Source: Herbiconiux oxytropis (GTDB taxonomy: Bacteria; Actinomycetota; Actinomycetes; Actinomycetales; Microbacteriaceae). From it: DNA of 64,000 bases. The DNA lies in NCBI RefSeq assembly GCF_024979315.1, contig NZ_JANLCK010000008.1, forward strand, positions 62,001 through 126,000, in the 5' to 3' direction. Below the pieces are notes generated by a model. It made no database searches. It saw only the letters and a program-made list of their open reading frames with translations, and had not been told where the DNA came from. Positions 1-64,000 of the stretch are shown here, in pieces. Positions within the stretch are counted from its first letter, which is position 1. Each line of letters opens with the position of its first letter. The position numbers were made by a program, and so were the translations under genes.

Positions 1-1
1 G

Positions 2-448
2 CTCGTCGCGATCCTCGGCACGGCGTTCTTCGCGCTCGGCGGTGCGCTCTCGATCATCCAGCTGCTGCAGACCCGTGGGGATGCGATGGGCCGGCTGAGC
101 GCGGCACTCAGGCTGCGGTTCCTCCGCACGCTGCCCGACGCCGACTCGCTCGAGCGACTCGCCTACCGGGTCAACATCGTGGGCTTCGTGTTCTGGACCT
201 TCACCCTCATCGCCGGCGCCATCTGGGCCGAGCGCGCTTGGGGCCGCTACTGGGGCTGGGACACCAAAGAGGTGTGGACCTTCATCATCTGGGTGATCTA
301 CGCGGGGTACATCCACGCACGGGCCACACGCGGGTGGCGCGGGTCGAGGTCGGCGTGGCTCGCGATCGTGGGTTTCGCGGCGGTGCTGTTCAACTTCGGC
401 GTGGTGAACGTGTTCTTCAAGGGACTGCACGCCTACTCGGGGCTGTAG
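2..448 (+). CDS. ccsB: Cytochrome c biogenesis protein CcsB/ResC, C-terminal part (5' end outside window)
   Basis: Only the last 148 residues are present; the frame is open from base 2, so the gene starts upstream of the window. The protein is a polytopic membrane component of the System II (Res/Ccs) haem delivery and ligation machinery for c-type cytochromes. The tryptophan-rich WWD motif is visible (WGRYWGWDTKEVW), followed by hydrophobic segments and the conserved end VNVFFKGLHAYSGL. It lies tail-to-tail with menC, with a hairpin between. Haem ligation next to menaquinone synthesis fits a respiratory chain neighbourhood. The family assignment is firm; ccsB and resC are naming conventions for the same protein. 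Confidence 0.93.
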   Translation, partial: LVAILGTAFFALGGALSIIQLLQTRGDAMGRLSAALRLRFLRTLPDADSLERLAYRVNIVGFVFWTFTLIAGAIWAERAWGRYWGWDTKEVWTFIIWVIYAGYIHARATRGWRGSRSAWLAIVGFAAVLFNFGVVNVFFKGLHAYSGL

Positions 449-498
449 ACCGCCGCCGGCTGTTCAGAACTGCAATCCTCCCGAGGACCGCGGCCTCT

Positions 499-516
499 GA
501 CGGCTCGGAAGCCGTC
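499..516. terminator. Hairpin between convergent ccsB and menC
   Basis: A perfect 7-bp stem GACGGCT / AGCCGTC closes a CGGA tetraloop in the 97-bp gap between two convergent genes. It can serve as a terminator in both directions. There is no long U-tract, only TTGCGGTTT downstream on the plus strand, so terminator function is inferred from position and stem stability. Confidence 0.5.
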
Positions 517-545
517 TGCGTTGCGGTTTCGAACCGGATCGCACG

Positions 546-1541
546 TCAGAGCAGAGCGTGCACGCGGGTGACTCGGTCGCGCCACCACTGTTCGCGGGCG
601 AGGGCCGGGCGCAGGCGCTCGAGCAGGCCGGCGTCGGGCACCGGCCGTTCGACCGTGATGCTGCCGCCTCGGGCGCGCAGGCTCCTGGCGGGTGCGACGA
701 CGTCGGTCTCGAAGAGGTCGACCGTGGCGAGCCCGCAGTCGTAGGGGAGTTCGGGGAGGGCCGCGGCGAGATGCGCGCCGAGGGCGATGCCCACCGAGCT
801 CTCGAGTGCCGAGGAGATCACGGCGGGGAGGCCGGCCTCCGCCACGACGGCGAGGGCGCGGCGGAGGCCGCCGAGCGGCTGGGCCTTCACCACGAGCAGG
901 TCGGCGGCGCCCGCACGGGCCACGGCGAGCGGATCGTCGGCCTTCCGCACGCTCTCGTCGGCGGCCACGGGGATGCCCAGGTAGCCGATGCGGCGGCGGA
1001 GCTCGGCGAGCTCGTCGACGCTCGCGCACGGCTGCTCGAGGTACTCGAGATCGAACTCCGCGAGGCGGTGCACGGCGTGCTCGGCCTCGTCGAGGTTCCA
1101 GCCGCCGTTGGCGTCGAGGCGGATGCGGCCCTCGGGGCCGACGAGTTCGCGCACGCGGGCGATCCGGTCGACGTCGTCAACGAGGGTCTGGCCGCGTTCG
1201 GCGACCTTGACCTTGACCGTGCGGCAGCCGTCGTAGTGCGCGAGCACGCGCTCGACGTCGGCGGCCGGCACGGCGGGCAGGGTCGCGTTCACGGGGATGC
1301 TCGTGCGGACGAGGGGCGGCGCTGGCCGCCAGCCGAACTCGAGGGCGGCACGGAGCCAGGCGGCCGACTCGACGTCGTCGTATTCCGGGAAGGGGGAGAA
1401 CTCGGTCCAGCCCTCGGGGCCCTCGATGAGGGCGAGCTCGCGCACGGTCTGGCCGCGGAAGCGGGTGTGCAGGGGGAGGGCGACCACGCGCATCCGCTCG
1501 AGGATGTCTGCCAGGGCGGGGTGTTCCTGTTCGTCCAGCAC
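546..1541 (-). CDS. menC: o-Succinylbenzoate synthase
   Basis: Dehydrates SHCHC to o-succinylbenzoate in menaquinone synthesis. It belongs to the enolase superfamily. The sequence shows TVKVKVAE (catalytic KxK region), RIRLDANGGW (first metal-ligand Asp), EYLEQPC (Glu ligand), AADESV (Asp ligand) and LLVVKAQPLGG (second catalytic Lys). I chose the GTG at 1541 (331 aa) because the residues before the internal ATG at 1493, PALADILERM, resemble the usual N-terminus of actinobacterial MenC (PALADIL followed by VVALP). The ATG start would give 315 aa. It is transcribed divergently from menB with an 84-bp gap. Confidence 0.9.
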   Translation of the reverse strand: MLDEQEHPALADILERMRVVALPLHTRFRGQTVRELALIEGPEGWTEFSPFPEYDDVESAAWLRAALEFGWRPAPPLVRTSIPVNATLPAVPAADVERVLAHYDGCRTVKVKVAERGQTLVDDVDRIARVRELVGPEGRIRLDANGGWNLDEAEHAVHRLAEFDLEYLEQPCASVDELAELRRRIGYLGIPVAADESVRKADDPLAVARAGAADLLVVKAQPLGGLRRALAVVAEAGLPAVISSALESSVGIALGAHLAAALPELPYDCGLATVDLFETDVVAPARSLRARGGSITVERPVPDAGLLERLRPALAREQWWRDRVTRVHALL

Positions 1542-1613
1542 TCCACAAGTGTCGTCCCGCTCACACCCATCCACAATCCCGCCCCCCGACGTGGGCCGGA
1601 TCGGCCGGGCGCG

Positions 1614-1619
1614 TAACCT
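1614..1619 (+). promoter_or_regulatory. -10 box of a probable leaderless menB promoter
   Basis: TAACCT lies exactly 6 nt before the menB ATG and no Shine-Dalgarno sequence is visible. Transcription would then begin at or next to the start codon. The same geometry recurs at many genes in the window. Confidence 0.55.
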
Positions 1620-1625
1620 TGCAGC

Positions 1626-2543
1626 ATGAGCGATCGCACCACCGTCTCCGACATCTTCGACCCCTCCGAGTGGGTCGTCGCGCCCGGTTCCGAGGGCTTC
1701 ACCGACATCACGTACCACCTCGACACGGCGGGTCAGGTGGCGCGCATCGCGTTCGACCGGCCGGAGGTTCGGAACGCCTTCCGACCCAAGACGGTCGACG
1801 AGCTCTACTCGGCGCTCGACGACGCGCGGCAGAACCCGCGCGTGGGGGCGGTCCTCCTCACGGGCAACGGTCCGAGCCCGCGCGACGGCGGGTGGGCGTT
1901 CTGCAGCGGGGGAGACCAGCGCATCCGTGGCCGCGACGGCTACAAGTACTCCGAAGAGGAGACCGCGGCGGGCATCGATCCGGCGCGGGCCGGGCGCCTG
2001 CACATCCTCGAGGTGCAGCGGCTCATCCGCTTCATGCCCAAGGTCGTCATCGCGGTCGTGCCCGGTTGGGCGGCCGGGGGCGGGCACTCGCTGCACGCCG
2101 TCTGCGACCTCACCATCGCGTCGGCCGAGCACGGTCGCTTCAAGCAGACGGATGCGGATGTCGGTTCGTTCGACGCAGGCTACGGCAGCGCCTACTACGC
2201 CAAGCAGATCGGGCAGAAGTTCGCGCGCGAGGTCTTCTTCCTGGCTGAGGAGTACAGCTCGCAGCGGGCCTACGAGATGGGGGCGGTCAACAAGGTGGTG
2301 CCGCACGCCGAGCTCGAGGCCGAGGCGCTGCGCTGGGCACGCATCGTGCTCGGCAAGTCGCCCACGGCGATCCGCATGCTGAAGTACGCGTTCAACGCGG
2401 TCGACGACGGCCTCGTGGGTCAGCAGATCTTCGCGGGCGAGGCCACCCGCCTCGCCTACGCCAGCGACGAGGCGGTCGAGGGCCGCGACTCCTTCCTCGA
2501 GAAGCGGAATCCCGACTGGTCGGGCTTTCCGTACCACTTCTGA
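1626..2543 (+). CDS. menB: 1,4-Dihydroxy-2-naphthoyl-CoA synthase
   Basis: Closes the naphthoquinone ring by converting o-succinylbenzoyl-CoA to DHNA-CoA. It is a 305-residue crotonase-fold enzyme. Visible family features are RPEVRNAFRPKT near residue 45, the oxyanion-hole segments FCSGGDQ and GWAAGGGHSLHAVCDL, DADVGSFDAGYGS with the conserved Asp region, and the C-terminal end RNPDWSGFPYHF typical of MenB. The ATG start is preceded by a -10 box rather than a ribosome binding site. The stop codon overlaps the ATG of a small reading frame as TGATG. menE follows 226 bp downstream on the same strand. Confidence 0.97.
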   Translation: MSDRTTVSDIFDPSEWVVAPGSEGFTDITYHLDTAGQVARIAFDRPEVRNAFRPKTVDELYSALDDARQNPRVGAVLLTGNGPSPRDGGWAFCSGGDQRIRGRDGYKYSEEETAAGIDPARAGRLHILEVQRLIRFMPKVVIAVVPGWAAGGGHSLHAVCDLTIASAEHGRFKQTDADVGSFDAGYGSAYYAKQIGQKFAREVFFLAEEYSSQRAYEMGAVNKVVPHAELEAEALRWARIVLGKSPTAIRMLKYAFNAVDDGLVGQQIFAGEATRLAYASDEAVEGRDSFLEKRNPDWSGFPYHF

Positions 2544-2773
2544 TGCGTGCGGCGAGCGCGGTGCGCGGGGCCGGCGGCGCGGTGGTGTCTGCGGGGGCCG
2601 TGGTTGCGGCGCGGGTGATCGGCGTGCCGGCCGGGGGCGGTGCTGCGGCGCAGGAGGAGCGAGTCACCGCGGCCGATGCGCGGTGGGTGGCGGATGCGGC
2701 GCAGGTGGTGCGCGTGGCTGCGGTGCGGGCGACGCGGGTGCGGGCAGCGACGATGGCTGGGGCGGCGGGGTGA
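2543..2773 (+). CDS. Doubtful 76-aa reading frame bridging menB and menE
   Basis: The frame starts at an ATG that overlaps the menB stop (TGATG) and ends at a TGA that overlaps the proposed menE GTG start (GTGA). Its third codon positions are GC-rich, as in coding DNA here. However, the product is almost entirely Ala, Arg, Val and Gly, with no recognisable domain, and the underlying DNA is repetitive (GCGGGTGCGGGC-like). It may be a coupling frame that delivers ribosomes to menE, or simply a GC-rich spacer with no stop codons. I do not recognise any family. Confidence 0.2.
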   Translation: MRAASAVRGAGGAVVSAGAVVAARVIGVPAGGGAAAQEERVTAADARWVADAAQVVRVAAVRATRVRAATMAGAAG

Positions 2774-4176
2774 CTCGCGCGCTCGAGGTCATCGACGGGT
2801 CGGACGCTGCGGTGGTCGAGCGGGAGCTGCGGCGGGCGCTGGGCAACGACGGGTCCGCGATCCTGCCGCGGGAGGGCGTGCGAGGGCTGGGAGATCCCGC
2901 GGTCGCGGGTCCGGTGCTGCCGACGGAGGTGCCGAAACGGGTGTCGCTCGTGATCGAGACCTCGGGCTCGTCGGGGCTGCCCAAGCGCGTGGCGCTCAGC
3001 TCCGACGCGCTGCTGGCCTCCGCGGCCGCCACCGAGGCAGCCCTCGGCGGGCCGGGGCAGTGGCTGCTCGCTCTTCCCACGCATTACATCGCGGGGGTGC
3101 AGGTGCTCGTGCGGTCGATCGTGGCCGGCATCGCCCCGGTCGTGCACCCGCGCGGTCACTTCTCGGCCGAGACCTTCGCCGATCTCGCCGAGCAGCTCCA
3201 GGCGCCGCTGCGCTTCACATCGCTCGTGCCAGCCCAGCTCGTGCGACTCGTCGAGGCGTCGGAGGCCGACCCGCGCATCCGTGCCGCTGCCGCCCGCTTC
3301 GATGCCGTGCTCGTGGGCGGACAGGCGCTGCCCGACCTGCTGGCCGAGCGCGCGTCGGGACTCGGCATCCGCGTGGTGCGCACGTACGGATCGAGCGAGA
3401 CGGCGGGCGGGTGCGTCTACGACGGCATCCCCATCGGGCGGGCCTCGGCGCGGGTGGTCGACGGGGAGCTGGAGCTCGCGGGGCCCATGCTCGCCGAGGG
3501 GTATCTGGGAGACGACGAGCTCACGGCCGATCGCTTCCGCGTGGCCGACGGCACGCGGTGGTACCGCACGGCTGACAGCGGAACCGTGGTCGACGGCGTC
3601 GTGCGGGTGACCGGCCGGGTCGACAACGTCATCATCTCGGGAGGCGTCAAGGTCTCGCTCGATCGGGTCGAGCGACTCGTGCAGAGCGTTCCGGGCTTCG
3701 AGCAGGCCGTCGTGGTGCCGCGTGCCAGTGAGCGCTGGGGGCAGGTGAGCGAACTCGTCGTGGAGGAGGGCGCGAGCGGCACGACGGGCCAGGGCAGCGC
3801 GGTGGACGGCAGTTCGGTGAACGGCAGTTCGGTGAACGGCAGTTCGGCGGAGGCCAGTTCGGCGGGGGGCAGTGCATCGGAGGGCCGTGCGGCGGAGGGC
3901 AGTGCGGCGGAGGCCAGCGCGGCAGAGGGCAGTGCGGCGGAAACCAGCGCGGCAGAGGGCAGTGCGGCGGGCGGTGGCGGCGAGCGCGTCCCGGGCGGAC
4001 TGGGTGTGCGGGGCCCCGACAGCGCGCTCGAGCGGGTGCGGGCGGTGGTGATCGAGGCCGCGGGCCGTCCGGCTGCTCCGGCGGGGCTCACCCTCGTGCG
4101 GTCGCTCCCGCGCCTGGCCTCCGGAAAGCCCGACCGCGCAGCGTTGGCCGAGTGGTTCGCGACCCCGCGGCCCTGA
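2770..4176 (+). CDS. menE: o-Succinylbenzoate-CoA ligase with a pentapeptide-repeat insert
   Basis: Activates o-succinylbenzoate with ATP and CoA, supplying the MenB substrate. It is an ANL-superfamily adenylating enzyme. The P-loop-like ETSGSSGLPKRVALS, the motif RTYGSSETAGGCVYDG, YRTADSGTVVDG, VTGRVDNVIISGGVKVSL and the C-terminal catalytic lysine segment LASGKPDRAAL (Lys about residue 453) are all visible. At 468 aa it is longer than the compact actinobacterial enzymes. The excess comes from twelve tandem 5-residue units (residues 342-401) inserted in the small C-terminal domain. The start is taken as GTG 2770, where similarity begins; an in-frame upstream extension is Gly/Ala-rich and unlikely. 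Confidence 0.9.
   Translation: MTRALEVIDGSDAAVVERELRRALGNDGSAILPREGVRGLGDPAVAGPVLPTEVPKRVSLVIETSGSSGLPKRVALSSDALLASAAATEAALGGPGQWLLALPTHYIAGVQVLVRSIVAGIAPVVHPRGHFSAETFADLAEQLQAPLRFTSLVPAQLVRLVEASEADPRIRAAAARFDAVLVGGQALPDLLAERASGLGIRVVRTYGSSETAGGCVYDGIPIGRASARVVDGELELAGPMLAEGYLGDDELTADRFRVADGTRWYRTADSGTVVDGVVRVTGRVDNVIISGGVKVSLDRVERLVQSVPGFEQAVVVPRASERWGQVSELVVEEGASGTTGQGSAVDGSSVNGSSVNGSSAEASSAGGSASEGRAAEGSAAEASAAEGSAAETSAAEGSAAGGGGERVPGGLGVRGPDSALERVRAVVIEAAGRPAAPAGLTLVRSLPRLASGKPDRAALAEWFATPRP
3793..3972 (+). repeat. Twelve 15-bp tandem repeats inside menE
   Basis: A 15-bp unit of the form GGCAGTKCGGYGRAN is repeated twelve times in frame. The encoded pentapeptides are GSAVD, GSSVN (twice), GSSAE, ASSAG, GSASE, GRAAE, GSAAE, ASAAE, GSAAE, TSAAE and GSAAG. 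The period preserves the reading frame, so copy number can change without breaking menE. The peptide should be a flexible, low-complexity linker. Confidence 0.9.
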
Positions 4177-4243
4177 GCGGCCGCCGGAGGGGCCCGGTGG
4201 GCGGCGGTCGGCGGAAACGACGGAAGAACCTACTCTTGGGAGC

Positions 4244-4288
4244 GAACGACGGAGCCTCCACCGCGCTGGCCCGAAGACTCCTTCGTTC
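4244..4288 (+). other. Long inverted repeat in the menE-menA gap
   Basis: GAACGACGGAG (4244-4254) pairs with CTCCTTCGTTC (4278-4288) with one mismatch around a 23-nt loop. A TACTCT hexamer at 4231-4236 could be a -10 box for a transcript carrying this hairpin as leader. The inverted repeat is seen directly; whether it is an RNA hairpin, an operator or a terminator for menE is unknown. Confidence 0.4.
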
Positions 4289-4344
4289 CCGCCGTGAACC
4301 GGCGTGCAGGGGAGCGCCCCCATCCCCACCCCAGCCCACGCGAA

Positions 4345-4350
4345 TAGAAT
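4345..4350 (+). promoter_or_regulatory. -10 box of a probable leaderless menA promoter
   Basis: TAGAAT lies 7 nt upstream of the menA ATG at 4358. There is no Shine-Dalgarno sequence between them, so the message probably starts at the ATG. Confidence 0.55.
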
Positions 4351-4357
4351 CAGGCCG

Positions 4358-5362
4358 ATGTCCACCAGCAAGAAGAAGCGACCCCGCGGCAACCCCGCGC
4401 GATCCGGCAACCCCGCCCGCGCGCACCGAGTGGCGGACGGCGGCGGCGGCACCACGGTCGATGGCCGCCCGGCCACACCGCCGGCCGGTCCCCGCACGCC
4501 GGCGGCCGCCTGGATAGCCGGTGCGCGCCTGCGCACCCTCACGCTCTCCATCGCGCCCGTCGCGCTCGGCACCGGCGCGGCCGCCGTGATGACCGACATC
4601 GACCTCCCCCTCGTGCTCCTGTGCCTCGCCGTCTCGGTGCTCCTGCAGATCGGCGTGAACTACGCCAACGACTACTCCGACGGCATCCGCGGCACCGACG
4701 ACCACCGCGTCGGTCCGCCCCGCCTCACCGGATCCGGTCTCGTCCCGGCCAGGCGAGTGCTCACCGCCGCCCTCGTGTTCTTCGGGCTGGCCGCCGTGGC
4801 AGGCCTCGCCATCACGGTCATCACGGGCCACTGGTGGCTCCTGGCCGTCGGGGCCGTCGCGATCGCCGCGGGCTGGTTCTACACCGGCGGCAAGCATCCG
4901 TACGGCTACTACGCGCTCGGCGAGGTCTTCGTCTTCATCTTCTTCGGACTCGTGGCGACCGGGGGCACGACGTTCATCCTGGCAGGAGACATCAGCACCG
5001 AGAGCTGGCTCTCCGGAGTCGCGATCGGGCTGATCGCGTGCGCGGTGCTGATGGCCAACAACATCCGGGACATCGATCAGGACAAGCTCGCCAAGAAGCG
5101 CACCCTCTCGGTGCTGATCGGCCGCACCGCCTCCCGCGTGGTCTACGTGGTCTACCTCGTGCTGGCCTACGCGATCCTGTGGTTCTTCGGGCTGCTCTAC
5201 CCGCTTGCGCCCCTCGTGTTCTTCACGCTGCTCATCACCGTGCCGGCCTCGATCATCATGATCACGGCCAGGAAGCCGCGCGAGTTCGTGACCGTGCTGC
5301 AGCTGACGAGCCTGTTCGGACTGCTCTACGGGATCGGCCTCGGGCTGGCCTTCGCGTTCTGA
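4358..5362 (+). CDS. menA: 1,4-Dihydroxy-2-naphthoate polyprenyltransferase
   Basis: Attaches the polyprenyl side chain to DHNA at the membrane, giving demethylmenaquinone. It is a 334-residue UbiA-superfamily protein. The first Asp-rich motif NYANDYSDGIRGTDD (prenyl-diphosphate and Mg binding) and the second motif NNIRDIDQDKLAKKRT are clear, and about eight or nine hydrophobic segments follow a basic N-terminus of about 45 residues. The ATG at 4358 was chosen because it follows a TAGAAT -10 box at leaderless spacing and opens with MSTSKKKRPRG. An upstream in-frame extension has no support. Confidence 0.95.
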   Translation: MSTSKKKRPRGNPARSGNPARAHRVADGGGGTTVDGRPATPPAGPRTPAAAWIAGARLRTLTLSIAPVALGTGAAAVMTDIDLPLVLLCLAVSVLLQIGVNYANDYSDGIRGTDDHRVGPPRLTGSGLVPARRVLTAALVFFGLAAVAGLAITVITGHWWLLAVGAVAIAAGWFYTGGKHPYGYYALGEVFVFIFFGLVATGGTTFILAGDISTESWLSGVAIGLIACAVLMANNIRDIDQDKLAKKRTLSVLIGRTASRVVYVVYLVLAYAILWFFGLLYPLAPLVFFTLLITVPASIIMITARKPREFVTVLQLTSLFGLLYGIGLGLAFAF

Positions 5363-5416
5363 GCCTGTGCGCCGGCGGCCGCGGCGGTGCCGGCGGGCGC
5401 GGCGCCGTGGGCGGGG

Positions 5417-5707
5417 TCAGCGCTCGGTGCGGTCGACGGCCGAGTCCTCCACGTCCTCGTCCTCCGACACGGCGGCAGGCTTGGCGTTCCGCGCCTGACC
5501 GCGATTCTCCCGGGCGGCGTAGAGCGAGCGCGAGGCCTCGTCACGGGGCTTCCGCAGCACGATGATCGAGATGCAGAGCGAGATGAGAGCGGCGATCACG
5601 GCGGCGAGCCAGGGGGTGATCTGCAGCAGCAGGAGGATCGCGAGGACGCCGGCGAAGATGCCCACACGGATGAGGGTGTACACGAGCCAGGTGCGTCCAG
5701 GATTCAC
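5417..5707 (-). CDS. DUF4229 small membrane protein
   Basis: A 96-residue protein with two adjacent hydrophobic segments (about residues 7-27 and 33-52), then a basic stretch and an acidic tail ending DAVDRTER. The arrangement matches DUF4229, a short actinobacterial family found beside menA and menD; its function is unknown. GTG 5707 is chosen because TAGACT lies 7 nt upstream on the minus strand, as at other leaderless genes. It is convergent with menA, with a 54-bp gap. Confidence 0.75.
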   Translation of the reverse strand: MNPGRTWLVYTLIRVGIFAGVLAILLLLQITPWLAAVIAALISLCISIIVLRKPRDEASRSLYAARENRGQARNAKPAAVSEDEDVEDSAVDRTER

Positions 5708-5714
5708 ACCGTCG

Positions 5715-5720
5715 AGTCTA
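5715..5720 (-). promoter_or_regulatory. -10 box of the DUF4229 gene
   Basis: TAGACT on the minus strand, 7 nt ahead of the GTG start at 5707, consistent with a leaderless transcript. Confidence 0.5.
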
Positions 5721-5845
5721 AAGCGTGCATCCTGATGGCCCGCCGAGCCGCTGCGGGAGGGGAGCACCTGGCCAGGCTCGGGACGCCGCAGATCCCGGTC
5801 AGGTCACGGTCGTGGAACACGCAGTCGGCTCCCGGATGGCGGGGG

Positions 5846-5851
5846 TACGCT
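5846..5851 (+). promoter_or_regulatory. -10 box of the PLDc_N gene
   Basis: TACGCT ends 6 nt before the ATG at 5858 with no ribosome binding site, consistent with leaderless expression of the PLDc_N-menD pair. Confidence 0.5.
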
Positions 5852-5857
5852 TACGGC

Positions 5858-6208
5858 ATGGCCCGCGTACTCCTCGCTCTCGTCATCGTCGTCGTGGCGT
5901 TCACCGTCTACGCGCTCGTCGATTGCCTGATGCTGCCGAAGGCGCGCGTGAAGGCTCTTCCGCGCGTGGCGTGGGTGTTCATCATCATCCTGTTCACCCC
6001 GATCGGCGGCATCCTGTGGCTCGTCTTCGGGCGGGCCCGACGCACCACGTCCCCGACCATGCGCGCCATGGGTCCGGATGACGATCCCGATTTCCTCGGG
6101 ACCATCCGCATGGTCCCCGATCCGACCGAAGATGAGCGCATCCGCGAGCTCGAGAAGCGTCTGGCCGAGACCGACGACGAGACGGACAACGGCAGAACCG
6201 ACCGGTGA
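5858..6208 (+). CDS. PLDc_N-type small membrane protein upstream of menD
   Basis: A 116-residue protein with two transmembrane segments (about residues 4-24 and 39-59). The second contains PRVAWVFIIILFTPIGGILWLVFGR, which matches the phospholipase D N-terminal-like (PLDc_N) domain. The catalytic HKD parts of phospholipase D are absent. The C-terminus is charged and predicted cytosolic. Its stop overlaps the menD start (GTGA), so the two genes are translationally coupled. Its role is unknown. Confidence 0.8.
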   Translation: MARVLLALVIVVVAFTVYALVDCLMLPKARVKALPRVAWVFIIILFTPIGGILWLVFGRARRTTSPTMRAMGPDDDPDFLGTIRMVPDPTEDERIRELEKRLAETDDETDNGRTDR

Positions 6209-8046
6209 CCGCCTCCGCCCCCACACCGTCAGGGAGCGCGGACGCGAGTGCTGCGGCGACCTTCGCCGACCGCCTCGTGCGCGCCCTCGCCGCACTCGGG
6301 GTGCAGCACGCTGTGGTCTCCCCGGGCTCCCGCTCCCAGGCCCTCGCTCTGGCGCTCGCCGAACTCGAGACCGAGGGCGTGCTGCAGCTCCACGTGCGCA
6401 TCGACGAGCGCGTCGGCGCCTTCACCGCTCTCGGAATCGCACGGGAGACCGGGGTTCCCGCGCTCGTCGTGACCACATCGGGCACGGCGGCCGCCAACCT
6501 CCTGCCCGCGGTCGTGGAGGCGAGCCATTCCGGCGTGCCGATGATCGTGCTCACAGCCGATCGCCCCGAGCACCTCCGAGGCACCGGCTCCAACCAGACC
6601 ACCTACCAGCCCGGGCTCTTCGGCCGCTTCGCGCGCTGGGAGGCCGACGTGCCGGCACCGACCCTCGAGGCGATCCCGGATGCGCGGCGCCTCGCCGCCG
6701 AGGCGGTCGCGGTCTCGACGGGCCCGGATCGCGGCCCGGTGCACCTGAACCTGCAGTTCGTCGAGCCGCTGTCGGGCACGGTGCTCGCTGACGACGGCGC
6801 CGCGAACGACACCCCGCCGGCCGCCGGCACCGCGGCGAACGACACGGCCGCCCGCACAGGCACCGACGCCTCGCCGGCCGCCCGCACCGGCACCACCGCC
6901 GAGCGTCGCACCCGCCACCTGCCGCGCGGCCCCCGCACCCTCGTCGTCGCGGGCGCCGATGCGGGCGAGCGCGCCCAGGAGATCGCCGCCGAGGCGGGCT
7001 GGCCGCTCGTGGCGGAGGTCTCGAGCGGAGCGCGGTTCGGTCCCCTTCTCGCTCAGCACCATCGCGAACTGCTCGACCATCCCGACTTCGGCGGGCGGGT
7101 GGAGCGCGTGGTCGTGCTCGGGCATCCCACGCTCAGCCGCCAGGTGGCCGCACTGCTCAGCCGCGACGGACTCGACCTCACCGTCGTGGCCGGGCCCGGC
7201 GAGCCCGTGGTCCCGCATCCGGATGCCGTGCTCGTCGACGAGGTCACGGTCGACCCCGAGGACCGTGCCGACCGGGCCGCCCGTGCCTGGACCGGCCAGT
7301 GGGTGTTCGCCGGCCGCGACCTGGCCGAGGAGGCCGCCGCCGAGGACGACGTGGCACCGCCCGTGATCGTGCAGGGCGGCAGCGAGGACATCGAGGGGTC
7401 GCGCGCCTACGCCAAGGGCGAGCTCGCGGCCCTGAACGCCCCCATCACCCGGCGCGCCCTCGCGCTCGCGGTGTGGCGGGCGACCTGGCCGCACGACCGG
7501 CTCGTGCTCGGGGCGTCGCGCCTCATCCGGGAGCTCGATGCGGCGGCGCCGGGCAAGCGGATCTCGGTGCACGCGAACCGCGGACTCGCCGGGATCGACG
7601 GCACGGTGGCGACCGCCACGGGCATCGCCCTCGCGAGCCAGAGCGCCGGTGCCGGTGCCACCCGCACGGCTCGCGCGGGCACGGCTCCTGCCGGCACCGC
7701 TCGCACGGCCCGCGCCGGCACCACCCGCGTGCTCCTCGGCGACCTCACTCTCCTGCACGACGCCGGTGCCCTGCTGCTGCCCCCAGGGGAGACCGCTCCG
7801 CGCCTCCAGCTCGTGGTCGGCAACGACGGTGGCGGCAGCATCTTCGACGGGCTCGAGGTGGCGGGCACTGCGGCACCGGATGCCTTCGACCGCGTGCTCT
7901 TCACCCCCCAGCAGGTCGACCTGGCGGCGCTCGCCGCGGCCTACGGCTGGACCCACCGCCTCATCACCCGCCGCGGCGATCTCGACTCTGCGTTGTCGTC
8001 ACCGCCTCCGGGCCGCAGCATCATCGAGGTCCGGCTCGCGCGCTGA
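6205..8046 (+). CDS. menD: 2-Succinyl-5-enolpyruvyl-6-hydroxy-3-cyclohexene-1-carboxylate synthase
   Basis: A thiamine-diphosphate enzyme joining 2-oxoglutarate to isochorismate, the first committed step of menaquinone synthesis. Family motifs are VVSPGSRSQALALAL, RIDERVGAFTALGIARETG, VVTTSGTAAANLLPAVVEA and TADRPEHLRGTGSNQTT near the N-terminus, and the cofactor motif GDLTLLHDAGALL with NDGGGSIFDGLE near the C-terminus. At 613 aa it exceeds the usual length of about 550. The excess lies in two Ala/Thr/Gly/Arg-rich stretches (about residues 195-235 and 482-508), the second just before the cofactor motif. The GTG start overlaps the upstream stop codon. Confidence 0.95.
   Translation: MTASAPTPSGSADASAAATFADRLVRALAALGVQHAVVSPGSRSQALALALAELETEGVLQLHVRIDERVGAFTALGIARETGVPALVVTTSGTAAANLLPAVVEASHSGVPMIVLTADRPEHLRGTGSNQTTYQPGLFGRFARWEADVPAPTLEAIPDARRLAAEAVAVSTGPDRGPVHLNLQFVEPLSGTVLADDGAANDTPPAAGTAANDTAARTGTDASPAARTGTTAERRTRHLPRGPRTLVVAGADAGERAQEIAAEAGWPLVAEVSSGARFGPLLAQHHRELLDHPDFGGRVERVVVLGHPTLSRQVAALLSRDGLDLTVVAGPGEPVVPHPDAVLVDEVTVDPEDRADRAARAWTGQWVFAGRDLAEEAAAEDDVAPPVIVQGGSEDIEGSRAYAKGELAALNAPITRRALALAVWRATWPHDRLVLGASRLIRELDAAAPGKRISVHANRGLAGIDGTVATATGIALASQSAGAGATRTARAGTAPAGTARTARAGTTRVLLGDLTLLHDAGALLLPPGETAPRLQLVVGNDGGGSIFDGLEVAGTAAPDAFDRVLFTPQQVDLAALAAAYGWTHRLITRRGDLDSALSSPPPGRSIIEVRLAR
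7648..7728 (+). repeat. Degenerate Ala/Thr/Arg/Gly repeat inside menD
   Basis: Twenty-seven codons encode overlapping copies of TARAGT and GTARTARAGT, immediately ahead of the ThDP-binding GDLTLLHD motif. This low-complexity insert is absent from typical MenD sequences. Confidence 0.6.
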
Positions 8047-8155
8047 ACGCGACCGCCTCGACCACTCGGTCCGCGTCCTCTCCTCCACACCCGACGCACA
8101 GCGGATGCCCGGGCGGGATCCCTGTGGACAAGTCCAGGATGTCGGATCCGCGAAC

Positions 8156-8161
8156 TAGGCT
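8156..8161 (+). promoter_or_regulatory. -10 box of a leaderless recQ promoter
   Basis: TAGGCT ends 6 nt before the GTG start of recQ. No Shine-Dalgarno sequence is present. Confidence 0.55.
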
Positions 8162-8167
8162 CGACAC

Positions 8168-10354
8168 GTGACCCTCCCCACCGCCTCCGCCGCCCTCGAC
8201 ACCCTCAGCCGGGTGTTCGGCTACGACTCGTTCCGTGGCGACCAGGCCGAGATCATCGACCACGTCATCGGCGGGGGAGACGCGGTCGTGCTCATGCCCA
8301 CGGGTGCGGGAAAGTCGCTGTGCTACCAGGTGCCGTCGATCGTGCGGCAGGGAACGGGCGTCGTCGTCTCGCCGCTCATCGCGCTCATGCACGACCAGGT
8401 GGAGGCCATGAAGGCCGTGGGCGTGCGCGCGGCGTTCCTCAACTCCACGCAAGACGCAGGCACCCGGGCCGAGGTCGAGTCGGCCTACCTCGCGGGTGAG
8501 CTCGACCTGCTCTACGTCGCACCCGAGCGGCTCTCCTCCGAGAGCACCAAGCGGTTCCTCGCGAGCGGCGAGATCGCGCTCTTCGCGATCGACGAGGCGC
8601 ACTGCGTCTCCCAGTGGGGCCACGACTTCCGGCCCGACTACCTGGCGCTCGCCGAACTCGCCGAGCGCTGGCCCGACGTGCCGCGCATCGCCCTCACCGC
8701 CACGGCCACCGAGGCGACCCACAAGGAGATCACCTCTCGGCTGTCGCTCGGCGAGGCGCGGCACTTCGTCGCGTCGTTCGACCGGCCGAACATCCAATAC
8801 CGCATCGACCCGAAGAACGAGGTGCGCAAGCAGCTGCTGTCGTTCATCCGCTCGGAGCACCAGGGCGACGCGGGGATCGTCTACGCCATGTCGCGGAAGA
8901 CGGTGGAGCAGACCGCCGCGTTCCTGGCGCAGAACGGCATCGACGCCATGCCGTACCACGCGGGGCTCGACGCGGGGGTGCGGGCGCGCACGCAGGCGCG
9001 GTTCCTACGGGACGAGGGAGTGGTGATCGTCGCGACGATCGCGTTCGGCATGGGCATCGACAAGCCCGACGTGCGGTTCGTGGCGCACATCGACCTGCCG
9101 AAGTCGGTCGAGGGCTACTACCAGGAGACGGGTCGTGCCGGCCGAGACGGCCTCCCGTCGACGGCGTGGATGGCCTACGGGCTCAACGACGTGGTGCAGC
9201 AGCGACGCATGATCGACGAGTCGCCCGGCGACCTGGCGCACCGTCGTCGGCTGTCGTCGCACCTGGATGCGATGCTCGCGCTGTGTGAGACCGTGCACTG
9301 CCGCCGGGTCAACCTGCTGGGGTACTTCGGCCAGCCGAGCGAGCCGTGCGGCAACTGCGACACGTGCATCACCCCGCCCGAGGCGTGGGACGGCACGGTG
9401 CCGGCGCAGAAGCTGCTCTCCACGGTGGTGCGGCTCGAGCGGGAGCGCAATCAGCGTTTCGGCGCGGGGCACCTCATCGACATCCTGCGCGGCAAGCGCA
9501 CCGACCGGGTGGGGCAGTGGGGGCACGATGCGCTGAGCACCTGGGGCATCGGCGAAGACCTCAGCGAGCAGCAGTGGCGCGGTGTCGTGCGGCAGCTGCT
9601 CGCGCAGAGCCTGCTCGCGGTGAACGACGACGGCTACGGCACGCTCGTCATCACCCCCGCCAGCGCGGAGGTGCTCTCGGGCACCCGCACCGTGCAGCTC
9701 CGGCGCGAGCCCGAACGGGCGGCGCGTTCGGGTTCCGGCTCGGGTGGTTCGGGTTCGGGCGGTTCGGGGCGCACTCGCTCGTCGGCCGCCAAGGCGGATC
9801 TCTCTGAGGCGGATGCCGCGCTGTTCGAGGAGCTGCGGGCGTGGCGAGCGGCCACGGCTCGGGAGCAGGGAGTGCCGGCCTACGTCGTCTTCCACGACGC
9901 CACGCTCGCGGCGGTCGCCTCCCTGCGTCCCGCCTCGGTCGCCGACCTCGAGGGCATCGCGGGCATCGGCGAACGCAAGCGCGACTCCTACGGGGCCGGC
10001 CTCGTGGAGGTCGTCGTCGCCGGCACCTTCACCCCGGTGGAGTCCGACGGTGCGGCGGATGCCGCCGGCTCCGGCGCTGCGGGCGACGCCGCGGCCTCGA
10101 GCGGCTCCCATGCAGGCTCTGGCGCGAGGGGTGCGGGCTCGCGCAGCGGTGGCTCTTCCGGCACCGGATCGGGTTCACGCGGCGGTGCCAATGGCAGATC
10201 AGCGTCGCGCGGTGGTCGCTTCACGTCCGCCCGTGGTCAGCAGCCCGCCTTCGATGAGGCGCCTCCCTTCGACGACGTCCCGCCGGACGACGACGTCCCC
10301 TACGACGACTACCCGCCCTACGACGACCTCGACGCCCCGCCTGCCCAGCCCTGA
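8168..10354 (+). CDS. recQ: ATP-dependent DNA helicase RecQ
   Basis: A 3'-5' superfamily 2 helicase for recombination and fork repair. Walker A MPTGAGKS is at about residues 43-50 and the Walker B/aromatic loop [18 protein letters not shown] near 140. The helicase C-terminal motif [12 protein letters not shown] is present, and the zinc-binding cysteines of the RQC region follow (CETVHCRR, then CGNCDTC). A likely HRDC domain covers about residues 545-620. The last 110 residues are Gly/Ser-rich and finish in an acidic, proline- and tyrosine-rich tail ([14 protein letters not shown]), which resembles an SSB-type acidic tip. GTG 8168 is supported by the -10 box. Confidence 0.95.
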
Positions 10355-10399
10355 TCCGCCGGCCTCGACGCCTGAACCGGCGCGTGCCACGGGCGACGG

Positions 10400-11197
10400 C
10401 TACGAGCGGGCGTCGAGAAGAGACTGCATGTAGTCGATCTCACTCTGCTGAGCCACGATGATGGCGTTCGCGAGCGTCACCACGAGGGGGTTCGTGGTGC
10501 GGGCGACCGCCGCCTCCGCCATCTCGACACCACCACGATGGTGCGCGATCATCAGCTGGAGGTAGAGGCGCTCGGCCTCGACTCCGCGCAGCCGCTGGAG
10601 CTCGTTGAGCTGCTCGAAGGTGGCCATGCCCGGCATCGGATCGCCCGGCACCATGGGCTCGGACGCCGGGGTGGACGCCGCGTCATCCATGAGCGGATCC
10701 GCCGTGGCCTGCGCGCCACCGTGACCGTGGCCCGAGTCGGAGCCGTCGAGGGTGGGCTGGAGCATCCAGCTCATCACCGGGCGGGTCGAGGCCTGCGAGA
10801 GACCCCACATGTTGAGCCACGCGTACATCTGGCCCGACTGCTGCGACTGGGAGGTCGCGATGTCGTAGGCGAGGGAACGCACCTCGGCGTCGTCGGTGAC
10901 GTCGCGCAGGATGAGCGACATCTCGACCGCCTGGTTGTGGTGGGTCTGCATGTCACGCGCGAAGCCCGCCTCGACACTGCCGTCGGAGGGCGTGGGCACG
11001 CGGGGAGCCGCGAGCCACCCGGCGGAGAAGACCGCCACCACCACGACGACCGCCGCCACGACGCCCGCGAGCACGAGCCGCCCCCGCCCACCGCGTCGCG
11101 GCACGGCCTCTGCGGGCGTCGCGGGCGTCGCGGTCGTCGCGGTCGCTCGATCTCCCGGATCCGGGGGAGCGCTGCCGGAGAGCTCCCCGGGCGTCAA
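10400..11197 (-). CDS. DUF305 membrane-anchored protein
   Basis: A 265-residue protein with one transmembrane segment (LVLAGVVAAVVVVVAVFSAG) and an exported ferritin-like DUF305 domain. The histidine/methionine-rich signatures are visible: DMQTHHNQAVEMS, then MIAHHRGGVEMAE near the C-terminus, each with the HH..M pattern suggestive of metal binding. The start is uncertain. A TTG at 11197 overlaps the DUF3105 stop (TTGA), and a GTG just before the membrane segment is the alternative. It is coupled to DUF3105, a frequent partner in Actinobacteria. Its function is unknown, possibly copper-related. Confidence 0.8.
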   Translation of the reverse strand: MTPGELSGSAPPDPGDRATATTATPATPAEAVPRRGGRGRLVLAGVVAAVVVVVAVFSAGWLAAPRVPTPSDGSVEAGFARDMQTHHNQAVEMSLILRDVTDDAEVRSLAYDIATSQSQQSGQMYAWLNMWGLSQASTRPVMSWMLQPTLDGSDSGHGHGGAQATADPLMDDAASTPASEPMVPGDPMPGMATFEQLNELQRLRGVEAERLYLQLMIAHHRGGVEMAEAAVARTTNPLVVTLANAIIVAQQSEIDYMQSLLDARS

Positions 11198-11958
11198 GCG
11201 ACCTTGCCCGGGGCGTTCAGGCCGCCGGTGCAGGCGGCGCCGGGCTCGGGCGCGTCGTTCGAGCGCCAGAACTTCTTCACGAAGTCGCCGAGCCGCTCGT
11301 CGTCGACGCCGTCGAGGAGCACCTGGTTGTTCCAGGCCGAGATGACGACGGGAGCCGGGATGCCGGGGTAGGGCGAGAGCACCACGTAGTTGTCGGGCAG
11401 CGAGTCGCGCAGCGTCTGCACGCCGGCCTCGTCGACCAGCTCGGGGTCGTAGGTCACCCAGACAGCGCCGTGCTCGAGCGCGTGCACCGCGTTCTCGTCG
11501 GGCACGGGCTCGGTGTAGACCCCGCAGTTCAACCACACGGCGTTGTGGTCGCCTCCCGCGGGTGGGGTCTGCTCGTAGTCGACCGAGGTGGTGACGTGGT
11601 TGGCCGTGAGCTCGTAGGTCTGCAGGTCGCCGATCGCGATCGACGCCGGGTCGACCTCGGGCTCGGCGCTCGTGACCACGAACGTGATGATGAGCCCCAC
11701 AGCGAGGACACCCGCGATGCCGCCGCCGATGATGCCGAAGCGGCGGTTGCGCTGCTGCTTCTTCTGCTGCGCCAGGTGCGCCGCCACCTTCTCGGCACGA
11801 CGGGCCTCGCGCTCCTCCTTGACGGAGAGCTTCTTGGCCTGGTCCTTCGCCTTGGGCGGCACGCCGCCGGAAGCCGAACCGCCGGAAGCCGAACCGCCGG
11901 ACGCGGATGAGGACGAGGAACGGGTGGCGTCGTCGTTGCGAGGAGTCACGGGTCTCAT
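11194..11958 (-). CDS. DUF3105 membrane-anchored protein
   Basis: A 254-residue protein with a Ser/Gly-rich N-terminus (SASGG three times), a basic coiled region (AKKLSVKEEREARRAEKVAAHLAQ in part), one transmembrane helix (about residues 75-95) and an extracellular DUF3105 domain. Conserved features are SVDYEQTPPAGGDHNAVW, the ALEHGAVWVTY segment and the C-terminal cysteine in GAACTGGL. It is the first gene of a two-gene unit with DUF305. Its function is unknown. AT-rich DNA upstream (TTGTACCGACAATAAGT on the minus strand) probably carries the promoter. Confidence 0.85.
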   Translation of the reverse strand: MRPVTPRNDDATRSSSSSASGGSASGGSASGGVPPKAKDQAKKLSVKEEREARRAEKVAAHLAQQKKQQRNRRFGIIGGGIAGVLAVGLIITFVVTSAEPEVDPASIAIGDLQTYELTANHVTTSVDYEQTPPAGGDHNAVWLNCGVYTEPVPDENAVHALEHGAVWVTYDPELVDEAGVQTLRDSLPDNYVVLSPYPGIPAPVVISAWNNQVLLDGVDDERLGDFVKKFWRSNDAPEPGAACTGGLNAPGKVA

Positions 11959-12103
11959 TTCGAAAGGGACTTATTGTCGGTACAACTATTCCGGATCCGG
12001 CTGAAGAATGCATCCGAACCCCGCTCCGGCACGATCCTCAGGGTGAGTTCCTATGAATGCTCCCATAGCCGCACCCGCATACACCCCGTGTGAGGATCGG
12101 AGA

Positions 12104-12814
12104 ATGCTCAAGACCGTGCTGCGCGGCGTCACCCGCCCCGTCGCCCGGGTGCTCTACCGGCCGACCGTCACAGGCCGCGAGAACGTCCCACGCCAAGGCC
12201 CCGTGCTCTTCGCGAGCAACCACCTGAGCTTCATCGACAGTGTCGTGATCACGCTCATCGCCCCCCGCGACGTGCGGTTCCTCGCCAAGTCCGAGTACTT
12301 CACCGGCACCGGCGCCAAGGGCCGGGTCTCGAAGGGCTTCTTCGAGTCGATCGGCGCCATCCCCGTCGACCGTGAGAGCAACACCGCCGCTCAGGACTCG
12401 CTCGAGCGCGGCCGGGAGGTGCTCGAGGCCGGCGGCGCCTTCGCCATCTACCCCGAGGGCACGCGTTCCCGCGACGGCCGGCTCTACAAGGGCCGCACGG
12501 GCGTGGCCTGGCTCGCCCTGACCACGGGCAGTCCCATCGTGCCGGTCGCGCTCACCGGCACTGAGGAGCTGCTGCCCGTGGATGCCAAGGTGCCGCGGAT
12601 CCGCCCCGTCACGATCCGGTTCGGCGAGCCGATCGACCCGACCTCGTACGGCGAGGCGGGCGCGGCCCGCTCCCGCCGCCGACTCACCGACGACGTGATG
12701 CTGGCCATCGGCGAGATGTCGGGCCAGGAGCGCGCGAACGCCTACAACGAGCCTCCTGCGGCCTCGGTGGTGGAGCGCGTGCGCCGAGTCCTGCACCGCA
12801 ACGACCCCAGCTGA
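12104..12814 (+). CDS. 1-Acyl-sn-glycerol-3-phosphate acyltransferase family protein
   Basis: A 236-residue PlsC-type acyltransferase of phospholipid synthesis acting at the membrane face. The catalytic NHX4D motif NHLSFID is at about residues 39-45 and the glycerol-phosphate binding motif YPEGTRSRDG near 115. Later blocks with PIVPVALTG are also present. The ATG at 12104 has GAGG 8 nt upstream, and similarity begins there. Family membership is clear, but the exact acceptor lipid cannot be read from sequence. Confidence 0.9.
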   Translation: MLKTVLRGVTRPVARVLYRPTVTGRENVPRQGPVLFASNHLSFIDSVVITLIAPRDVRFLAKSEYFTGTGAKGRVSKGFFESIGAIPVDRESNTAAQDSLERGREVLEAGGAFAIYPEGTRSRDGRLYKGRTGVAWLALTTGSPIVPVALTGTEELLPVDAKVPRIRPVTIRFGEPIDPTSYGEAGAARSRRRLTDDVMLAIGEMSGQERANAYNEPPAASVVERVRRVLHRNDPS

Positions 12815-12837
12815 CCGCTCCGACCCGATCCCGCCCC

Positions 12838-13356
12838 CTACCAGGTCGTGCGTGCGGCCGGACCGGGGACGATGGCCGCCGACGAATCCGGCACGGCCCG
12901 CCCGCTCTCGTCGACGAAGGCGAGACGGAGCGGGGCACCCGTCGCAGCATCCACCACGCGGGAGCTCCGCCCTCCTGCATACGGATTGAACGTGTCACCC
13001 CACTGGATCATCGCGCCCGCCACCAGGGCCAGCCCCCGCCCGCTCTCGGTCAGGTGGTAGCTCGACCGCTCCCGGGAGCCGGCCTCCCGGTAGGCGCGCT
13101 TCTCCAGCACCCCAGCGGCGACCAGCTTGGCGAGCCGGTCGGTGAGGATGTCGGTCGAGGCGCCGAGCGAGTCCCGGAACTCCGAGAAACGGCTGCGGCC
13201 CCGCAGGGCGTCCCGCACCACGAGGAGCGACCACTTCTCGCCGATGACCTCGAGCGTGCGCGCGATCTGGCAGCGAGGCCCGTCGTCGCCCGCGCCGACA
13301 GCCCCGCCGACAGCTTCTCGGTCCGCCTGCGACCTGGCCTCTGACTGCGTCTGCAT
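12838..13356 (-). CDS. HxlR-family transcriptional regulator
   Basis: A 172-residue winged-helix regulator. The HxlR signature is clear: CQIARTLEVIGEKWSLLVVRDALRG (residue about 28 on), SRFSEFRDSLGASTDILTDRL as recognition region and YHLTESGRGLALVAGAM after the wing. ATG 13356 is supported by TATCGT 6 nt upstream. It diverges from an MFS transporter gene, an arrangement typical of a local regulator of efflux. A 13-bp palindrome in the shared promoter is its likely operator. Confidence 0.9.
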   Translation of the reverse strand: MQTQSEARSQADREAVGGAVGAGDDGPRCQIARTLEVIGEKWSLLVVRDALRGRSRFSEFRDSLGASTDILTDRLAKLVAAGVLEKRAYREAGSRERSSYHLTESGRGLALVAGAMIQWGDTFNPYAGGRSSRVVDAATGAPLRLAFVDESGRAVPDSSAAIVPGPAARTTW

Positions 13357-13362
13357 GCCGTC

Positions 13363-13368
13363 ACGATA
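13363..13368 (-). promoter_or_regulatory. -10 box of the HxlR gene
   Basis: TATCGT on the minus strand ends 6 nt ahead of the ATG at 13356, indicating a leaderless transcript. Confidence 0.5.
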
Positions 13369-13385
13369 CTCGCATCCGGTCTGAG

Positions 13386-13398
13386 TTGGAAATTCCAA
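13386..13398. promoter_or_regulatory. Palindromic HxlR operator
   Basis: TTGGAAATTCCAA is a perfect inverted repeat with a one-base centre. Its left half is the -35 element of the MFS promoter, so a bound dimer would block RNA polymerase. The operator role is inferred from position between an HxlR gene and its divergent partner. Confidence 0.65.
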
Positions 13399-13414
13399 TC
13401 GAGAGCCGTAGAGT
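13386..13414 (+). promoter_or_regulatory. MFS gene promoter
   Basis: TTGGAA (13386-13391), a 17-nt spacer and TAGAGT (13409-13414) form a well-spaced sigma-70-type promoter. The -10 ends 6 nt before the ATG, so the transcript should be leaderless. Confidence 0.65.
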
Positions 13415-13420
13415 GCGGCT

Positions 13421-14668
13421 ATGCCTCGATCCCGAGCCGCCTTCTGGTCGTCCGCCGCCGTTCTCGCGCTGTGCCTGTGGGCCAGCGGCGCGCCGAGCGT
13501 GCTCTACCCCGAGTACGCGGAGGCCTGGGGCCTGCCCGCCGTGGTCACGACCTCCGTCTTCGGCGCCTATCCGGCGGCGCTGCTCATCGTGCTCCTCCTC
13601 TTCGGCGGGGTCTCGGACGTCATCGGCCGCCGACGCGCCATGCTCCTCGGTGTGGCACTGCTGGCCGCCGCCGCGATCGTCTTCGCCGCAGCGCCGAACG
13701 TGGGGTGGCTGTTCGCCGGACGCATCCTGCAGGGCATCGGCACGGGATTCGCGCTCGGTGCCGCCAGCGCCGCCCTCGTCGAGAACAACCCGACCGGCAA
13801 CCCACGGGTGGCGAGCACCTTGACCACGGTGTCGACGGCGGCAGGGCTCACGCTCGCGCTGGTCGTCTCCGGAGCCCTGGCGCAGTACGCACCGCTGCCG
13901 CTCGTGCTCTCCTACGTGGTGCTCGCCGTGCTCTGCGCCGGCGCCGCCGTCGCGGTCTGGCGGACACCCGCGGATGCGCCCAGAGGTGCCGGTGGAGCGA
14001 GACGCGAGGGAGCGGCCTGGCGCCCGGCAGCGCTCCGGCTGCCACACGGCATCCTGCTGCCCTTCCTCGCCGCCGCGCTCTCGGTGGCGACCGCCTACAG
14101 CATGGGCGCCGTCTTCCTCTCGCTCGGCGCCCAGATGGCCCGCGAGCTCACCGGCACGACCGACCTCCTGGTGATCGGGGCCCTCCTCGGGATCTCGTCG
14201 GTCGCCATCGGCCTCACCGCGCTCTTCCTGCGCTCCGTGCCGGCGCACGCCGCCATCATCACGGGTGGCCTCGTGGTGCTCGCCTCCCTGGGCCTCATGG
14301 CGTGGTCGGCGGCGAGCGGGTCGCTCGGCCTCTTCCTCGCCTGGTGCGTCGTCGGGGGTGCCGGCTACTCCTTCGCCTTCAGTGGCGGCCTCGCACTCGT
14401 GACCCGCGTGGCGCCGGGTGAGCATCGCGGCGCCACCCTCTCGCTGGTCTACCTCGTGGCCTATCTGCTGCAGGCGTCGACAGCGGTCGGGGCGGGAGCG
14501 CTGGCCACGGCTCTGGGGCTCGGCCCGGCGATCGACGTGATGGCGCCGATCCTCGCGCTCCTCGCCACGGCGGCGCTCGTGCTGGCCGCGATCGATCGCG
14601 CTGCCGGCCGGCGAGGCGCCGTGCGCGCTTTGTCTGACTCGACACGTCCCGAGCCCCGCCCGTTGTAG
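13421..14668 (+). CDS. Major facilitator superfamily transporter
   Basis: A 415-residue polytopic protein with about 12 hydrophobic segments and the MFS motif A-like loop GGVSDVIGRRRAML after the second helix (residues about 66-80). A second motif, ALGLGPAIDVMAPI, lies near the end. It has the layout of a drug or sugar efflux MFS. The neighbouring divergent HxlR gene suggests induction by its substrate. The substrate is unknown. Confidence 0.88.
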   Translation: MPRSRAAFWSSAAVLALCLWASGAPSVLYPEYAEAWGLPAVVTTSVFGAYPAALLIVLLLFGGVSDVIGRRRAMLLGVALLAAAAIVFAAAPNVGWLFAGRILQGIGTGFALGAASAALVENNPTGNPRVASTLTTVSTAAGLTLALVVSGALAQYAPLPLVLSYVVLAVLCAGAAVAVWRTPADAPRGAGGARREGAAWRPAALRLPHGILLPFLAAALSVATAYSMGAVFLSLGAQMARELTGTTDLLVIGALLGISSVAIGLTALFLRSVPAHAAIITGGLVVLASLGLMAWSAASGSLGLFLAWCVVGGAGYSFAFSGGLALVTRVAPGEHRGATLSLVYLVAYLLQASTAVGAGALATALGLGPAIDVMAPILALLATAALVLAAIDRAAGRRGAVRALSDSTRPEPRPL

Positions 14669-14750
14669 CCGTTCCACAGCTGCCTCCTCGACTGCTCCCG
14701 CGCATTTGTAGGCGGCGCACGCCTGGTTTCCGCATCCCCGACCCCCGACC

Positions 14751-14756
14751 TAGCGT
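14751..14756 (+). promoter_or_regulatory. -10 box upstream of the acyl-CoA oxidase gene
   Basis: TAGCGT followed by GGGA. The identical ten bases TAGCGTGGGA recur upstream of the ABC transporter operon at 17077. The box leaves a leader of about 35 nt containing a GAGG ribosome binding site. Confidence 0.4.
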
Positions 14757-14797
14757 GGGATCCGCCCACACGAACACGGTCGATCACGAGGATGGCG

Positions 14798-16987
14798 ATG
14801 ACGCACACGGTCGAGAACACAACCACGGCACCCAGCACCGACGAAGCGGTCGAGGTGATCGAGAACGACCTCGACGAGAGCGCTCGCGTGCCCCGCAAGG
14901 GCGGCCGCGACAAGAGCGGCGCGAAGTCCGAGCGCTCCGACGTGGTGGTGGCGCGCACCGACGTGGAGTGGCTCGGCCGCTACCTGCTCGGCACCTGGGC
15001 CGACGTGCGTCTGGCCTCCCGCGAGCTGACGGCCCGGCCGGAGATGCAGCGGATCGAGGGCCAGACGATGGCCGACCACCGCGAGCGGGTCTTCGGCCAG
15101 CTGAAGCTGCTCGTCGAGGACGGCGCCGTGCACCGCGCCTTCCCCAAGGAGCAGGGTGGCGAGGACGACCACGGCGGCAACATCGCGGGCTTCGAGGAGC
15201 TCGTGACCGCCGACCCGAGCCTGCAGATCAAGTCGGGCGTGCAGTGGGGCCTGTTCGGCGCGGCCGTGCTGCACCTCGGCACCGCCTACCACCACGAGAC
15301 CTTCCTGCCCGCCATCATGAGCCTCGAGGTGCCCGGCGCCTTCGCCATGACCGAGACCGGGCACGGATCCGACGTGGCCGCCATCGGCACCACCGCCACC
15401 TACGACGAGGCGAGCCACGAGTTCGTGCTCGACACCCCCTTCCGCGGAGCCTGGAAGGACTACCTCGGCAATGCCGCCAAGGACGGTCTCGCCGCCGTGG
15501 TCTTCGCCCAGCTCGTGACCAAGAACGTCAACCACGGCGTGCACGCCTTCTATGTGCCGCTGCGCGATCCGGCGACAGGTGAGTTCCTGCCCGGCATCGG
15601 CGGGGAGGACGACGGGCTGAAGGGCGGCCTCAACGGCATCGACAACGGCCGGCTGCACTTCACCGGCGTGCGGGTTCCCCGCGCCAACCTGCTCAACCGC
15701 TACGGCGACGTGGCGGAGGACGGCACCTACTCGAGCCCCATCGAGAGCCCCGGCCGCCGCTTCTTCACCATGCTCGGCACCCTCGTGCAGGGCCGCGTCT
15801 CGCTCGACGGCGCCTCGGTGGCCGCCGCGAAGATCGCCCTCACCATCGCGGTCACCTACGGCAACGAGCGCCGCCAGTTCACCGCAGGCAGCGACACCGA
15901 CGAGGAGGTGCTGCTCGACTACCAGCTGCACCAGAAGCGGCTCATGCCCAAGCTCGCCACCACCTACGCTGCGAGCTTCGCGCACGAGCAGCTGCTCACG
16001 AAATTCGACCAGGTGTTCTCCGGTGCCGCCGACACCGACGACGACAGGCAGGATCTCGAGACCCTCGCCGCGGCCCTCAAGCCGCTCAGCACCTGGCACG
16101 CCCTCGAGACCCTGCAGGAGGCGCGCGAAGCCTGCGGGGGCGCCGGATTCCTCGCCGAGAACCGTCTGGTGGGCCTCCGCGCCGACCTCGACATCTACGC
16201 GACGTTCGAGGGCGACAACCACGTGCTCCTGCAGCTCGTGGCCAAGCGCCTCCTCAGCGACTACAGCCGCCGCTTCGCCAAGGCCGACTTCGGCGTGCTC
16301 GCGCGCTACGTGGTGGAGCAGGCCTCGGATCGTGCGGTGCACGGCTCCGGGCTGCGCTCGCTCGCGCAGCGCGTGGCCGACTTCGGCTCCACCGCCCGCT
16401 CGGTCGGGCAGCTGCGCGATCCCGATGCGCAGCGACAGCTGCTCACCGACCGAGTCGAGACGATGGTGGGGGATGTCGCCGCGAAGCTCCGCCCCGCGTC
16501 GAAGCTCTCGCAGAAGGCCGCCGCCGACCTCTTCAACCAGCACCAGGTCGAGATCATCGAGGCCGCGCGTGCCCACGCCGAGCTGCTGCAGTGGGAGGCC
16601 TTCACCCAGGCCGTCGAGGGCGACGCCGGAGCCCACGGCGTCGGTGCGGGCATGGATGACGGTACGCGCGTGGTGCTGACCTGGCTCCGCGACCTCTTCG
16701 GTCTCGGCCTCGTCGAGAAGCACCTCGCCTGGTACCTGCTGAACGGTCGGCTCTCGCCCCAGCGCGCCCAGGCCGTCGGCCAGTACACGCAGCGCCTCTC
16801 GGCCCGCATCCGCCCGCACGCCCAAGATCTCGTGAAGGCGTTCGGTTACGGGCCGGCCCACACCCGCGCGGCCATCGCCACCGGCGCCGAGAAGACCCGC
16901 CAGGCCGAGGCCCGCGACCACTACCGCGACGCCCGCGCGGCCGGCACCCTCCCCGCCCCCGAGAAGAAGCCCAAGGTGCGCCGGTAG
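14798..16987 (+). CDS. Acyl-CoA oxidase / acyl-CoA dehydrogenase family protein
   Basis: A 729-residue flavoprotein of acyl-CoA oxidase type, expected to introduce an alpha,beta double bond into acyl-CoA and pass electrons to oxygen or an acceptor. The flavin motif FAMTETGHGSDVAAIG (about residue 185) and the C-terminal block ACGGAGFLAENRLVGLRAD followed by TFEGDNHVLLQLVAK (with the catalytic Glu of the family) are characteristic. Length and the ACOX-like C-terminal domain separate it from 380-residue dehydrogenases. Of two adjacent ATGs, the second (14798) lies 6 nt after GAGG and is preferred. It appears monocistronic. Confidence 0.88.
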   Translation: MTHTVENTTTAPSTDEAVEVIENDLDESARVPRKGGRDKSGAKSERSDVVVARTDVEWLGRYLLGTWADVRLASRELTARPEMQRIEGQTMADHRERVFGQLKLLVEDGAVHRAFPKEQGGEDDHGGNIAGFEELVTADPSLQIKSGVQWGLFGAAVLHLGTAYHHETFLPAIMSLEVPGAFAMTETGHGSDVAAIGTTATYDEASHEFVLDTPFRGAWKDYLGNAAKDGLAAVVFAQLVTKNVNHGVHAFYVPLRDPATGEFLPGIGGEDDGLKGGLNGIDNGRLHFTGVRVPRANLLNRYGDVAEDGTYSSPIESPGRRFFTMLGTLVQGRVSLDGASVAAAKIALTIAVTYGNERRQFTAGSDTDEEVLLDYQLHQKRLMPKLATTYAASFAHEQLLTKFDQVFSGAADTDDDRQDLETLAAALKPLSTWHALETLQEAREACGGAGFLAENRLVGLRADLDIYATFEGDNHVLLQLVAKRLLSDYSRRFAKADFGVLARYVVEQASDRAVHGSGLRSLAQRVADFGSTARSVGQLRDPDAQRQLLTDRVETMVGDVAAKLRPASKLSQKAAADLFNQHQVEIIEAARAHAELLQWEAFTQAVEGDAGAHGVGAGMDDGTRVVLTWLRDLFGLGLVEKHLAWYLLNGRLSPQRAQAVGQYTQRLSARIRPHAQDLVKAFGYGPAHTRAAIATGAEKTRQAEARDHYRDARAAGTLPAPEKKPKVRR

Positions 16988-17076
16988 GAGGTGCCGCCCG
17001 CCCCACTGGTACCCGGGTACCAGAGCCCCGCCCCACGTCGGCACCCGCGGCCGACGATCGGGCGGGGCTCTCTTCG

Positions 17077-17082
17077 TAGCGT
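17077..17082 (+). promoter_or_regulatory. -10 box upstream of the ABC exporter operon
   Basis: TAGCGT within TAGCGTGGGA, the same decamer as at 14751. The transcript would have a leader of about 50 nt before the GTG at 17137. Confidence 0.4.
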
Positions 17083-17136
17083 GGGAGAGGTGGCGCAGAC
17101 GCGCCTCTCGAACAACTCGAACAAGCGGGGACGACA

Positions 17137-18120
17137 GTGATCGAAGCGACGACCTTGACCAAGCGCTACGGCGCCAAGACAGCGGTGGACGGGGTGAGCT
17201 TCGCGGTGCGCCCGGGGCTCGTGACCGGGTTCCTGGGGCCCAACGGCGCCGGGAAGTCCACCACGATGCGCATGATCGTGGGCCTCGACCGCCCCACGAG
17301 CGGTCGAGTGACCGTGAACGGCATGCCCTACGCCGAGCACCGCTCGCCCCTGCACGAGGTGGGGGCCCTGCTCGAGGCGAAGGCCGTGCACACCGGCCGG
17401 AGCGCCCGCAACCATCTGCGTGCGCTCGCGGCGACCCACGGCATCCCGCGCCGCCGCGTCGACGAGGTCATCGACCTCACGGGGCTGCACTCGGTGGCCG
17501 GCCGCCGTGTGGGCGGCTTCTCGCTCGGCATGGGCCAGCGGCTCGGCATCGCTGCGGCGCTCCTCGGCGACCCGGCCACGCTCATCCTCGACGAGCCCGT
17601 CAACGGCCTCGACCCCGAGGGCGTGCTCTGGGTGCGCGGCTTCGTGCGGCAGTTCGCCGCCGAGGGCCGCACCGTGCTGCTCTCCAGCCACCTGATGAGC
17701 GAGATGGCGCTGACCGCCGACCACATCATCGTGATCGGCAAGGGCCGGGTGATCGCGGATGCGCCGGTGGGCGACATCGTCGGCTCGACGAAGACCTACG
17801 TGCGGGTACGGAGCCCTCGGATCGACGAGATCGCACGCCGGCTCGGTCAGCCCGACGTCGAGGTCACGAGCACCGCCGCCGACACCATCGAGGTGCGAGG
17901 CATCACGGCCGAGGTGATCGGCGACGCCGCCCTGCAGCTCGGGGTGGCGCTGCACGAGCTCACCGAGATCACCGGATCGCTCGAGGACGCCTACATGGAC
18001 CTCACGCGCGACGAGGTCGAGTACCGCACCACCGTGGGCGCCTCCGCAGCTTCCGCAGCCTCCGCCGGCCCGTCCGCCCCCTCTGCAGCATCCGCGTCGA
18101 CCGAAGGAGCCCTCCGATGA
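17137..18120 (+). CDS. ABC transporter ATP-binding protein (DrrA/CcmA type)
   Basis: A 327-residue ATPase of a probable exporter. Walker A GPNGAGKST is near residue 37, the signature FSLGMGQRLG near 130, Walker B LILDEPVNGLDPEG near 152 and the H-loop SSHLMSE near 190. A C-terminal domain of about 90 residues is followed by an Ala/Ser/Pro-rich tail. The gene starts at GTG 17137. Its stop overlaps the permease ATG (ATGA), so the pair is translationally coupled. The sensor kinase and response regulator downstream suggest a signal-responsive export system for lipids, peptides or drugs. Confidence 0.92.
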   Translation: MIEATTLTKRYGAKTAVDGVSFAVRPGLVTGFLGPNGAGKSTTMRMIVGLDRPTSGRVTVNGMPYAEHRSPLHEVGALLEAKAVHTGRSARNHLRALAATHGIPRRRVDEVIDLTGLHSVAGRRVGGFSLGMGQRLGIAAALLGDPATLILDEPVNGLDPEGVLWVRGFVRQFAAEGRTVLLSSHLMSEMALTADHIIVIGKGRVIADAPVGDIVGSTKTYVRVRSPRIDEIARRLGQPDVEVTSTAADTIEVRGITAEVIGDAALQLGVALHELTEITGSLEDAYMDLTRDEVEYRTTVGASAASAASAGPSAPSAASASTEGALR

Positions 18121-18938
18121 CCGCCACCGTGACCGGGCCCGCCGTGGCCCGCCTCTCGCACCAGCCCCTCCCGGAGGCCAGGCTCGGCTTCGGCGGCGTG
18201 CTGAGGAGCGAGTGGATCAAGCTCACGACCGTGCGCTCGACCGTCTGGGCCTACGCGATCATCTTCCTCCTCCAGCTCGGCATGGGCGCCGTGATCGTGC
18301 TCTCCCAGCCCGAGGAGTACCTCGAAGCGTCGGCCCCCGCAGACGTCGCGGTCTTCTCGGCGAGCCTCGGGGTGATGCTCAACCAGCTCGTGATCTCGGT
18401 GCTCGGCGTGCTCGTGATCACCGGCGAGTACGGCACCGGGCAGATCCGCTCGAGCCTCACCGCCGTGCCGAGGCGGCTCCCCGTGCTCTGGGGCAAGGCG
18501 ATCGTCTTCGGCGTCACGAGCTTCGTCGTGGGAATCGTCTCGGTGCTGGCCTCGTTCGGGCTGAACGCCGTGCTGCTGCAGTCGCGCGGGGTCTCCGTGA
18601 CCCTGTTCGACGCCGAGGTGTGGCCCTACCTCGTGGGGGCCGCCGGCTACCTCGCCCTGGTGGGCCTCATCGCCTTCTTCCTGGGCGCCCTCATCCGCCA
18701 CACCGCGGGCGGTGTCGCTGCGGCCATGGGTCTCATCCTCGTGGTGCCGAGCGTGCTCGGGTTCATCAGCGCCGAGTGGGTCACCGTGCTCGGGCAGTGG
18801 CTGCCTATGAGCGTCGGGCAGAACCTGTTCTTCCCGGCCACCGTCTTCCAGCCCTGGCAGGCGATCCTCGTTATGCTCGGGTGGATCGCGGTCGTGGCCG
18901 TTCCCGCTGCGATCCTGCTGAAGCGCCGCGACGCCTGA
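18117..18938 (+). CDS. ABC transporter permease
   Basis: A 273-residue membrane protein with about six hydrophobic segments. A soluble N-terminus of about 28 residues precedes SEWIKLTTVRSTVWAY, which is typical of ABC-2 permeases in Actinobacteria. It pairs with the ATPase immediately upstream (ATGA overlap) and would form the membrane channel. The substrate is not evident. Confidence 0.88.
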   Translation: MTATVTGPAVARLSHQPLPEARLGFGGVLRSEWIKLTTVRSTVWAYAIIFLLQLGMGAVIVLSQPEEYLEASAPADVAVFSASLGVMLNQLVISVLGVLVITGEYGTGQIRSSLTAVPRRLPVLWGKAIVFGVTSFVVGIVSVLASFGLNAVLLQSRGVSVTLFDAEVWPYLVGAAGYLALVGLIAFFLGALIRHTAGGVAAAMGLILVVPSVLGFISAEWVTVLGQWLPMSVGQNLFFPATVFQPWQAILVMLGWIAVVAVPAAILLKRRDA

Positions 18939-18954
18939 TCGGCCGGGGCAGAGG

Positions 18955-20265
18955 GTGCGAGCAGAAGGAGGGGAGACGCGTCTGAGCGAGGATCTGCGTC
19001 TCCCGAAGCCCCCCGGCTTCATCCGCTCGTACTTCAACCGGTTCCCGTGGGTGCTCGACAGCCTCATCGCCGCGGGCTACGTGGTGCCGATGGGGGCGGT
19101 CTCGCTCGTCGCCTTCGTCGCCTCGCTGTTCGGGGCGTCGCCGTTCACCGACGACCCGATCCGCAGCACCCCCGTCTGGGGCCTGCTCATGCTCTACACG
19201 ACGGCGGCCGTGACGGTGGGACTCCTGTTCCGCCGTCACGTGCCGTTCGTCACCGCCACGATCTGCGCGGCGGCGATGCTGGTCTCGGCGCCCGTGACGA
19301 ACCAGATCGACGCCGTGCCGATGATGTTCGCGCTCTATGCGCTCGCCGTGTACCGCTCGGCCAGGGCGGCGTGGCTCTGGACACTCATCGCGTCTGCGGT
19401 GGGCATCGCCTCGACGGTGCTCTCCGATCCCTTCGACCTCGCGTCGATCGTGGGCTACGGCCTGCTCATGACGATGCTCATGACCATCGCCACCCTCGTG
19501 GGCATCACCTTCGGCAACCGGCGCCGCTACATCCAGGCGCTGCTCGACCGGGCCCAGCAGCTCGCCAGGGAGCGCGACCAGCAGGCCCAGCTGGCGGCCG
19601 CCGCCGAGAGGGCCCGGATCGCCCGCGAGATGCACGACATCGTGGCGCACTCGCTCACCGTGATCGTGGCCCTCTCCGACGGCGCGGAGGCGAGCATCGA
19701 GCGCTCGCCCGAGACCGCCAAGGAGGCGGTGCGGCAGACCGGCATCACGGCCAGGCGCGCGCTCACCGACGTGCGGCGCTCCTTGGGCGTGCTCACCGAG
19801 CCCGACGGTCGCGGCGGCGGCGCAGCGCCGATCGCACCCCAGCCGGGGCTCGCCGACCTCCCCGAGCTCATCGCCTCGTTCCGGGCCGCGGGTCTGCCGG
19901 TGCGCTTCACGACCTCGGGAGAGCCACCGGCCGATCTCCCCCTGCAGGTGACGGTGTTCCGCGTGGTGCAGGAAGCCCTCACGAACGCCCTTCGCTACGC
20001 CGTGCAGGTGACCGCCGTCGACGTCGTGCTCCGCTACGTGGGCACACCGGGAGGCGGATCGGCCGTCTCGATCGAGGTGACCGACGACGGCGTCGACCCC
20101 GGCCGCGGCGCCTCCTCGGCCGGATCCGGTCGCGGCCTCATCGGTATGCGCGAGCGCGTGGCCGTCTACGGCGGCACCGTGAGTGCGGGCCCGGCCGGCA
20201 GCCGCGGCTGGCGCGTGAACGCCACCCTGCCCTCGACCCCTCACGACCCCGGAGGCCCACGATGA
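18955..20265 (+). CDS. Sensor histidine kinase (NarL/DesK type)
   Basis: A 436-residue kinase with an N-terminal membrane domain of five or six helices, a dimerisation and phosphoacceptor segment AREMHDIVAHSL (His about residue 227) and a HATPase_c domain with NALRYA and the G-box GRGLIGMRERV. It autophosphorylates and passes phosphate to the regulator encoded next (ATGA overlap). The start is unusual. A strong Shine-Dalgarno AAGGAGGGGAG (18965-18975) lies inside the reading frame set by GTG 18955, and the next properly spaced in-frame codon is CTG 18982, preceding SEDLRLPKPPG. Translation may begin at that CTG. Confidence 0.9.
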   Translation: MRAEGGETRLSEDLRLPKPPGFIRSYFNRFPWVLDSLIAAGYVVPMGAVSLVAFVASLFGASPFTDDPIRSTPVWGLLMLYTTAAVTVGLLFRRHVPFVTATICAAAMLVSAPVTNQIDAVPMMFALYALAVYRSARAAWLWTLIASAVGIASTVLSDPFDLASIVGYGLLMTMLMTIATLVGITFGNRRRYIQALLDRAQQLARERDQQAQLAAAAERARIAREMHDIVAHSLTVIVALSDGAEASIERSPETAKEAVRQTGITARRALTDVRRSLGVLTEPDGRGGGAAPIAPQPGLADLPELIASFRAAGLPVRFTTSGEPPADLPLQVTVFRVVQEALTNALRYAVQVTAVDVVLRYVGTPGGGSAVSIEVTDDGVDPGRGASSAGSGRGLIGMRERVAVYGGTVSAGPAGSRGWRVNATLPSTPHDPGGPR

Positions 20266-20984
20266 CCGATTCGACACCCGCCCCCGCCCCCGCCCCTGCA
20301 GCCGCACCGCGCATCCGCCTGCTGCTCGTCGACGACCAGCAGCTGATCCGGCTCGGGATGCGCATGGTGCTCGAGGCCGACCCCGGCTTCGAGGTGGTGG
20401 GCGAGGCCGGTGACGGCCACGAGGCGCTCGCCGCTGTGGCCAGGCTGAGGCCCGACGTCGTGCTGATGGACGTGCGGATGCCCGGCATGGACGGCATCGA
20501 GGCCACCCGCCGGGTGGTCGAGGCGCACCCGGAGAGCCGCATCATCATCCTCACCACCTTCGACCTCGACGAGTACGCCTTCGCGGGGCTGAACGCCGGC
20601 GCCAGCGGCTTCCTGCTGAAGGATGCGCAGCCGGCCGAGCTCGCCGCGGCCATCCGCGCGGTCGCCTCGGGCGACGCGGCCGTGTCGCCGCGCGTCACCC
20701 GCAAGCTCCTCGAGCTCTTCGGGCCGCAGCTGCCCTCCGGTGCGCCGGGAGGCGCGGCGGCCGACACCGCCCCGGCACCGGACCAGCGCTTCGCGAGCCT
20801 CACCGAACGCGAGCGGGACGTGCTCGTGGCCATGGCCGAGGGGCTCACGAACACCGAGATCGCCGCCCGGTTCTACCTCTCCGAGTCGACCGTGAAGACC
20901 CACGTGGGCCGCGTGCTCCTGAAGCTCGAGCTGCGGGATCGCGTGCAGGCGGTCATCTACGCGTACGGTGCGGGACTGGTGTGA
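20262..20984 (+). CDS. LuxR/NarL-family response regulator
   Basis: A 240-residue two-domain regulator. The receiver domain has acidic residues in LLVDDQQ, the phosphoacceptor Asp (about residue 70) in VVLMDVRMPGMDG, and Thr and Lys in ILTTF and LLKDA. The C-terminal LuxR helix-turn-helix reads LTERERDVLVAMAEGLTN followed by STVKTHVGRVLLKL. GGAGG sits 6 nt before the ATG, and the start overlaps the kinase stop. It probably controls the upstream ABC exporter, as in many actinobacterial kinase-regulator-ABC sets. Confidence 0.94.
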   Translation: MTDSTPAPAPAPAAAPRIRLLLVDDQQLIRLGMRMVLEADPGFEVVGEAGDGHEALAAVARLRPDVVLMDVRMPGMDGIEATRRVVEAHPESRIIILTTFDLDEYAFAGLNAGASGFLLKDAQPAELAAAIRAVASGDAAVSPRVTRKLLELFGPQLPSGAPGGAAADTAPAPDQRFASLTERERDVLVAMAEGLTNTEIAARFYLSESTVKTHVGRVLLKLELRDRVQAVIYAYGAGLV

Positions 20985-20996
20985 GCCCGGCCGCGC

Positions 20997-21002
20997 TAAT
21001 CT
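20997..21002 (+). promoter_or_regulatory. -10 box upstream of the DUF808 gene
   Basis: TAATCT between the response regulator stop and the DUF808 start. It leaves a leader of about 30 nt with CCAGGAGAAG as ribosome binding site. Confidence 0.35.
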
Positions 21003-21038
21003 GGAGACCGACCACCCCCTGATCCAGGAGAAGCGAAC

Positions 21039-21932
21039 ATGTCGGTAGGCCTCCTCGCCGTGGTGGATGACATCCTCACCGCCGCTCTCAAAGCGAGCGC
21101 CAAGACGGCCGGCGTCGTGATCGACGACGCGGCCGTGACCCCGCAGTACGTGCAGGGCCTCACGCCCGCCCGCGAGCTGCCTGTGGTCTGGCGGATCGCC
21201 CTCGGCAGCCTGTTCAACAAGTTCGTCATCATCATCCCGCTCGCCCTGCTGCTCTCGGCGTTCGCGCCCTGGGTGCTGCCGTTCCTGCTCATCATCGGCG
21301 GCACCTACCTGTGCTTCGAGGGCGCCGAGAAGGTCACCGAGTGGTTCGGGGTGCACCACGGCGGCCACGACGAAGGGGCGCGCGACGAGAAGAAGCTCGT
21401 CTTCGGCGCCATCCGCACCGACCTCATCCTGAGCACCGAGATCATGCTCATCGCGCTCGCGAGCCTCGACCCCGATTTCGGCATCTGGATGACCCTCGGC
21501 GCGCTCGCCGTGATCGGCCTCGGCATGACCGCGCTCGTCTACGGCGCCGTGGCGCTGCTGGTGAAGATCGACGACGTCGGCCTCCGCCTGATGAAGAGCC
21601 CCTCGCGGAAGGTGCGCCGCACCGGCGCGCGGATCGTGGCCTCGATGCCCGCGGTGTTCCGCGTGATCAGCATCGTGGGCACCGTCGCGATGCTCTGGGT
21701 GGGTGGGCACCTCGTGATCGCCAACCTCGCCGAGACCTTCTGGCACGGGCCCCACGACCTCGTGCACGTGGTCACCCACGCCGTCGAGGCGGCCGGGCCC
21801 GTGGTGGTCTGGATCGCCGACACCGCGATGTCGGCCGTGTTCGGGCTCGTGCTCGGCATGCTCATCGTGCTCGTGATCGCGGGCATCCGGCGCGTGCTGC
21901 CGAAGAAGCAGACCGCGGCCGCCGCACACTGA
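21039..21932 (+). CDS. DUF808 (YedI-like) membrane protein
   Basis: A 297-residue integral membrane protein with the conserved start SVGLLAVVDDILTAALKASAKTAGVVIDDAAVTPQYV (shown in parts: LLAVVDDI and KTAGVVIDDAAVTP), the motif YLCFEGAEKVTEW and repeated hydrophobic segments. It matches DUF808/YedI, a family of unknown function. It has a good ribosome binding site 6-9 nt before the ATG. deoA begins 16 nt downstream, so the two may be co-transcribed. Confidence 0.9.
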   Translation: MSVGLLAVVDDILTAALKASAKTAGVVIDDAAVTPQYVQGLTPARELPVVWRIALGSLFNKFVIIIPLALLLSAFAPWVLPFLLIIGGTYLCFEGAEKVTEWFGVHHGGHDEGARDEKKLVFGAIRTDLILSTEIMLIALASLDPDFGIWMTLGALAVIGLGMTALVYGAVALLVKIDDVGLRLMKSPSRKVRRTGARIVASMPAVFRVISIVGTVAMLWVGGHLVIANLAETFWHGPHDLVHVVTHAVEAAGPVVVWIADTAMSAVFGLVLGMLIVLVIAGIRRVLPKKQTAAAAH

Positions 21933-21948
21933 ACTCGGAAGGACCCCC

Positions 21949-23292
21949 ATGTTCCAAGCCCAGGAAGTGCTCCGCAGGAAGCGCGACGGCCTCGAGCTCT
22001 CGACCGAGGAGATCCGCTCGTTCGTGGCCGGCATCGGCACGGGGGAGGTGGGTGAGGCGCAGATCGGCGCCTACACGATGGCCACCTACCTCAACGGCAT
22101 GACGACCCGCGAGATCGTCGACCTCGTGCTCGCCATGCGCGACTCCGGCACGGTGGCCGACTGGGAGGCCGCGGGCGTCGACCACGCGCGCGTGATCGAG
22201 AAGCACTCCTCGGGTGGGGTCGGCGACGAGAAGATCACGCTGCTCGTGGTGCCGATCGTGGCGGCCGCCGGCGTCTTCATCCCGAACATGTCGGCCTGGG
22301 GGCTCGACTACTGCCCCGGCGAGATCGACATGCTCGACTCGGTCCCCGGCTACGACGGCGCACCGAGCGTGCAGACCTTCGTCGAGACCGTCGCCCGCAC
22401 GGGCGGCGCGATCATCGGCCCGAGCCCCGACCTCGCGCCGGCCGACGGCACCATCTTCAAGGTGCGCGACACCACGGCCACGGTCGAGAGCGTGGCGCTC
22501 ATCACGGGCTCGATCATGTCGAAGAAGCTCGCGGCGAACCCGTCTGGCGTCGTGATCTCGGTGGGCTGCGGCACGGGCGCCTTCATGCACACGCTCGACC
22601 GGGCCAGGGAGCTCGCGCACTCGATGTCGAACGTGGCGACCGGCGCCGGCATCCCGAGCGTCATCATGATCACGGAGCTCAACTCGGTGCTCGGCACGAC
22701 CGTCGGCAGCGCAGTCGAGATGATCGAGACGGTCGACTTCCTCACGGGTGCCGAGCGCGACGCCCGGGTGCTCGAGCTCGTGCTCGAGCTCACCTCCGAG
22801 ATCATCGTGCTGGCCGGGCTCGCCGCTGGGCTCGACGAGGCCCGCGCGATCGCCCTCGAGCAGCTCGAGTCGGGCCGGGCGGCGGCCAAGTTCGGCGAGA
22901 TCATGACGGCGCAGGGATGCCCCGCCGACTTCGTCGAGAACGCGCGCGATCACCTGCCCTCGGCCGCCGTCATCCGCCCGGTCGAGCCCACCACGGCGGG
23001 GCACCTCGCCTCGATGGACACGACCGACGTGGGGCTCACGCTCGTGGAGCTCGGCGGCGGGCGGCAGAAGCCCGAGGACGACATCGACTTCACCGTGGGC
23101 TTCAGCCGCTTCGCCCAGCTCGGCGACGCTGTCGGCCCGGGCGCGCCGATCTGCGTGCTGCACGCCCGCAGCGAGGCCGAGTGGGAGCGGGGGGCGGCTC
23201 GGATCCGGGCCGCTGTGACCGTCACCGCCGAGCCGGCCGCGCCCGCGCTGCCGATCATCATCGAGAAGATCGCGGCCGACCCGCGCGGCTGA
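21949..23292 (+). CDS. deoA: Thymidine/pyrimidine-nucleoside phosphorylase-like protein with an altered phosphate loop
   Basis: A 447-residue member of glycosyltransferase family 3. The pyrimidine-binding residues known from E. coli thymidine phosphorylase (Arg171, Ser186, Lys190) are conserved as R173, S188 and K192 in VRDTTATV and GSIMSKK. The segment EKHSSGGVGD also keeps the catalytic Lys-His. In contrast, the normally invariant glycine/threonine loop (SGRGLGHTGGTLDKLES) reads SAWGLDYCPGEIDMLDS here (residues 115-131), so the Thr that contacts phosphate is Glu. The enzyme may use another substrate or have reduced phosphorolysis; the gene symbol is given by family only. Confidence 0.8.
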   Translation: MFQAQEVLRRKRDGLELSTEEIRSFVAGIGTGEVGEAQIGAYTMATYLNGMTTREIVDLVLAMRDSGTVADWEAAGVDHARVIEKHSSGGVGDEKITLLVVPIVAAAGVFIPNMSAWGLDYCPGEIDMLDSVPGYDGAPSVQTFVETVARTGGAIIGPSPDLAPADGTIFKVRDTTATVESVALITGSIMSKKLAANPSGVVISVGCGTGAFMHTLDRARELAHSMSNVATGAGIPSVIMITELNSVLGTTVGSAVEMIETVDFLTGAERDARVLELVLELTSEIIVLAGLAAGLDEARAIALEQLESGRAAAKFGEIMTAQGCPADFVENARDHLPSAAVIRPVEPTTAGHLASMDTTDVGLTLVELGGGRQKPEDDIDFTVGFSRFAQLGDAVGPGAPICVLHARSEAEWERGAARIRAAVTVTAEPAAPALPIIIEKIAADPRG

Positions 23293-23341
23293 ACCCCCGC
23301 GGCTGAACCCCCGGGGCTGAGCCGGCGCGGCCGAGCAGCAA

Positions 23342-25155
<1,814 letters not shown>

Positions 25156-25195
25156 CGCCTGCTGCCGGCACCCGACCGGGCGGCTGCAGCGCGCG

Positions 25196-26191
25196 TCACG
25201 GGTGCACGAGGATGTTGCCCACCTTCCGCCCCGAGTCCACGCGGTGGTGGGCGGTCACGATGTCATCGAGCGGATGCACCGACTCCACGACCACCTCGAT
25301 CAGTCCGCGGTCGACGAGGTCGAGCAGCTCGGCGAACACCCCGGGCCGCTCCGGGGCGGGCCCGCTCTTCACCCGGCCCACGGAGCGGAGCGTCTGCCCG
25401 AGGTCGGCCACGGCGAGCAGCAGCACACCGCGCCCGGTGAGGAGCCGCCGCCCGGTCGTCGGCGAGAGCACGCCCACGGTGTCGAGCACGAGGTCGAAGC
25501 GTTCGGCGAGTCCGTAGGGCACGTGCCCGCGCCCACCGCAGGCGGCGGGCGTGCCCGGCGCGGAGTGGTCGACGATCGAGGAGGCCCCGAGTTGCTCCAC
25601 GAGCTCGACGTTGGCTCCGCTCGTGACCGCTGTCACCCGCGCGCCGAGGTGCACCGCGAGCTGCACGGCGTTCGTGCCGACGGCTCCGGATGCCCCCACC
25701 ACGAGCACCGAGGAACCTGGAGCCAGCCGGCCCTTCTCCCGCAGGTAGTGCAGCGCCGTCGTGCCACCGAAGAGCACCCCCGCCGCCTGATCGTGGGAGA
25801 CGCCCGCGGGCTTCGGCACGAGGCGCGAGGCCTTCGCGAGCGCGAACTCGGCGTGCCCGCCCATCCGGGCCCCGGTCATGCCGGCCACCTCCTGACCCAC
25901 GCGCAGACGTCCTCCGCCGGCTCCCGCGTTCTCGCCTCCGATGGCCTCGACCACGCCCGAGACGCAGTTGCCGAGCACCGGCCGGCGCGGCCGGCGGAGG
26001 CCGAGTGCGAGCCGCCCCATCGGCCCGAAGCCGCGCGGGAACCGGGGGGCGCGGAGCCTCGAGTCGGCGGCGGTGACCGCGGCGGCGTGCACCCGCACGA
26101 GCACCTCGCCCTGCCCGGGCACCGGCCGCTCGATATCGCTGACCCGAACCACCTCGGGGTCGCCGTACTCCGTGTTGACCGCAGCCCGCAT
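25196..26191 (-). CDS. Zinc-less medium-chain quinone oxidoreductase-like dehydrogenase
   Basis: A 331-residue NAD(P)H-dependent MDR protein. It has the N-terminal catalytic domain (MRAAVNTEYGDPEVV), a Rossmann motif VVGASGAVGTNAVQLA (about residue 168) and the end GKVGNILVHP-like segment SGRKVGNILVHP. Cysteine ligands for structural zinc are absent, as in quinone oxidoreductases. GGAGA lies ahead of ATG 26191. It diverges from a TetR gene with two identical operators between, so it is probably repressed by TetR and induced by an electrophile or drug. Confidence 0.88.
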   Translation of the reverse strand: MRAAVNTEYGDPEVVRVSDIERPVPGQGEVLVRVHAAAVTAADSRLRAPRFPRGFGPMGRLALGLRRPRRPVLGNCVSGVVEAIGGENAGAGGGRLRVGQEVAGMTGARMGGHAEFALAKASRLVPKPAGVSHDQAAGVLFGGTTALHYLREKGRLAPGSSVLVVGASGAVGTNAVQLAVHLGARVTAVTSGANVELVEQLGASSIVDHSAPGTPAACGGRGHVPYGLAERFDLVLDTVGVLSPTTGRRLLTGRGVLLLAVADLGQTLRSVGRVKSGPAPERPGVFAELLDLVDRGLIEVVVESVHPLDDIVTAHHRVDSGRKVGNILVHP

Positions 26192-26199
26192 GACATCTC

Positions 26200-26213
26200 C
26201 TTACACCTGTAAG
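26200..26213. promoter_or_regulatory. TetR operator copy 1
   Basis: CTTACACCTGTAAG is a perfect inverted repeat (CTTACA / TGTAAG with CC between) just upstream of the dehydrogenase ATG and next to its ribosome binding site. It is identical to the copy at 26233. Confidence 0.8.
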
Positions 26214-26232
26214 CCTCTTCCAGGAGAGTATC

Positions 26233-26246
26233 CTTACACCTGTAAG
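26233..26246. promoter_or_regulatory. TetR operator copy 2
   Basis: A second exact CTTACACCTGTAAG, 33 bp centre-to-centre from the first, about three helical turns. Two repressor dimers would sit on the same DNA face. Confidence 0.8.
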
Positions 26247-26295
26247 AAGCGCAACCGGCCGTCGAGGGGCGGCACGGGATGAGGAGGCCGATCGC

Positions 26296-26952
26296 GTGAA
26301 GGACCGCCCTGCCCTCACCCGCGAGCGCATCCTCGAGGCGGCCGTCGCCGTGGCCGACCGGGGCGGCCTGTCGGCCGTCAGCATGCGCAACGTCGGCCGC
26401 GAGGCGGGCGTCGAGGCCATGTCGCTCTACCACCACGTGCGGAGCAAGGGCGATCTGCTCGATGCGCTCGCCGACTGGATCTTCGCCGGCGTCGCGGTCC
26501 CCGGCCGGCACGACCCCTGGCGCGAGGCGATGGAGGCGCGGGCCGGATCGTTGAGGGGCGTGCTCACCGCGCACCCGTGGGCGCTCACGCTCGTGGAGGC
26601 GCGCCGATCGCCAGGGCCCACGCTCCTCGCCGATCACGAGGCGGTGCTCGCCTGCCTCCGCACGAGCGGGCTGTCGGTGCCGCTCGCCGCGCACGCGTTC
26701 GCCGCGATCGACTCCTACGTCTACGGCTTCGCGCTCACCGAGCAGAACCTCCCGATGGAGGAGGGCGAGCGCACCGACGAGTTCGTCGAGGAGATCGGGG
26801 TGCCGCTCGAGCAGTACCCTTTTCTCGCCGAATACCTCGCGGTCATGGTGGTGGGCCAGGACTTCGCCTTCGCAGACGAGTTCGGCTACGGGCTCGCCCT
26901 GATCCTCGATCAGCTCGAACTGCAGCACGCTCGCGAGACCGGCACGCACTGA
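26296..26952 (+). CDS. TetR/AcrR-family repressor
   Basis: A 218-residue regulator with an N-terminal helix-turn-helix (LTRERILEAAVAVADRGGLSAVSMRNVG, then GVEAMSLYHHVRSKGDLLDALAD) and a TetR_C-like ligand domain with DHEAVLACLRTSGLS and a long C-terminal helix. GGAGG precedes the GTG start. It diverges from the quinone-oxidoreductase gene, and twin palindromes in the gap make autorepression and repression of the neighbour likely. The ligand is unknown. Confidence 0.92.
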   Translation: MKDRPALTRERILEAAVAVADRGGLSAVSMRNVGREAGVEAMSLYHHVRSKGDLLDALADWIFAGVAVPGRHDPWREAMEARAGSLRGVLTAHPWALTLVEARRSPGPTLLADHEAVLACLRTSGLSVPLAAHAFAAIDSYVYGFALTEQNLPMEEGERTDEFVEEIGVPLEQYPFLAEYLAVMVVGQDFAFADEFGYGLALILDQLELQHARETGTH

Positions 26953-27075
26953 CCGCAGAGCGTGCTGACAGCACAGTGCCCCGACCTCACCGCGCACCGG
27001 CTCTTCACCCGTCGTTCACCCTCCGGTGGGGTGCGGTGCCGTCGGCCGGCCGCCGGCGCCGTCGAGGATTGCTCC

Positions 27076-27750
27076 ATGGGTGCGGGAACCGGGCGGGCGC
27101 AGGCGACCCGCTCGAGCGCGCCCCCGGGCCCGCTCGCCGAGACCATGGTGATGTTCGCCTGGAACGGCACGATCGTGGTCGACGCCGATCGTGCCAGGGC
27201 CGCGCTCAATCTCGTGCTCGCACGGCGGGGTCTGCCGTGCCTCGGGGAAGCCGAGTTCGCCATGCGCTTCCGGCTGCCCCTCGCGGAGCTGTTCGAGCGC
27301 CTCGGCCTCGCCGAGGACGACCGCGCCGGGGCCGAGGAGGAGTGGATGGCCGAGCTCTCCGAGGTGCGGGCGCACCTCCGTGAGGGTGCGGTCGAGTGCC
27401 TCGGCGCCCTGCGCGGTGGAGGAGCGTGGCTCGGGGTCGTCTCCGGATCCTCGCCCGCGGCCGTGCGGTTCGACCAGCGTTCGCTCGCCGTGCCGCCCGT
27501 CTGGAACTCGATCGACGCCGCCGTCTCGGACACCTACGGGATGCTCCTGCGGCACCGGCCGATCCGCCCGCTGGCCTTCTTCGTGGGCGACTCGCCCGAC
27601 GACATCCGCTCGGCCTCGGCCGCCGGCTACACGCCGGTGGGGGTGGCGGCGGCGGTGCCGGACGAGCACCCCGACTGCGAGGCGCTGCGCTCGGCGGGAG
27701 CCGCCCACGTCATCCGCTCGCTCGACGAGCTGCTCGCCATCGTCGCCTGA
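27076..27750 (+). CDS. HAD-superfamily hydrolase-like protein without catalytic aspartate
   Basis: A 224-residue HAD-fold protein. Motif I should read DxxGT, but here it is MFAWNGTIV, so the nucleophile position (residue 28) is Ala. Motif II is recognisable in VVSGSS. The Mg-binding motif IV GDSPDDIRSA and the phosphoglycolate-phosphatase-like block AAGYTPVGVA are intact. The fold is clear, but phosphatase activity is doubtful, and a binding or regulatory role is possible. ATG 27076 was selected because the fold begins shortly after it. A strong hairpin follows the stop. Confidence 0.8.
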   Translation: MGAGTGRAQATRSSAPPGPLAETMVMFAWNGTIVVDADRARAALNLVLARRGLPCLGEAEFAMRFRLPLAELFERLGLAEDDRAGAEEEWMAELSEVRAHLREGAVECLGALRGGGAWLGVVSGSSPAAVRFDQRSLAVPPVWNSIDAAVSDTYGMLLRHRPIRPLAFFVGDSPDDIRSASAAGYTPVGVAAAVPDEHPDCEALRSAGAAHVIRSLDELLAIVA

Positions 27751-27774
27751 GCACGAGGGGCGCCCAGACGAGCG

Positions 27775-27817
27775 ATGGCGGATGCCGCACCCGGTCTCCC
27801 GGGCGGGCATCCGCCAT
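27775..27817. terminator. Strong bidirectional hairpin
   Basis: ATGGCGGATGCC (27775-27786) pairs perfectly with GGCATCCGCCAT (27806-27817), and CCCGG / CCGGG extends the stem inside. It stands between the convergent HAD and amidohydrolase genes and marks the border between core genes and the catabolic island. No U-tract is present. Confidence 0.7.
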
Positions 27818-27836
27818 CCGTGATCGAAGCGCTGCT

Positions 27837-29297
27837 CTAGTGCTTGTGCGCGTGCGCGGCGGCCGGCTGGTCCGCCTCGTCCTTGAGGTACTGGTACGGG
27901 TTCGTGAGGATCTCGACCTCGGGGATCTCGGGGTTCATACCCGACTTCCAGGTGTCGTCGCCGAGCTCGCCCTGCAGGTACGAGACGGTGTCCTCGAGCT
28001 TCGCGCGCACGGAGGGCAGGTCGCCGCCCGTGAGCTTGCCGTCGAACTTGACCGCTTTGCCGCCCACGAGCACGGTGTGCACGTCGCCGCGGCCGGCCTG
28101 GTAGACCACGTGGCCGTAGGGGTTCAGGATCGGGGTCATCGTGGGGGAGTCGTCGTTCTTGATGAGCACGATGTCGGCGAGCTTGCCCTTCTCGAGGCTG
28201 CCGATCTGGTCCCACTTGCCGAGCGCCTTCGCGCCGCCGCGGGTGGCCCAGTCGACCACGTCCTCCACCCGGAGCACAGCGTGCGTGACGGTCTCGTTCT
28301 TCTCGTGCGCGAGCAGGTGCTCGAGCGAGCGGTCGGCGCCGATGGTCGAGCGCATCGCTGCGAACATGTCGGCGCTGAACCACACGCTGGTGTCGACCGA
28401 GAGGGAGGCCTGGATGCCGTGGCGGCGGAGCGCGTGCGCGGGCGGGTAGCCCTGACCGCAGGTCTGCTCGCTCTCGGTGGAGAGCGAGACGGTGCCGCCC
28501 GTGCCCGCGATCATCTGGTACGACTCGTCGTTGAGGCTCGCGGCGTGCACGTAGACCGTGCCGGGATCCATGACCTTGTTCTCGTACATCCGGCGCACGC
28601 CGTTGTCGTTGGTGGCTCCCCAGACGCCCACGTGGGTGGTGACGCCCACGCCGAGATCGCGAGCGGCCTCGAAGGCGGCCTTCTCGAGGAACTCCTCCTC
28701 GGCGGCCGGCACGTCGAAGGCCAGCTGGGCGCCGAACAGGCGCGAGTCGTCGCGGGCGCGCTCGACGAGGCGGCGCACCTCCGGATCCTGCGTCCATTCC
28801 CAGGGTGCCGCGGCAAGGTTGCCGTAGGCGAGCACGAAGCGGCCGGGGGAGTCGGCGAGGGCTTCGAGCGCCGCCTCGCCGTGCTCGGGCGTGCGCAGTC
28901 CGTGCGACCAGTCGACGCTCGTGGTGACGCCCGACTCCACGGCGTCCAGCGCCGAGATGAGGTTGCCGGCGGCGACGTCCTGCGGGCGGAACTTCATGCC
29001 GTGCTCGAGGTAGTACCAGACGAAGTACTGCGTGAGGGTCCAGTCGGCGCCGTAGCCGCGCATGGCGGACTGCCACATGTGGCGGTGCGTGTCGACCATG
29101 CCGGGCAGCAGGATGCCGCCCTTGGCGTCGATCTCGAAGGCTCCGTCGGGAGCGGCGAGGCCGACGCCGACGTCGGCGATCTTCCCGTCGATCACCAGGA
29201 CGTCACCGTTCGGGATGACGGTGTGGGCATCGTCCATGGTGAGGACGATCCCGTTCCGGAACACGATGGGCTGATCGGGTGTGGGGGTGCTGGACAT
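27837..29297 (-). CDS. Amidohydrolase of the TRZ/ATZ type
   Basis: A 486-residue metal-dependent hydrolase. The HxH ligand pair is in MVDTHRHMWQ, further His ligands are likely in GVTTHVGVW and VYVHAASLNDE, and the catalytic Asp is in SLSVDTSVWF. The N- and C-terminal segments (LVIDGKIADVG; GKLADIVLI) form the usual beta-sandwich. Family members deaminate or dechlorinate N-heterocycles. The C-terminus carries a His-rich tag-like end AAAHAHKH. ATG 29297 and ATG 29309 are both possible, since AAGGAGG abuts the latter. It diverges from an SDR-monooxygenase-hydrolase unit, with regulatory sites between. Confidence 0.85.
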   Translation of the reverse strand: MSSTPTPDQPIVFRNGIVLTMDDAHTVIPNGDVLVIDGKIADVGVGLAAPDGAFEIDAKGGILLPGMVDTHRHMWQSAMRGYGADWTLTQYFVWYYLEHGMKFRPQDVAAGNLISALDAVESGVTTSVDWSHGLRTPEHGEAALEALADSPGRFVLAYGNLAAAPWEWTQDPEVRRLVERARDDSRLFGAQLAFDVPAAEEEFLEKAAFEAARDLGVGVTTHVGVWGATNDNGVRRMYENKVMDPGTVYVHAASLNDESYQMIAGTGGTVSLSTESEQTCGQGYPPAHALRRHGIQASLSVDTSVWFSADMFAAMRSTIGADRSLEHLLAHEKNETVTHAVLRVEDVVDWATRGGAKALGKWDQIGSLEKGKLADIVLIKNDDSPTMTPILNPYGHVVYQAGRGDVHTVLVGGKAVKFDGKLTGGDLPSVRAKLEDTVSYLQGELGDDTWKSGMNPEIPEVEILTNPYQYLKDEADQPAAAHAHKH

Positions 29298-29340
29298 GTG
29301 GGCGCTCATCCTCCTTGACTTGCGTTTCACTGCTGCGTTC

Positions 29341-29369
29341 AGATTAAGTTCTACTGCACAGGTTGTCCA
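29341..29369 (-). promoter_or_regulatory. Amidohydrolase promoter
   Basis: On the minus strand TGGACA (29364-29369), a 17-nt spacer and TAATCT (29341-29346) form a good promoter about 45 nt upstream of the start codon. Confidence 0.6.
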
Positions 29370-29374
29370 GTAGA
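29350..29374. promoter_or_regulatory. Inverted repeat over the amidohydrolase -35 region
   Basis: TCTACTG and CAGTAGA are 7-bp perfect arms separated by 11 bp. They span the -35 element and spacer of the amidohydrolase promoter, which suggests a second operator distinct from the GntR-type sites. Confidence 0.5.
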
Positions 29375-29384
29375 GCTTGGCACT

Positions 29385-29411
29385 ATTGTCAGACAAAGTT
29401 TGACAGACAAT
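29385..29411. promoter_or_regulatory. Double GntR-type operator
   Basis: ATTGTCAGACAAA (29385-29397) matches the consensus ATTGTCNGACAAT with one mismatch. The complement of 29399-29411 (ATTGTCTGTCAAA) matches with two. The two copies face each other, 1 bp apart. A TTGACA at 29400-29405 and TATAGT at 29426-29431 on the plus strand could drive the SDR operon, although their 20-nt spacing is long. Confidence 0.7.
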
Positions 29412-29470
29412 CCGAAGCAACTAGTTATAGTATGTAGAACGAACACAAGCGCGAAGAAGGGCTGGTTGAA

Positions 29471-30178
29471 GTGAGCGACAGAACCATCGTGGTCGTCGGA
29501 GGGACCTCCGGCATCGGCCTGGAGCTCGCCAAGGACTGCATCGATCGCGGCGACAGCGTCGTGATCACGGGCCGCGACCAGTCCCGCACCGAGGAGATCG
29601 CCGCTTCGCTCGGCCCGAAGGCCACCGGGATCGCCCTCGACATCTCCGAGCCCCGCTCGATCGCCGAGCAGCTGAAGCCCGTCGGCCAGGCCCACGGCCT
29701 CGTGCTCGCCGCCATCGAGCGCGACCAGAACACCATCCGCGACTACGACATCGAGCGCGCCATCCGCCTCGTGACCCTCAAGCTCGTGGGCTACACCGAG
29801 ACCATCCACACCCTGCTCGACCGCCTCGACCCCACGGTCGACACCGGCATCGTGCTCTTCGGCGGCCGCGCCAAAGACCTGCCGTATCCGGGCTCGACGA
29901 CCGTCTCCTCCATCAACGGCGGCGTGACCGGGCTCGTGAACACCCTCGCTCTGGAGCTCGCCCCCATGCGCGTGAACGCCCTGCACCCCGGCATCATCGG
30001 CGACAGCCCGTTCTGGGCGAACAAGCCAGAGGGCGTGCTCGACGGCTACGAGAGCCGCACCCCTGGCGGCAAGCTCGCCACCATGGCCGACGTCGTCGAC
30101 GCGACGCAGTTCCTGCTGCGCAACCGCGGCGTCTCGGCCGTCAACCTCTACGTCGACCGCGGCTGGTCGATCACCTGA
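29471..30178 (+). CDS. SDR-family protein lacking the Tyr-xxx-Lys catalytic pair
   Basis: A 235-residue short-chain dehydrogenase-like protein with the cofactor motif VVGGTSGIGLELAKD at the N-terminus and a normal C-terminal region (VNALHPGIIGDSP). The active-site segment, usually YxxSKGG, reads VSSINGG (about residue 145), so Tyr and Lys are missing. The NNAG motif is also absent. It may still bind NAD(P) or act as a non-classical reductase. GTG start; it leads a unit with the monooxygenase and alpha/beta hydrolase. The promoter contains GntR-type and MarR-like motifs. Confidence 0.82.
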   Translation: MSDRTIVVVGGTSGIGLELAKDCIDRGDSVVITGRDQSRTEEIAASLGPKATGIALDISEPRSIAEQLKPVGQAHGLVLAAIERDQNTIRDYDIERAIRLVTLKLVGYTETIHTLLDRLDPTVDTGIVLFGGRAKDLPYPGSTTVSSINGGVTGLVNTLALELAPMRVNALHPGIIGDSPFWANKPEGVLDGYESRTPGGKLATMADVVDATQFLLRNRGVSAVNLYVDRGWSIT

Positions 30179-30183
30179 CCCGA

Positions 30184-30204
30184 CACCCTCTCCGGGTGCC
30201 TTTT
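30184..30204 (+). terminator. Possible weak terminator or attenuator
   Basis: CACCC TCTCC GGGTG CC TTTT lies between the SDR stop and the monooxygenase start. The 5-bp stem with a short T-run could reduce read-through into the next gene. Confidence 0.3.
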
Positions 30205-30225
30205 CAACGACGAAAGGAACGCACG

Positions 30226-31476
30226 ATGACGATCACCGAGGAGGCCCGGCCCAGCCAGGCCGAGAGCACGCCCCACGAGGATCCCGCCGCGCTCGAGAAG
30301 CGGCTCGTCGCGGCCGCCCGGTCGATGCGGGACGAGATCATCTCCTACTCGGCCGAGGGCCAGGAGGTCACCCACATCCCCGAGGGGCTGCACCGCCGGT
30401 TCGACGGGGAGGGCTTCTACGGGATGTACATCCCGCGCGCCCACGGCGGGCTCGAGGTGCCGCCCGTGACGTTCTTCAAGGTCGTGCAGGAGATCGCGCG
30501 CGCCGACATGGGGATCGCCTGGAGCTTCTGCCTCTCGGCCAACCACGCCCTCATGTTCGCCAACTGGTTCCCCGAGGAGATCCACGCCGAGGTCTACGCC
30601 GGCGGCGACTTCCGGGCCGCATCGATGTACGCGCCCACCGTGAAGGCCACGCCCGTGGAGGGCGGCTGGGAGCTCAACGGCGTCGTCAACTTCTGCTCCG
30701 GCATCCCGTGGTCGACCTACTTCCTCGGTCAGTGCATGCTGCCGGGCAAGACCGAGAAGGGCGGGCCACGGCTCGGCCTCTACATCGCGCCCAAGGAGAC
30801 GTTCGAGATCCTCGACGACTGGGGCAACATGATCGGCCTGAGCTCGTCGGGCTCGAACAGCATCCGCTTCGACGGCACCTTCCTGCCCGAGCGCTTCCTG
30901 GTGGAGGACGCCGACCTCATGGACTACGCCTTCGACGGCGACAGCCCCGGATCGGCGGCCTACGGCAACTCGATGTACTCGGCGCGCCACATGAGCTCGT
31001 TCGGTCTCGCCCTCGCCGCGCTCTGCCTCGGCGGAGCGTACGGCGCCCTCGACGAGTTCGCGGCGCTCATGACCACCCGCAAGACGACCATCCCGCCCTT
31101 CGTGATGCGCAGCCAGGACCCCGACTTCCTGCGCTACTACGGCGGAGCCATCGCGAAGCTCGCCATGAACGAGGCCGCCACCTACAAGGCGCTCGAGATG
31201 TGGCAGGACGCAGCCGCCGACAACGTGGCGGGCATCGCGCCGTTCTCCCAGGAGACCGACGCCATCCTCGGCGCGATCGGCCGCGAGGTCATCATCCAGA
31301 CCTGGGAGGTCGTGGAGCGCGACCTCTACCGCACCATCGGGGCCTCGGCCTCGAAGAAGGGCGAGCGGTTCGAGCAGATCTTCCGCGACATGGCGCAGGC
31401 CGCCGGTCACCGCAACCCGCAGCTGCGGGATGCGACCTTCCAGCTGATCGCCCGCCAGGCCCTGGGCCAGATGTGA
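30226..31476 (+). CDS. Flavin-dependent monooxygenase, acyl-CoA dehydrogenase fold (DszC/HsaA-like)
   Basis: A 416-residue protein with acyl-CoA-dehydrogenase N-terminal and Acyl-CoA_dh_2 C-terminal domains. Group D flavin monooxygenases share this fold and take reduced flavin from a partner reductase. Visible blocks are YGMYIPRAHGGLEVPPVTF (about residue 65), NFCSGIPWSTYF, DDWGNMIGLSSSGSNSI and the C-terminal helix region RDLYRTIGASASKKGERFEQIF. The catalytic Glu of true acyl-CoA dehydrogenases is not evident. A flavin reductase is encoded at 62699. A paralogous oxygenase is at 36493. AAAGGA precedes the ATG. The substrate is probably an aromatic or heterocyclic compound. Confidence 0.82.
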   Translation: MTITEEARPSQAESTPHEDPAALEKRLVAAARSMRDEIISYSAEGQEVTHIPEGLHRRFDGEGFYGMYIPRAHGGLEVPPVTFFKVVQEIARADMGIAWSFCLSANHALMFANWFPEEIHAEVYAGGDFRAASMYAPTVKATPVEGGWELNGVVNFCSGIPWSTYFLGQCMLPGKTEKGGPRLGLYIAPKETFEILDDWGNMIGLSSSGSNSIRFDGTFLPERFLVEDADLMDYAFDGDSPGSAAYGNSMYSARHMSSFGLALAALCLGGAYGALDEFAALMTTRKTTIPPFVMRSQDPDFLRYYGGAIAKLAMNEAATYKALEMWQDAAADNVAGIAPFSQETDAILGAIGREVIIQTWEVVERDLYRTIGASASKKGERFEQIFRDMAQAAGHRNPQLRDATFQLIARQALGQM

Positions 31477-32513
31477 GCGAGGGTGCAGCGACCGACGTCG
31501 CCGAAGGCCGCGTAGCGGCGCTCCCCGCGGAGTTCGAGCACTACCCCGTGCGCGCGGTCCGCCGCGGTCACTTCTGGATCGCGGGCGAGCGTGTCGAGAG
31601 CGAGCGCGGCACCGTGCAGCGCGCCCCGCTCTTCGTGGAGTGGGAGGCGCCCGAGGAGATCACCCGGCCATATCCGCTCGTGCTCGTGCACGGCGGCGGC
31701 GGTCAGATCACCGACTGGCGCGGCACGCCCGACGGCCGGCCCGGCTGGTCGGACAAGTTCGTCGACGCCGGATACCTCGTGTACCTCGTCGACCGGCCGG
31801 CGCACGGTCGCTCGTGGGCGCATCCGGATGTCGTGGGCACCCCGGGCGCCCAGTTCAGCTACGAGATGGCGATGGGCCTGTTCGACACCGAGATCGACGG
31901 GCACGACCAGTCTCTCTGGTCCGGCGGCATCGGCGATCCGATGCTCGACCAGCTCATCTCCGGCATGGGGTTCCTCCCCGCCGACCTCGCCGAGTCGCAC
32001 CGCATGGACCAGGACCGGATCAGCCGGCTGCTCGACCGGATCGGCCCCGCGGTGCTCGTGACGCACTCCGCGGGCGGGCCGACGGGGTGGCTCGTGGCCG
32101 ACGCCCGGCCGGAGCTCGTGAAGGCGCATGTGGCGATCGAGCCGATGGGGCCCCCGTTCCACGAGTTCGGCCCCGGCACCCGGCTCGACTGGGGGATCGC
32201 GGCGTCGCCGCTCACCTACGACCCGCCCGTGTCGGACGCGGCCGCGCTCGAGGCGGCGGTGACCGAGAACCCGGGCAGCCACACGCTCCCGGCGCTGAAG
32301 GATCTGCCGGTGGTCGTGGTGGTGGGGGAGACCTCGCCGTTCACGGCGTGGGCGCCCCTCATGGTCGACTACGTCAATGCCGCCGGGGGCAGCGCCGAGT
32401 TCCTCAATCTCGGCGAGCACGGAGCGCGCGGCAACGGACACGCGATGATGCTGGAGAAGAACTCCGACGAGGCGATCGTGCCGATCCTGGAATGGATAGG
32501 CCGCATCTCCTAG
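31473..32513 (+). CDS. Alpha/beta hydrolase
   Basis: A 346-residue hydrolase with the oxyanion motif LVLVHGGGGQITDW (about residue 70), DRPAHGRSWAHP, nucleophile elbow VLVTHSAGGPTGWLVA (Ser about residue 197) and a late histidine in ARGNGHAMMLEKN. It is a serine esterase- or amidase-like enzyme; the exact substrate cannot be read. The GTG start overlaps the monooxygenase stop (GTGA), so it probably cleaves or processes the monooxygenase product. Confidence 0.85.
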   Translation: MSEGAATDVAEGRVAALPAEFEHYPVRAVRRGHFWIAGERVESERGTVQRAPLFVEWEAPEEITRPYPLVLVHGGGGQITDWRGTPDGRPGWSDKFVDAGYLVYLVDRPAHGRSWAHPDVVGTPGAQFSYEMAMGLFDTEIDGHDQSLWSGGIGDPMLDQLISGMGFLPADLAESHRMDQDRISRLLDRIGPAVLVTHSAGGPTGWLVADARPELVKAHVAIEPMGPPFHEFGPGTRLDWGIAASPLTYDPPVSDAAALEAAVTENPGSHTLPALKDLPVVVVVGETSPFTAWAPLMVDYVNAAGGSAEFLNLGEHGARGNGHAMMLEKNSDEAIVPILEWIGRIS

Positions 32514-32539
32514 CAGCCGGCTCTCAGCAGCAGGACCGT

Positions 32540-33076
32540 CTAATAACTCGGCGGGGTGATGGCGACGATGTAGGTCGCCTTCTCCTCGCTGTCGTTGAAG
32601 AGGCGGTGGGGCAGCCGCGAGTCGTAGTGGCAGCTGTCCCCCGCCTCGAGCACGACGGTCGACCCGTCGACGTCGATCGACAGGGTTCCTGCCACGACCA
32701 CGATGCACTCCTCCGCCGCGTGGCTGCGCGGCTCGGTGCTCGACTCGCCGCCCGGCGCGATGTCGCCCTGCAGCACCTCGATCGTTCCGCGCGCCTTCGA
32801 CAGGCGCGTGTAGGTGATCGAGGTCGCCGGGGTGGTGATCTCGATGTGCTCGCCCTTGCGCATCACGGAGACCCGGCTCGACTCCTCCTCGTCGACGAAG
32901 AGCTCGAAGAGGGGCACCTCGAGCACCCGCGCGATCTGGCGCAGGGTCTCGAGGCTCGGATCGGCGAGACCCCGCTCCACCTGGCTGATCAGCCCGCTCG
33001 AGACGCCCGCCGCACCGGCCAGCTGCGCCACGGTGAGGCCGCGCTGGGCCCGGATCTCGCGGATTCGGAAAGTCAT
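32540..33076 (-). CDS. XRE-cupin transcriptional regulator
   Basis: A 178-residue regulator with an N-terminal helix-turn-helix (IREIRAQRGLTVAQLAGAAG; GVSSGLISQVERGLADPSLETL) and a C-terminal cupin sensor domain (PGGESSTEPRSHAAEECIVV; HYDSRLPHRLFN). Such proteins sense small metabolites through the cupin. It diverges from the aminotransferase-NhaC pair and is tail-to-tail with the alpha/beta hydrolase. The gap holds the direct repeat GTTTCA / CTTTCA, a possible binding site. Confidence 0.92.
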   Translation of the reverse strand: MTFRIREIRAQRGLTVAQLAGAAGVSSGLISQVERGLADPSLETLRQIARVLEVPLFELFVDEEESSRVSVMRKGEHIEITTPATSITYTRLSKARGTIEVLQGDIAPGGESSTEPRSHAAEECIVVVAGTLSIDVDGSTVVLEAGDSCHYDSRLPHRLFNDSEEKATYIVAITPPSY

Positions 33077-33151
33077 GATGGAATCCTAGGGGCGGCGTCA
33101 GAATAAGTTTCAATCACGTTAACTCTCTTTCATCCAGGTGACGATCGGCAT

Positions 33152-33157
33152 TAGAGT
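33152..33157 (+). promoter_or_regulatory. -10 box of the aminotransferase gene
   Basis: TAGAGT ends 7 nt before the ATG at 33165, with TTTCAT 18 nt upstream as a weak -35. The message should be leaderless. Confidence 0.55.
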
Positions 33158-33164
33158 CGCCCGC

Positions 33165-34334
33165 ATGACGACGACGCATCCCTCCTCGACGCCTTTCTCG
33201 GCCGAGGACTTCCGAGCGAACTTCCCGCCCCTTGCGAACATGGTGCACCTGGCCAGCTGCAGCCAGGGTGCGCTCTCGAATCAGCTCTCCGCCTCGCTGA
33301 CCGCGGTCACCGACTCCATCACCGACTCCGCGGCCCCCTGGGGTCTCTGGATGGACGAGGTGGAATCCCTGCGCGTGCGCATCGCGGCCTTCATCAACGC
33401 TTCGCCTGACGAGATCGCCATCGTCCCCTCGGCCTCCGAGGCCGCGTACCAGATGGTCTCGAGCTTCGACTGGTCGAAGGGCGGCGCCATCCTCACCTCG
33501 AATCTGGAGTTCCCCTCAGTCGGCCACGTGCTGCGGGCCCAGCAGGCCAACGGGGCCGAGATCCGCTCGATCGACGACCGCATCGCCGCGCTCGAGGCCG
33601 ACGCGTGGGCGCCCCTCATCGACGAGGGAGTCAGGCTCGTGTCTGTGCCGCTCGTGAGCTACCACGACGGATCGCGTGCCGACGCGGCCGCCGTCACCGA
33701 GCTCGCGCACGCGGCGGGCGCCCGGGTGTTCGTCGATGCCTATCAGGGCGCGGGCGTCGTGCCCATCGACGTCAAGGCGCTCGACTGCGACTACCTCACG
33801 ACCGGATCCCTGAAGTACATGCTCGGTCTCGCCGGCGTCGCGTTCCTCTACGTGCGCGGTGGCATCACGAGCGATCGGATGCCAGAACTCACCGGCTGGT
33901 TCGGCCGGGTCGACCCCTTCGCCTTCGACCCCGCGCTCGTCGACTACCCCGAGACCGCACGCCGCTTCGAGAGCGGAACCCCGGCCGTCCCCGCGGTGTA
34001 CGCCGCCGGCGCCGGACTCACTCTGCTCGAGTCGATCGACCAGGAGGCCGGCTGGGCGCACGTCGTGCGGCTCAGCGACCTGCTGGCCGACGGGCTCACC
34101 GAGCTCGGCGTCGAGCTCAGCCGCCCGGCCTCGGCGGCGCGCCGCGGCCCCCAGGTGGCGCTCTACGACGACGACCCGGTGGCGCTCTCGGCCGCCATCC
34201 ACGAGCACCGCGTCATGTCGGCGCCCCGCAGCCGCCTGCTGCGGCTGTCGCTGCACTACTACAACACCGAAGCGGACGTGAAGGCCGCGCTCACCGCCAT
34301 CGCCGCCGCGCGCCATGGGAAGGACGCATCGTGA
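33165..34334 (+). CDS. Class V aminotransferase-fold PLP enzyme
   Basis: A 389-residue PLP enzyme of the cysteine desulfurase / isopenicillin-N-epimerase-like family. Visible are the substrate loop MVHLASCSQGALS, the PLP phosphate region SASEAAYQM, the cofactor Asp in VFVDAYQGAGVVP and the Schiff-base lysine in YLTTGSLKYMLGLAG (about residue 222). The reaction may be transamination, epimerisation or C-S/N cleavage; sequence alone does not decide. It is coupled to an NhaC-type transporter (GTGA overlap), and the adjacent XRE-cupin gene suggests metabolite control. Confidence 0.88.
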   Translation: MTTTHPSSTPFSAEDFRANFPPLANMVHLASCSQGALSNQLSASLTAVTDSITDSAAPWGLWMDEVESLRVRIAAFINASPDEIAIVPSASEAAYQMVSSFDWSKGGAILTSNLEFPSVGHVLRAQQANGAEIRSIDDRIAALEADAWAPLIDEGVRLVSVPLVSYHDGSRADAAAVTELAHAAGARVFVDAYQGAGVVPIDVKALDCDYLTTGSLKYMLGLAGVAFLYVRGGITSDRMPELTGWFGRVDPFAFDPALVDYPETARRFESGTPAVPAVYAAGAGLTLLESIDQEAGWAHVVRLSDLLADGLTELGVELSRPASAARRGPQVALYDDDPVALSAAIHEHRVMSAPRSRLLRLSLHYYNTEADVKAALTAIAAARHGKDAS

Positions 34335-35821
34335 CCGACAGCAAGGCCCCGGCCAGCGAGCAGGCGACGGCCCACGAGCCGCTGACCTTCCGCGTCGGCA
34401 TGCTCGGCGCACTCATCGCGCCCTTCGTCTTCCTCATCGGCGTGATCGCCTACTTCGTGGTCTTCGCCGTCTTCGACATGAACGCCCTCACCGCATCCGG
34501 GCTCGCCGGCCTCATCATCGCGGCGCTGTTCTCGCGCAAGTACAGCCGGTTCTGGGACGCGGTGATCTCGGGCGTCTCGTCGCGCCCCTCGGTCACGCTT
34601 CTGCTGATCCTGCTGACGGTGAGCCTCGTCTCGGCGCTCATCACGGCCACCGACGTCTCGGGCGGCTTCGTCTGGCTCGCGAGCACCCTCGGCGTGAGCG
34701 GTGGAGTCTTCATCGCCGTCATCTTCCTCATGGCCTGTGCCATCTCGATGTCGACCGGCACCTCGATCGGCACGCTCTTCACCGCGTTCCCGATCTTCTA
34801 CCCGGCCGGCGTGCTGCTCGGGGCCGATCCTCTGCTCCTGGCCGGAGCCATCCTCTCGGGAGCGCTCTTCGGCGACAGCCTCGCGCCGATCTCCGACTCC
34901 ACGATCGTCTCGGCCTCGACCCAGCGCTACCGGCGCAAGGTCGGCACGGCCGAGATCGGCGGCGTCGTGCGGTCGCGGGCGAAGTTCGCGCTGCCGGCCG
35001 CAGCCGTCAGCGCCATCCTGTTCCTCGTGATCGGTTCCGCGGTGTCGCCGGGCACCGACATGAGCGCCGCCGACATCGTCGACGCAACGGGGGCCGGCCC
35101 GCTGCCGCTGATCATGCTCGTGCCGATCGCGCTGCTGCTCTTCACGGCGTTCTGGAAGCGCGACATCTTCCTCGCCACGACCGTGGGACTCATCGCGGGC
35201 ACCGTGCTGGGCCTCGTGACCGGTCTGCTGGACTTCTCCGACATCATCTCGGCGAACGACGACGGCACCCCCGGCGGATTCCTCGTGGCGGGCGTCGGCG
35301 ACATCATCCCGCTGATCGGCCTCGGCATCGTGATCTTCGGCATGATCGGCGTGCTGCAGGAGGCCGGGGTGTTCGACGCGATCGTGAACGCCGCGAGCCG
35401 CTCGGCGTTCGCGAGGACGCCACGCGGAGCGGAGGTCGTGATCGGCCTCGGTGCACTCGCCACGGCGACCGTGTTCGCGGGCGTGAACGGGCCGTCGATG
35501 ATCATGTTCGGCCCCGTGGCCGACCGGATCGGCGCCGCGGCCGGGCTGCACCCCTACCGCCGGGCCAACGTGATGGAGGGCTTCACCCTCGGCCTCGGCT
35601 CGGTGGTGCCGATCGTGAGCTCGTTCCTGCTCATCGCGAGCCTGCTCACCCAGGGCCACGAGGGTGTTCCGGAGGTCGCGGCGCCCGCCATCTTCCTCGG
35701 CGCCTTCTACCCGCTCGCGCTCACCCTCGTGATCGCCATCTCGGTGCTGACCGGCTGGGGTCGCCGCTTCGAGGGCGAGGGCGGCGCCGAGAGTCGCACG
35801 CCGGTCCCGCCCGTCGACTGA
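34331..35821 (+). CDS. NhaC-family Na+/H+ antiporter-like transporter
   Basis: A 496-residue polytopic protein with about 11-12 helices. The family blocks AISMSTGTSIGTLFTAFPI, GAILSGALFGDSLAPISDSTIVSA and ATATVFAGVNGPSMIMFGPVAD are clear. NhaC-family members exchange Na+ or organic acids and amino acids across the membrane. Because it is coupled to a PLP enzyme gene, import of that enzyme's amino-acid-like substrate is a reasonable inference. GGAAGGA precedes the GTG. Confidence 0.9.
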   Translation: MTDSKAPASEQATAHEPLTFRVGMLGALIAPFVFLIGVIAYFVVFAVFDMNALTASGLAGLIIAALFSRKYSRFWDAVISGVSSRPSVTLLLILLTVSLVSALITATDVSGGFVWLASTLGVSGGVFIAVIFLMACAISMSTGTSIGTLFTAFPIFYPAGVLLGADPLLLAGAILSGALFGDSLAPISDSTIVSASTQRYRRKVGTAEIGGVVRSRAKFALPAAAVSAILFLVIGSAVSPGTDMSAADIVDATGAGPLPLIMLVPIALLLFTAFWKRDIFLATTVGLIAGTVLGLVTGLLDFSDIISANDDGTPGGFLVAGVGDIIPLIGLGIVIFGMIGVLQEAGVFDAIVNAASRSAFARTPRGAEVVIGLGALATATVFAGVNGPSMIMFGPVADRIGAAAGLHPYRRANVMEGFTLGLGSVVPIVSSFLLIASLLTQGHEGVPEVAAPAIFLGAFYPLALTLVIAISVLTGWGRRFEGEGGAESRTPVPPVD

Positions 35822-35920
35822 ACCCCGGCCCGATGGGGAGTTGTGCCCATTGAGGGCGGCGCGGTGCTGGGCGACGCTGGAGGGAGCCATAAGGCCCGGA
35901 CACGACCGAAGGGGAGATCG

Positions 35921-36448
35921 ATGCGCAGCGAATCGCAGACGGCGACACGGAGAACGAGTGCACACCGGCGGTGGGGCGGGGGGACGACAACCCTCCGACG
36001 CTCGATCGCGTCGGTCGCCTTCGCCGCGCCCGTCGCGCTGCTGCTGGCGGCCTGCGGTGTGCCTGCCGACCTCACGGTGGGCGAGAGCGCCGGCATCTCC
36101 GGTGGATCCCTGACGATCACCTCGATCGAGGAGCGGCCGGCCTCCGATCTCGTCGATATCGAACTCGACGAGCTCGAGGGCCAGACCCCGTACTTCGTGC
36201 ACTACGAGGTGGAGTTCGACGGAGCTGACGACTCCCTCGACAGGAGCCTGTGGAAGGGTTCCGCTTCGAGCGGCGAGGTGACTCCGCTGAACATCATCGA
36301 CATCGGCGGGAACTTCGACTGCAACCCGACCGGTGACGTGACCGAGGGGCAGGCGGAGGGCTGCCAGCTCCTGATGGTCGAGAGCGGGGCCACGCTGGAA
36401 TCCGTCGGCTACGGTGCGGCGGGCCGATGGACGGTGTCGGACTCCTAG
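35921..36448 (+). CDS. Lipoprotein of unknown function
   Basis: A 175-residue protein with a basic N-terminus, a hydrophobic segment and the lipobox LLLAACG (Cys about residue 46). The mature part is an acidic beta-rich region with two further cysteines (FDCNPTG; EGCQLLM) that could form a disulphide. GGGGAG lies 5 nt before the ATG. I do not recognise a named family; it resembles small actinobacterial exported proteins with DUF4352-like folds, but this is uncertain. Confidence 0.75.
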   Translation: MRSESQTATRRTSAHRRWGGGTTTLRRSIASVAFAAPVALLLAACGVPADLTVGESAGISGGSLTITSIEERPASDLVDIELDELEGQTPYFVHYEVEFDGADDSLDRSLWKGSASSGEVTPLNIIDIGGNFDCNPTGDVTEGQAEGCQLLMVESGATLESVGYGAAGRWTVSDS

Positions 36449-36455
36449 AAGACAG

Positions 36456-36487
36456 GCGGCCGGCCCCGCGATCGCCGAGCCGGCCGC
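36456..36487. terminator. Hairpin between convergent genes
   Basis: GCGGCCGGC (36456-36464) pairs perfectly with GCCGGCCGC (36479-36487) around a 14-nt loop. It separates the lipoprotein gene and the second monooxygenase gene, which run toward each other. Confidence 0.6.
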
Positions 36488-36492
36488 AGGGG

Positions 36493-37722
36493 CTACATCG
36501 TGAGCGGCTGGCCGAGCAGCACGCGGCCGAGCGAGGCGAGCAGCACGTCGTGCTGGGCGCCGATGTGGGTGCGGTACATCGCCGCGTCCGTGTAGTACTT
36601 GCCGAGCTTGGTGCCCGCGAGGCCGGCCGAGGTGGTGCCGGCGGTCGAGAACGCCACGTCGATGGCCTCCTGCGAGAGCCGGGCCGCCTGCACGATCTGG
36701 CCACGGATGCGCACGTCGTCGCGCGTGGTGAACTCCGGCCCGCCGTCGACCCAGGCCTGGTTGCGCTCGGCGAACTCGCGCACGGCGGCCAGCAGCAGGG
36801 CCTCGGAGGCTTCGGCGAGCGACACGACCTTGCCGTACCAGAGCTGGTACTCGGGCGACTCGCTGCGCGGGATGCGCGGCGGGAAGCTCGATCCGCGGTC
36901 CATCAGCCGTTCGTACTCGTCCATGCAGGCGAGCGCGCAGCCCACCATGGTCTGGGTGAGCCCGGCGATGAAGATCGACGAGGTGCGCCCGAGGTAGAGC
37001 GGGTTCTCGTGCAGCTGGTAGCCAGGGGTCCCGTCGGCGCCCCACTCGATGTCCTTGAAGTTGAACGGCACCGCGTTGTAGGAGGCCACGAACGCGTCGT
37101 CGATCTCGATCGAGTTCGACGACGAGGCGTGCAGGCCGATGGTGCGGCCCTCGCCCCAGTCGTCGATGATCGTGAAGTCCTCGCGGGGCAGGATGAACAT
37201 GAACGGCTTCTTCGAGCCGTCGGGCTGCTCCACGAACGCGACCGGCATGAAGTGGGTGCTGAAGGTGCAGCCCGAGTTGTAGTCCCAGCGGCCGGAGAGC
37301 CGGTAGCCGCCCTCGACGAGGGTGACCGTGGCCTTCTGCGGGAACGCGCGCGAGGCCGAGATGAAGGGCTCGGCGGCGAACGCCTCCTCCTGGGCGCGCT
37401 CGGGGAAGTGCGAGGCGAACTGGTAGGCGTGGCTCGAGCCGAGCTCCCACGACCAGCCCACGCCGGGGTCGCCGCGCGAGATCTCGACGGCGACCTTGAA
37501 GTAGGTCTCGAGGCCGAGCTCGAGCCCGCCGTACTTCTTGGGGCGCAGGATGTCGTAGAGCCGGCCGGCCACGAAGGCGTCGTGGATCTCCTGGGAGTAG
37601 GTGCCGAGCTTCGCGTGCTCGGGCTGGAGCTCACGGAGGCGGTCGCGCAGCCCCCTGGCGTAGGCGACGAGGTCGTCGGCCGTGGGGGAGTCCGTGACCG
37701 GGGTGTCTTGCAGTAGCGACAT
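36493..37722 (-). CDS. Second flavin-dependent monooxygenase, acyl-CoA dehydrogenase fold
   Basis: A 409-residue paralog of the protein at 30226. Matching blocks are YDILRPKKYGGLELGLETYFKV (in parts), NSGCTFSTHFMP, DDWGEGRTIGLHASSSNSIEI and a C-terminal GTTSAGLAGTKLGKYYTDAAMYRTH. It should also need FMNH2 or FADH2 from a separate reductase. GGAG lies about 10 nt before the ATG. It diverges from a MarR gene with a 19-bp dyad between, so it is probably the direct MarR target. The substrate is unknown, likely a ring compound. Confidence 0.82.
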   Translation of the reverse strand: MSLLQDTPVTDSPTADDLVAYARGLRDRLRELQPEHAKLGTYSQEIHDAFVAGRLYDILRPKKYGGLELGLETYFKVAVEISRGDPGVGWSWELGSSHAYQFASHFPERAQEEAFAAEPFISASRAFPQKATVTLVEGGYRLSGRWDYNSGCTFSTHFMPVAFVEQPDGSKKPFMFILPREDFTIIDDWGEGRTIGLHASSSNSIEIDDAFVASYNAVPFNFKDIEWGADGTPGYQLHENPLYLGRTSSIFIAGLTQTMVGCALACMDEYERLMDRGSSFPPRIPRSESPEYQLWYGKVVSLAEASEALLLAAVREFAERNQAWVDGGPEFTTRDDVRIRGQIVQAARLSQEAIDVAFSTAGTTSAGLAGTKLGKYYTDAAMYRTHIGAQHDVLLASLGRVLLGQPLTM

Positions 37723-37779
37723 GCGTGCGTCTCCGATTCGCGTCATTGCGGTTCCGGCGCGCGGCCGAGACTCGGTATT

Positions 37780-37798
37780 TATAGTGGTTATAACTATA
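37780..37798. promoter_or_regulatory. MarR operator dyad
   Basis: TATAGT and ACTATA, perfect 6-bp arms with a 7-bp centre (19 bp in total), lie between the divergent monooxygenase and MarR genes. This is the usual size and placement for a MarR-family operator. Confidence 0.75.
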
Positions 37799-37841
37799 TG
37801 GATGTCCGGCTCGTCCTGCAAGCACCTCTTCGGCCGCGCGT

Positions 37842-37847
37842 TACACT
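37842..37847 (+). promoter_or_regulatory. -10 box of the MarR gene
   Basis: TACACT ends 6 nt before the ATG at 37854, consistent with leaderless transcription. Confidence 0.5.
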
Positions 37848-37853
37848 GCTTCG

Positions 37854-38333
37854 ATGACCGGCACCCCGCCCCGTTCCGAGCTCCTCGGCGAGATCGGCCA
37901 GTCCGTGATCGACTCCTTCCGCTACCTCCAGCGCGAGGTCACCGTGCCGCACGCGGGCCTCATCCACATCACTCGCTCCGAGGCCGACATCATGCGCATC
38001 CTGATGGAGGAGCCGGGCACGACCGTGACCGAGATCGCGCGCGCCTTCGGACAGCACAAGAGCAACACGAGCGCCAGGATCGCGGCCCTCGTGGAGAAGG
38101 GCCTGGCCGAGAAGCGCTCGGCGGCGGGCGACGGCCGGGAGGTGCGGGTCTACCCCACGGTCACGGCCCGCACGAACCTCGAGGGCTACCGTCAGGTCTG
38201 GGCCGAGCACCTCGAGCCGCTCTCCACGGCCTCCGACGAGCGGCTCGCCATCGCGGCCGAGGTGCTCGGTGAGATCGCGGAGGCACTCGCCCGGGGAACC
38301 ACAGCTAGCTCGTCGGAAAACCCACGCCCGTGA
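37854..38333 (+). CDS. MarR-family transcriptional regulator
   Basis: A 159-residue winged-helix protein. The DNA-binding core is [49 protein letters not shown] (given in pieces: [27 protein letters not shown]), followed by the wing [11 protein letters not shown] and a C-terminal dimerisation helix. Members usually bind phenolic ligands and derepress a divergent gene, which here is a flavin-dependent monooxygenase. Its 3' end overlaps the convergent SDR gene by 29 bp. Confidence 0.9.
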
Positions 38334-39249
38334 GCTCCTCCGACACCTCCCAGACCCGTCGGGCCTGGTCGAGCCCCGTCAGCCGCGAGTAGAGCGGCTG
38401 CTCCGCCGGGGCGCCGCCGAGGTGCCCCGGCCCCTTCGGGCCGTAGAGCCGGCCGCCCACGGCGTCGGGCGAGGCGGCCGCGTAGAGCGCCGGCAGTGCC
38501 GCCGACTCGGGGGTGCCGAGCAGGATGCCCCGGGCCGACAGCCACCGGATCACCCGGACGCTCCGGGTGTCGACGCTCCGCCCGAGCTCGGGCCGCGCCG
38601 CGAGCAGGCTCGTGGGGGCGACGCCCGGGTGCGAGAGGTTGCTCGAGATGCCCCAGCCGAGCTCGGAGCTCCGGCGCTCGAGCTCGAGCCCGAAGAGCCC
38701 GAAGGCGATCTTCGACTGGCTGTAGGCGCGCCCACCGTGGTACGAGCGCTCCCAGGCGAGATCGTCCCAGTTGATGCCGTAGCTGTTCGCCGCGATGCTG
38801 ATCTGCGAGGTCACGCGCGCCTTCCCGGCCTTCAGCAGCGGCAGCAGGTGCGCCACGAGGGCGACGTGGCCGAGGTGGTTGGTGCCGAACTGCGACTCGA
38901 AGCCGTCGGCGGTCCGCTGCAGCGAGGGGGGTGTCATGACCCCGGCGTTGTTCACGAGCAGGTGGATCGGCGCGCCCTCGTCGAGCAGCACCCTGCCGAG
39001 GGCCGCGACCGACGCGAGTGACGACAGGTCGAGCGTGCGGAGCGACACCGTCGCATCCGGCGCCTGCTCACGGATGATCGCCAGGGCCGCCTCGCCCTTC
39101 TTCGGGCTGCGCACCGGCAGCACGAGCTCGGCGCCGGCGGCGGCGAGGCGCGCGGCGATCCGCAGGCCGATGCCGTCGCTGCCGCCCGTGAGCACCGCGC
39201 GGCGGCCGGTGAGGTCGGGGAGGGTGAGATCGGTCGTGGTGTGAGGCAT
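38305..39249 (-). CDS. SDR oxidoreductase (retinol dehydrogenase/WWOX-like)
   Basis: A 314-residue classical-type short-chain dehydrogenase. Cofactor motif [25 protein letters not shown], and the active-site [15 protein letters not shown] are intact. The extended C-terminus is typical of the retinol-dehydrogenase-like group. AGGAG lies 6 nt before the ATG. It is convergent and overlapping with the MarR gene, and diverges from a MmyB-like regulator, which is its likely controller. Confidence 0.9.
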
Positions 39250-39380
39250 GTGCGGCTCCTGTGGTCTTGTGTCCCCCGAGCCTCCGGCATCCGCCGATCC
39301 GCATCCAGGACTCGTCAGGTCACTGCTGCGGATGCCACGGCTCCGGTAGAAAGGGAGTCGACGAGGAGGGCGGTGCGACC

Positions 39381-40220
39381 GTGATCGATCGCGAGGGCAT
39401 GGCCGGGTTCCTGCTGCGGCGGAGACAGGCGCTGCAGCCGGAGGACGTGGGACTGCCGCGCGGGCCGAGGCGCCGCACGAGCGGGCTGCGTCGGGAGGAG
39501 GTGGCGGCGCTCTGCCACATGTCGCCCGACTACTACGCCCGGATCGAGCGGGGCACGGGCCCGCAGCCCTCGGAGCAGATGATCGCGTCGATCGCTCAGG
39601 GGCTGCATCTCACGGTCGACGAGCGCGACCACCTCTTCGAGCTGGCGGGCCATCGCCCTCCGGTGCGTGGGGTCTCGGCCGACCACATCAGTCCGGGCCT
39701 GCTGCGCGTGCTCGACCGCCTGCAGGACACCCCGGCCGAGATCGTCACGGAGCTGGGGGAGACGCTGCGGCAGACCCCACTCGGCGTCGCGCTCACGGGA
39801 GACATGGCCGCCCTGCCCGGCCCGATGCGCAGCATCGGCTACCGCTGGTTCGCCGATCCCGCCAGCCGCTCGCTGTACCGAGCCGACGAGCACGAGTACC
39901 TCTCCCGGCTGTGGGTCTCGGGGATCCGCGAGGTGCTGGGCCGCCGGGGCCGACCGTCCCGCGCGGCGACGCTCTGCGACGACCTGCTCGAGCGCAGCGC
40001 GGAGTTCCGGGCGCTGTGGGACGAGCACGAGGTCGGCCTCCGCCCGCACGAGACCAAGCACTTCGTGCATCCCGAGCTGGGCGCCCTCGAGCTCACCTGC
40101 CAGAGCCTGCTCGACCCGGTGCAGTCGCACTCGCTGCTCGTCTACACCGCCACTCCCGGCACCGAGTCGCACGAGAAGCTGCAGCTGCTCTCGGTGCTCG
40201 GCTCACAGCCCCTGGCCTGA
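39381..40220 (+). CDS. XRE-family regulator, MmyB-like
   Basis: A 279-residue protein with an N-terminal helix-turn-helix ([47 protein letters not shown]) and a MmyB-type ligand domain (residues about 100-275). Such regulators commonly sit divergent to a single SDR or oxidoreductase, exactly as here. GTG 39381 follows GGAGGG by 10 nt; an ATG 18 nt further in (39399) is the alternative. The ligand is thought to be fatty-acid-like in solved relatives. Confidence 0.9.
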
Positions 40221-40265
40221 CTCCGTCACCTGGTCGGCTGGCAAGCCGGTCTGCGGCCGACGGCG

Positions 40266-41453
40266 TCAGACGCTGCGGAACTCGGGCTCGCGCAGGTTCT
40301 GCACGCCCAGGAAGAAGGCGCGGGAGGCGACGGGGTCGCCCTCCACCCGCTGGTACAGCTCGAAGGCCTCGTCGATGTCGGCCTTCACGCCGTCGTAGAC
40401 GAGATGCTTGAACCGGCTCGCGGTGGGGGAGGCCTTCTCCAGGAACGCCGTGCGCCGGCGTTCGGCGTAGTCGTCGAGGGCTTCCTCACCGGCCTCGCCC
40501 GCGAGCACGGCGCCGAGGCGGTCGACGAGCAGCTCCACGTCGAAGACCCCGGTCGTGAGCCCCATCGCCCCCGTGGGATTGGTGAGGTGCGCGGCATCGC
40601 CCGCGAGCAGCACGCGGCCCACTCGGTACGACTCGGCCGAGCGCTGGTGCATGTGGTACGGCGAGTACTGCACGAGCTCGTACTGCTTGTCGCCCGGCAG
40701 GAACGCCTGCATGAACGCGTCGATCCGCTCGGGGATGCTCTCCTCCGGCAGCTCCTCGCTCTCAGCGAAGGTCACCCGCCAGAGGCCGTCGCGGTCGAGC
40801 AGGGCCACGATGCAGCCGAGCTCGGCATCCATCACCATGTTCGCCCGGTGGTAGCCGTGCGCCTCGAAGTCGAAGCGGATGTTCGTGGCCACGAACCGGT
40901 CGTCCCAGGTCATGCCCGGGAAGCCGAGGCCGAGGAGCTTCCGCACCGTGCTGCGCCCGCCGTCGGCACCGATGAGCCAGTCGCCCGTGATCGTGCGACC
41001 GGAGTCGAGGGTGACGGTGACCGAGTCGTCGTGCTGCTCGATCGCGGCGAGGCCGTCGCCCCAGAGCACGGTCGCGTTCGGCAGCTCGTCGAGGTGCTCC
41101 ACGCAGATGCGGCCGAGCGCACCCTGCCCGAGGTTCAGGTTGTAGGGGAAGGGCACGACGCCCTCCATCACGGAGTTGCCGATGAACACCGACTCGTCGG
41201 TGGAGGGCCGGCGGAAGGAGTTGCCCTTCACGATCACACCCTCCGCCTCGGCGTCGGCGCGCACCCCGAACTTCTCGAGCACCTCGAGCACGCACCAGTG
41301 GTAGACGGCGGCGCGCGGCGAGTCGTTCAGCGCCGTCTCGCGCTCGAGGACCGTGACCGTGACGCCCTGGCGGGCCAGTGCGAGTGCCGCGAGGAGCCCC
41401 ACGGGCCCTGCTCCGGCGACGATGACGTGGGCGGCTCCGCTCGTGCTGTCCAT
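40266..41453 (-). CDS. Class A FAD-dependent monooxygenase
   Basis: A 395-residue PHBH-type flavoprotein hydroxylase. The dinucleotide motif VIVAGAGPVGLLAALALARQG is at the N-terminus, DG motif IGADGGRSTVRKLLGL near residue 165, and the GD motif GRVLLAGDAAHLTNPTGAMGLTTG near 285. It uses NAD(P)H directly to hydroxylate phenolic or aromatic rings. It is the last gene of the SsuABC-ADH-monooxygenase unit, 13 bp after the dehydrogenase. AAGGAA lies 5 nt before the ATG. Confidence 0.9.
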   Translation of the reverse strand: MDSTSGAAHVIVAGAGPVGLLAALALARQGVTVTVLERETALNDSPRAAVYHWCVLEVLEKFGVRADAEAEGVIVKGNSFRRPSTDESVFIGNSVMEGVVPFPYNLNLGQGALGRICVEHLDELPNATVLWGDGLAAIEQHDDSVTVTLDSGRTITGDWLIGADGGRSTVRKLLGLGFPGMTWDDRFVATNIRFDFEAHGYHRANMVMDAELGCIVALLDRDGLWRVTFAESEELPEESIPERIDAFMQAFLPGDKQYELVQYSPYHMHQRSAESYRVGRVLLAGDAAHLTNPTGAMGLTTGVFDVELLVDRLGAVLAGEAGEEALDDYAERRRTAFLEKASPTASRFKHLVYDGVKADIDEAFELYQRVEGDPVASRAFFLGVQNLREPEFRSV

Positions 41454-41466
41454 CGGGTTCCTTCCG

Positions 41467-42552
41467 TCAGGGCGTGAGCACGCCGGTGATGTCGTCGAGG
41501 GCGAGCGAGCGACGCACGACGGTGTCGATCTCGTCGAGCGCGTAGGTGCGCGTGACGAACGGGCTCGGATCGAGCTCGCCCGACTCGAGCAGCGAGATGA
41601 AGCGCGGCATGTCGGTGCGCGGGCTGATCTGCCCGTTCTGGCAGCCGAGGATGCGCTTGCCGTGCACCGTGAGCTGCAGCTGGGGCAGGTCGACCTCGGT
41701 GGCCGAGTGGGCCACACCGGCGAGCACGACCGTGCCGGCCCGCCTGGCCATCATGACGGCCTGGCGGGTGGCGATCGCGGGCCCCGCCGCCTCGATCACG
41801 ACGTCGGCGCCCCGGCCCTCGGTGAGCTGCTGCACGGCGGCCACCGGATCGCTGCTGCCGGAGTCGACGGTGTCGGTCGCCCCCATCGAGACGGCGAGCT
41901 CCCGACGGCCGGGGTGGCCGTCGATCCCGATGATGCGCCCGGCGCCCGCGAGCCGGGCGGCCTGCACGGCCCAGAGCCCGAGATGACCGAGGCCCACCAC
42001 GGCGACGGACTGACCGGGCTGCACCTCACCGATCGTGAAGACGGCGCCGAGCGCGGTCGAGACCCCGCAGCCGAGCAGGCACGCGACCTCGTCCGGCAGC
42101 GAGTCGGGGAGCCTGTGCACCTGGATGGCCTGCACGAGCATCCGCTCGGAGTAGGCACCCACGCGCCCGGCCGCCCGCACGTCGCGGCCGTCGGGGAGAG
42201 TGGCCACGACGGGATCCGAGCCGTCCATCAGCACCGAGCACTGGTCGGGGCGGCCGATCCCGCAGTAGAAGCACTCGCCGCACTCCGGGGTGCCGGCCAC
42301 CACCACGCGGTCTCCCGGTGCGAAGCCCCTGACCGCGCTGCCGACGTGCTCGACCACGCCCACCGCGGTGTGTCCGAGCACGACCGGCGGCTGCTTGCGC
42401 CGCATCGCTCGCCAGCCCATCCAGTCGGTGGAGCAGAAGGGCGCGGCCGTCGTGCGCACGACGAGCTGGCCGGGGGCCGGCTCGGCGAGCTGCATGGGGC
42501 CGACGTAGAAATCGCTCTCGAACTGCGTGAGAACGGCGGCGCGGGTCTGCAC
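41467..42552 (-). CDS. Zinc-dependent alcohol dehydrogenase
   Basis: A 361-residue MDR enzyme. Catalytic zinc ligands are likely the Cys in PFCSTDW and His in VLGHTAVG. The structural zinc cysteines are CGECFYCGIGRPDQC. The Rossmann motif is VVGLGHLGLWAVQAA (about residue 180). It is clearly paralogous to the dehydrogenase at 56907, sharing FCSTD and GTPECGxCxYCGIG. The GTG start lies 5 nt beyond the ATPase stop, so it belongs to the transporter operon and probably oxidises an imported alcohol or its metabolite. Confidence 0.9.
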   Translation of the reverse strand: MQTRAAVLTQFESDFYVGPMQLAEPAPGQLVVRTTAAPFCSTDWMGWRAMRRKQPPVVLGHTAVGVVEHVGSAVRGFAPGDRVVVAGTPECGECFYCGIGRPDQCSVLMDGSDPVVATLPDGRDVRAAGRVGAYSERMLVQAIQVHRLPDSLPDEVACLLGCGVSTALGAVFTIGEVQPGQSVAVVGLGHLGLWAVQAARLAGAGRIIGIDGHPGRRELAVSMGATDTVDSGSSDPVAAVQQLTEGRGADVVIEAAGPAIATRQAVMMARRAGTVVLAGVAHSATEVDLPQLQLTVHGKRILGCQNGQISPRTDMPRFISLLESGELDPSPFVTRTYALDEIDTVVRRSLALDDITGVLTP

Positions 42553-42557
42553 GGCGG

Positions 42558-43424
42558 CTAGACCGGTTCCCCGCCGCTGTGGATGAGGCGCGCGACGTGG
42601 CCACGGAGGTGGATGAACGCGGGATCCTCGCGGGTCGTGATCTGGTCGCGCGGTTCGGCGAGCTCCACCCGGATGTCCTCCACGAGGGTCGCGGGCGGGC
42701 GCGAGAGCACGAGCACGCGGTTGGCGAGGTAGACGCTCTCGTCGATGTCGTGGGTGACGAAGAGGATGGTCATGTCGTAGCGGTCGCGGATCGAGAGCAC
42801 GAGATCCTCGAGGCCCTCGCGGGTCTGAGCGTCGACGGAGGCGAACGGCTCGTCCATGAGCATGAGCTTCGGCCGGTAGGCGAGCGCGCGGGCGATGGCG
42901 ACGCGCTGCTGCATGCCGCCGGAGAGCTGCCATGGGTAGCGCTTCTCGAAGCCCTTGAGCCCCACGGCCTCGAGCGACTCGTCGACGAGGGCCTTGCGCT
43001 CGGGCTTCGAGAGCGAGGAGCCGGCGATCGGGAACGCGACGTTCCGCTCCACCGAGAGCCACGGCAGGAGCGAGCGGCTGTAGTCCTGGAACACCATCGC
43101 CATGCCGTCCGGCACCCCGGTGTTCTTCTTGCCGTTGACCCACACGGCCCCCTCGCTCGGCTGCAGGAGCCCGGCGAGGGTGCGCAGGAGGGTCGTCTTG
43201 CCGGCGCCGGAGGGGCCGACGATCGAGACGCATTCTTTGGGCATGACCTCGAAGTTGAGGTCGTGGATGGCGTGGTGGGCGGTGTCGCCGCGCCCGTAGG
43301 TGTGCGAGACGTGGTCGACGACGACCGCGGCGCCCGGCGTGCCGGGAGCGGTGCCGGCCGGTCGCGTCGGAGCCGCACCCTGCGTGGGCGCACCGGCGCT
43401 GGTCGTGGGGAGGCTGTCGGTCAT
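42558..43424 (-). CDS. ABC importer ATPase (SsuB/TauB/NrtD type)
   Basis: A 288-residue ATPase. An Ala/Pro/Thr-rich N-terminal extension of about 30 residues precedes the domain. Walker A GPSGAGKTT is near residue 72, Q-loop MVFQDYSRSLLPWL, signature LSGGMQQRVA near 148, Walker B LMLMDEPFASVD and H-loop FVTHDIDES. It belongs to the nitrate/sulfonate/taurine subfamily and energises uptake with the two permeases and binding protein encoded upstream in the same operon. Confidence 0.93.
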   Translation of the reverse strand: MTDSLPTTSAGAPTQGAAPTRPAGTAPGTPGAAVVVDHVSHTYGRGDTAHHAIHDLNFEVMPKECVSIVGPSGAGKTTLLRTLAGLLQPSEGAVWVNGKKNTGVPDGMAMVFQDYSRSLLPWLSVERNVAFPIAGSSLSKPERKALVDESLEAVGLKGFEKRYPWQLSGGMQQRVAIARALAYRPKLMLMDEPFASVDAQTREGLEDLVLSIRDRYDMTILFVTHDIDESVYLANRVLVLSRPPATLVEDIRVELAEPRDQITTREDPAFIHLRGHVARLIHSGGEPV

Positions 43425-43438
43425 GGGAGCACCGTCTT

Positions 43439-44302
43439 TCAGATCTTCTGTCGGGAGAGCTTGTGCCAGGAGAGGACGCGGTTCTCCACGGCGTCGAGCA
43501 CGAAATTGATGAGCAGGCCCAGGATGGCGAGCGCGAGCATCCACGACCACATGTTGAGCAGCTGGAACCGGCCCTGAGCCTGGATCAGCTGGAAGCCGAT
43601 GCCGTTGGAGGCGAGGATGAACTCCGACACGATCGCGAGCAGCAGCGCCGCGGTGCTCGCGATCCTGAGGCCGGCGAAGATCTTGGGGCTCGCCGCCGGG
43701 AGCACGATGCTGAACAGCCGGCGTGCGGGCGAGATCTTGAAGACCTTGCCGAGATCGAGCATCGTGCGGTGGATTGAGCCGACTCCGGAGGCGGTGTTGA
43801 TGAGCACGAACCAGGAGACTCCGTAGGCGATGAAGATGATGCGCATGTCGTCTCCGCCGCCGAGCAGGATGATGAACAGCGGCAGTGTGGCCGTGGCGGG
43901 GATCGACCGCAGGAACTCCACGATGGGCGTCACGGTCTCGCGCGAGCCCTGGCTGAGGCCCATGGCCGTGCCCACCACGATGCCCCACGCCGCGCCGATG
44001 GCGTAGCCCGCGAGCATCCGCCCCACGGTGGCGAGGAAGTCGTTGTAGAACACCTCGGTGAAGACCGCGTCACCGCCGAAGAGCAGCTTCACGAGGTTCT
44101 CGGCGATGTCGACGGGCGGCGGGAAGAAGGGCGACGGTGCGACGGTGGTGGCGATCTGCCAGAGCACGACGAGCACGGCGAGCGGGATGAAGAAGTAGCC
44201 GAGGGCCACGAGCACGCCGCGTCCACGGCCGGGGCGCCCCGGCCGGGCTGCGCGCTCGGCCCGCTCGGACTTCCGGGTGTTCTTCTCGGGTGCGACGGTC
44301 AT
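43439..44302 (-). CDS. ABC importer permease (SsuC type)
   Basis: A 287-residue permease with about six helices and the BPD_transp_1 EAA-like loop (DLGKVFKISPARRLFSIVLPAASPKIFAGLR, seen in parts). It begins TVAPEKNTRKSERAERAARPG, a basic soluble N-terminus. Start and upstream stop overlap as TGATG. It pairs with the second permease gene to form a heteromeric channel, less common than the single SsuC homodimer. Confidence 0.9.
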   Translation of the reverse strand: MTVAPEKNTRKSERAERAARPGRPGRGRGVLVALGYFFIPLAVLVVLWQIATTVAPSPFFPPPVDIAENLVKLLFGGDAVFTEVFYNDFLATVGRMLAGYAIGAAWGIVVGTAMGLSQGSRETVTPIVEFLRSIPATATLPLFIILLGGGDDMRIIFIAYGVSWFVLINTASGVGSIHRTMLDLGKVFKISPARRLFSIVLPAASPKIFAGLRIASTAALLLAIVSEFILASNGIGFQLIQAQGRFQLLNMWSWMLALAILGLLINFVLDAVENRVLSWHKLSRQKI

Positions 44303-45159
44303 CACGCACCTCCTCTCGCGGTGGCGTCCCAGCCGAAGAAGCGACGCTCCAGCCAGCCGATGCCGAGGTTGATGACGAGGCCGAGGAGACCGGCGGTCAC
44401 GGTGGCGGCGAGCACGGCGAGATAGCTCTCGGCGTCGCTGAACGCGCGCTCCCGCGAGATGAAGGCGCCGATGCCCTGGGCTCCGCCGGCGATGAGCTCG
44501 ACCGTGATCACCACGATGAGCGCGATCGACGAGGCGATCCGGATGCCGGTGACCACGAAGGGCGCGGCCGAGGGGATGACGACGCGGCGGATGACGCCGA
44601 AGCGGCTCACCCCGAAGCTGCGCGCCATCTCCTTGGCGTAGGGGTCGACGTCGTGCACGCCGTAGAGGGTGTTGAACATGATCGGCCAGATCGCGGCGAA
44701 GACCACGATCACGAGCTTCATCTCGAGGCCCGCGCCCAGCACGAGCAGCACGAGCGGCACGAGGGCGACCGGCGGGATCGGGCGCATGAGCTCCACGATC
44801 GCGCGGGCGCCGCGGTAGGCGGGCCGGAACATGCCGAGCACGACGCCGACGGGGATCGCGATGGCGCAGGCGATGAGCATGCCGTAGACGTAGGTGAGCA
44901 GCGTCGAGAGCACGTCGGCGCGGAAGACCTCGTCGCCCCAGAGGGTGATGGCCTTCCACAGCACGCTCGAGAACGGCGGCAGGAAGTTGGTGTTGACGAG
45001 CCCGGAGCGCGACACGATCTCGAGCAGCAGGATGAGCCCGACCACGCCCGCGAGCCCCCGCAGCACGGCGTTGCGTCGGGCGGTGCTGCGCGGCTTCTGC
45101 GCGCGGGGCGGCGTGGGGCCCGTGGTGGGGGCGGGGGGAGCAGGGGTGGCGATCGCCAA
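44302..45159 (-). CDS. ABC importer permease (SsuC type)
   Basis: A 285-residue permease paralogous to its downstream neighbour, with helices and the loop MARSFGVSRFGVIRRVVIPSAAPFVVTGIR (in parts). TTG 45159 is preferred because GGAG lies 8 nt upstream and the hydrophilic N-terminus begins there. A GTG at 45228 would add 23 residues with no support and a poor ribosome binding site. Confidence 0.88.
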   Translation of the reverse strand: MAIATPAPPAPTTGPTPPRAQKPRSTARRNAVLRGLAGVVGLILLLEIVSRSGLVNTNFLPPFSSVLWKAITLWGDEVFRADVLSTLLTYVYGMLIACAIAIPVGVVLGMFRPAYRGARAIVELMRPIPPVALVPLVLLVLGAGLEMKLVIVVFAAIWPIMFNTLYGVHDVDPYAKEMARSFGVSRFGVIRRVVIPSAAPFVVTGIRIASSIALIVVITVELIAGGAQGIGAFISRERAFSDAESYLAVLAATVTAGLLGLVINLGIGWLERRFFGWDATARGGA

Positions 45160-45253
45160 GGTCGGGTCTCCAGACGGACGGATGCGGCCGGTCGAGCGGG
45201 CTGGCAGGAGGGGGTGGGGCGCCTTCACGCGGTGGTGAGGGCGCCCCGGTGCC

Positions 45254-46297
45254 TCACGCGGCGTCGCAGCTCTCGGGAGCCGGGAGCACGTACTCGGTGA
45301 GGTCGAACTCCTCGGTGAGGCGTCCGCTCTCGAAGTAGACGTCGGCGTTGCGCTGGATCTCGTCGAGACGGTTCTCCGACTGGTAGTCGAGCATCACCTC
45401 GGCGGCGGCGACCGCAGGGGGTGCGCCGAGGAAGGCCGAGAACTGCTCCTCGAAGTAGGCGCGGTCCTCGACCAGGGCGCCCTGCGCGTCGAAGAGCGAG
45501 CACTGGATCGCGGCGATCGTGTTGGGGTTGGCCTCGGCGAACTCCCGCGACGCGACCCAGCCGGACTCGGCCATGCCCTCGTAGTCACCGGCTCCGTAGT
45601 CGAAGACCGAGACGCCGCCGAGGGCGCGAACGGCCGCGAGGGTCGGCCCGACGGCGCTCGAGGCGTCGATCGTGCCCTGCTCGAGCGCCGCGGCGACCTC
45701 GCCGTAGGGCAGCTCGACCCAGTCGACGGCGTCGGGGTCGAGACCCTCCTTGAGCATCGCGTCGCGGAGCTTGATGGCGTGGCTCGACGACAGCGAGATC
45801 ACGTTGACGGTCTTGCCCTCGAGGTCGGCGAGCTCGGTGATGCCGGAGGACGGGAGCGCCTCGAGCGAGCTGGTCAGCGGCGAGCTGGCCCAGCCCTCCG
45901 CGATCACCACGAGGTCGAGGCCCTGCTGGATGGCGTCGATGACGCCGAAGTAGCTCGTGTTCGCGGCCGCGGCGTCGCCGGAGATCACCGAGGTGACGGC
46001 CACACCGCTGTTGTCGACGAAGTAGGGCTCGATGGTGAGGCCGTACTCGGCGCCGAACTCGTCGGCGGCGGTCTGGAGCGGGATGGTCCCGGGGCCCTTG
46101 ATGCCGGTGAGTGAGACGTCGGTGGTCTCGGGGGCGAACGGATCGCCCGGGGCCACCTCGTCGGCGACGCTGCCGCCGGAGTCTCCCCCGGAGGACCCGC
46201 CCGAGGAGCAGGCGGCGAGGGACGCCGCGAGGCCGAGGGCTGCGACGCCCGCGAGGGCGCGGATCAGGCGCTGAGTGTGCTGTGGACGTGCAGACAT
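45254..46297 (-). CDS. ABC importer substrate-binding lipoprotein (NMT1/SsuA-like)
   Basis: A 347-residue lipoprotein with signal peptide and lipobox LAASLAAC. The mature domain has the nitrate/sulfonate/taurine-binding fold (IPLQTAADEFGAEYGLTIEP; ELADLEGKTVNVISLSSSHAIKL in parts). It captures the substrate outside the cell for the two permeases and ATPase. First gene of a six-gene unit that ends in an alcohol dehydrogenase and an aromatic hydroxylase, which suggests the imported compound is oxidised immediately. The promoter carries a GntR-type site. Confidence 0.9.
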   Translation of the reverse strand: MSARPQHTQRLIRALAGVAALGLAASLAACSSGGSSGGDSGGSVADEVAPGDPFAPETTDVSLTGIKGPGTIPLQTAADEFGAEYGLTIEPYFVDNSGVAVTSVISGDAAAANTSYFGVIDAIQQGLDLVVIAEGWASSPLTSSLEALPSSGITELADLEGKTVNVISLSSSHAIKLRDAMLKEGLDPDAVDWVELPYGEVAAALEQGTIDASSAVGPTLAAVRALGGVSVFDYGAGDYEGMAESGWVASREFAEANPNTIAAIQCSLFDAQGALVEDRAYFEEQFSAFLGAPPAVAAAEVMLDYQSENRLDEIQRNADVYFESGRLTEEFDLTEYVLPAPESCDAA

Positions 46298-46321
46298 GAT
46301 GAAGGGTCCTCTCCATTGAGA

Positions 46322-46357
46322 CAGATCATGGCTTTTGTCGGACAATAATATGATCTG
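46322..46357. promoter_or_regulatory. Nested dyad with GntR-type site at the importer promoter
   Basis: The core 46334-46346 (TTTGTCGGACAAT) matches ATTGTCNGACAAT with one mismatch. It is enclosed by perfect 8-bp arms CAGATCAT (46322-46329) and ATGATCTG (46350-46357) with almost the same centre, so two dyads are concentric. Confidence 0.7.
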
Positions 46358-46370
46358 CCGGAATGGTCAA
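46342..46370 (-). promoter_or_regulatory. Importer operon promoter
   Basis: Minus strand TTGACC (46365-46370), a 17-nt spacer and TATTGT (46342-46347). The -10 element overlaps the GntR-type site, so binding there should repress. Confidence 0.65.
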
Positions 46371-46411
46371 GGCCCCCCACCCCCGTTCGGAGGGTGTCGG
46401 AGGGCGACTGC

Positions 46412-47134
46412 TCAGGTCGCGTCGGACGACTTCTCCGAGAGCCGCAGGCTCTTCAGCGCCGTCTTCGAGGCGTTGCGCACGTGGGTGGCGCACAGCTGCG
46501 CGGCGAGGGCGCCGTCGCGGCGGAGGGCCGCCTCGGCCATGGCCTGCAGCTCGGCCGCGGCCTCCTCGGCGCGCCCGGGCTCGCCCATCGACGTGGCCCG
46601 CAGGATGCGCACGCGGGCCTGGATGCCCTCGATGATGTTCTTGAGTGCCGGGCTCGCGGCCCCCTCGATCAGCACGACGTAGAGCACGTCCTTCGCGTCG
46701 AGCACGACGCGGATCTCGTTGCTGCCGGCCGTGGCGGTCGCGAAGTGGTCGACGGCGTCCTTCAGGCGCTGGAGCTGCTCGTCGGTGGCGCGCTCGACGA
46801 ATCGCTCGACGAGGATCGCCTCGAGCACCGCGCGGATCTCGTACAGATCCTCCGCCTCGGCCAGCGAGGGAGCGCTCACGATGGCACCGCGCTGGGGGAC
46901 GACCGTCACGAGCCCCTCGCTCGTCAGCTCGCGCAGGGCCTCCCGGATGGTGGTGCGGGAGACGCCGAGCTGCTCGATCAGTTCGCGCTCGACGAGCCGC
47001 TGACCCGGCCGGAGGGTGAAGTCGAGGATGGCCGAGCGGAGAGCGGTGATCACCTGCTCGCGCAGCGGTGCCGCCACGCGTTCCACATGGGCGCTCGACC
47101 AGGCCGCGGAGAGGGTGTTGGGAGCGGTCATCAT
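46412..47134 (-). CDS. GntR-family regulator with FCD domain (FadR subfamily)
   Basis: A 240-residue regulator. The N-terminal winged helix reads LREQVITALRSAILDFTLRPGQRLVERELIEQLGVSRTTIREALRELTSEGLV in pieces such as LVERELIEQLGVSRTTIREAL. The FCD ligand domain follows (IRAVLEAILVERFVERA; ATHVRNASKTALKSL). It is the most likely reader of the ATTGTCNGACAAT sites spread over the island, since related GntR-FCD proteins bind TTGTCNGACAA-like palindromes. It is located between the importer operon and a divergent SDR gene. Two adjacent ATGs (47134, 47131) are possible. Confidence 0.92.
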   Translation of the reverse strand: MMTAPNTLSAAWSSAHVERVAAPLREQVITALRSAILDFTLRPGQRLVERELIEQLGVSRTTIREALRELTSEGLVTVVPQRGAIVSAPSLAEAEDLYEIRAVLEAILVERFVERATDEQLQRLKDAVDHFATATAGSNEIRVVLDAKDVLYVVLIEGAASPALKNIIEGIQARVRILRATSMGEPGRAEEAAAELQAMAEAALRRDGALAAQLCATHVRNASKTALKSLRLSEKSSDAT

Positions 47135-47235
47135 AGGTCCTAACTGCGTGATGGTGTGCCGATCATACAGGGAGCCCGTGACGGACCAGGGGAAGGCGGG
47201 CGGCGCGAATCGGGGTTGCGACGCAGGCGCGGCGC

Positions 47236-47264
47236 TTGACAATATATTATCGTCAGACAATCTG
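47236..47264 (+). promoter_or_regulatory. SDR promoter with GntR-type site
   Basis: TTGACA (47236-47241) and CAATCT (47258-47263) with a 16-nt spacer form the promoter. ATCGTCAGACAAT (47249-47261) matches the shared 13-mer with one mismatch and covers the spacer and -10. Confidence 0.65.
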
Positions 47265-47339
47265 CGGCAGACGATCGGATGCGACGACGCATCCGGCGGC
47301 CGCGACGACCGGTTCTCCGGGGCAGTGAAAGGCGGCACG

Positions 47340-48173
47340 ATGACGTACGCAGGACTCGAAGGCAAGGTCGCGATCGTGACGGGAGGCGTCGGCGGCATCG
47401 GCTCGGCCGTCGTCGACCGGCTCTCGGCGGCGGGGGCGCGCCTCGTGATCGTCGACCTCGACGGCGACCGCGCGAAGGCGGCGGCCGACGCGCTCGAGGG
47501 CGAGGCCATCGGTGTGGGCGCCGACGTCTCGACCGAGGCGGGCGTGGACGCCTACCTCGAGGCGGCGATCCAGACCTTCGGATCGGCAGACCTCCACCAC
47601 CTCAACGCCGGGATCGCCGGCAAGCCCCGGATCCAGCTGACCGACGCGACCGTCGACGAGTGGGACGCCGTGATGGCCGTCAACCTCCGTGGCCCGTTCC
47701 TCGGCACCCGGGCGGCGCTACGCCACTTCGTGAAGACCGGCACGACGGGATCGATCGTCGTCACGGCCTCGATCGCTAGCCTCCGGGGCGCGTCCGACCT
47801 CCTCGCCTACACCACGTCGAAGCACGGCGTCATCGGCCTGGTGCACGGCGCCGCCGTCTACGCCGGTCCGATCGGCGTGCGCGTGAACGGGGTCGCTCCC
47901 GGCATCGTGCCGACGCCGATCTTCGGCGAGGCGGGCATCCAGGACATGAAGAAGCGCGCGAGCACGTCTCCGCTCCGCCGCGCCGGAGAGCCCGACGAGG
48001 TGGCCGCTGCCGTGGCATTCCTGCTCAGCGACGACTCCTCCTACGTCACGGGGGCCGTGCTCTCGGTCGACGGCGGCGCGAGCGTGCAGAACACGAACCG
48101 GTGGGGCGGCGGCGCAGGGCTCTGGGATCCGGCGCCCGTGGATGCGGACCTCATCGCCGCATTCGAAGCCTGA
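47340..48173 (+). CDS. SDR-family oxidoreductase
   Basis: A 277-residue classical SDR. The cofactor motif is VTGGVGGIGSAVVDRL, the NAG-like segment LNAGIAGKPR, catalytic Ser in VVTASIASLRG and Tyr-Lys in YTTSKHGVIGL; the C-terminus continues to a Trp/Gly-rich end RWGGGAGLWDP. It probably interconverts a hydroxyl and a keto group. AAAGG precedes the ATG. A 92-bp gap with another regulatory site separates it from the next unit. Confidence 0.92.
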   Translation: MTYAGLEGKVAIVTGGVGGIGSAVVDRLSAAGARLVIVDLDGDRAKAAADALEGEAIGVGADVSTEAGVDAYLEAAIQTFGSADLHHLNAGIAGKPRIQLTDATVDEWDAVMAVNLRGPFLGTRAALRHFVKTGTTGSIVVTASIASLRGASDLLAYTTSKHGVIGLVHGAAVYAGPIGVRVNGVAPGIVPTPIFGEAGIQDMKKRASTSPLRRAGEPDEVAAAVAFLLSDDSSYVTGAVLSVDGGASVQNTNRWGGGAGLWDPAPVDADLIAAFEA

Positions 48174-48201
48174 TTGTCATACGATATTGACATCATACAA
48201 T
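48173..48201. promoter_or_regulatory. GntR-type site upstream of the ten-gene operon
   Basis: ATTGTCATACGAT (48173-48185) matches the 13-mer with two mismatches, and ATTGT / ACAAT arms bound the whole 29-bp element. TTGACA at 48187-48192 lies inside it as a likely -35. Confidence 0.6.
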
Positions 48202-48266
48202 CCGTGGGCAACCATGGGTCTCGGAACCGCGACGACGCGGTCCGGCAGTTTCGAAGGGGAAACCGC

Positions 48267-49205
48267 ATGTACATCGTGACCGGAGTGGGCGGCTACGTCT
48301 CGGGCGCAGTCGCCCGGCAGCTGCTGGAAGAACTCGGACCGGACCAGCTCGTGGTGACCAGCCGCGACGACGCGACTCTCGCCGAGTGGCGGGAGCTCGG
48401 TGCCACCACGCGACGGGCCGACTACGGCGACAAGGAGTCGCTCGTGGCGGCGTTCCAGGGGGGAACGCACCTCTTCATGGTCTCGGCCATGGAGGCGGGG
48501 CCGAGCCGGCAGGCTCAGCACCGCAACGCGGTCGAGGCGGCGGTCGAGGCCGGGGTGGAGCACATCGTCTACACCTCGTTCATCGGCACCGAGCGCCCCG
48601 AGGTCAACTCGGTGGAGGTGGCCGACCACAAGTTCACCGAGGGCCTGATCAAGGACAGCGGCATCACCTGGAACTTCCTGCGCAACAACCAGTACGCCGA
48701 CGCGATGGCCGAGAACCAGGCCGCGATCGCCATCACCTCCGGCCAGAGCATCGGCAACGCCGGCGACGGCACGGTGGCGTTCGTGGCCCGCGAGGACGTG
48801 GCCGCCGTGGCTGCCGCGGTGCTGAAGGGCGAGGGCGAGCCGAACACGGGCTACGACGTGACGGGCCCGGAGCTCCTCACCTATCGCGAGGTCGGCGAGA
48901 TGATCGCCGAGCTGAGCGGTGCGCCCATCCAGATCGTCGACCTCACCGACGACGAGATGTACGCCATGTGGGATGCGCTCGGCGTGCCGCGCGACGCCAC
49001 GGGCGACTTCTCGAACTCGCCGGTCCCGTGGGCCAGCGACGGCATGGTGACCTTCGGGCAGATGATCCGCGCCGGGCACCTCGGCCGCACCACCGACGTG
49101 GTCGAGCGCTTCACGGGCCGCGCTCCGCGCACCCTCCGCGATCTCATGCTCGAGCGGCGGGCCGGCTGGCCGCCTGTGCCCACGGTCGTGCCCGAGGGGG
49201 CCTGA
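48267..49205 (+). CDS. NmrA/HSCARG-like NAD(P)-binding protein
   Basis: A 312-residue atypical SDR with the N-terminal motif YIVTGVGGYVSGAVARQL and the region YTSFIGTERPEVNS, which fits NmrA-like or quinone-reductase-like (QOR2) proteins. They reduce quinones or sense the NADP/NADPH ratio. AAGGGGA lies 6 nt before the ATG. It is the first gene of a ten-gene, mostly coupled operon ending at 58028. Confidence 0.86.
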   Translation: MYIVTGVGGYVSGAVARQLLEELGPDQLVVTSRDDATLAEWRELGATTRRADYGDKESLVAAFQGGTHLFMVSAMEAGPSRQAQHRNAVEAAVEAGVEHIVYTSFIGTERPEVNSVEVADHKFTEGLIKDSGITWNFLRNNQYADAMAENQAAIAITSGQSIGNAGDGTVAFVAREDVAAVAAAVLKGEGEPNTGYDVTGPELLTYREVGEMIAELSGAPIQIVDLTDDEMYAMWDALGVPRDATGDFSNSPVPWASDGMVTFGQMIRAGHLGRTTDVVERFTGRAPRTLRDLMLERRAGWPPVPTVVPEGA

Positions 49206-49207
49206 CG

Positions 49208-50020
49208 GTGAGCGAGCAGTACCAGTTCACCGTCGTCAAGTACGGCACCCGGCACGGCCACCGCTCCGAGGTCTACCTCAACTACCACGTGCACGGGCAG
49301 CCCGACGGCCCCATCGACATGGACTACTTCGTCTGGGTCGCGCGCAACGAGAACCGCACGATCCTCTTCGACACCGGCTTCTCGGTGCAGGGCGGGGCCA
49401 ATCGCAACCGCACCTTCGTGGCCGAGATCCCGGACATCTACGACGCCCTCGGCATCGACATGTCGGCGGAGCAGACCCTCGTGATCACCCACGCCCACTA
49501 CGACCACATCGGCAACCTCGCGGCCTTCCCGAAGGCGCAGATCGTGATCGCGCAGGCCGAGCTCGACTTCTGGCTCTCGTCGATGGGCACGCGGGCGCAG
49601 TTCCGCTGGTCGACAGAGCCCGAGGAGATCGACGCGCTGCGGCAGGCCCTCGACGAGGGCCGGGTGACGGCCTTCGAGGGGTCGTTCCAGGTGGCCCCCG
49701 GCATCGAACTGATCGAGGTCGGCGGGCACACGCCCGGCCAGGCCATCGCCCGAATCGCGACCAGCGAGGGCGACGTGCTGTTGGCCTCCGACGCCCTGCA
49801 CTACTACGAGGAGTTCGACGAGGACATGCCCTTCGCCTACGTGGCCGACCTGCCCGCGATGTACGCCGGGTTCGACCGCATCCGGGAGCTGCTCGATTCG
49901 GGCGTGCAGCACCTCGTGAGCGGGCACGACCCCGACACGCTCAACCGCTTCACCCTCGTGGAGGAGGGCCCGCTCGCCGGGATCTCCGCCACCATCGGAA
50001 CCCTCCGGAAGGACGCCTGA
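49208..50020 (+). CDS. Metallo-beta-lactamase-fold hydrolase (lactonase-like)
   Basis: A 270-residue zinc hydrolase. The HxHxDH motif is ITHAHYDHIGN (about residue 98), later ligands are His in GGHTPGQ, Asp in ASDALHYY and His in SGHDPDTL. It resembles N-acyl-homoserine lactonases (AiiA group) in order and spacing. In this operon a lactone ring-opening step in catabolism is a plausible role. The GTG start lies 2 nt after the NmrA stop. Confidence 0.88.
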   Translation: MSEQYQFTVVKYGTRHGHRSEVYLNYHVHGQPDGPIDMDYFVWVARNENRTILFDTGFSVQGGANRNRTFVAEIPDIYDALGIDMSAEQTLVITHAHYDHIGNLAAFPKAQIVIAQAELDFWLSSMGTRAQFRWSTEPEEIDALRQALDEGRVTAFEGSFQVAPGIELIEVGGHTPGQAIARIATSEGDVLLASDALHYYEEFDEDMPFAYVADLPAMYAGFDRIRELLDSGVQHLVSGHDPDTLNRFTLVEEGPLAGISATIGTLRKDA

Positions 50021-50023
50021 CAT

Positions 50024-50947
50024 ATGACCGACGTGATCGGATTCATCGGACTCGGCAACATGGGCGGTCGCATGACGCGCCGTGTGGTCGACGGCGGTGT
50101 GGAGGTGCTCGGCTTCGACATGCAGCGCTCCGCCGTGGAGGCCGCGGGCGCGAAGCCGCTCGGCTCGGCCGCCGAGGTGGCGGGCGCGAGCGACGTCGTC
50201 TTCCTCTCGCTGCCGGACAGCAAGGTGGTCGAGAAGGTCGTGCTCGAAGACGAGTCGTTCATCCCGGCCCTCCGCGAGGGCGCCGTGGTGGTCGATCTCA
50301 GCACCGCCGCCCCCGCCTCCACCAAGCGCATCAGCGCGCGGCTGGCAGAACGCGGCGTCGCGTACCTCGACGCCGGCATCTCCGGTGGCGCGGCGGCCGC
50401 CGAGAAGGGAGCGCTGACCCTCATGGTGGGCGGTGACGCGGCGGCGCTCGAGCGCGTGCAGCCCGTGCTCGCCCACTTCGCCACGAACGTCTTCCTCATG
50501 GGAGACTCCGGGGCCGGCCACAGCACGAAGCTGCTCAACAACTTCCTGAACGCCATCAGCCTCGCGGCCACCGCGGAGGTCATGGTGGCGGCGAAGAAGG
50601 CGGGGCTCGACCTCGCCACGGTGCTCGATGTGCTCAACTCCAGCTCGGGCGTGAACTTCGCCACCCTCAACCGGTTCCCGAAGATCATCACGGGCGACTA
50701 CCTCAAGGGCGGCCTCACGAACGCGCTGATGATGAAGGACGTCGTGCTCTACGTCGACCACCTGCACGAGCTGGGCGTCGCCTCGCTCAACTCCGCCGGA
50801 CCACTCGCGAGCTTCGGCCTCGCCCAGTCGCTCGGCTACGGCCAGGAGATCAGCAACACCGTCGTCGACGCGATCGGAGACGTCTCGGGGCGCGTGCGAC
50901 TGCACGAGCCGGAATCGACCCCACGACACGAAGGACAGAAGCCATGA
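50024..50947 (+). CDS. Beta-hydroxyacid dehydrogenase 1 (3-hydroxyisobutyrate dehydrogenase-like)
   Basis: A 307-residue NAD(P)-dependent dehydrogenase. The dinucleotide motif is GFIGLGNMGGRMTRRV, substrate-binding block DAGISGGAAAAEKG, and catalytic Lys in HSTKLLNNFLNAIS (about residue 170). It oxidises 3-hydroxyacids. It starts 3 nt after the lactonase stop and overlaps the next gene (ATGA). A paralog two genes downstream has the same fold. Confidence 0.9.
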   Translation: MTDVIGFIGLGNMGGRMTRRVVDGGVEVLGFDMQRSAVEAAGAKPLGSAAEVAGASDVVFLSLPDSKVVEKVVLEDESFIPALREGAVVVDLSTAAPASTKRISARLAERGVAYLDAGISGGAAAAEKGALTLMVGGDAAALERVQPVLAHFATNVFLMGDSGAGHSTKLLNNFLNAISLAATAEVMVAAKKAGLDLATVLDVLNSSSGVNFATLNRFPKIITGDYLKGGLTNALMMKDVVLYVDHLHELGVASLNSAGPLASFGLAQSLGYGQEISNTVVDAIGDVSGRVRLHEPESTPRHEGQKP

Positions 50948-51393
50948 CCGACCAGGAGACGACGAAGCAGGATGCCTCGAAGCACGGCTCGAAGCACGAC
51001 GCCACGCGGGGTGAGACCTATGAGGCTGGTCTGAACGTGCGCCGCGAGGTGCTCGGGGCCGCGCACGTCGATCGCTCGCTCGGCGCCGTCACGGAGTTCT
51101 CCCGCCCCATCCAGGAGCTCGTCACCGAGTACTGCTGGGGAGCGGTCTGGACCGACGACGGCATCGACCGCCGCACCAGGAGCCTGCTCAACCTCGTGAT
51201 GCTCACGGCACTCAACCGCTCGCACGAGCTGGGGGTGCACGTGCGCGGCGCGATCCGGAACGGAGTCACGATCTCCGAGATCCAGGCGACCCTCATGCAG
51301 ACCGCCATCTACGTGGGCGTGCCGGCGGCGCTGGAGTCGTTCCGCGTGGCCGAGGCCAAGCTCGACGAGATGAAGGCGGCCGGCGAGCTGTGA
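50944..51393 (+). CDS. Carboxymuconolactone decarboxylase-like protein 1
   Basis: A 149-residue protein closely matching PcaC-type gamma-carboxymuconolactone decarboxylase. It has LLNLVMLTALNRSHELGVHVRGAIRNG (in pieces) and QTAIYVGVPAALESF, after a charged N-terminal extension. Such enzymes decarboxylate lactones in the protocatechuate branch or act as AhpD-like peroxidases. No ring-cleavage dioxygenase is encoded in this window, so the substrate here is open. It overlaps both neighbours. Confidence 0.9.
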   Translation: MTDQETTKQDASKHGSKHDATRGETYEAGLNVRREVLGAAHVDRSLGAVTEFSRPIQELVTEYCWGAVWTDDGIDRRTRSLLNLVMLTALNRSHELGVHVRGAIRNGVTISEIQATLMQTAIYVGVPAALESFRVAEAKLDEMKAAGEL

Positions 51394-52319
51394 GCGATGT
51401 GAATGAGCCCGAGGTGAATCAGCCCGATGTGAAGCAGACCGTCGGCTTCGTGGGCCTCGGCAACATGGGCGGCCCCATGTCGGAGCGCCTCGTGGCCGCC
51501 GGCTACCCCGTGGTGGGGTTCGACCTCGCACCCGCCGCCCGTGAGCGGCTCGCCGCGGCCGGGGGCGCCGCCGCCGAGACCGCAAGCGACGTCGTGGCGC
51601 AGTCGGACGTCGTCATCCTCATGCTGCCGAACTCCGACATCGTCGAGAGCGTGCTGACCGGCCCGGACGGCGTGCTCGCCGCTGCCCGCCCCGGCACGCT
51701 GTTCGTCGACATGAGCTCGTCGGAGCCGCTGCGCACCCGCTCCCTCGCCGAGGTCGTCGACGCGGCAGGATCGCGCCTCATCGACGCTCCCGTCTCGGGC
51801 GGCGTCAAGGGAGCCGTCGCCGGCACCCTCACGATCATGGTGGGCGGTGCCGAGGAGGATCTCGCCCGCGCGCTCGGCGTGCTCGAGGTGCTCGGCAAGC
51901 CCGCCCTCATCGGCGGCATCGGCGCGGGGCACGCGCTCAAGGCCATCAACAACCTCATGTCCGCCGCGCACCTCTGGGTCACGAGTGAGGCGATGCTCAC
52001 GGGCATCGAGTTCGGCCTCGACCCGAATGTCATGCTCGAGGCCATCAACACCTCGAGCGGGCGCAGCGGATCGACGCAGCTGAAGTGGCCGAACTTCATC
52101 GTGGGCGAGACCTACGACTCGGGCTTCGGGCTGAGCCTGATGCTGAAGGACATGAAGATCGCGACGGGTCTCGCCGAGAGTCTCGGCGTGCCGCATACGC
52201 TGAGCGACAGAGCCGTAGAGCACTGGAGCGCCGCGAGCGGCGACCTGGGCCCCGCCGCCGACCACACCGAGGTGGCGCGCTGGCTGCGCGAGCGCGAGAA
52301 CGAAGGGACCGCGAAGTGA
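51390..52319 (+). CDS. Beta-hydroxyacid dehydrogenase 2
   Basis: A 309-residue paralog of the dehydrogenase at 50024. It has VGFVGLGNMGGPMSERLV, DAPVSGGVKGAVAGTL and the catalytic Lys in HALKAINNLMSAAH. The GTG start overlaps the CMD1 stop (GTGA). Alternating with CMD-like genes, it may act on a related but distinct intermediate. Confidence 0.9.
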   Translation: MSDVNEPEVNQPDVKQTVGFVGLGNMGGPMSERLVAAGYPVVGFDLAPAARERLAAAGGAAAETASDVVAQSDVVILMLPNSDIVESVLTGPDGVLAAARPGTLFVDMSSSEPLRTRSLAEVVDAAGSRLIDAPVSGGVKGAVAGTLTIMVGGAEEDLARALGVLEVLGKPALIGGIGAGHALKAINNLMSAAHLWVTSEAMLTGIEFGLDPNVMLEAINTSSGRSGSTQLKWPNFIVGETYDSGFGLSLMLKDMKIATGLAESLGVPHTLSDRAVEHWSAASGDLGPAADHTEVARWLRERENEGTAK

Positions 52320-53071
52320 CAGACGACGCACGAAAAGCCGAGATCAAGCGGGAGTACGAGGAGTCCCACGGCGAGTGGGATGCCGGCACCCAGGCGGTGC
52401 TCGACCTCGACCCCGAGTTCCTCGCCTCGTACTCGAAGCTCGCCGGCGTGCCCGCGAAGGTCGGCGCCCTGCCGGAGAAGGTGCAGCACTTCGTGCGCCT
52501 CGCCGTGGCGGCGAACTCGACCCACCTCTACCTGCCGCCCGTGCGCGGTCACATCCGTCGTGCCCTCGCCGCCGGAGCGACCCCCGAGGAGGTCATGGAG
52601 GTGCTGGAGTGCTGCGCCACCCTCGGCATCCACTCCATGAACATCGGCGTGCCGATCCTCGTCGACGTGCTCGAGCAGGAGGGCAAGCGCACGGAGGCCG
52701 CCGAGTTCGACGGGTACCAGGAGCGCCTCAAGGCCGAGTTCACCGAGAAGCGCGGCTACTGGCACTCGTTCTGGAACGAGATCCTCGAGCTCGCTCCCGA
52801 GTTCTTCGACGCCTACACCGAGTTCTCCTCGGTGCCGTGGGTGAGCGGCACGCTCGAGCCCAAGGTCAAGGAGTTCATGTACATCGCCTTCGACACGGCG
52901 GCGACGCACCTCTACACCTCCGGCCTCCGCCTCCACATCGAGAACGCGGTGCGCTACGGCGCCAGTGCCGCCGAGATCGTGGAGGTCATGGAGATCGCGG
53001 CGACGCTCGGCATCCACGGCGTCTTCGAGGCTGCCCCGATCCTCGTCGAGGAAGCGCGGAAGCTCTCATGA
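52316..53071 (+). CDS. Carboxymuconolactone decarboxylase-like protein 2, two-domain
   Basis: A 251-residue protein containing two successive CMD-like domains (about residues 35-115 and 150-240). Each ends in a segment of the form CATLGIHSMN / AATLGIHGVF and has an STHLYLP / ATHLYTS block with a conserved His. The internal duplication suggests a fused homodimer-like unit. It overlaps the dehydrogenase upstream and the oxidase downstream. Confidence 0.85.
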   Translation: MTDDARKAEIKREYEESHGEWDAGTQAVLDLDPEFLASYSKLAGVPAKVGALPEKVQHFVRLAVAANSTHLYLPPVRGHIRRALAAGATPEEVMEVLECCATLGIHSMNIGVPILVDVLEQEGKRTEAAEFDGYQERLKAEFTEKRGYWHSFWNEILELAPEFFDAYTEFSSVPWVSGTLEPKVKEFMYIAFDTAATHLYTSGLRLHIENAVRYGASAAEIVEVMEIAATLGIHGVFEAAPILVEEARKLS

Positions 53072-54633
53072 CCCCGGACACCACCCCCTACGAGCTCAGC
53101 GACGAGGCCGCAGCACGGTTCCGCGACGTGCTCGGCGACGACGCGGTCGTGACCGACCGTGCGGGCCGCGACGAGTACGCCGATCCGTACTGGATCAAGG
53201 GCGACCGCACCTACGACTCCTCCGCCGTGCTCTACCCCACGAGCACCGAGCAGGTTCAGGCCGTCGTGCGCCTCGCCGACGAGCTCGGTGTGCCGCTGTG
53301 GGTCTCGTCCCAGGGCCGCAACAACGGCTACGGCGGCCCCTCGCCGCGCGTCGCCGGATCGGTGCTGGTGAGCCTGCGCCGAATGAACAAGGTGCTCGAG
53401 ATCAACGCCCAGCTCGCTTACGCCGTGGTGGAGCCCGGCGTGAGCTGGATGGACCTGCACGCGGCCATAGCCGAGGCGGGGCACGACGACCTGCTCATCT
53501 CGGTGCCCGACCTCGGCTGGGGCTCCGTGGTGGGCAACTCGCTCGACAGCGGCATGACCTACCTGCCGCTCGGCGTCGACTTCCAGGCCCCCACCGGCAT
53601 GGAGGTCGTGCTCGCCGACGGGTCGCTGCTTCGCACAGGCATGGGCGGCATCCCGAACTCGAAGTCGTGGCACGCCTACAAGCGGGGTCTCGGCCCGTCG
53701 CTCGACCCGCTGTTCGTGCAGTCGAACTTCGGCATCGTCACGAAGATGGGCTACTGGCTCATGCGCAAGCCCGCGGCCTACGCTCCGCTGTTCCTCACGG
53801 TGCCGCGCGACCACCAGCTCGAGCAGGCCATCGACATCCTGCGCGAGCTCCGGCTCGACGGCGTCATCCGCGGCGTTCCCGTCATGCAGAACACCCTCAC
53901 CCTCGCCTCGCACTTCCCTGAGCTGCTCGGCCAGATGCAGGCCGGTGGGGCCCTCGGCCCCGAGCAGCTCGACGAGCTCGCCGACATCTCGGGCGTCGGC
54001 CGCTGGGGCATGCGCACCGCGGTCTGGGGCGACGAGGTCGTCGTGGCGCGGCACGTGGAGAAGATCACCGAGGCGTGGTCGGCGATCGAGGGATCCCGGG
54101 TCGACCACCACCGCACCTACCTGCACGACGAGTGGGACCAGATCGAGCACTTCGTCGACAAGGTGCAGGCCGGCATCCCGAACCTCGACATGCTCGAGTC
54201 GCTGCCGCCGGACTTCGGTCACGTGGGCTTCTCGCCCGCCGTCCCCCTCGTGGGATCGGAGATGCGGAAGGTCATGGACACGCTCGAGGAGATCGTGACC
54301 CGTGACACCGGCAACAGCTTCCTCGTGGGCATCTGCGTCTCGAGCGAGCGCAGCGCGCTCGTGGTGAGCGGCTTCGGCTTCAACACCGCCGATGTGGAGG
54401 AGACCCGCAACGCCTACGCCACCGTGAAGACGATGATCCGGGAGGTGGGGAAGCTCGGCTACGGCGAGTACCGCGCCCATCTCGACTTCATGGAGGAGGC
54501 CACCGCCGAGTTCTCCTTCGGCGACCACGCCTACCGCCGCTTCGTGGAGCGGATCAAGGACGCCGTCGACCCCAAGGGCATCCTCTCGCCCGGCCGGCAC
54601 GGCATCTGGCCGTCCTCCCGACGAAACCCCTGA
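53068..54633 (+). CDS. Vanillyl-alcohol-oxidase-like FAD enzyme 1
   Basis: A 521-residue VAO-family flavoprotein (PCMH-type FAD domain then cap). Features shared with vanillyl-alcohol oxidase are GRNNGYGGPSPRVAGSV (phenol-binding Tyr), VPDLGWGSVVGN (catalytic Asp region), TGMEVVLADGSLLRTGMG, a YRAHLDFM Tyr-Arg pair that binds phenolate, and the end KGILSPGRHGIWP. It should oxidise a para-substituted phenol at the side chain. A paralog is at 60563. The ATG overlaps the CMD2 stop. Confidence 0.88.
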   Translation: MTPDTTPYELSDEAAARFRDVLGDDAVVTDRAGRDEYADPYWIKGDRTYDSSAVLYPTSTEQVQAVVRLADELGVPLWVSSQGRNNGYGGPSPRVAGSVLVSLRRMNKVLEINAQLAYAVVEPGVSWMDLHAAIAEAGHDDLLISVPDLGWGSVVGNSLDSGMTYLPLGVDFQAPTGMEVVLADGSLLRTGMGGIPNSKSWHAYKRGLGPSLDPLFVQSNFGIVTKMGYWLMRKPAAYAPLFLTVPRDHQLEQAIDILRELRLDGVIRGVPVMQNTLTLASHFPELLGQMQAGGALGPEQLDELADISGVGRWGMRTAVWGDEVVVARHVEKITEAWSAIEGSRVDHHRTYLHDEWDQIEHFVDKVQAGIPNLDMLESLPPDFGHVGFSPAVPLVGSEMRKVMDTLEEIVTRDTGNSFLVGICVSSERSALVVSGFGFNTADVEETRNAYATVKTMIREVGKLGYGEYRAHLDFMEEATAEFSFGDHAYRRFVERIKDAVDPKGILSPGRHGIWPSSRRNP

Positions 54634-54665
54634 CCCTCCGCCCACCTCTTCCCCAAGGAGCAACG

Positions 54666-56048
54666 ATGCCCCAGGTCTCCGACGCGGATCTCTCCGCCCT
54701 CCGTTCCGAGCTGGACGGCCCCCTGTTCGAGCGCGGCGACGAGGGCTACCAGCCCGAGATCGACGGCTTCAACTCGCTCTCTCCCATGCGGCCCGACTAC
54801 GTGGTGGGCGCCACCTCGGAGGCGGACGTGCAGGCGGCGGTGCGGTTCGCCGGCGCGCACGGCCTCGAGGTGAGCGTGCAGGCCACGGGTCACGGCTCCT
54901 ATCGGGGTGTCGACCACGGCGTGCTCATCCGCACCCACCGGCTCGACTCGGTGACGGTCGACCCGGCAGGGCCGACGTTCACCATCGGGGCGGGCGCGCG
55001 CTGGATGGGGATCCTGCCGCACCTCGGCGAGCACGGCCTAGCCGCCGTCACCGGATCCTCCCCGAGCGTGGGAGCCGTGGGCCTCGTGCTCGGCGGGGGC
55101 ATCGGCCCGCTCAGCCGCACGCTCGGCTGGGCCGCCGACCGCGCCGTGTCGTTCCGCGTGGTGATCGGCGACGGATCGGTCGTCGTGGCGAGCGCCGAGA
55201 GCGAGCCCGACCTGTTCTGGGCGCTCAAGGGCGGCAAGGTGGGCCTCGGCGTGGTCACCGAGCTCACCCTCCAGGCGCTCGAGCTCACCGAGATCTACGG
55301 CGGAGGCCTGTTCTTCGCGCAGGAGGACATCGCCACCGTGCACCGGGCCTGGTTACCGTGGGCGAAGAGCCTGCCCGAGTCGGCGAACACCTCGATGTCG
55401 ATCGTGCGGCTGCCGCCTGTCGGCGTGCCCGAGCCGCTGGCGGGGCGCACGCTCGCCCACCTGCGGTTCGCCTACGTGGAGCAGGGCGCCGAGACGGGCG
55501 CGCTGTCGTCGCGGGGCGCCGAGCTGCTCGCCCCGATGCGCGCGGTGGCGCCGGTCTACATCGACGGCGTCGACGTCATGCCCTTCACCGATGTGGGCAC
55601 CATCCACGCGGAGCCCTTCGGCCCGCTGCCCATCTGGGAGCGCGGTGAGTTCCTCGACGACGTCGACGAGACCTACGTCGAGCGCATCCTCGAGCACGCG
55701 GGCGGCGATGTCGAGGCGCCCTTCGCCAACGTCGAGACGAGGCTCCTCGGCGGGGCCATCGCGCGCGACGCCGCGCTGCCCAACGCGATCGGAGGCCGCG
55801 GAGCCCAGTTCTCGCTGCTCACCATCGCGGCCGTCATCCCCGGGGTCAACGACCAGGCGCTCCCCGTGGCCGGTCCCGCGCTCTACGACTCGGTGGCCGA
55901 CTACTCGCACGACGAGATCAACTACAACTGGGCCGGGCACCCGAGCCCCGAGGTCTTCGCGCGGCTGTGGCCCGCCGACATCGCGGCGCGGCTCGCCCAG
56001 GTGCGCGCAACCTACGATCCTGCCGGCGTCTTCGCCTACGGGAACTGA
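54666..56048 (+). CDS. BBE-type FAD-binding oxidoreductase
   Basis: A 460-residue flavoprotein with a PCMH FAD domain (RPDYVVGATSEADVQAAV; QATGHGSYRGVDHGVLI with the His that usually carries 8alpha-linked FAD; GSSPSVGAVGLVLGGGIGPLSR) and a C-terminal berberine-bridge segment (YDSVADYSHDEINYNWAG, then the final WPADIAARLAQVRATYDPAGVF). Relatives include 6-hydroxy-D-nicotine oxidase. AAGGAG lies 6 nt before the ATG. The substrate is unknown. Confidence 0.88.
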   Translation: MPQVSDADLSALRSELDGPLFERGDEGYQPEIDGFNSLSPMRPDYVVGATSEADVQAAVRFAGAHGLEVSVQATGHGSYRGVDHGVLIRTHRLDSVTVDPAGPTFTIGAGARWMGILPHLGEHGLAAVTGSSPSVGAVGLVLGGGIGPLSRTLGWAADRAVSFRVVIGDGSVVVASAESEPDLFWALKGGKVGLGVVTELTLQALELTEIYGGGLFFAQEDIATVHRAWLPWAKSLPESANTSMSIVRLPPVGVPEPLAGRTLAHLRFAYVEQGAETGALSSRGAELLAPMRAVAPVYIDGVDVMPFTDVGTIHAEPFGPLPIWERGEFLDDVDETYVERILEHAGGDVEAPFANVETRLLGGAIARDAALPNAIGGRGAQFSLLTIAAVIPGVNDQALPVAGPALYDSVADYSHDEINYNWAGHPSPEVFARLWPADIAARLAQVRATYDPAGVFAYGN

Positions 56049-56076
56049 CAGATAGACATATAAGAGGAGTGCACTC

Positions 56077-56910
56077 ATGACCAGCATCGCCGGACGGGTG
56101 GCCGTCGTCACCGGAGGAGCCAGCGGCATCGGCCGCGGCATCGCCGAACAGCTGATCGCCGAAGGCGCCCAGGTCGTGATCGCCGACGTGCAGCAGGATG
56201 CGCTCGACGCGACGGCCGCGGAGATCGGCGCCACGGGCATCCGCGTCGACGTCACCGACCCCGCGAGCGTCGAGGCGCTCGCCGCCGAGGTGATCGAGCG
56301 GTTCGGTTCGGTCGGCATCGTCGTGAACAACGCGGGCATCGGGGCGCTCGGGCGCCTCGCCGACCTCTCGCTGGCCGACTGGAAGTGGATGATCGACGTC
56401 AACCTCTGGGGCGTCATCCACGGCATCACCACGTTCCTGCCGCTTCTGAAGGCGAACCCGGACGGTGGGCACATCGTCAACACCGGATCGATGGCGTCCT
56501 TCTCGCCCATGGCCGGCGGCGGGGCCTACGCCGTCACCAAATACGGGGTGGCCGCGCTCACCGAGGCGCTCGCGATCGAGCTCGAGGAGGACGGCGTGCC
56601 GGTGCACGTGACGCTCCTCGCGCCCGGCACCGTGCGCACCAACATCAAGAACAGCACCCGCAACCGGCCGGCGGAGCTCGCGGGCGGCCTCGCCGACGTC
56701 GACATCTCGGAGGGGGTCGCCGCAGACCTCCGCTGGATCGACCCGATCGAGGCGGGGCGGATCGTCACCCGCTCTATCCGCAATGACGATCTGTACGCGC
56801 TCACGCATCCGGACTGGTGGCACATCGTCGAGGGACGGCAGGCCGCGATCCGCACCGCCTTCGAGAAGTACCCGGTCGACGCGTCGGCGGCTGCGGCGGA
56901 CGCGTCATGA
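56077..56910 (+). CDS. SDR-family oxidoreductase
   Basis: A 277-residue classical SDR with VTGGASGIGRGIAEQL, VNNAGIGALG, the active-site YAVTKYGVAALTEAL, and a Ser in NTGSMASFSPM. GAGGAG precedes the ATG. Its stop overlaps the dehydrogenase ATG (ATGA). It is part of the ten-gene oxidative operon. Confidence 0.93.
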   Translation: MTSIAGRVAVVTGGASGIGRGIAEQLIAEGAQVVIADVQQDALDATAAEIGATGIRVDVTDPASVEALAAEVIERFGSVGIVVNNAGIGALGRLADLSLADWKWMIDVNLWGVIHGITTFLPLLKANPDGGHIVNTGSMASFSPMAGGGAYAVTKYGVAALTEALAIELEEDGVPVHVTLLAPGTVRTNIKNSTRNRPAELAGGLADVDISEGVAADLRWIDPIEAGRIVTRSIRNDDLYALTHPDWWHIVEGRQAAIRTAFEKYPVDASAAAADAS

Positions 56911-58028
56911 CCACGTGGCGAGGGCGCGCCGGTGTGCTGCGCGCGATCAAGGAGCCGTTCTCGATCGAAGAGGTCCACCTCCTGCCGCTCGACCCGCATC
57001 GTGTGGCCGTGAAGACGCACGCGAGCCCCTTCTGCTCGACCGATGTGAAGAACTGGAAGGGCAAGCTCTACAAGATCCCGCCCACCATCCTCGGTCACGC
57101 CTCGATCGGCGAAGTGGTGGAGGTGGGCTCGGCCGTCTCCGGCATCCGCGTGGGGCAGCGCGTCGTGGTGCCGGGAACCCCCGAGTGCGGCGTCTGCTAC
57201 TACTGCGGCATCGGTGAGCCGTGGCAGTGCGGCGAGCTGTTCGACCTCGGCGGCATCTACCCCGACATCGCCTCGGGCGATGACGGTGCACGGATCTCGT
57301 GCGCCGGCTGTGTAGGAGGCTACGCCGAGTACATGTCGATCTCGGGCAACCAGGTCTTCCCGGTGGAGTCGGACCTCGACTCCGACGTGCTCTCGATGCT
57401 CGGCTGCGGCATCTCGACGGGGGTCGGATCGGTGTTCAACGTCGCACAGGTGCAGCCGGGGGAGTCGGTGGCCATCGTGGGTGCCGGGCACCTCGGGCTG
57501 TGGATGCTGCAGGCCGCGCGACTCGCGGGGGCGGGCAGCGTCACGGTGGTGGAGCCGCACGCCGAGCGGCTCGCGCTCGCCGGTTCGCTGGGAGCGGATG
57601 TGCTCGTCGATCCCGGATCCACGCCGGAGGAGGCCGCCGAGGCGCTCGCCGCGGTGCGGGCCGCGACCGGGGGTCGGGGTGCCGACGTGGTGCTCGAGGC
57701 CGCGGGGCCTGCGGTGTCGCAGAGCTTCGCGGTGCAGGCGTCGCGCCGGGGTGGCCGCACGGTGCTCACGGGCTTCGAGATCGGTGGTGCCACGCTGCCG
57801 TTGCCGCAGGTCGAGACCGCGCTGCAGAGCCGGCGCATCCTGAGCTCGCAGAACGGGCAGGTGCACATGAAGAGCGATCTGCAGCGCTACACGGGGCTGC
57901 TCGAGCGCGGGCTGCTCGACGCGGCTCCGATCCTGACGCGGCGCTACCCGATCGAGGAGCTCGATCTCGCGCGGGATCGGTCGGGGAGTCTCGACGACGT
58001 GTGCGGGGTGATCGTCTTCGACCACTGA
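56907..58028 (+). CDS. Zinc-dependent alcohol dehydrogenase
   Basis: A 373-residue MDR enzyme with the catalytic zinc region PFCSTDVKNW and ILGHASIGEVV, structural zinc CGVCYYCGIGEPWQC, and Rossmann motif IVGAGHLGLWMLQAA. It is paralogous to the enzyme at 41467. This is the last gene of the operon that begins at 48267. It likely completes oxidation of an alcohol produced by the VAO- or hydroxylase-type enzymes. Confidence 0.9.
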   Translation: MTTWRGRAGVLRAIKEPFSIEEVHLLPLDPHRVAVKTHASPFCSTDVKNWKGKLYKIPPTILGHASIGEVVEVGSAVSGIRVGQRVVVPGTPECGVCYYCGIGEPWQCGELFDLGGIYPDIASGDDGARISCAGCVGGYAEYMSISGNQVFPVESDLDSDVLSMLGCGISTGVGSVFNVAQVQPGESVAIVGAGHLGLWMLQAARLAGAGSVTVVEPHAERLALAGSLGADVLVDPGSTPEEAAEALAAVRAATGGRGADVVLEAAGPAVSQSFAVQASRRGGRTVLTGFEIGGATLPLPQVETALQSRRILSSQNGQVHMKSDLQRYTGLLERGLLDAAPILTRRYPIEELDLARDRSGSLDDVCGVIVFDH

Positions 58029-58107
58029 GGTCGGGGGTTCTCGCGGTCGGGTCCTTCCTGGGTGGGGCCCGCGAGCGGTTCAGCCTCGGGCGGAGCACAC
58101 TCGTCCC

Positions 58108-59124
58108 ATGCGCATCGTCATCGTGGGAGCCAGCGGCAATCTCGGAACAGCACTGCTCCGGCGGGCCCTGCCGGAGCCGGAGGTGCAGCTCGTGGGGGTG
58201 TCGCGCCGGCGACCGAGCGACGAGGCGCCCTACTCGGCTGCGGAATGGCATCCGCTCGACATCGCCGCGGGCAGTGCGCCCACCCGGCTGCGCGCCGTGT
58301 TCGACGGTGCCGACGCCGTGGTGCACCTCGGCTGGAAGCTGCAGCCGAACCACGACGAGGCCGAGATGGCCCGCACCAACGTGCGCGGCACGCGCGTGGT
58401 GCTCGAGGCGGCCGCGGCGGCGGGGGTGCCGCACGTGCTCGTGGCGTCGTCGGTGGGGGCATACAGCTTCGGACCGAAGCACTCGCGGGTGTCGGAGAGC
58501 TGGCCCACGGGTGGCATCCAGACCTCCCACTACGGGCGGCACAAGGCCATCAACGAGCGGCAGATGGATGCGTTCGAGGTCTCGCACCCTTCGATCGTGC
58601 TCACGCGCCTGCGGCCGGGGCTCGTGTTCCAGCCCGATGCCGCTCGGGAGATCGCGCACCTGTTCGCCGGCCGGCACATCCCGGTGCCGTTGCTCGCGCT
58701 CGTGAAGCGGCTGCCCGTGCTGCCGTTGCCCACCTCCCTCATCTCGCAGGCGGTGCACGCCGACGACGTGGCGGACGCGTTCTGGCGTGCCATCCAGCGG
58801 CGGGCCGGCGGGGCCTTCAATATCGCTGCCGAGCCGGTGCTGGGGCCTGAATCGGTGGCGGAGGCGTTGGGGATCCCGCGCACGGTGCCGTTCCGTCGTC
58901 AGGTGCTGCGGGCGATCGTCGACGTCTCGTGGCGGCTGCGGCTGCAGGCCTCGGATCCGGGGTGGATCGACATCGCCACCTCGGTGCCCGTGATGTCGAC
59001 GGCGCGTGCCCGGGCGGAGCTGGGGTGGGAGCCGACGGTGTCGTCCACGGCGGCGCTGAGGTCGTTGGTGGATGCGCTCGGGGTGAATCGGGGGCATGAG
59101 CCTTCGCCTTCGCTGGGGGCGTGA
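58108..59124 (+). CDS. NAD-dependent epimerase/dehydratase-like SDR
   Basis: A 338-residue extended SDR. It has the motif IVGASGNLGTALLRRAL, the active-site Tyr-Lys in YGRHKAINERQM, and a C-terminal domain with ISQAVHADDVADAFWRAI. CACACT lies 6 nt before the ATG as a weak leaderless -10. It stands alone between the catabolic operon and the HNH gene. The substrate is unknown. Confidence 0.86.
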   Translation: MRIVIVGASGNLGTALLRRALPEPEVQLVGVSRRRPSDEAPYSAAEWHPLDIAAGSAPTRLRAVFDGADAVVHLGWKLQPNHDEAEMARTNVRGTRVVLEAAAAAGVPHVLVASSVGAYSFGPKHSRVSESWPTGGIQTSHYGRHKAINERQMDAFEVSHPSIVLTRLRPGLVFQPDAAREIAHLFAGRHIPVPLLALVKRLPVLPLPTSLISQAVHADDVADAFWRAIQRRAGGAFNIAAEPVLGPESVAEALGIPRTVPFRRQVLRAIVDVSWRLRLQASDPGWIDIATSVPVMSTARARAELGWEPTVSSTAALRSLVDALGVNRGHEPSPSLGA

Positions 59125-59209
59125 GCTGCCGCGCGCTTCGCGCTTGCCTTCGATGGGCGTGGTTGGGTGTCAGGGGCCAGTGTCGGTGGGTGCTGGTTGA
59201 ATAAACCTC

Positions 59210-60502
59210 ATGAAGACGACGTTCGGATCCTCGCCTGGGGCGGCCCTGGATGGGTTGGCGCGGGCGATCTCGGATGAGGTTGCGGGGTTCGTGCGGGATG
59301 AGCGGGAGATTGCGAAGCTGCAGGCCCGTCAGGCGCGCCGGTTGGCGCGGGCGGTGGGGTTGGCGGAATCCAAGGCGGAGTTGCTGCAGGGTGGTCTGAC
59401 GCCGAAGGCGCGGGAGTGGGCGAGGCGGTCGTTGCGGGCGGAGGTGGCGTGTGCGTCGCGGCGTTCGGAGGGGGCGGTGTCGCGTCTGATCGCGGATGCG
59501 GAGACGCTGGTGTCCGATCTGCCTTCGACGCTCGCTGCGCTCGAGGCGGGTGAGGTGTCCTACGCCCACGCCCGCTTGGTGGTGGTGCACGCCGGCTCGC
59601 TGCCGATCGAGGCGCGTGCTGGGTTCGAGCACGCGGTCCTGCCGCAGGCGCGGGAGAAGAACCCGGCCCGCTTCGACGACGCCGCCCGGCATCTCCGCGA
59701 GGTGCATCACCCCGAGTCGATCACCCGCCGTGCCGTGCTCGCGCGTGAGGAGCGTGCCGTCTGGCTGGATGCGGAGCGTGATGGCATGGCGACCCTCCAT
59801 CACCATCTGTCGGCGGTGGATGCGTTGGCGATTCATGACGTGATCGATCAGGCGGCCCGCGCCGCACGAAGCGACGCCGAACCGCGCACGCAGGCGCAGC
59901 TGCGTTCGGACATCCTCGCGGACCGCATCCTGGGCCGTGCTGATGGGTTGGCCGGTTTCGTCCCGAGTGTGATCGTGACGGTCCCGGCGGTGGTGCTGGC
60001 CGGGTGCGAATCAGATCCCACCGACTCACTCCCTTCCATCCCGGCCGACCCACCCGCGGAGTTGCACGGTTACGGCCCCATCGACCCCGGCACCGCGCGC
60101 CGCATCGCCGCAGCCGCGCCCACATTCCTCCGCGTGCTCACCCACCCGGCTACCGGTGACGTGATCGAGACCGCCGGCCGGTACCGCATCCCGACCGCAC
60201 TGCGCGAGGTGCTGGTCGTGGCCGATGAGCACTGCCGCTTCCCCGGGTGCGGGCGCCGGGCCGCCCGCTGCGAGCTCGATCACACGGTGGATTGGGCGCA
60301 CGGGGGTCGAAGTACCGCGTCGAACCTCGCCCACCTCTGCACGAGCCACCATCACCTGAAACACGAGGGCGGCTGGCAGGTCGCCCGCCCACCCGACACC
60401 GGGCCCGCATCCCGCACCCTCGAGTGGCGATCACCTCTCGGCGCCACCTACCGCACCACCCCACCCGCTCGGGCGAGCTGCAACGACCCGCCACCCTTCT
60501 GA
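59210..60502 (+). CDS. DUF222/HNH endonuclease domain protein
   Basis: A 430-residue protein with an N-terminal DUF222 helical domain (LLQGGLTPKAREWARRSLRAEV in part; TLAALEAGEVSYAHARLV) and a C-terminal HNH motif CRFPGCGRRAARCELDHTVDWAHGG followed by NLAHLCTSHHHLKHEG. The zinc Cys pair and the catalytic His are all present. This family is present in many copies in Actinobacteria and is often linked to mobile DNA. It has no obvious tie to the neighbouring catabolic genes. Confidence 0.93.
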   Translation: MKTTFGSSPGAALDGLARAISDEVAGFVRDEREIAKLQARQARRLARAVGLAESKAELLQGGLTPKAREWARRSLRAEVACASRRSEGAVSRLIADAETLVSDLPSTLAALEAGEVSYAHARLVVVHAGSLPIEARAGFEHAVLPQAREKNPARFDDAARHLREVHHPESITRRAVLAREERAVWLDAERDGMATLHHHLSAVDALAIHDVIDQAARAARSDAEPRTQAQLRSDILADRILGRADGLAGFVPSVIVTVPAVVLAGCESDPTDSLPSIPADPPAELHGYGPIDPGTARRIAAAAPTFLRVLTHPATGDVIETAGRYRIPTALREVLVVADEHCRFPGCGRRAARCELDHTVDWAHGGRSTASNLAHLCTSHHHLKHEGGWQVARPPDTGPASRTLEWRSPLGATYRTTPPARASCNDPPPF

Positions 60503-60562
60503 TGCACCGACGGGTGCCGGCGGGTGCCGAAGGATGGCGGGCGCGATGGGCGGTTCTCTGGC

Positions 60563-62134
60563 TCAGGCCCCGTCGCGGTACTTGGCCGGCCAGACTCCGT
60601 GGCGGCCGGGGGAGAGGATGCCCTTGGGGTCGACCGCGTCCTTGATCGCCTGGGTGAAGCGACGGTAGGCGTGATCGCCGAAGGAGTACTGCTCCGAGGC
60701 GAGGTCCATGAAGTCGAGGTGCGCGCGGTACTCGCCGTAGCCGAGCGCCGCGACCTCCTCGATCAGGATCTTCACCGTCTCGAACGTGCGCGCCACATCC
60801 TCGGCATTCGTGCGATCGAAGCTCACCGAGCTCACGATCATCGCACTCCGATCGTTGGTCGGGAAGATCGCACACACGAAGTTCGTGCCCGTGCGCTCGA
60901 TCACCCTCGCCTTGATCCGGTCCACGACCTCCACGACCTCCGCACCCTTCAACGGCACGATGGGCGAGAAGCCCACGTGCCCGACCCAGTCGGGCATCTG
61001 CTCCATCATCTCCATGGTGGGGATGCCCGCCGAGATCTTCTGCATGAACGTCGAGATCTCGTGCCAGTTCGACGCCCCGAACCGGCCGAGCTCATCGATC
61101 CGCGAACCCTCGATCGCCGACCACGCCTCACGGATCCGCGCGAGATGGTGATCGATCACCGGCCCGTCCCCCCACAGCGCCGTGCGCACGCCCCAGCGCC
61201 CGATGCCCGTGGCGTCCGCCAGCGCATCGAGCCTGTCCTCCGACCATGTCGCATCCGCCCCCGGGAACATGCCCATGTGCTCGGGGAACTGCGTGCCCAT
61301 CGTGATGAGGTTCTGCAGATTCGGCACCCCGCGGATGACCCCGTCGAGCCGGAGCTCCCGGATGATGTCGATCGCCTGCGCCAGCTGATGATCCCGCGGC
61401 ACCGACAGGTAGAGCGGCGCGTACTCCCGCGGCCGCCGCATGAGCCACACGCCCATGCGCGTGACGATGCCGTAGTTCGACTGCGTGAAGAGCGGATCCA
61501 GCGTCGGGCCGAGCCCCCGCTTGTAGACGTGCCACGACTTCGAGTCCGGGATCGCCCCCATGCCCGTGCGCAGCAGCGAACCGTCGGCGAGCACGACCTC
61601 CATACCCGTGGGCGCCTGGAAGTCGCTGCCGAGCGGCAGATAGGTCATGCCGTTGTCGAGCGAGTTGCCGATGATCGAACCCCACCCGATGTCCGGCACC
61701 GAGAGCATGAGCTCGTCGCCCAGCTCGTGCAGGGCCGCGTGCAGATCGAGCCAGCGCACCCCCGGCTCCACCACCGCGTAGGCGAGTTCGGTGTCGATCT
61801 CGAGGATGCGGTTCATCTGCCGCAGACTGATCAGCACCGAACCGGCCACCCGCGGCGACGGACCGCCGTAGCCGTTGTTGCGACCCTGCGACGAGGTCCA
61901 CACCGGCACCTCGTAGCGGCCGGCGATCCGCACGATCTCCTGCACCTGCTCCACACTCGTGGGGAAGACGACCGCCGACGAGTCGTAGGTGCGGTCGTCG
62001 TGGTGCCAGTACGGGTCGCGGAAGGTGTCGCGCTCCTCCTCGGTGAGGAGGATGTTCTCGCGGCCGACGACCGCGACGAGCTCGTCGCGCGCGGCGTCCG
62101 GCAGCGTGGCCGGCTCGGGACGACGGGTGGTCAC
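60563..62134 (-). CDS. Vanillyl-alcohol-oxidase-like FAD enzyme 2
   Basis: A 523-residue paralog of the flavoprotein at 53068, with the same GRNNGYGGPSPRVAGSV, VPDIGWGSIIGN, TGMEVVLADGSLLRTGMG, YRAHLDFM and KGILSPGRHGVWP blocks. The two proteins differ mainly in the middle cap region. The GTG start overlaps the cupin stop (GTGA), so the pair is coupled. Expected reaction: side-chain oxidation of a para-substituted phenol. Confidence 0.88.
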   Translation of the reverse strand: MTTRRPEPATLPDAARDELVAVVGRENILLTEEERDTFRDPYWHHDDRTYDSSAVVFPTSVEQVQEIVRIAGRYEVPVWTSSQGRNNGYGGPSPRVAGSVLISLRQMNRILEIDTELAYAVVEPGVRWLDLHAALHELGDELMLSVPDIGWGSIIGNSLDNGMTYLPLGSDFQAPTGMEVVLADGSLLRTGMGAIPDSKSWHVYKRGLGPTLDPLFTQSNYGIVTRMGVWLMRRPREYAPLYLSVPRDHQLAQAIDIIRELRLDGVIRGVPNLQNLITMGTQFPEHMGMFPGADATWSEDRLDALADATGIGRWGVRTALWGDGPVIDHHLARIREAWSAIEGSRIDELGRFGASNWHEISTFMQKISAGIPTMEMMEQMPDWVGHVGFSPIVPLKGAEVVEVVDRIKARVIERTGTNFVCAIFPTNDRSAMIVSSVSFDRTNAEDVARTFETVKILIEEVAALGYGEYRAHLDFMDLASEQYSFGDHAYRRFTQAIKDAVDPKGILSPGRHGVWPAKYRDGA

Positions 62135-62541
62135 TTGTCGTCCGCCAGGCCGGTGGTCACCGAGGCCGCTGCATACTCCTCCTCCGAGACCTCCTCGAGC
62201 CACACCGTGTCACCGAGCGTGATGGCCGTGTGCCCGAGCAGCGACTCGGCGGTGCCGCCGTGCCAGTGCCGCTCACCGGGCTCGATCCACACCGTGTCGC
62301 CCTCCGAGATGAGCTGGGGCACGCCGTCGGCACCGGCCACGAAACCGCGACCGCGGAAGACCTGGAGGATCTGCCCGTGCGAGTGGTGGTGCCAGTAGGT
62401 GCGCGAGCACGGCGTGAACAGCACCGTGTTGATCTTCACGTCGGCGCGGTCGGTGATCACCGGGTCCTGGAGCACCTGCCCCGTGAACGTGCCGCTGGCA
62501 GTGATGGAGGGGGCACCGGATCGGCCCGAGATGATGCGCAT
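62131..62541 (-). CDS. Cupin-domain protein
   Basis: A 136-residue single-domain cupin similar to the small cupins found beside carboxymuconolactone decarboxylases and mandelonitrile-lyase-like enzymes. Metal-binding residues appear in RTYWHHHSHGQILQVFRG and PGERHWHGG. ATG 62541 is preferred, because the family usually starts MRIISGR-like and GGAAGAG lies upstream; ATG 62562 would add seven residues. It is coupled to the second VAO gene. The reaction is unknown. Confidence 0.85.
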   Translation of the reverse strand: MRIISGRSGAPSITASGTFTGQVLQDPVITDRADVKINTVLFTPCSRTYWHHHSHGQILQVFRGRGFVAGADGVPQLISEGDTVWIEPGERHWHGGTAESLLGHTAITLGDTVWLEEVSEEEYAAASVTTGLADDK

Positions 62542-62572
62542 GTCGCTCTCTTCCGTGAACATCGTCGTCCAG

Positions 62573-62585
62573 ATTGTCAGACAGT
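62573..62585. promoter_or_regulatory. GntR-type site at the cupin promoter
   Basis: ATTGTCAGACAGT matches the shared 13-mer with one mismatch and sits just downstream of a perfect TATAAT, at the expected transcription start of the cupin-VAO2 unit. Confidence 0.7.
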
Positions 62586-62591
62586 ATTATA
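62586..62591 (-). promoter_or_regulatory. -10 box of the cupin-VAO2 unit
   Basis: Exact TATAAT on the minus strand, about 45 nt before the cupin start. No clear -35 at the usual distance. Confidence 0.5.
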
Positions 62592-62610
62592 GCTCTCAGC
62601 CGAGGCCGCA

Positions 62611-62645
62611 AACTAGTTGTAGCTGTTGTAACTAAATGCTAGCAT
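62611..62645 (+). promoter_or_regulatory. Flavin reductase promoter with MarR-like motif
   Basis: TTGTAG (62617-62622), a 17-nt spacer and TAGCAT (62640-62645) form the promoter. AACTAGTTGTAG (62611-62622) matches 11 of 12 bases of 29419-29430 upstream of the first monooxygenase unit. GTTGTAACTA (62625-62634) matches 9 of 10 bases of the MarR dyad. Confidence 0.5.
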
Positions 62646-62698
62646 CGGCGACACCGCGGGTCCATGCCCGCATCCGAGTCAGCGCAAAGGGGCGAGAC

Positions 62699-63841
62699 AT
62701 GACTGCAGTCGAGACCAGCACGGAAGAGAAAAGCACGGGCGAGCCAAGCAAGGGCGAGTTCCGCGACGTCATGGGACGGTTCGCGAGCGGCGTGACCGTC
62801 ATCACCACGAACTTCGAGGGAGAGGATCTCGGCGCGGCCGCGAGCGCGGTCTCCTCCCTCTCAGATGAGCCGCCGAGCCTGCTCATCTGCCTCAACGTGA
62901 CCTCCACCACCGCCCAGGCCATCGTGAAGAACGGCACCTTCGCCGTCAACGTGCTCGCCGAGGACTCCGCGCCCATCGCCCAGCGCTTCGCGAGCAAGGC
63001 TCCTGACAAGTTCGCGACGATCGCGTTCGAGCGCGGCCACGCGGATGTCCCGCTCATCGCCGGCAGCATCGCCCACTTCGAGTGCGTGGTCGACGAGACC
63101 GTGCGCGGCGGCACCCATCTCGTGTTCCTCGCCCGCGTGGTGCGGGTCTCGTCGAAGCCCGGGAACCCGCTCGCCTACTTCCGCGGCTCGTTCGGCCGTA
63201 TGGAGACCGCTCCGGATGCCGCGGCGCTCCACGCCGTGCGCGACTACGTGGTGGCAGCGGTGACGGATGAGACGGTGCCGCTCGACGCCGAGAGCATCGC
63301 GGCCGAGCTCGAGATCGAGGTGGGCCGCACGTTCCAGGCACTCGTGGCGCTCACGAACGAGGGCCTCGTGCGCCGCGCCGGCGGCACCTTCGAGGTCGAG
63401 CCGGTGCCGGACGAGGTCATCTACGACTACTACGCGGCCAAGCTCGCCATCGAGGTCGGAGCCGCCGCGCAGACCGTCGGATCGGTCGAGCCCGAGCAGC
63501 TCGCAGAGCTCCGCCGGCTGCTCGACGAGACCCTCGGGTTCAGCGTCGACGAGCAGTTCAGCGACCCCAAGGGCTGGATCCGCGCGAACGCCGACTTCCA
63601 CGAGTACCTCGTCGGCCTGGCCGGCAGCGTCATCCTCACCGAGACCTACAAGGGACTGCAGCTGCCCTCTCTCGAGCGGCGCTCGATCAAGCCCTCGACG
63701 AAGGCCACGACCGTGCTGCACGACGACCACAAGGCGATCGTCGAGGGCTACGAGAACGGCGACGTCGAACTCGTGCTGCGCACCCTCGCGGCCCACAACC
63801 GCCGCCCGCAGGAGATGCGCGAGGGCGACGGCATGGTCTGA
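62699..63841 (+). CDS. Flavin reductase fused to a GntR-FCD regulator module
   Basis: A 380-residue protein with three parts. Residues about 20-165 are a HpaC/HsaB-like flavin reductase (FRDVMGRFASGVTVITT; AAASAVSSLSDEPPSLLICL; FAVNVLAEDS; GRMET). Residues about 172-235 resemble a winged helix (ESIAAELEIEVGRTFQALVAL, EGLVRR, GGTFEV). Residues about 240-370 form an FCD ligand domain with the His set H301, H344, H366 in ADFHEYL, DDHKAI and LAAHNRR. The reductase would supply reduced flavin to the two monooxygenases at 30226 and 36493, while the fused module may sense metabolite or bind DNA. AAAGGGG precedes ATG 62699. Confidence 0.85.
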   Translation: MTAVETSTEEKSTGEPSKGEFRDVMGRFASGVTVITTNFEGEDLGAAASAVSSLSDEPPSLLICLNVTSTTAQAIVKNGTFAVNVLAEDSAPIAQRFASKAPDKFATIAFERGHADVPLIAGSIAHFECVVDETVRGGTHLVFLARVVRVSSKPGNPLAYFRGSFGRMETAPDAAALHAVRDYVVAAVTDETVPLDAESIAAELEIEVGRTFQALVALTNEGLVRRAGGTFEVEPVPDEVIYDYYAAKLAIEVGAAAQTVGSVEPEQLAELRRLLDETLGFSVDEQFSDPKGWIRANADFHEYLVGLAGSVILTETYKGLQLPSLERRSIKPSTKATTVLHDDHKAIVEGYENGDVELVLRTLAAHNRRPQEMREGDGMV

Positions 63842-63899
63842 GCCCCGACACCGGGATCCCGACGCCGCCTCCGGGCCCCATCACGGGCCACATCACCGG

Positions 63900-64000
63900 T
63901 CACATGACCATGCCGCCGTTGGAGTTGACGGTCTGCCCGGTGATGAACTGCGCCTCGTCGCTGCAGAGGTAGACGATCGTGGCGGCCATCTCCGAGGCCG
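63900..64000 (-). CDS. SDR-family oxidoreductase, C-terminal fragment (5' part outside window)
   Basis: The last 33 codons of a gene entering from the right edge. The translation ends SDEAQFITGQTVNSNGGMVM, the classical C-terminal pattern of SDR enzymes (S-x-x-x-x-x-T-G-x-x-x-x-x-x-G-G). It converges with the flavin reductase gene across a 58-bp gap in which I see no strong terminator. Confidence 0.85.
   Translation of the reverse strand, partial: ASEMAATIVYLCSDEAQFITGQTVNSNGGMVM

Follow-up and report, generated by a model that had tools for sequence, protein, structure and literature searches.

A repeated palindrome as candidate operator of a VanR-like GntR-FCD regulator in a catabolic island of Herbiconiux oxytropis

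Results

Genes and repeated element of the island

The window analyzed was the whole 64,000-nt stretch of Herbiconiux oxytropis contig NZ_JANLCK010000008.1 spanning positions 62,001–126,000 of the forward strand (GCF_024979315.1). Its genes and candidate operators were as follows.

27837–29309, minus strand: amidohydrolase, a predicted regulon member
29385–29397 (1 mismatch) and 29399–29411 (2 mismatches): candidate double operator between the amidohydrolase (minus) and the SDR-monooxygenase-hydrolase genes (plus)
29471–32513, plus strand: SDR1 (29471–30178), HsaA/HpaB-type oxygenase MO1 (30226–31476) and alpha/beta hydrolase (31473–32513)
36493–37722, minus strand: HsaA-type oxygenase MO2
41467–46297, minus strand: importer operon of NMT1-type binding protein, two permeases, ATPase and alcohol dehydrogenase (41467–42552)
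46334–46346: candidate operator overlying a -10-like hexamer, upstream of the NMT1-type importer operon
46412–47134, minus strand: VanR-like GntR-FCD regulator, the proposed operator-binding protein
47249–47261: candidate operator between gntR (minus) and SDR3 (plus)
47340–48173, plus strand: SDR3
48173–48185: candidate operator upstream of the ten-gene operon
48267–58028, plus strand: ten-gene operon of NmrA-like, MBL, HIBADH-like, CMD, HIBADH-like, CMD, 4-phenol oxidase VAO1 (53068–54633), EncM/mitomycin-radical-oxidase-like (54666–56048), SDR4 and ADH2
60563–62562, minus strand: cupin (62131–62562) and 4-phenol oxidase VAO2 (60563–62134)
62573–62585: candidate operator between cupin-VAO2 (minus) and the flavin reductase-FCD fusion (plus)
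62699–63841, plus strand: fusion of flavin reductase, degenerate winged helix and FCD domain, in a frame open from 62636

The palindrome ATTGTCNGACAAT was found at all six positions for which a sequence-only reading had reported it, with one mismatch at 29385, 46334, 47249 and 62573 and two at 29399 and 48173, within the one to two per copy given there. Four sites with at most one mismatch occurred in the window against a shuffle mean of 0.00, and six with at most two mismatches against a mean of 0.46, a count reached in 0 of 100 shuffles, while at up to three mismatches there was no excess (7 sites, shuffle mean 5.95). In the whole genome (4,127,253 bases) six sites had at most one mismatch, namely the four above and two in tandem 5 kb outside the window. 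All six lay inside one 40 kb, so that the genome scan which the same reading had proposed as a means of refuting it returned hits that are not random. Allowing two mismatches gave 13 sites, nine of them within C31:91385–131203. The control motif, the palindrome read backwards, gave 9 sites in the whole genome at this threshold and 1 at up to one mismatch; the four outlying sites (C2:32946, C27:388357, C28:38964 and C28:52057) are therefore no more than expected by chance. The last of these lies 83 bp upstream of an SDR. A looser pattern, WTYGTMNKACRAW, had 8 sites in the whole genome, of which 5 were in the cluster, and its control had 0.

Three of the nine cluster sites fall outside the window. 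All nine sit between predicted genes, with the SDR3 stop codon ending on the first base of the 48173 site, and their centers are 17–121 bp upstream of predicted starts (85 bp from the 47249 site to SDR3), which bears out the earlier placement of each copy in a promoter region. Overlap with a -10 element had been claimed at both 46334 and 47249; it is supported at 46334 (TATTGT, 46347–46342), and over the 47249 site no sigma-70-like promoter was found. The 48173 site overlaps a -35-like hexamer.

Extent of the predicted regulon

Past the window the regulon is predicted to continue for at least 10 kb with an SDR, hydantoinase A/B and a ribose-type importer, and it probably comprises about 31 genes over 46 kb. 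The earlier proposal of a candidate regulon is supported, with an extent probably larger than the about 20 genes over 33 kb given there. Nor does everything between the sites seem to be part of it: in the islands retrieved from relatives, eight of the intervening genes had matches only in the sister genome G008. These are HTH-cupin (32540), aminotransferase (33138), antiporter (34331), SDR2 (38305), MLTR (39261), FAD monooxygenase (40266), epimerase (58108) and DUF222 (59210), the first six being testable only in G005, G006, G014 and G032, since the G004 contig ends in NMT1. They look like insertions and were excluded from the gene count. The FAD monooxygenase (40266–41453) is in line behind the importer genes and may share their transcript. 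MO2 is conserved across the islands of G005, G006, G008, G014 and G032; it has no site of its own in H. oxytropis and lies downstream of a site-bearing ADH in G032.

The GntR-FCD regulator and its known relatives

The 46412 protein was assigned to the GntR/FCD (FadR) subfamily on matches to PF00392 (71.9 bits, cut-off 27, E 3.4e-20) and PF07729, the FCD domain (68.7 bits, cut-off 24.3, E 8.3e-19). Its predicted model (pLDDT 83.3) has six effector-domain helices (residues 91–115, 118–135, 141–159, 162–183, 188–204 and 208–238), as in the VanR group. Residues 23–88 were matched to residues 8–73 of AlkR; the two stretches are equal in length and were taken as ungapped, so that R60 and R64 correspond to R45 and R49 of AlkR. 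Both arginines, the contact residues of the VanR group, were the same in all 11 aligned rows and kept at 74 of 74 gntR loci (73 by pattern and L097 by reading its letters). The proposed operator ATTGTCNGACAAT has the form GTC-N-GAC and agrees with the FadR-subfamily consensus NyGTM-N0-1-KACNy, a palindrome type common to FCD regulators (PMC4494728).

AlkR, a GntR/VanR protein of Pseudomonas aeruginosa SJTD-1 (PDB 9ISW), has a DNase I footprint of exactly ATTGTCAGACAAT and much reduced DNA binding upon mutation of R45 or R49; it regulates alkB2, also binds the promoters of fadD, fadBA and fadE, and lets go of DNA in response to long-chain acyl-CoA, according to PMC12042122. It resembles the 46412 protein in FCD/VanR architecture, in a ATTGTCAGACAAT operator over -10 regions and in the R45/R49 contacts, and it had the highest TM-scores (0.73/0.82) among the 50 Foldseek matches listed, where it ranked 17th by E-value. 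The two proteins are however only 23% identical in structural alignment, and the alkB2/fad targets and acyl-CoA ligand set AlkR apart; with that identity and no alkB-type alkane monooxygenase gene among the named island genes, the 46412 protein does not appear to be an AlkR orthologue. The nearest solved relative among the matches listed, both by sequence and by Foldseek E-value, was P. aeruginosa PmiR (PDB 7XP0/7XP1), at 28–29% identity. A literature search with the operator letters also returned a paper on the LysR protein CrgA, in which ATTGTCAGACAAT occurs at that alkB2 promoter too, and the matches beyond the AlkR and CrgA papers were unrelated by title.

Atu1419 of Agrobacterium fabrum (VanR, PDB 6ZA3) likewise belongs to the FCD/VanR regulators; it controls a region for the catabolism of a plant phenol (hydroxycinnamate) and makes contacts from Arg45 to guanine and Arg49 to phosphate. 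It differs from the island system in its operator, ATGTATACAT, in being a tetramer with Zn and in its proposed effector, methylenetetrahydrofolate (PMC7797058).

Conservation of the candidate operators

Promoters were compared one by one with those of six relatives, G004, G005, G006, G008 and G014 of the same genus and G032 of another genus (73% gntR). Sites occurred at matching promoters in the first five and in part in G032. A contig of H. moechotypicola also bears the island. The 47249 operator was found with 0–1 mismatch in all six, G032 included; from its position between gntR and SDR3 it is probably autoregulatory. The 46334 operator was conserved in the five Herbiconiux relatives. At 48173 the site had 1–2 mismatches in all six with an equally conserved flank. 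The 29385 double was present in G008 and replaced by a perfect single site at the equivalent place in G005, G006 and G014, while it was absent from G032 (best 5 mismatches) and the G004 sequence does not reach it. The 62573 operator was present in G004, G008 and G032 and absent from the other three (best 5 mismatches). In this comparison the sites at 48173, 29385 and 62573 were no more conserved than their flanks, with 39/84, 58/149 and 88/124 13-base windows, respectively, at least as conserved as the site. The site upstream of SDR5/HydA was not found in G004 or G006 at up to two mismatches.

Linkage of the operator to gntR

Six of 16 genomes of the genus carry both a gntR orthologue (at least 82%) and the fusion (at least 83%). 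These six have 6, 7, 6, 6, 6 and 7 sites with at most one mismatch genome-wide, at least 4 of the 38 falling outside the islands, against 0–2 in each of the remaining ten Herbiconiux genomes (5 in sum). The search was extended to 74 loci of gntR relatives, from Actinomycetota with few exceptions, each of 20 kb and reaching 10 kb from gntR. These held 90 sites with at most two mismatches against 2 for the reversed palindrome. Without the four nearest loci, 77 sites against 2 were left in 70 loci, with the added outer G..C present in 71%. Although 85.4% of bases are coding, 88 of the 90 sites were intergenic, and 86 were near a start. The earlier suggestion of a GntR-FCD regulon thereby gains a link, through the relatives' sequences, from the operator to the 46412 gene.

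A site was borne by 53 of the 74 loci. The 21 loci without one at up to two mismatches comprised 9 at 60–64% identity and 12 at 38–58%, all three proteobacterial MAGs included. Within 1.5 kb of gntR a site was present in only 2 of 10 relatives at 55–66% identity; over the full 20 kb, many of the sites were about 5 kb upstream, ahead of the first gene of the operon. In 19 flavin-reductase-like loci there was 1 site in 66 kb, roughly one-fourth the frequency seen around gntR. A core gene set recurred over the 74 loci: CMD1 in 53, HIB2 in 53, HIB1 in 51, MBL in 51, cupin in 46, CMD2 in 43 and SDR3 in 42.

The flavin reductase-FCD fusion

The single GntR-FCD gene reported earlier is present at 46412, but a second FCD gene, the fusion at 62699–63841, had been missed. 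Its N-terminal part matches flavin reductase (PF01613, 135.9 bits, cut-off 27) and its C-terminal part is FCD. The closest analogue is AbHpaC, the C1 reductase of 4-hydroxyphenylacetate 3-hydroxylase (PDB 5ZC2), in which a flavin reductase also bears a C-terminal domain derived from a transcription factor; there the domain is MarR, whereas the fusion has FCD with a degenerate winged helix and no MarR domain. Relief of self-inhibition by the substrate is reported for AbHpaC (PMC10816480) and would apply to the fusion by analogy only. No GntR winged helix was found in the fusion by Pfam at E≤5, and the places of the two contact arginines are taken by V/P and F/Y in all 7 rows. The predicted model is weak (pLDDT 62.2), and its fold matches are accordingly read with caution.

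In a tree of 24 FCD rows the fusion family fell on one side of a branch supported at 100/99 and the GntR group formed another at 99/96, in a tree where most of the deeper forks stay open (12 of 21 inner branches), end branches are long and row L165 looks to be in the wrong frame. By BLAST the island GntR was among the weakest matches of the fusion (E 3.3). On these separate clades and this weak match a recent duplication of the island GntR was rejected, and the fusion would thus represent a separate recruitment of the fold.

The fusion was present at 2 of the 74 gntR loci, a count biased in that the loci reach 10 kb while in Herbiconiux some 15 kb separate the fusion and gntR. Whole genomes were therefore searched for 49 of the 53 site-bearing loci, leaving out three from Herbiconiux and one second locus of an included genome; in some large genomes no more than 39 candidates were scored. 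Among scored candidates, 2 of 49 genomes (Kribbella G143 and Arthrobacter G161) had a match that extended beyond the reductase into FCD, 3 had one covering the reductase with little or nothing further, and 44 had none at E≤1e-30. In G032, which has the operators, matches to the fusion were reductase-like only (33–35%).

Discussion

The sites are confined to the island, intergenic and linked to gntR in relatives, and the contact arginines are conserved. On these grounds the 46412–47134 protein is proposed to bind the repeated element as its operator, to which we assign a probability of about 0.85. Chance palindromes in AT-richer promoter DNA would fit the window count at up to three mismatches, which equals that of the shuffles; the whole-genome and looser-pattern scans, the stricter window shuffles and the number and placement of sites in relatives all contradict this, and a chance origin, now given next to no weight, was rejected on the whole-genome confinement and the 90 against 2 sites.

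Since FCD regulators share this palindrome type and even AlkR, a distant member of the family, has the same operator, a different one of the genome's 19 FCD proteins might bind the sites, alone or with the 46412 protein, and one looser-pattern match (C3:16909) falls 8.5 kb away from such a gene (C3:25460). Within 10 kb of the remaining 17 FCD genes, however, there is no site with up to two mismatches, and the linkage across relatives tracks 46412, which makes such a binder improbable. The fusion is a still poorer candidate. With its winged-helix-like segment and FCD domain, its place beside the 62573 site and its occurrence in the same six Herbiconiux genomes as gntR, it could in principle be the binder and the GntR gene a bystander. 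It was rejected in this role on the missing GntR match, the lost arginines and its rarity in the 49 site-bearing genomes searched; G032 has operators without a full fusion, and in G005, G006 and G014 the region upstream of the fusion itself lacks a site.

If the 46412 protein is the binder, a GntR-FCD dimer would sit on each palindrome, its two winged helices on one GTC half site each, over or beside the promoters of about nine transcription units, its own gene included, most likely as a repressor. A ligand from, or feeding, para-substituted phenol catabolism would bind the six-helix FCD domain and release the dimer, upon which uptake systems, two-component monooxygenases, phenol oxidases and downstream enzymes would be made together. 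Binding, repression rather than activation, the ligand and the substrate are what we infer in this explanation. A para-substituted phenol is the likely substrate of the island because VAO1 and VAO2 resemble 4-allylsyringol/eugenol oxidases (PDB 9GOV and 5FXD; matches over nearly the whole chain, 1e-111 to 1e-105). A term search of PMC12909556 and PMC11148156 returned no substrate passage for Herbiconiux or the gene context.

The system is of a known kind, and this regulon was not found in the literature searched; titles and abstract starts of open-licence PubMed Central papers returned no regulon of this kind and no FCD-flavin reductase fusion. The analysis supplies a candidate operator, regulator and gene list for an uncharacterised Herbiconiux aromatic-catabolism island, and the same operator points to a core gene set following this regulator through many Actinomycetota. 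Searches for substrate and inducer are made concrete in that the site occurs in 53 loci and is testable with one probe.

The fusion suggests an FCD-type sensor incorporated in a flavin reductase. It is possible, if on balance doubtful, that one metabolite is read by two FCD sensors, GntR opening the promoters and the fusion, its FCD having lost DNA binding, gating the supply of reduced flavin to the two HsaA/HpaB-type oxygenases of the island. Were this so, transcription and electron supply would answer the same pathway signal via the same fold.

Operator sites in the window and genome

All six copies of the 13-bp palindromic operator that the sequence-only reading had located (29385, 29399, 46334, 47249, 48173 and 62573) were recovered. 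At up to one mismatch the window contained 4 sites (shuffle mean 0.00) and at up to two mismatches 6 (shuffle mean 0.46; 6 reached in 0 of 100 shuffles), while at up to three mismatches the count was not above that of the shuffles. A genome-wide scan for random scatter (4,127,253 bases, 32 contigs, the window being C31:62001-126000) placed 6 of 6 sites at up to one mismatch and 9 of 13 at up to two within C31:91385-131203; the control, the palindrome read backwards, gave 9 matches at up to two mismatches over the whole genome. Three of the nine clustered sites fall outside the window, in the stretch past its end (L001):

L001:769 (= 64769), site between SDR and hydantoinase A/B genes
L001:5177 and L001:5191, tandem sites 5' of a Peripla_BP_4/ABC/BPD_transp_2 importer

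Both tandem pairs, 29385/29399 and L001:5177/5191, are spaced 14 bp centre to centre, which suggests dimers bound side by side.

A longer inverted repeat (AGATCAT, 46323-46329; ATGATCT, 46350-46356; region 46322-46357) encloses operator 46334. A second palindrome-like stretch, ATTGACATCATACAAT (48186-48201), lies immediately 3' of the 48173 site, and its GACATCATACAAT portion is common to G004, G006 and G008 (Herbiconiux sp. nzgw89, H. moechotypicola and Herbiconiux sp. nzgw90). The exact letters of the 48173 site recur outside the island at L002:8058 (C28:52057), 83 bp 5' of an SDR gene and preceded by a dipeptide-type ABC ATPase gene; this copy may be due to chance.

Gene units and candidate pathway

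Units were defined by a codon-usage gene model together with Pfam:

In the window: amidohydrolase; SDR1-MO1-hydrolase; importer-ADH; gntR (46412-47134, -); SDR3; ten-gene unit (NmrA-MBL-HIBADH-CMD-HIBADH-CMD-VAO1-VAO3-SDR4-ADH2); cupin-VAO2; fusion
62699-63841, +, the fusion: flavin reductase, degenerate winged-helix-like segment and FCD
Past the window end: SDR5 (63900 to L001:685); HydA-HydB; SBP1-SBP2-RbsA-RbsC
L001:853-1140, short frame of 95 aa with two Cys pairs and a weak gene-model score, between the 64769 site and HydA
32540-41453, block: HTH-cupin, aminotransferase, antiporter, SDR, MLTR regulator, FAD monooxygenase
58108-60502, block: epimerase, DUF222

The units comprise 24 genes within the window and 7 at or beyond its end, a count that leaves out the FAD monooxygenase at 40266 and the short frame. 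The latter starts 78 bp after the centre of the L001:769 site and perhaps encodes a small zinc-ribbon subunit of a hydantoinase/carboxylase-like enzyme. The two blocks are probably insertions into the island, since among the relatives' islands fetched they were matched solely in G008.

MO1 and MO2 are HsaA/HpaB-like oxygenases and the N-terminal part of the fusion is HsaB/HpaC-like. VAO1 and VAO2 align across nearly their whole length with oxidases of 4-allylsyringol and eugenol, and the matches of VAO3 are to mitomycin radical oxidase and EncM. The nearest models to HydA, caprolactamase alpha and acetophenone carboxylase, scored far under their cut-offs, as did the other quoted NCBIfam matches. 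On the basis of these matches, the enzymes suggest oxidation of a para-substituted phenol as the candidate pathway.

Conservation of sites in relatives

The island was collinear in the fetched stretches of five Herbiconiux relatives (G004, G005, G006, G008 and G014). Sites were scored at up to two mismatches in these and in G032 (Micrococcales bacterium 73-13, another genus). Those at NMT1/gntR, gntR/SDR3, SDR3/NmrA and HydB/SBP1 were present in 5 of 5, that at amidohydrolase/SDR1 in 4 of the 4 Herbiconiux islands reached there, that 5' of HydA in 3 of 5 (G005, G008, G014) and that at cupin/fusion in 2 of 5 (G004, G008). G032 carried sites at gntR/SDR3, at SDR3/NmrA, 5' of cupin and 5' of ADH; no site at up to two mismatches was seen at its amidohydrolase/SDR1, nor any match to the fusion or the NMT1 importer. 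Conservation of the site clearly exceeded that of the remaining intergenic DNA at gntR/SDR3 (0.88 versus 0.54), NMT1/gntR (0.92 versus 0.59) and HydB/SBP1 (0.98 versus 0.77), the excess being weak or absent at SDR3/NmrA (0.75 versus 0.71), amidohydrolase/SDR1 (0.65 versus 0.57) and cupin/fusion (0.40 versus 0.61).

Across 16 Herbiconiux genomes, the six with the island totalled 38 sites at up to one mismatch, a whole-genome count of which at least 4 lie outside islands, and the other ten totalled 5.

GTTGTAACTAAAT, at 62625-62637 before or at the possible fusion start, is conserved in all five relatives apart from one or two changes, even where the cupin/fusion operator is lost.

Linkage of operator and regulator

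A profile search yielded 74 loci of gntR relatives (identity 38-100%; 1.448 Mb), which at up to two mismatches contained 90 sites versus 2 for the control. At least one site was present in 53 of the 74; 88 of the 90 sites lay outside predicted genes and 86 near a start. Once the four loci closest to the islands were dropped, the remaining 70 held 12, 32 and 77 sites at zero, up to one and up to two mismatches, against 0, 0 and 2 for the control. Within 1.5 kb of gntR, sites accompanied 6 of 6 orthologues (82-100% identity) and the 73% one, but just 2 of 10 relatives at 55-66% and 2 of 8 under 50%. Of 19 FCD matches in the H. oxytropis genome, only two, gntR and the fusion, lie within 10 kb of a site (up to two mismatches). 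When the genomes that carry 49 of the 53 site-bearing loci were searched, 2 had a fusion match extending into the FCD part.

Perfect-operator pairs 96-127 bp apart occur in L083, L089, L112 and L115 (Salinibacterium, Rhodoglobus and two Labedella loci), an arrangement that would suit looping or divergent promoters.

Regulator and proposed mechanism

Regulators of this group usually repress by occluding promoters and let go when a pathway ligand binds. This mode, which fits the position of the sites over or beside promoters and the one 5' of gntR itself, is proposed for the regulator here, though it may activate instead. Occlusion and ligand release are reported for AlkR (PMC12042122) and Atu1419 (PMC7797058). 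The predicted GntR structure was confident (pLDDT 83.3); among the 50 matches listed, AlkR gave the highest TM-scores and PmiR the best E-value. R60 and R64, invariant across 11 GntR sequences, correspond to R45 and R49 of both AlkR and Atu1419 (PMC12042122; PMC7797058); in 7 fusion sequences these positions are V/P and F/Y. Operator type and regulator type are already known, the AlkR operator (PMC12042122) being an identical 13-mer to the Herbiconiux element. Judged by the literature searched, three things are new: this regulon, the extent of its spread, and a reductase that bears an FCD domain.

No GntR Pfam match was obtained in the fusion at E≤5; profile comparison with GntR aligned 190 columns at a probability of 94.7. 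Its best Foldseek matches, obtained with a weak fusion model, were the VanR regulator Atu1419 (C-terminal part) and HPAH reductase C1; the C1 match spans 312-319 columns and has low TM-scores (0.22-0.28). By analogy with C1, whose self-inhibition is lifted by its substrate (PMC10816480), a natural guess is that the fusion is perhaps a ligand-gated reductase. It groups with proteins from Kribbella, Arthrobacter and genome G028, the Kribbella and Arthrobacter relatives being at loci L113 and L135.
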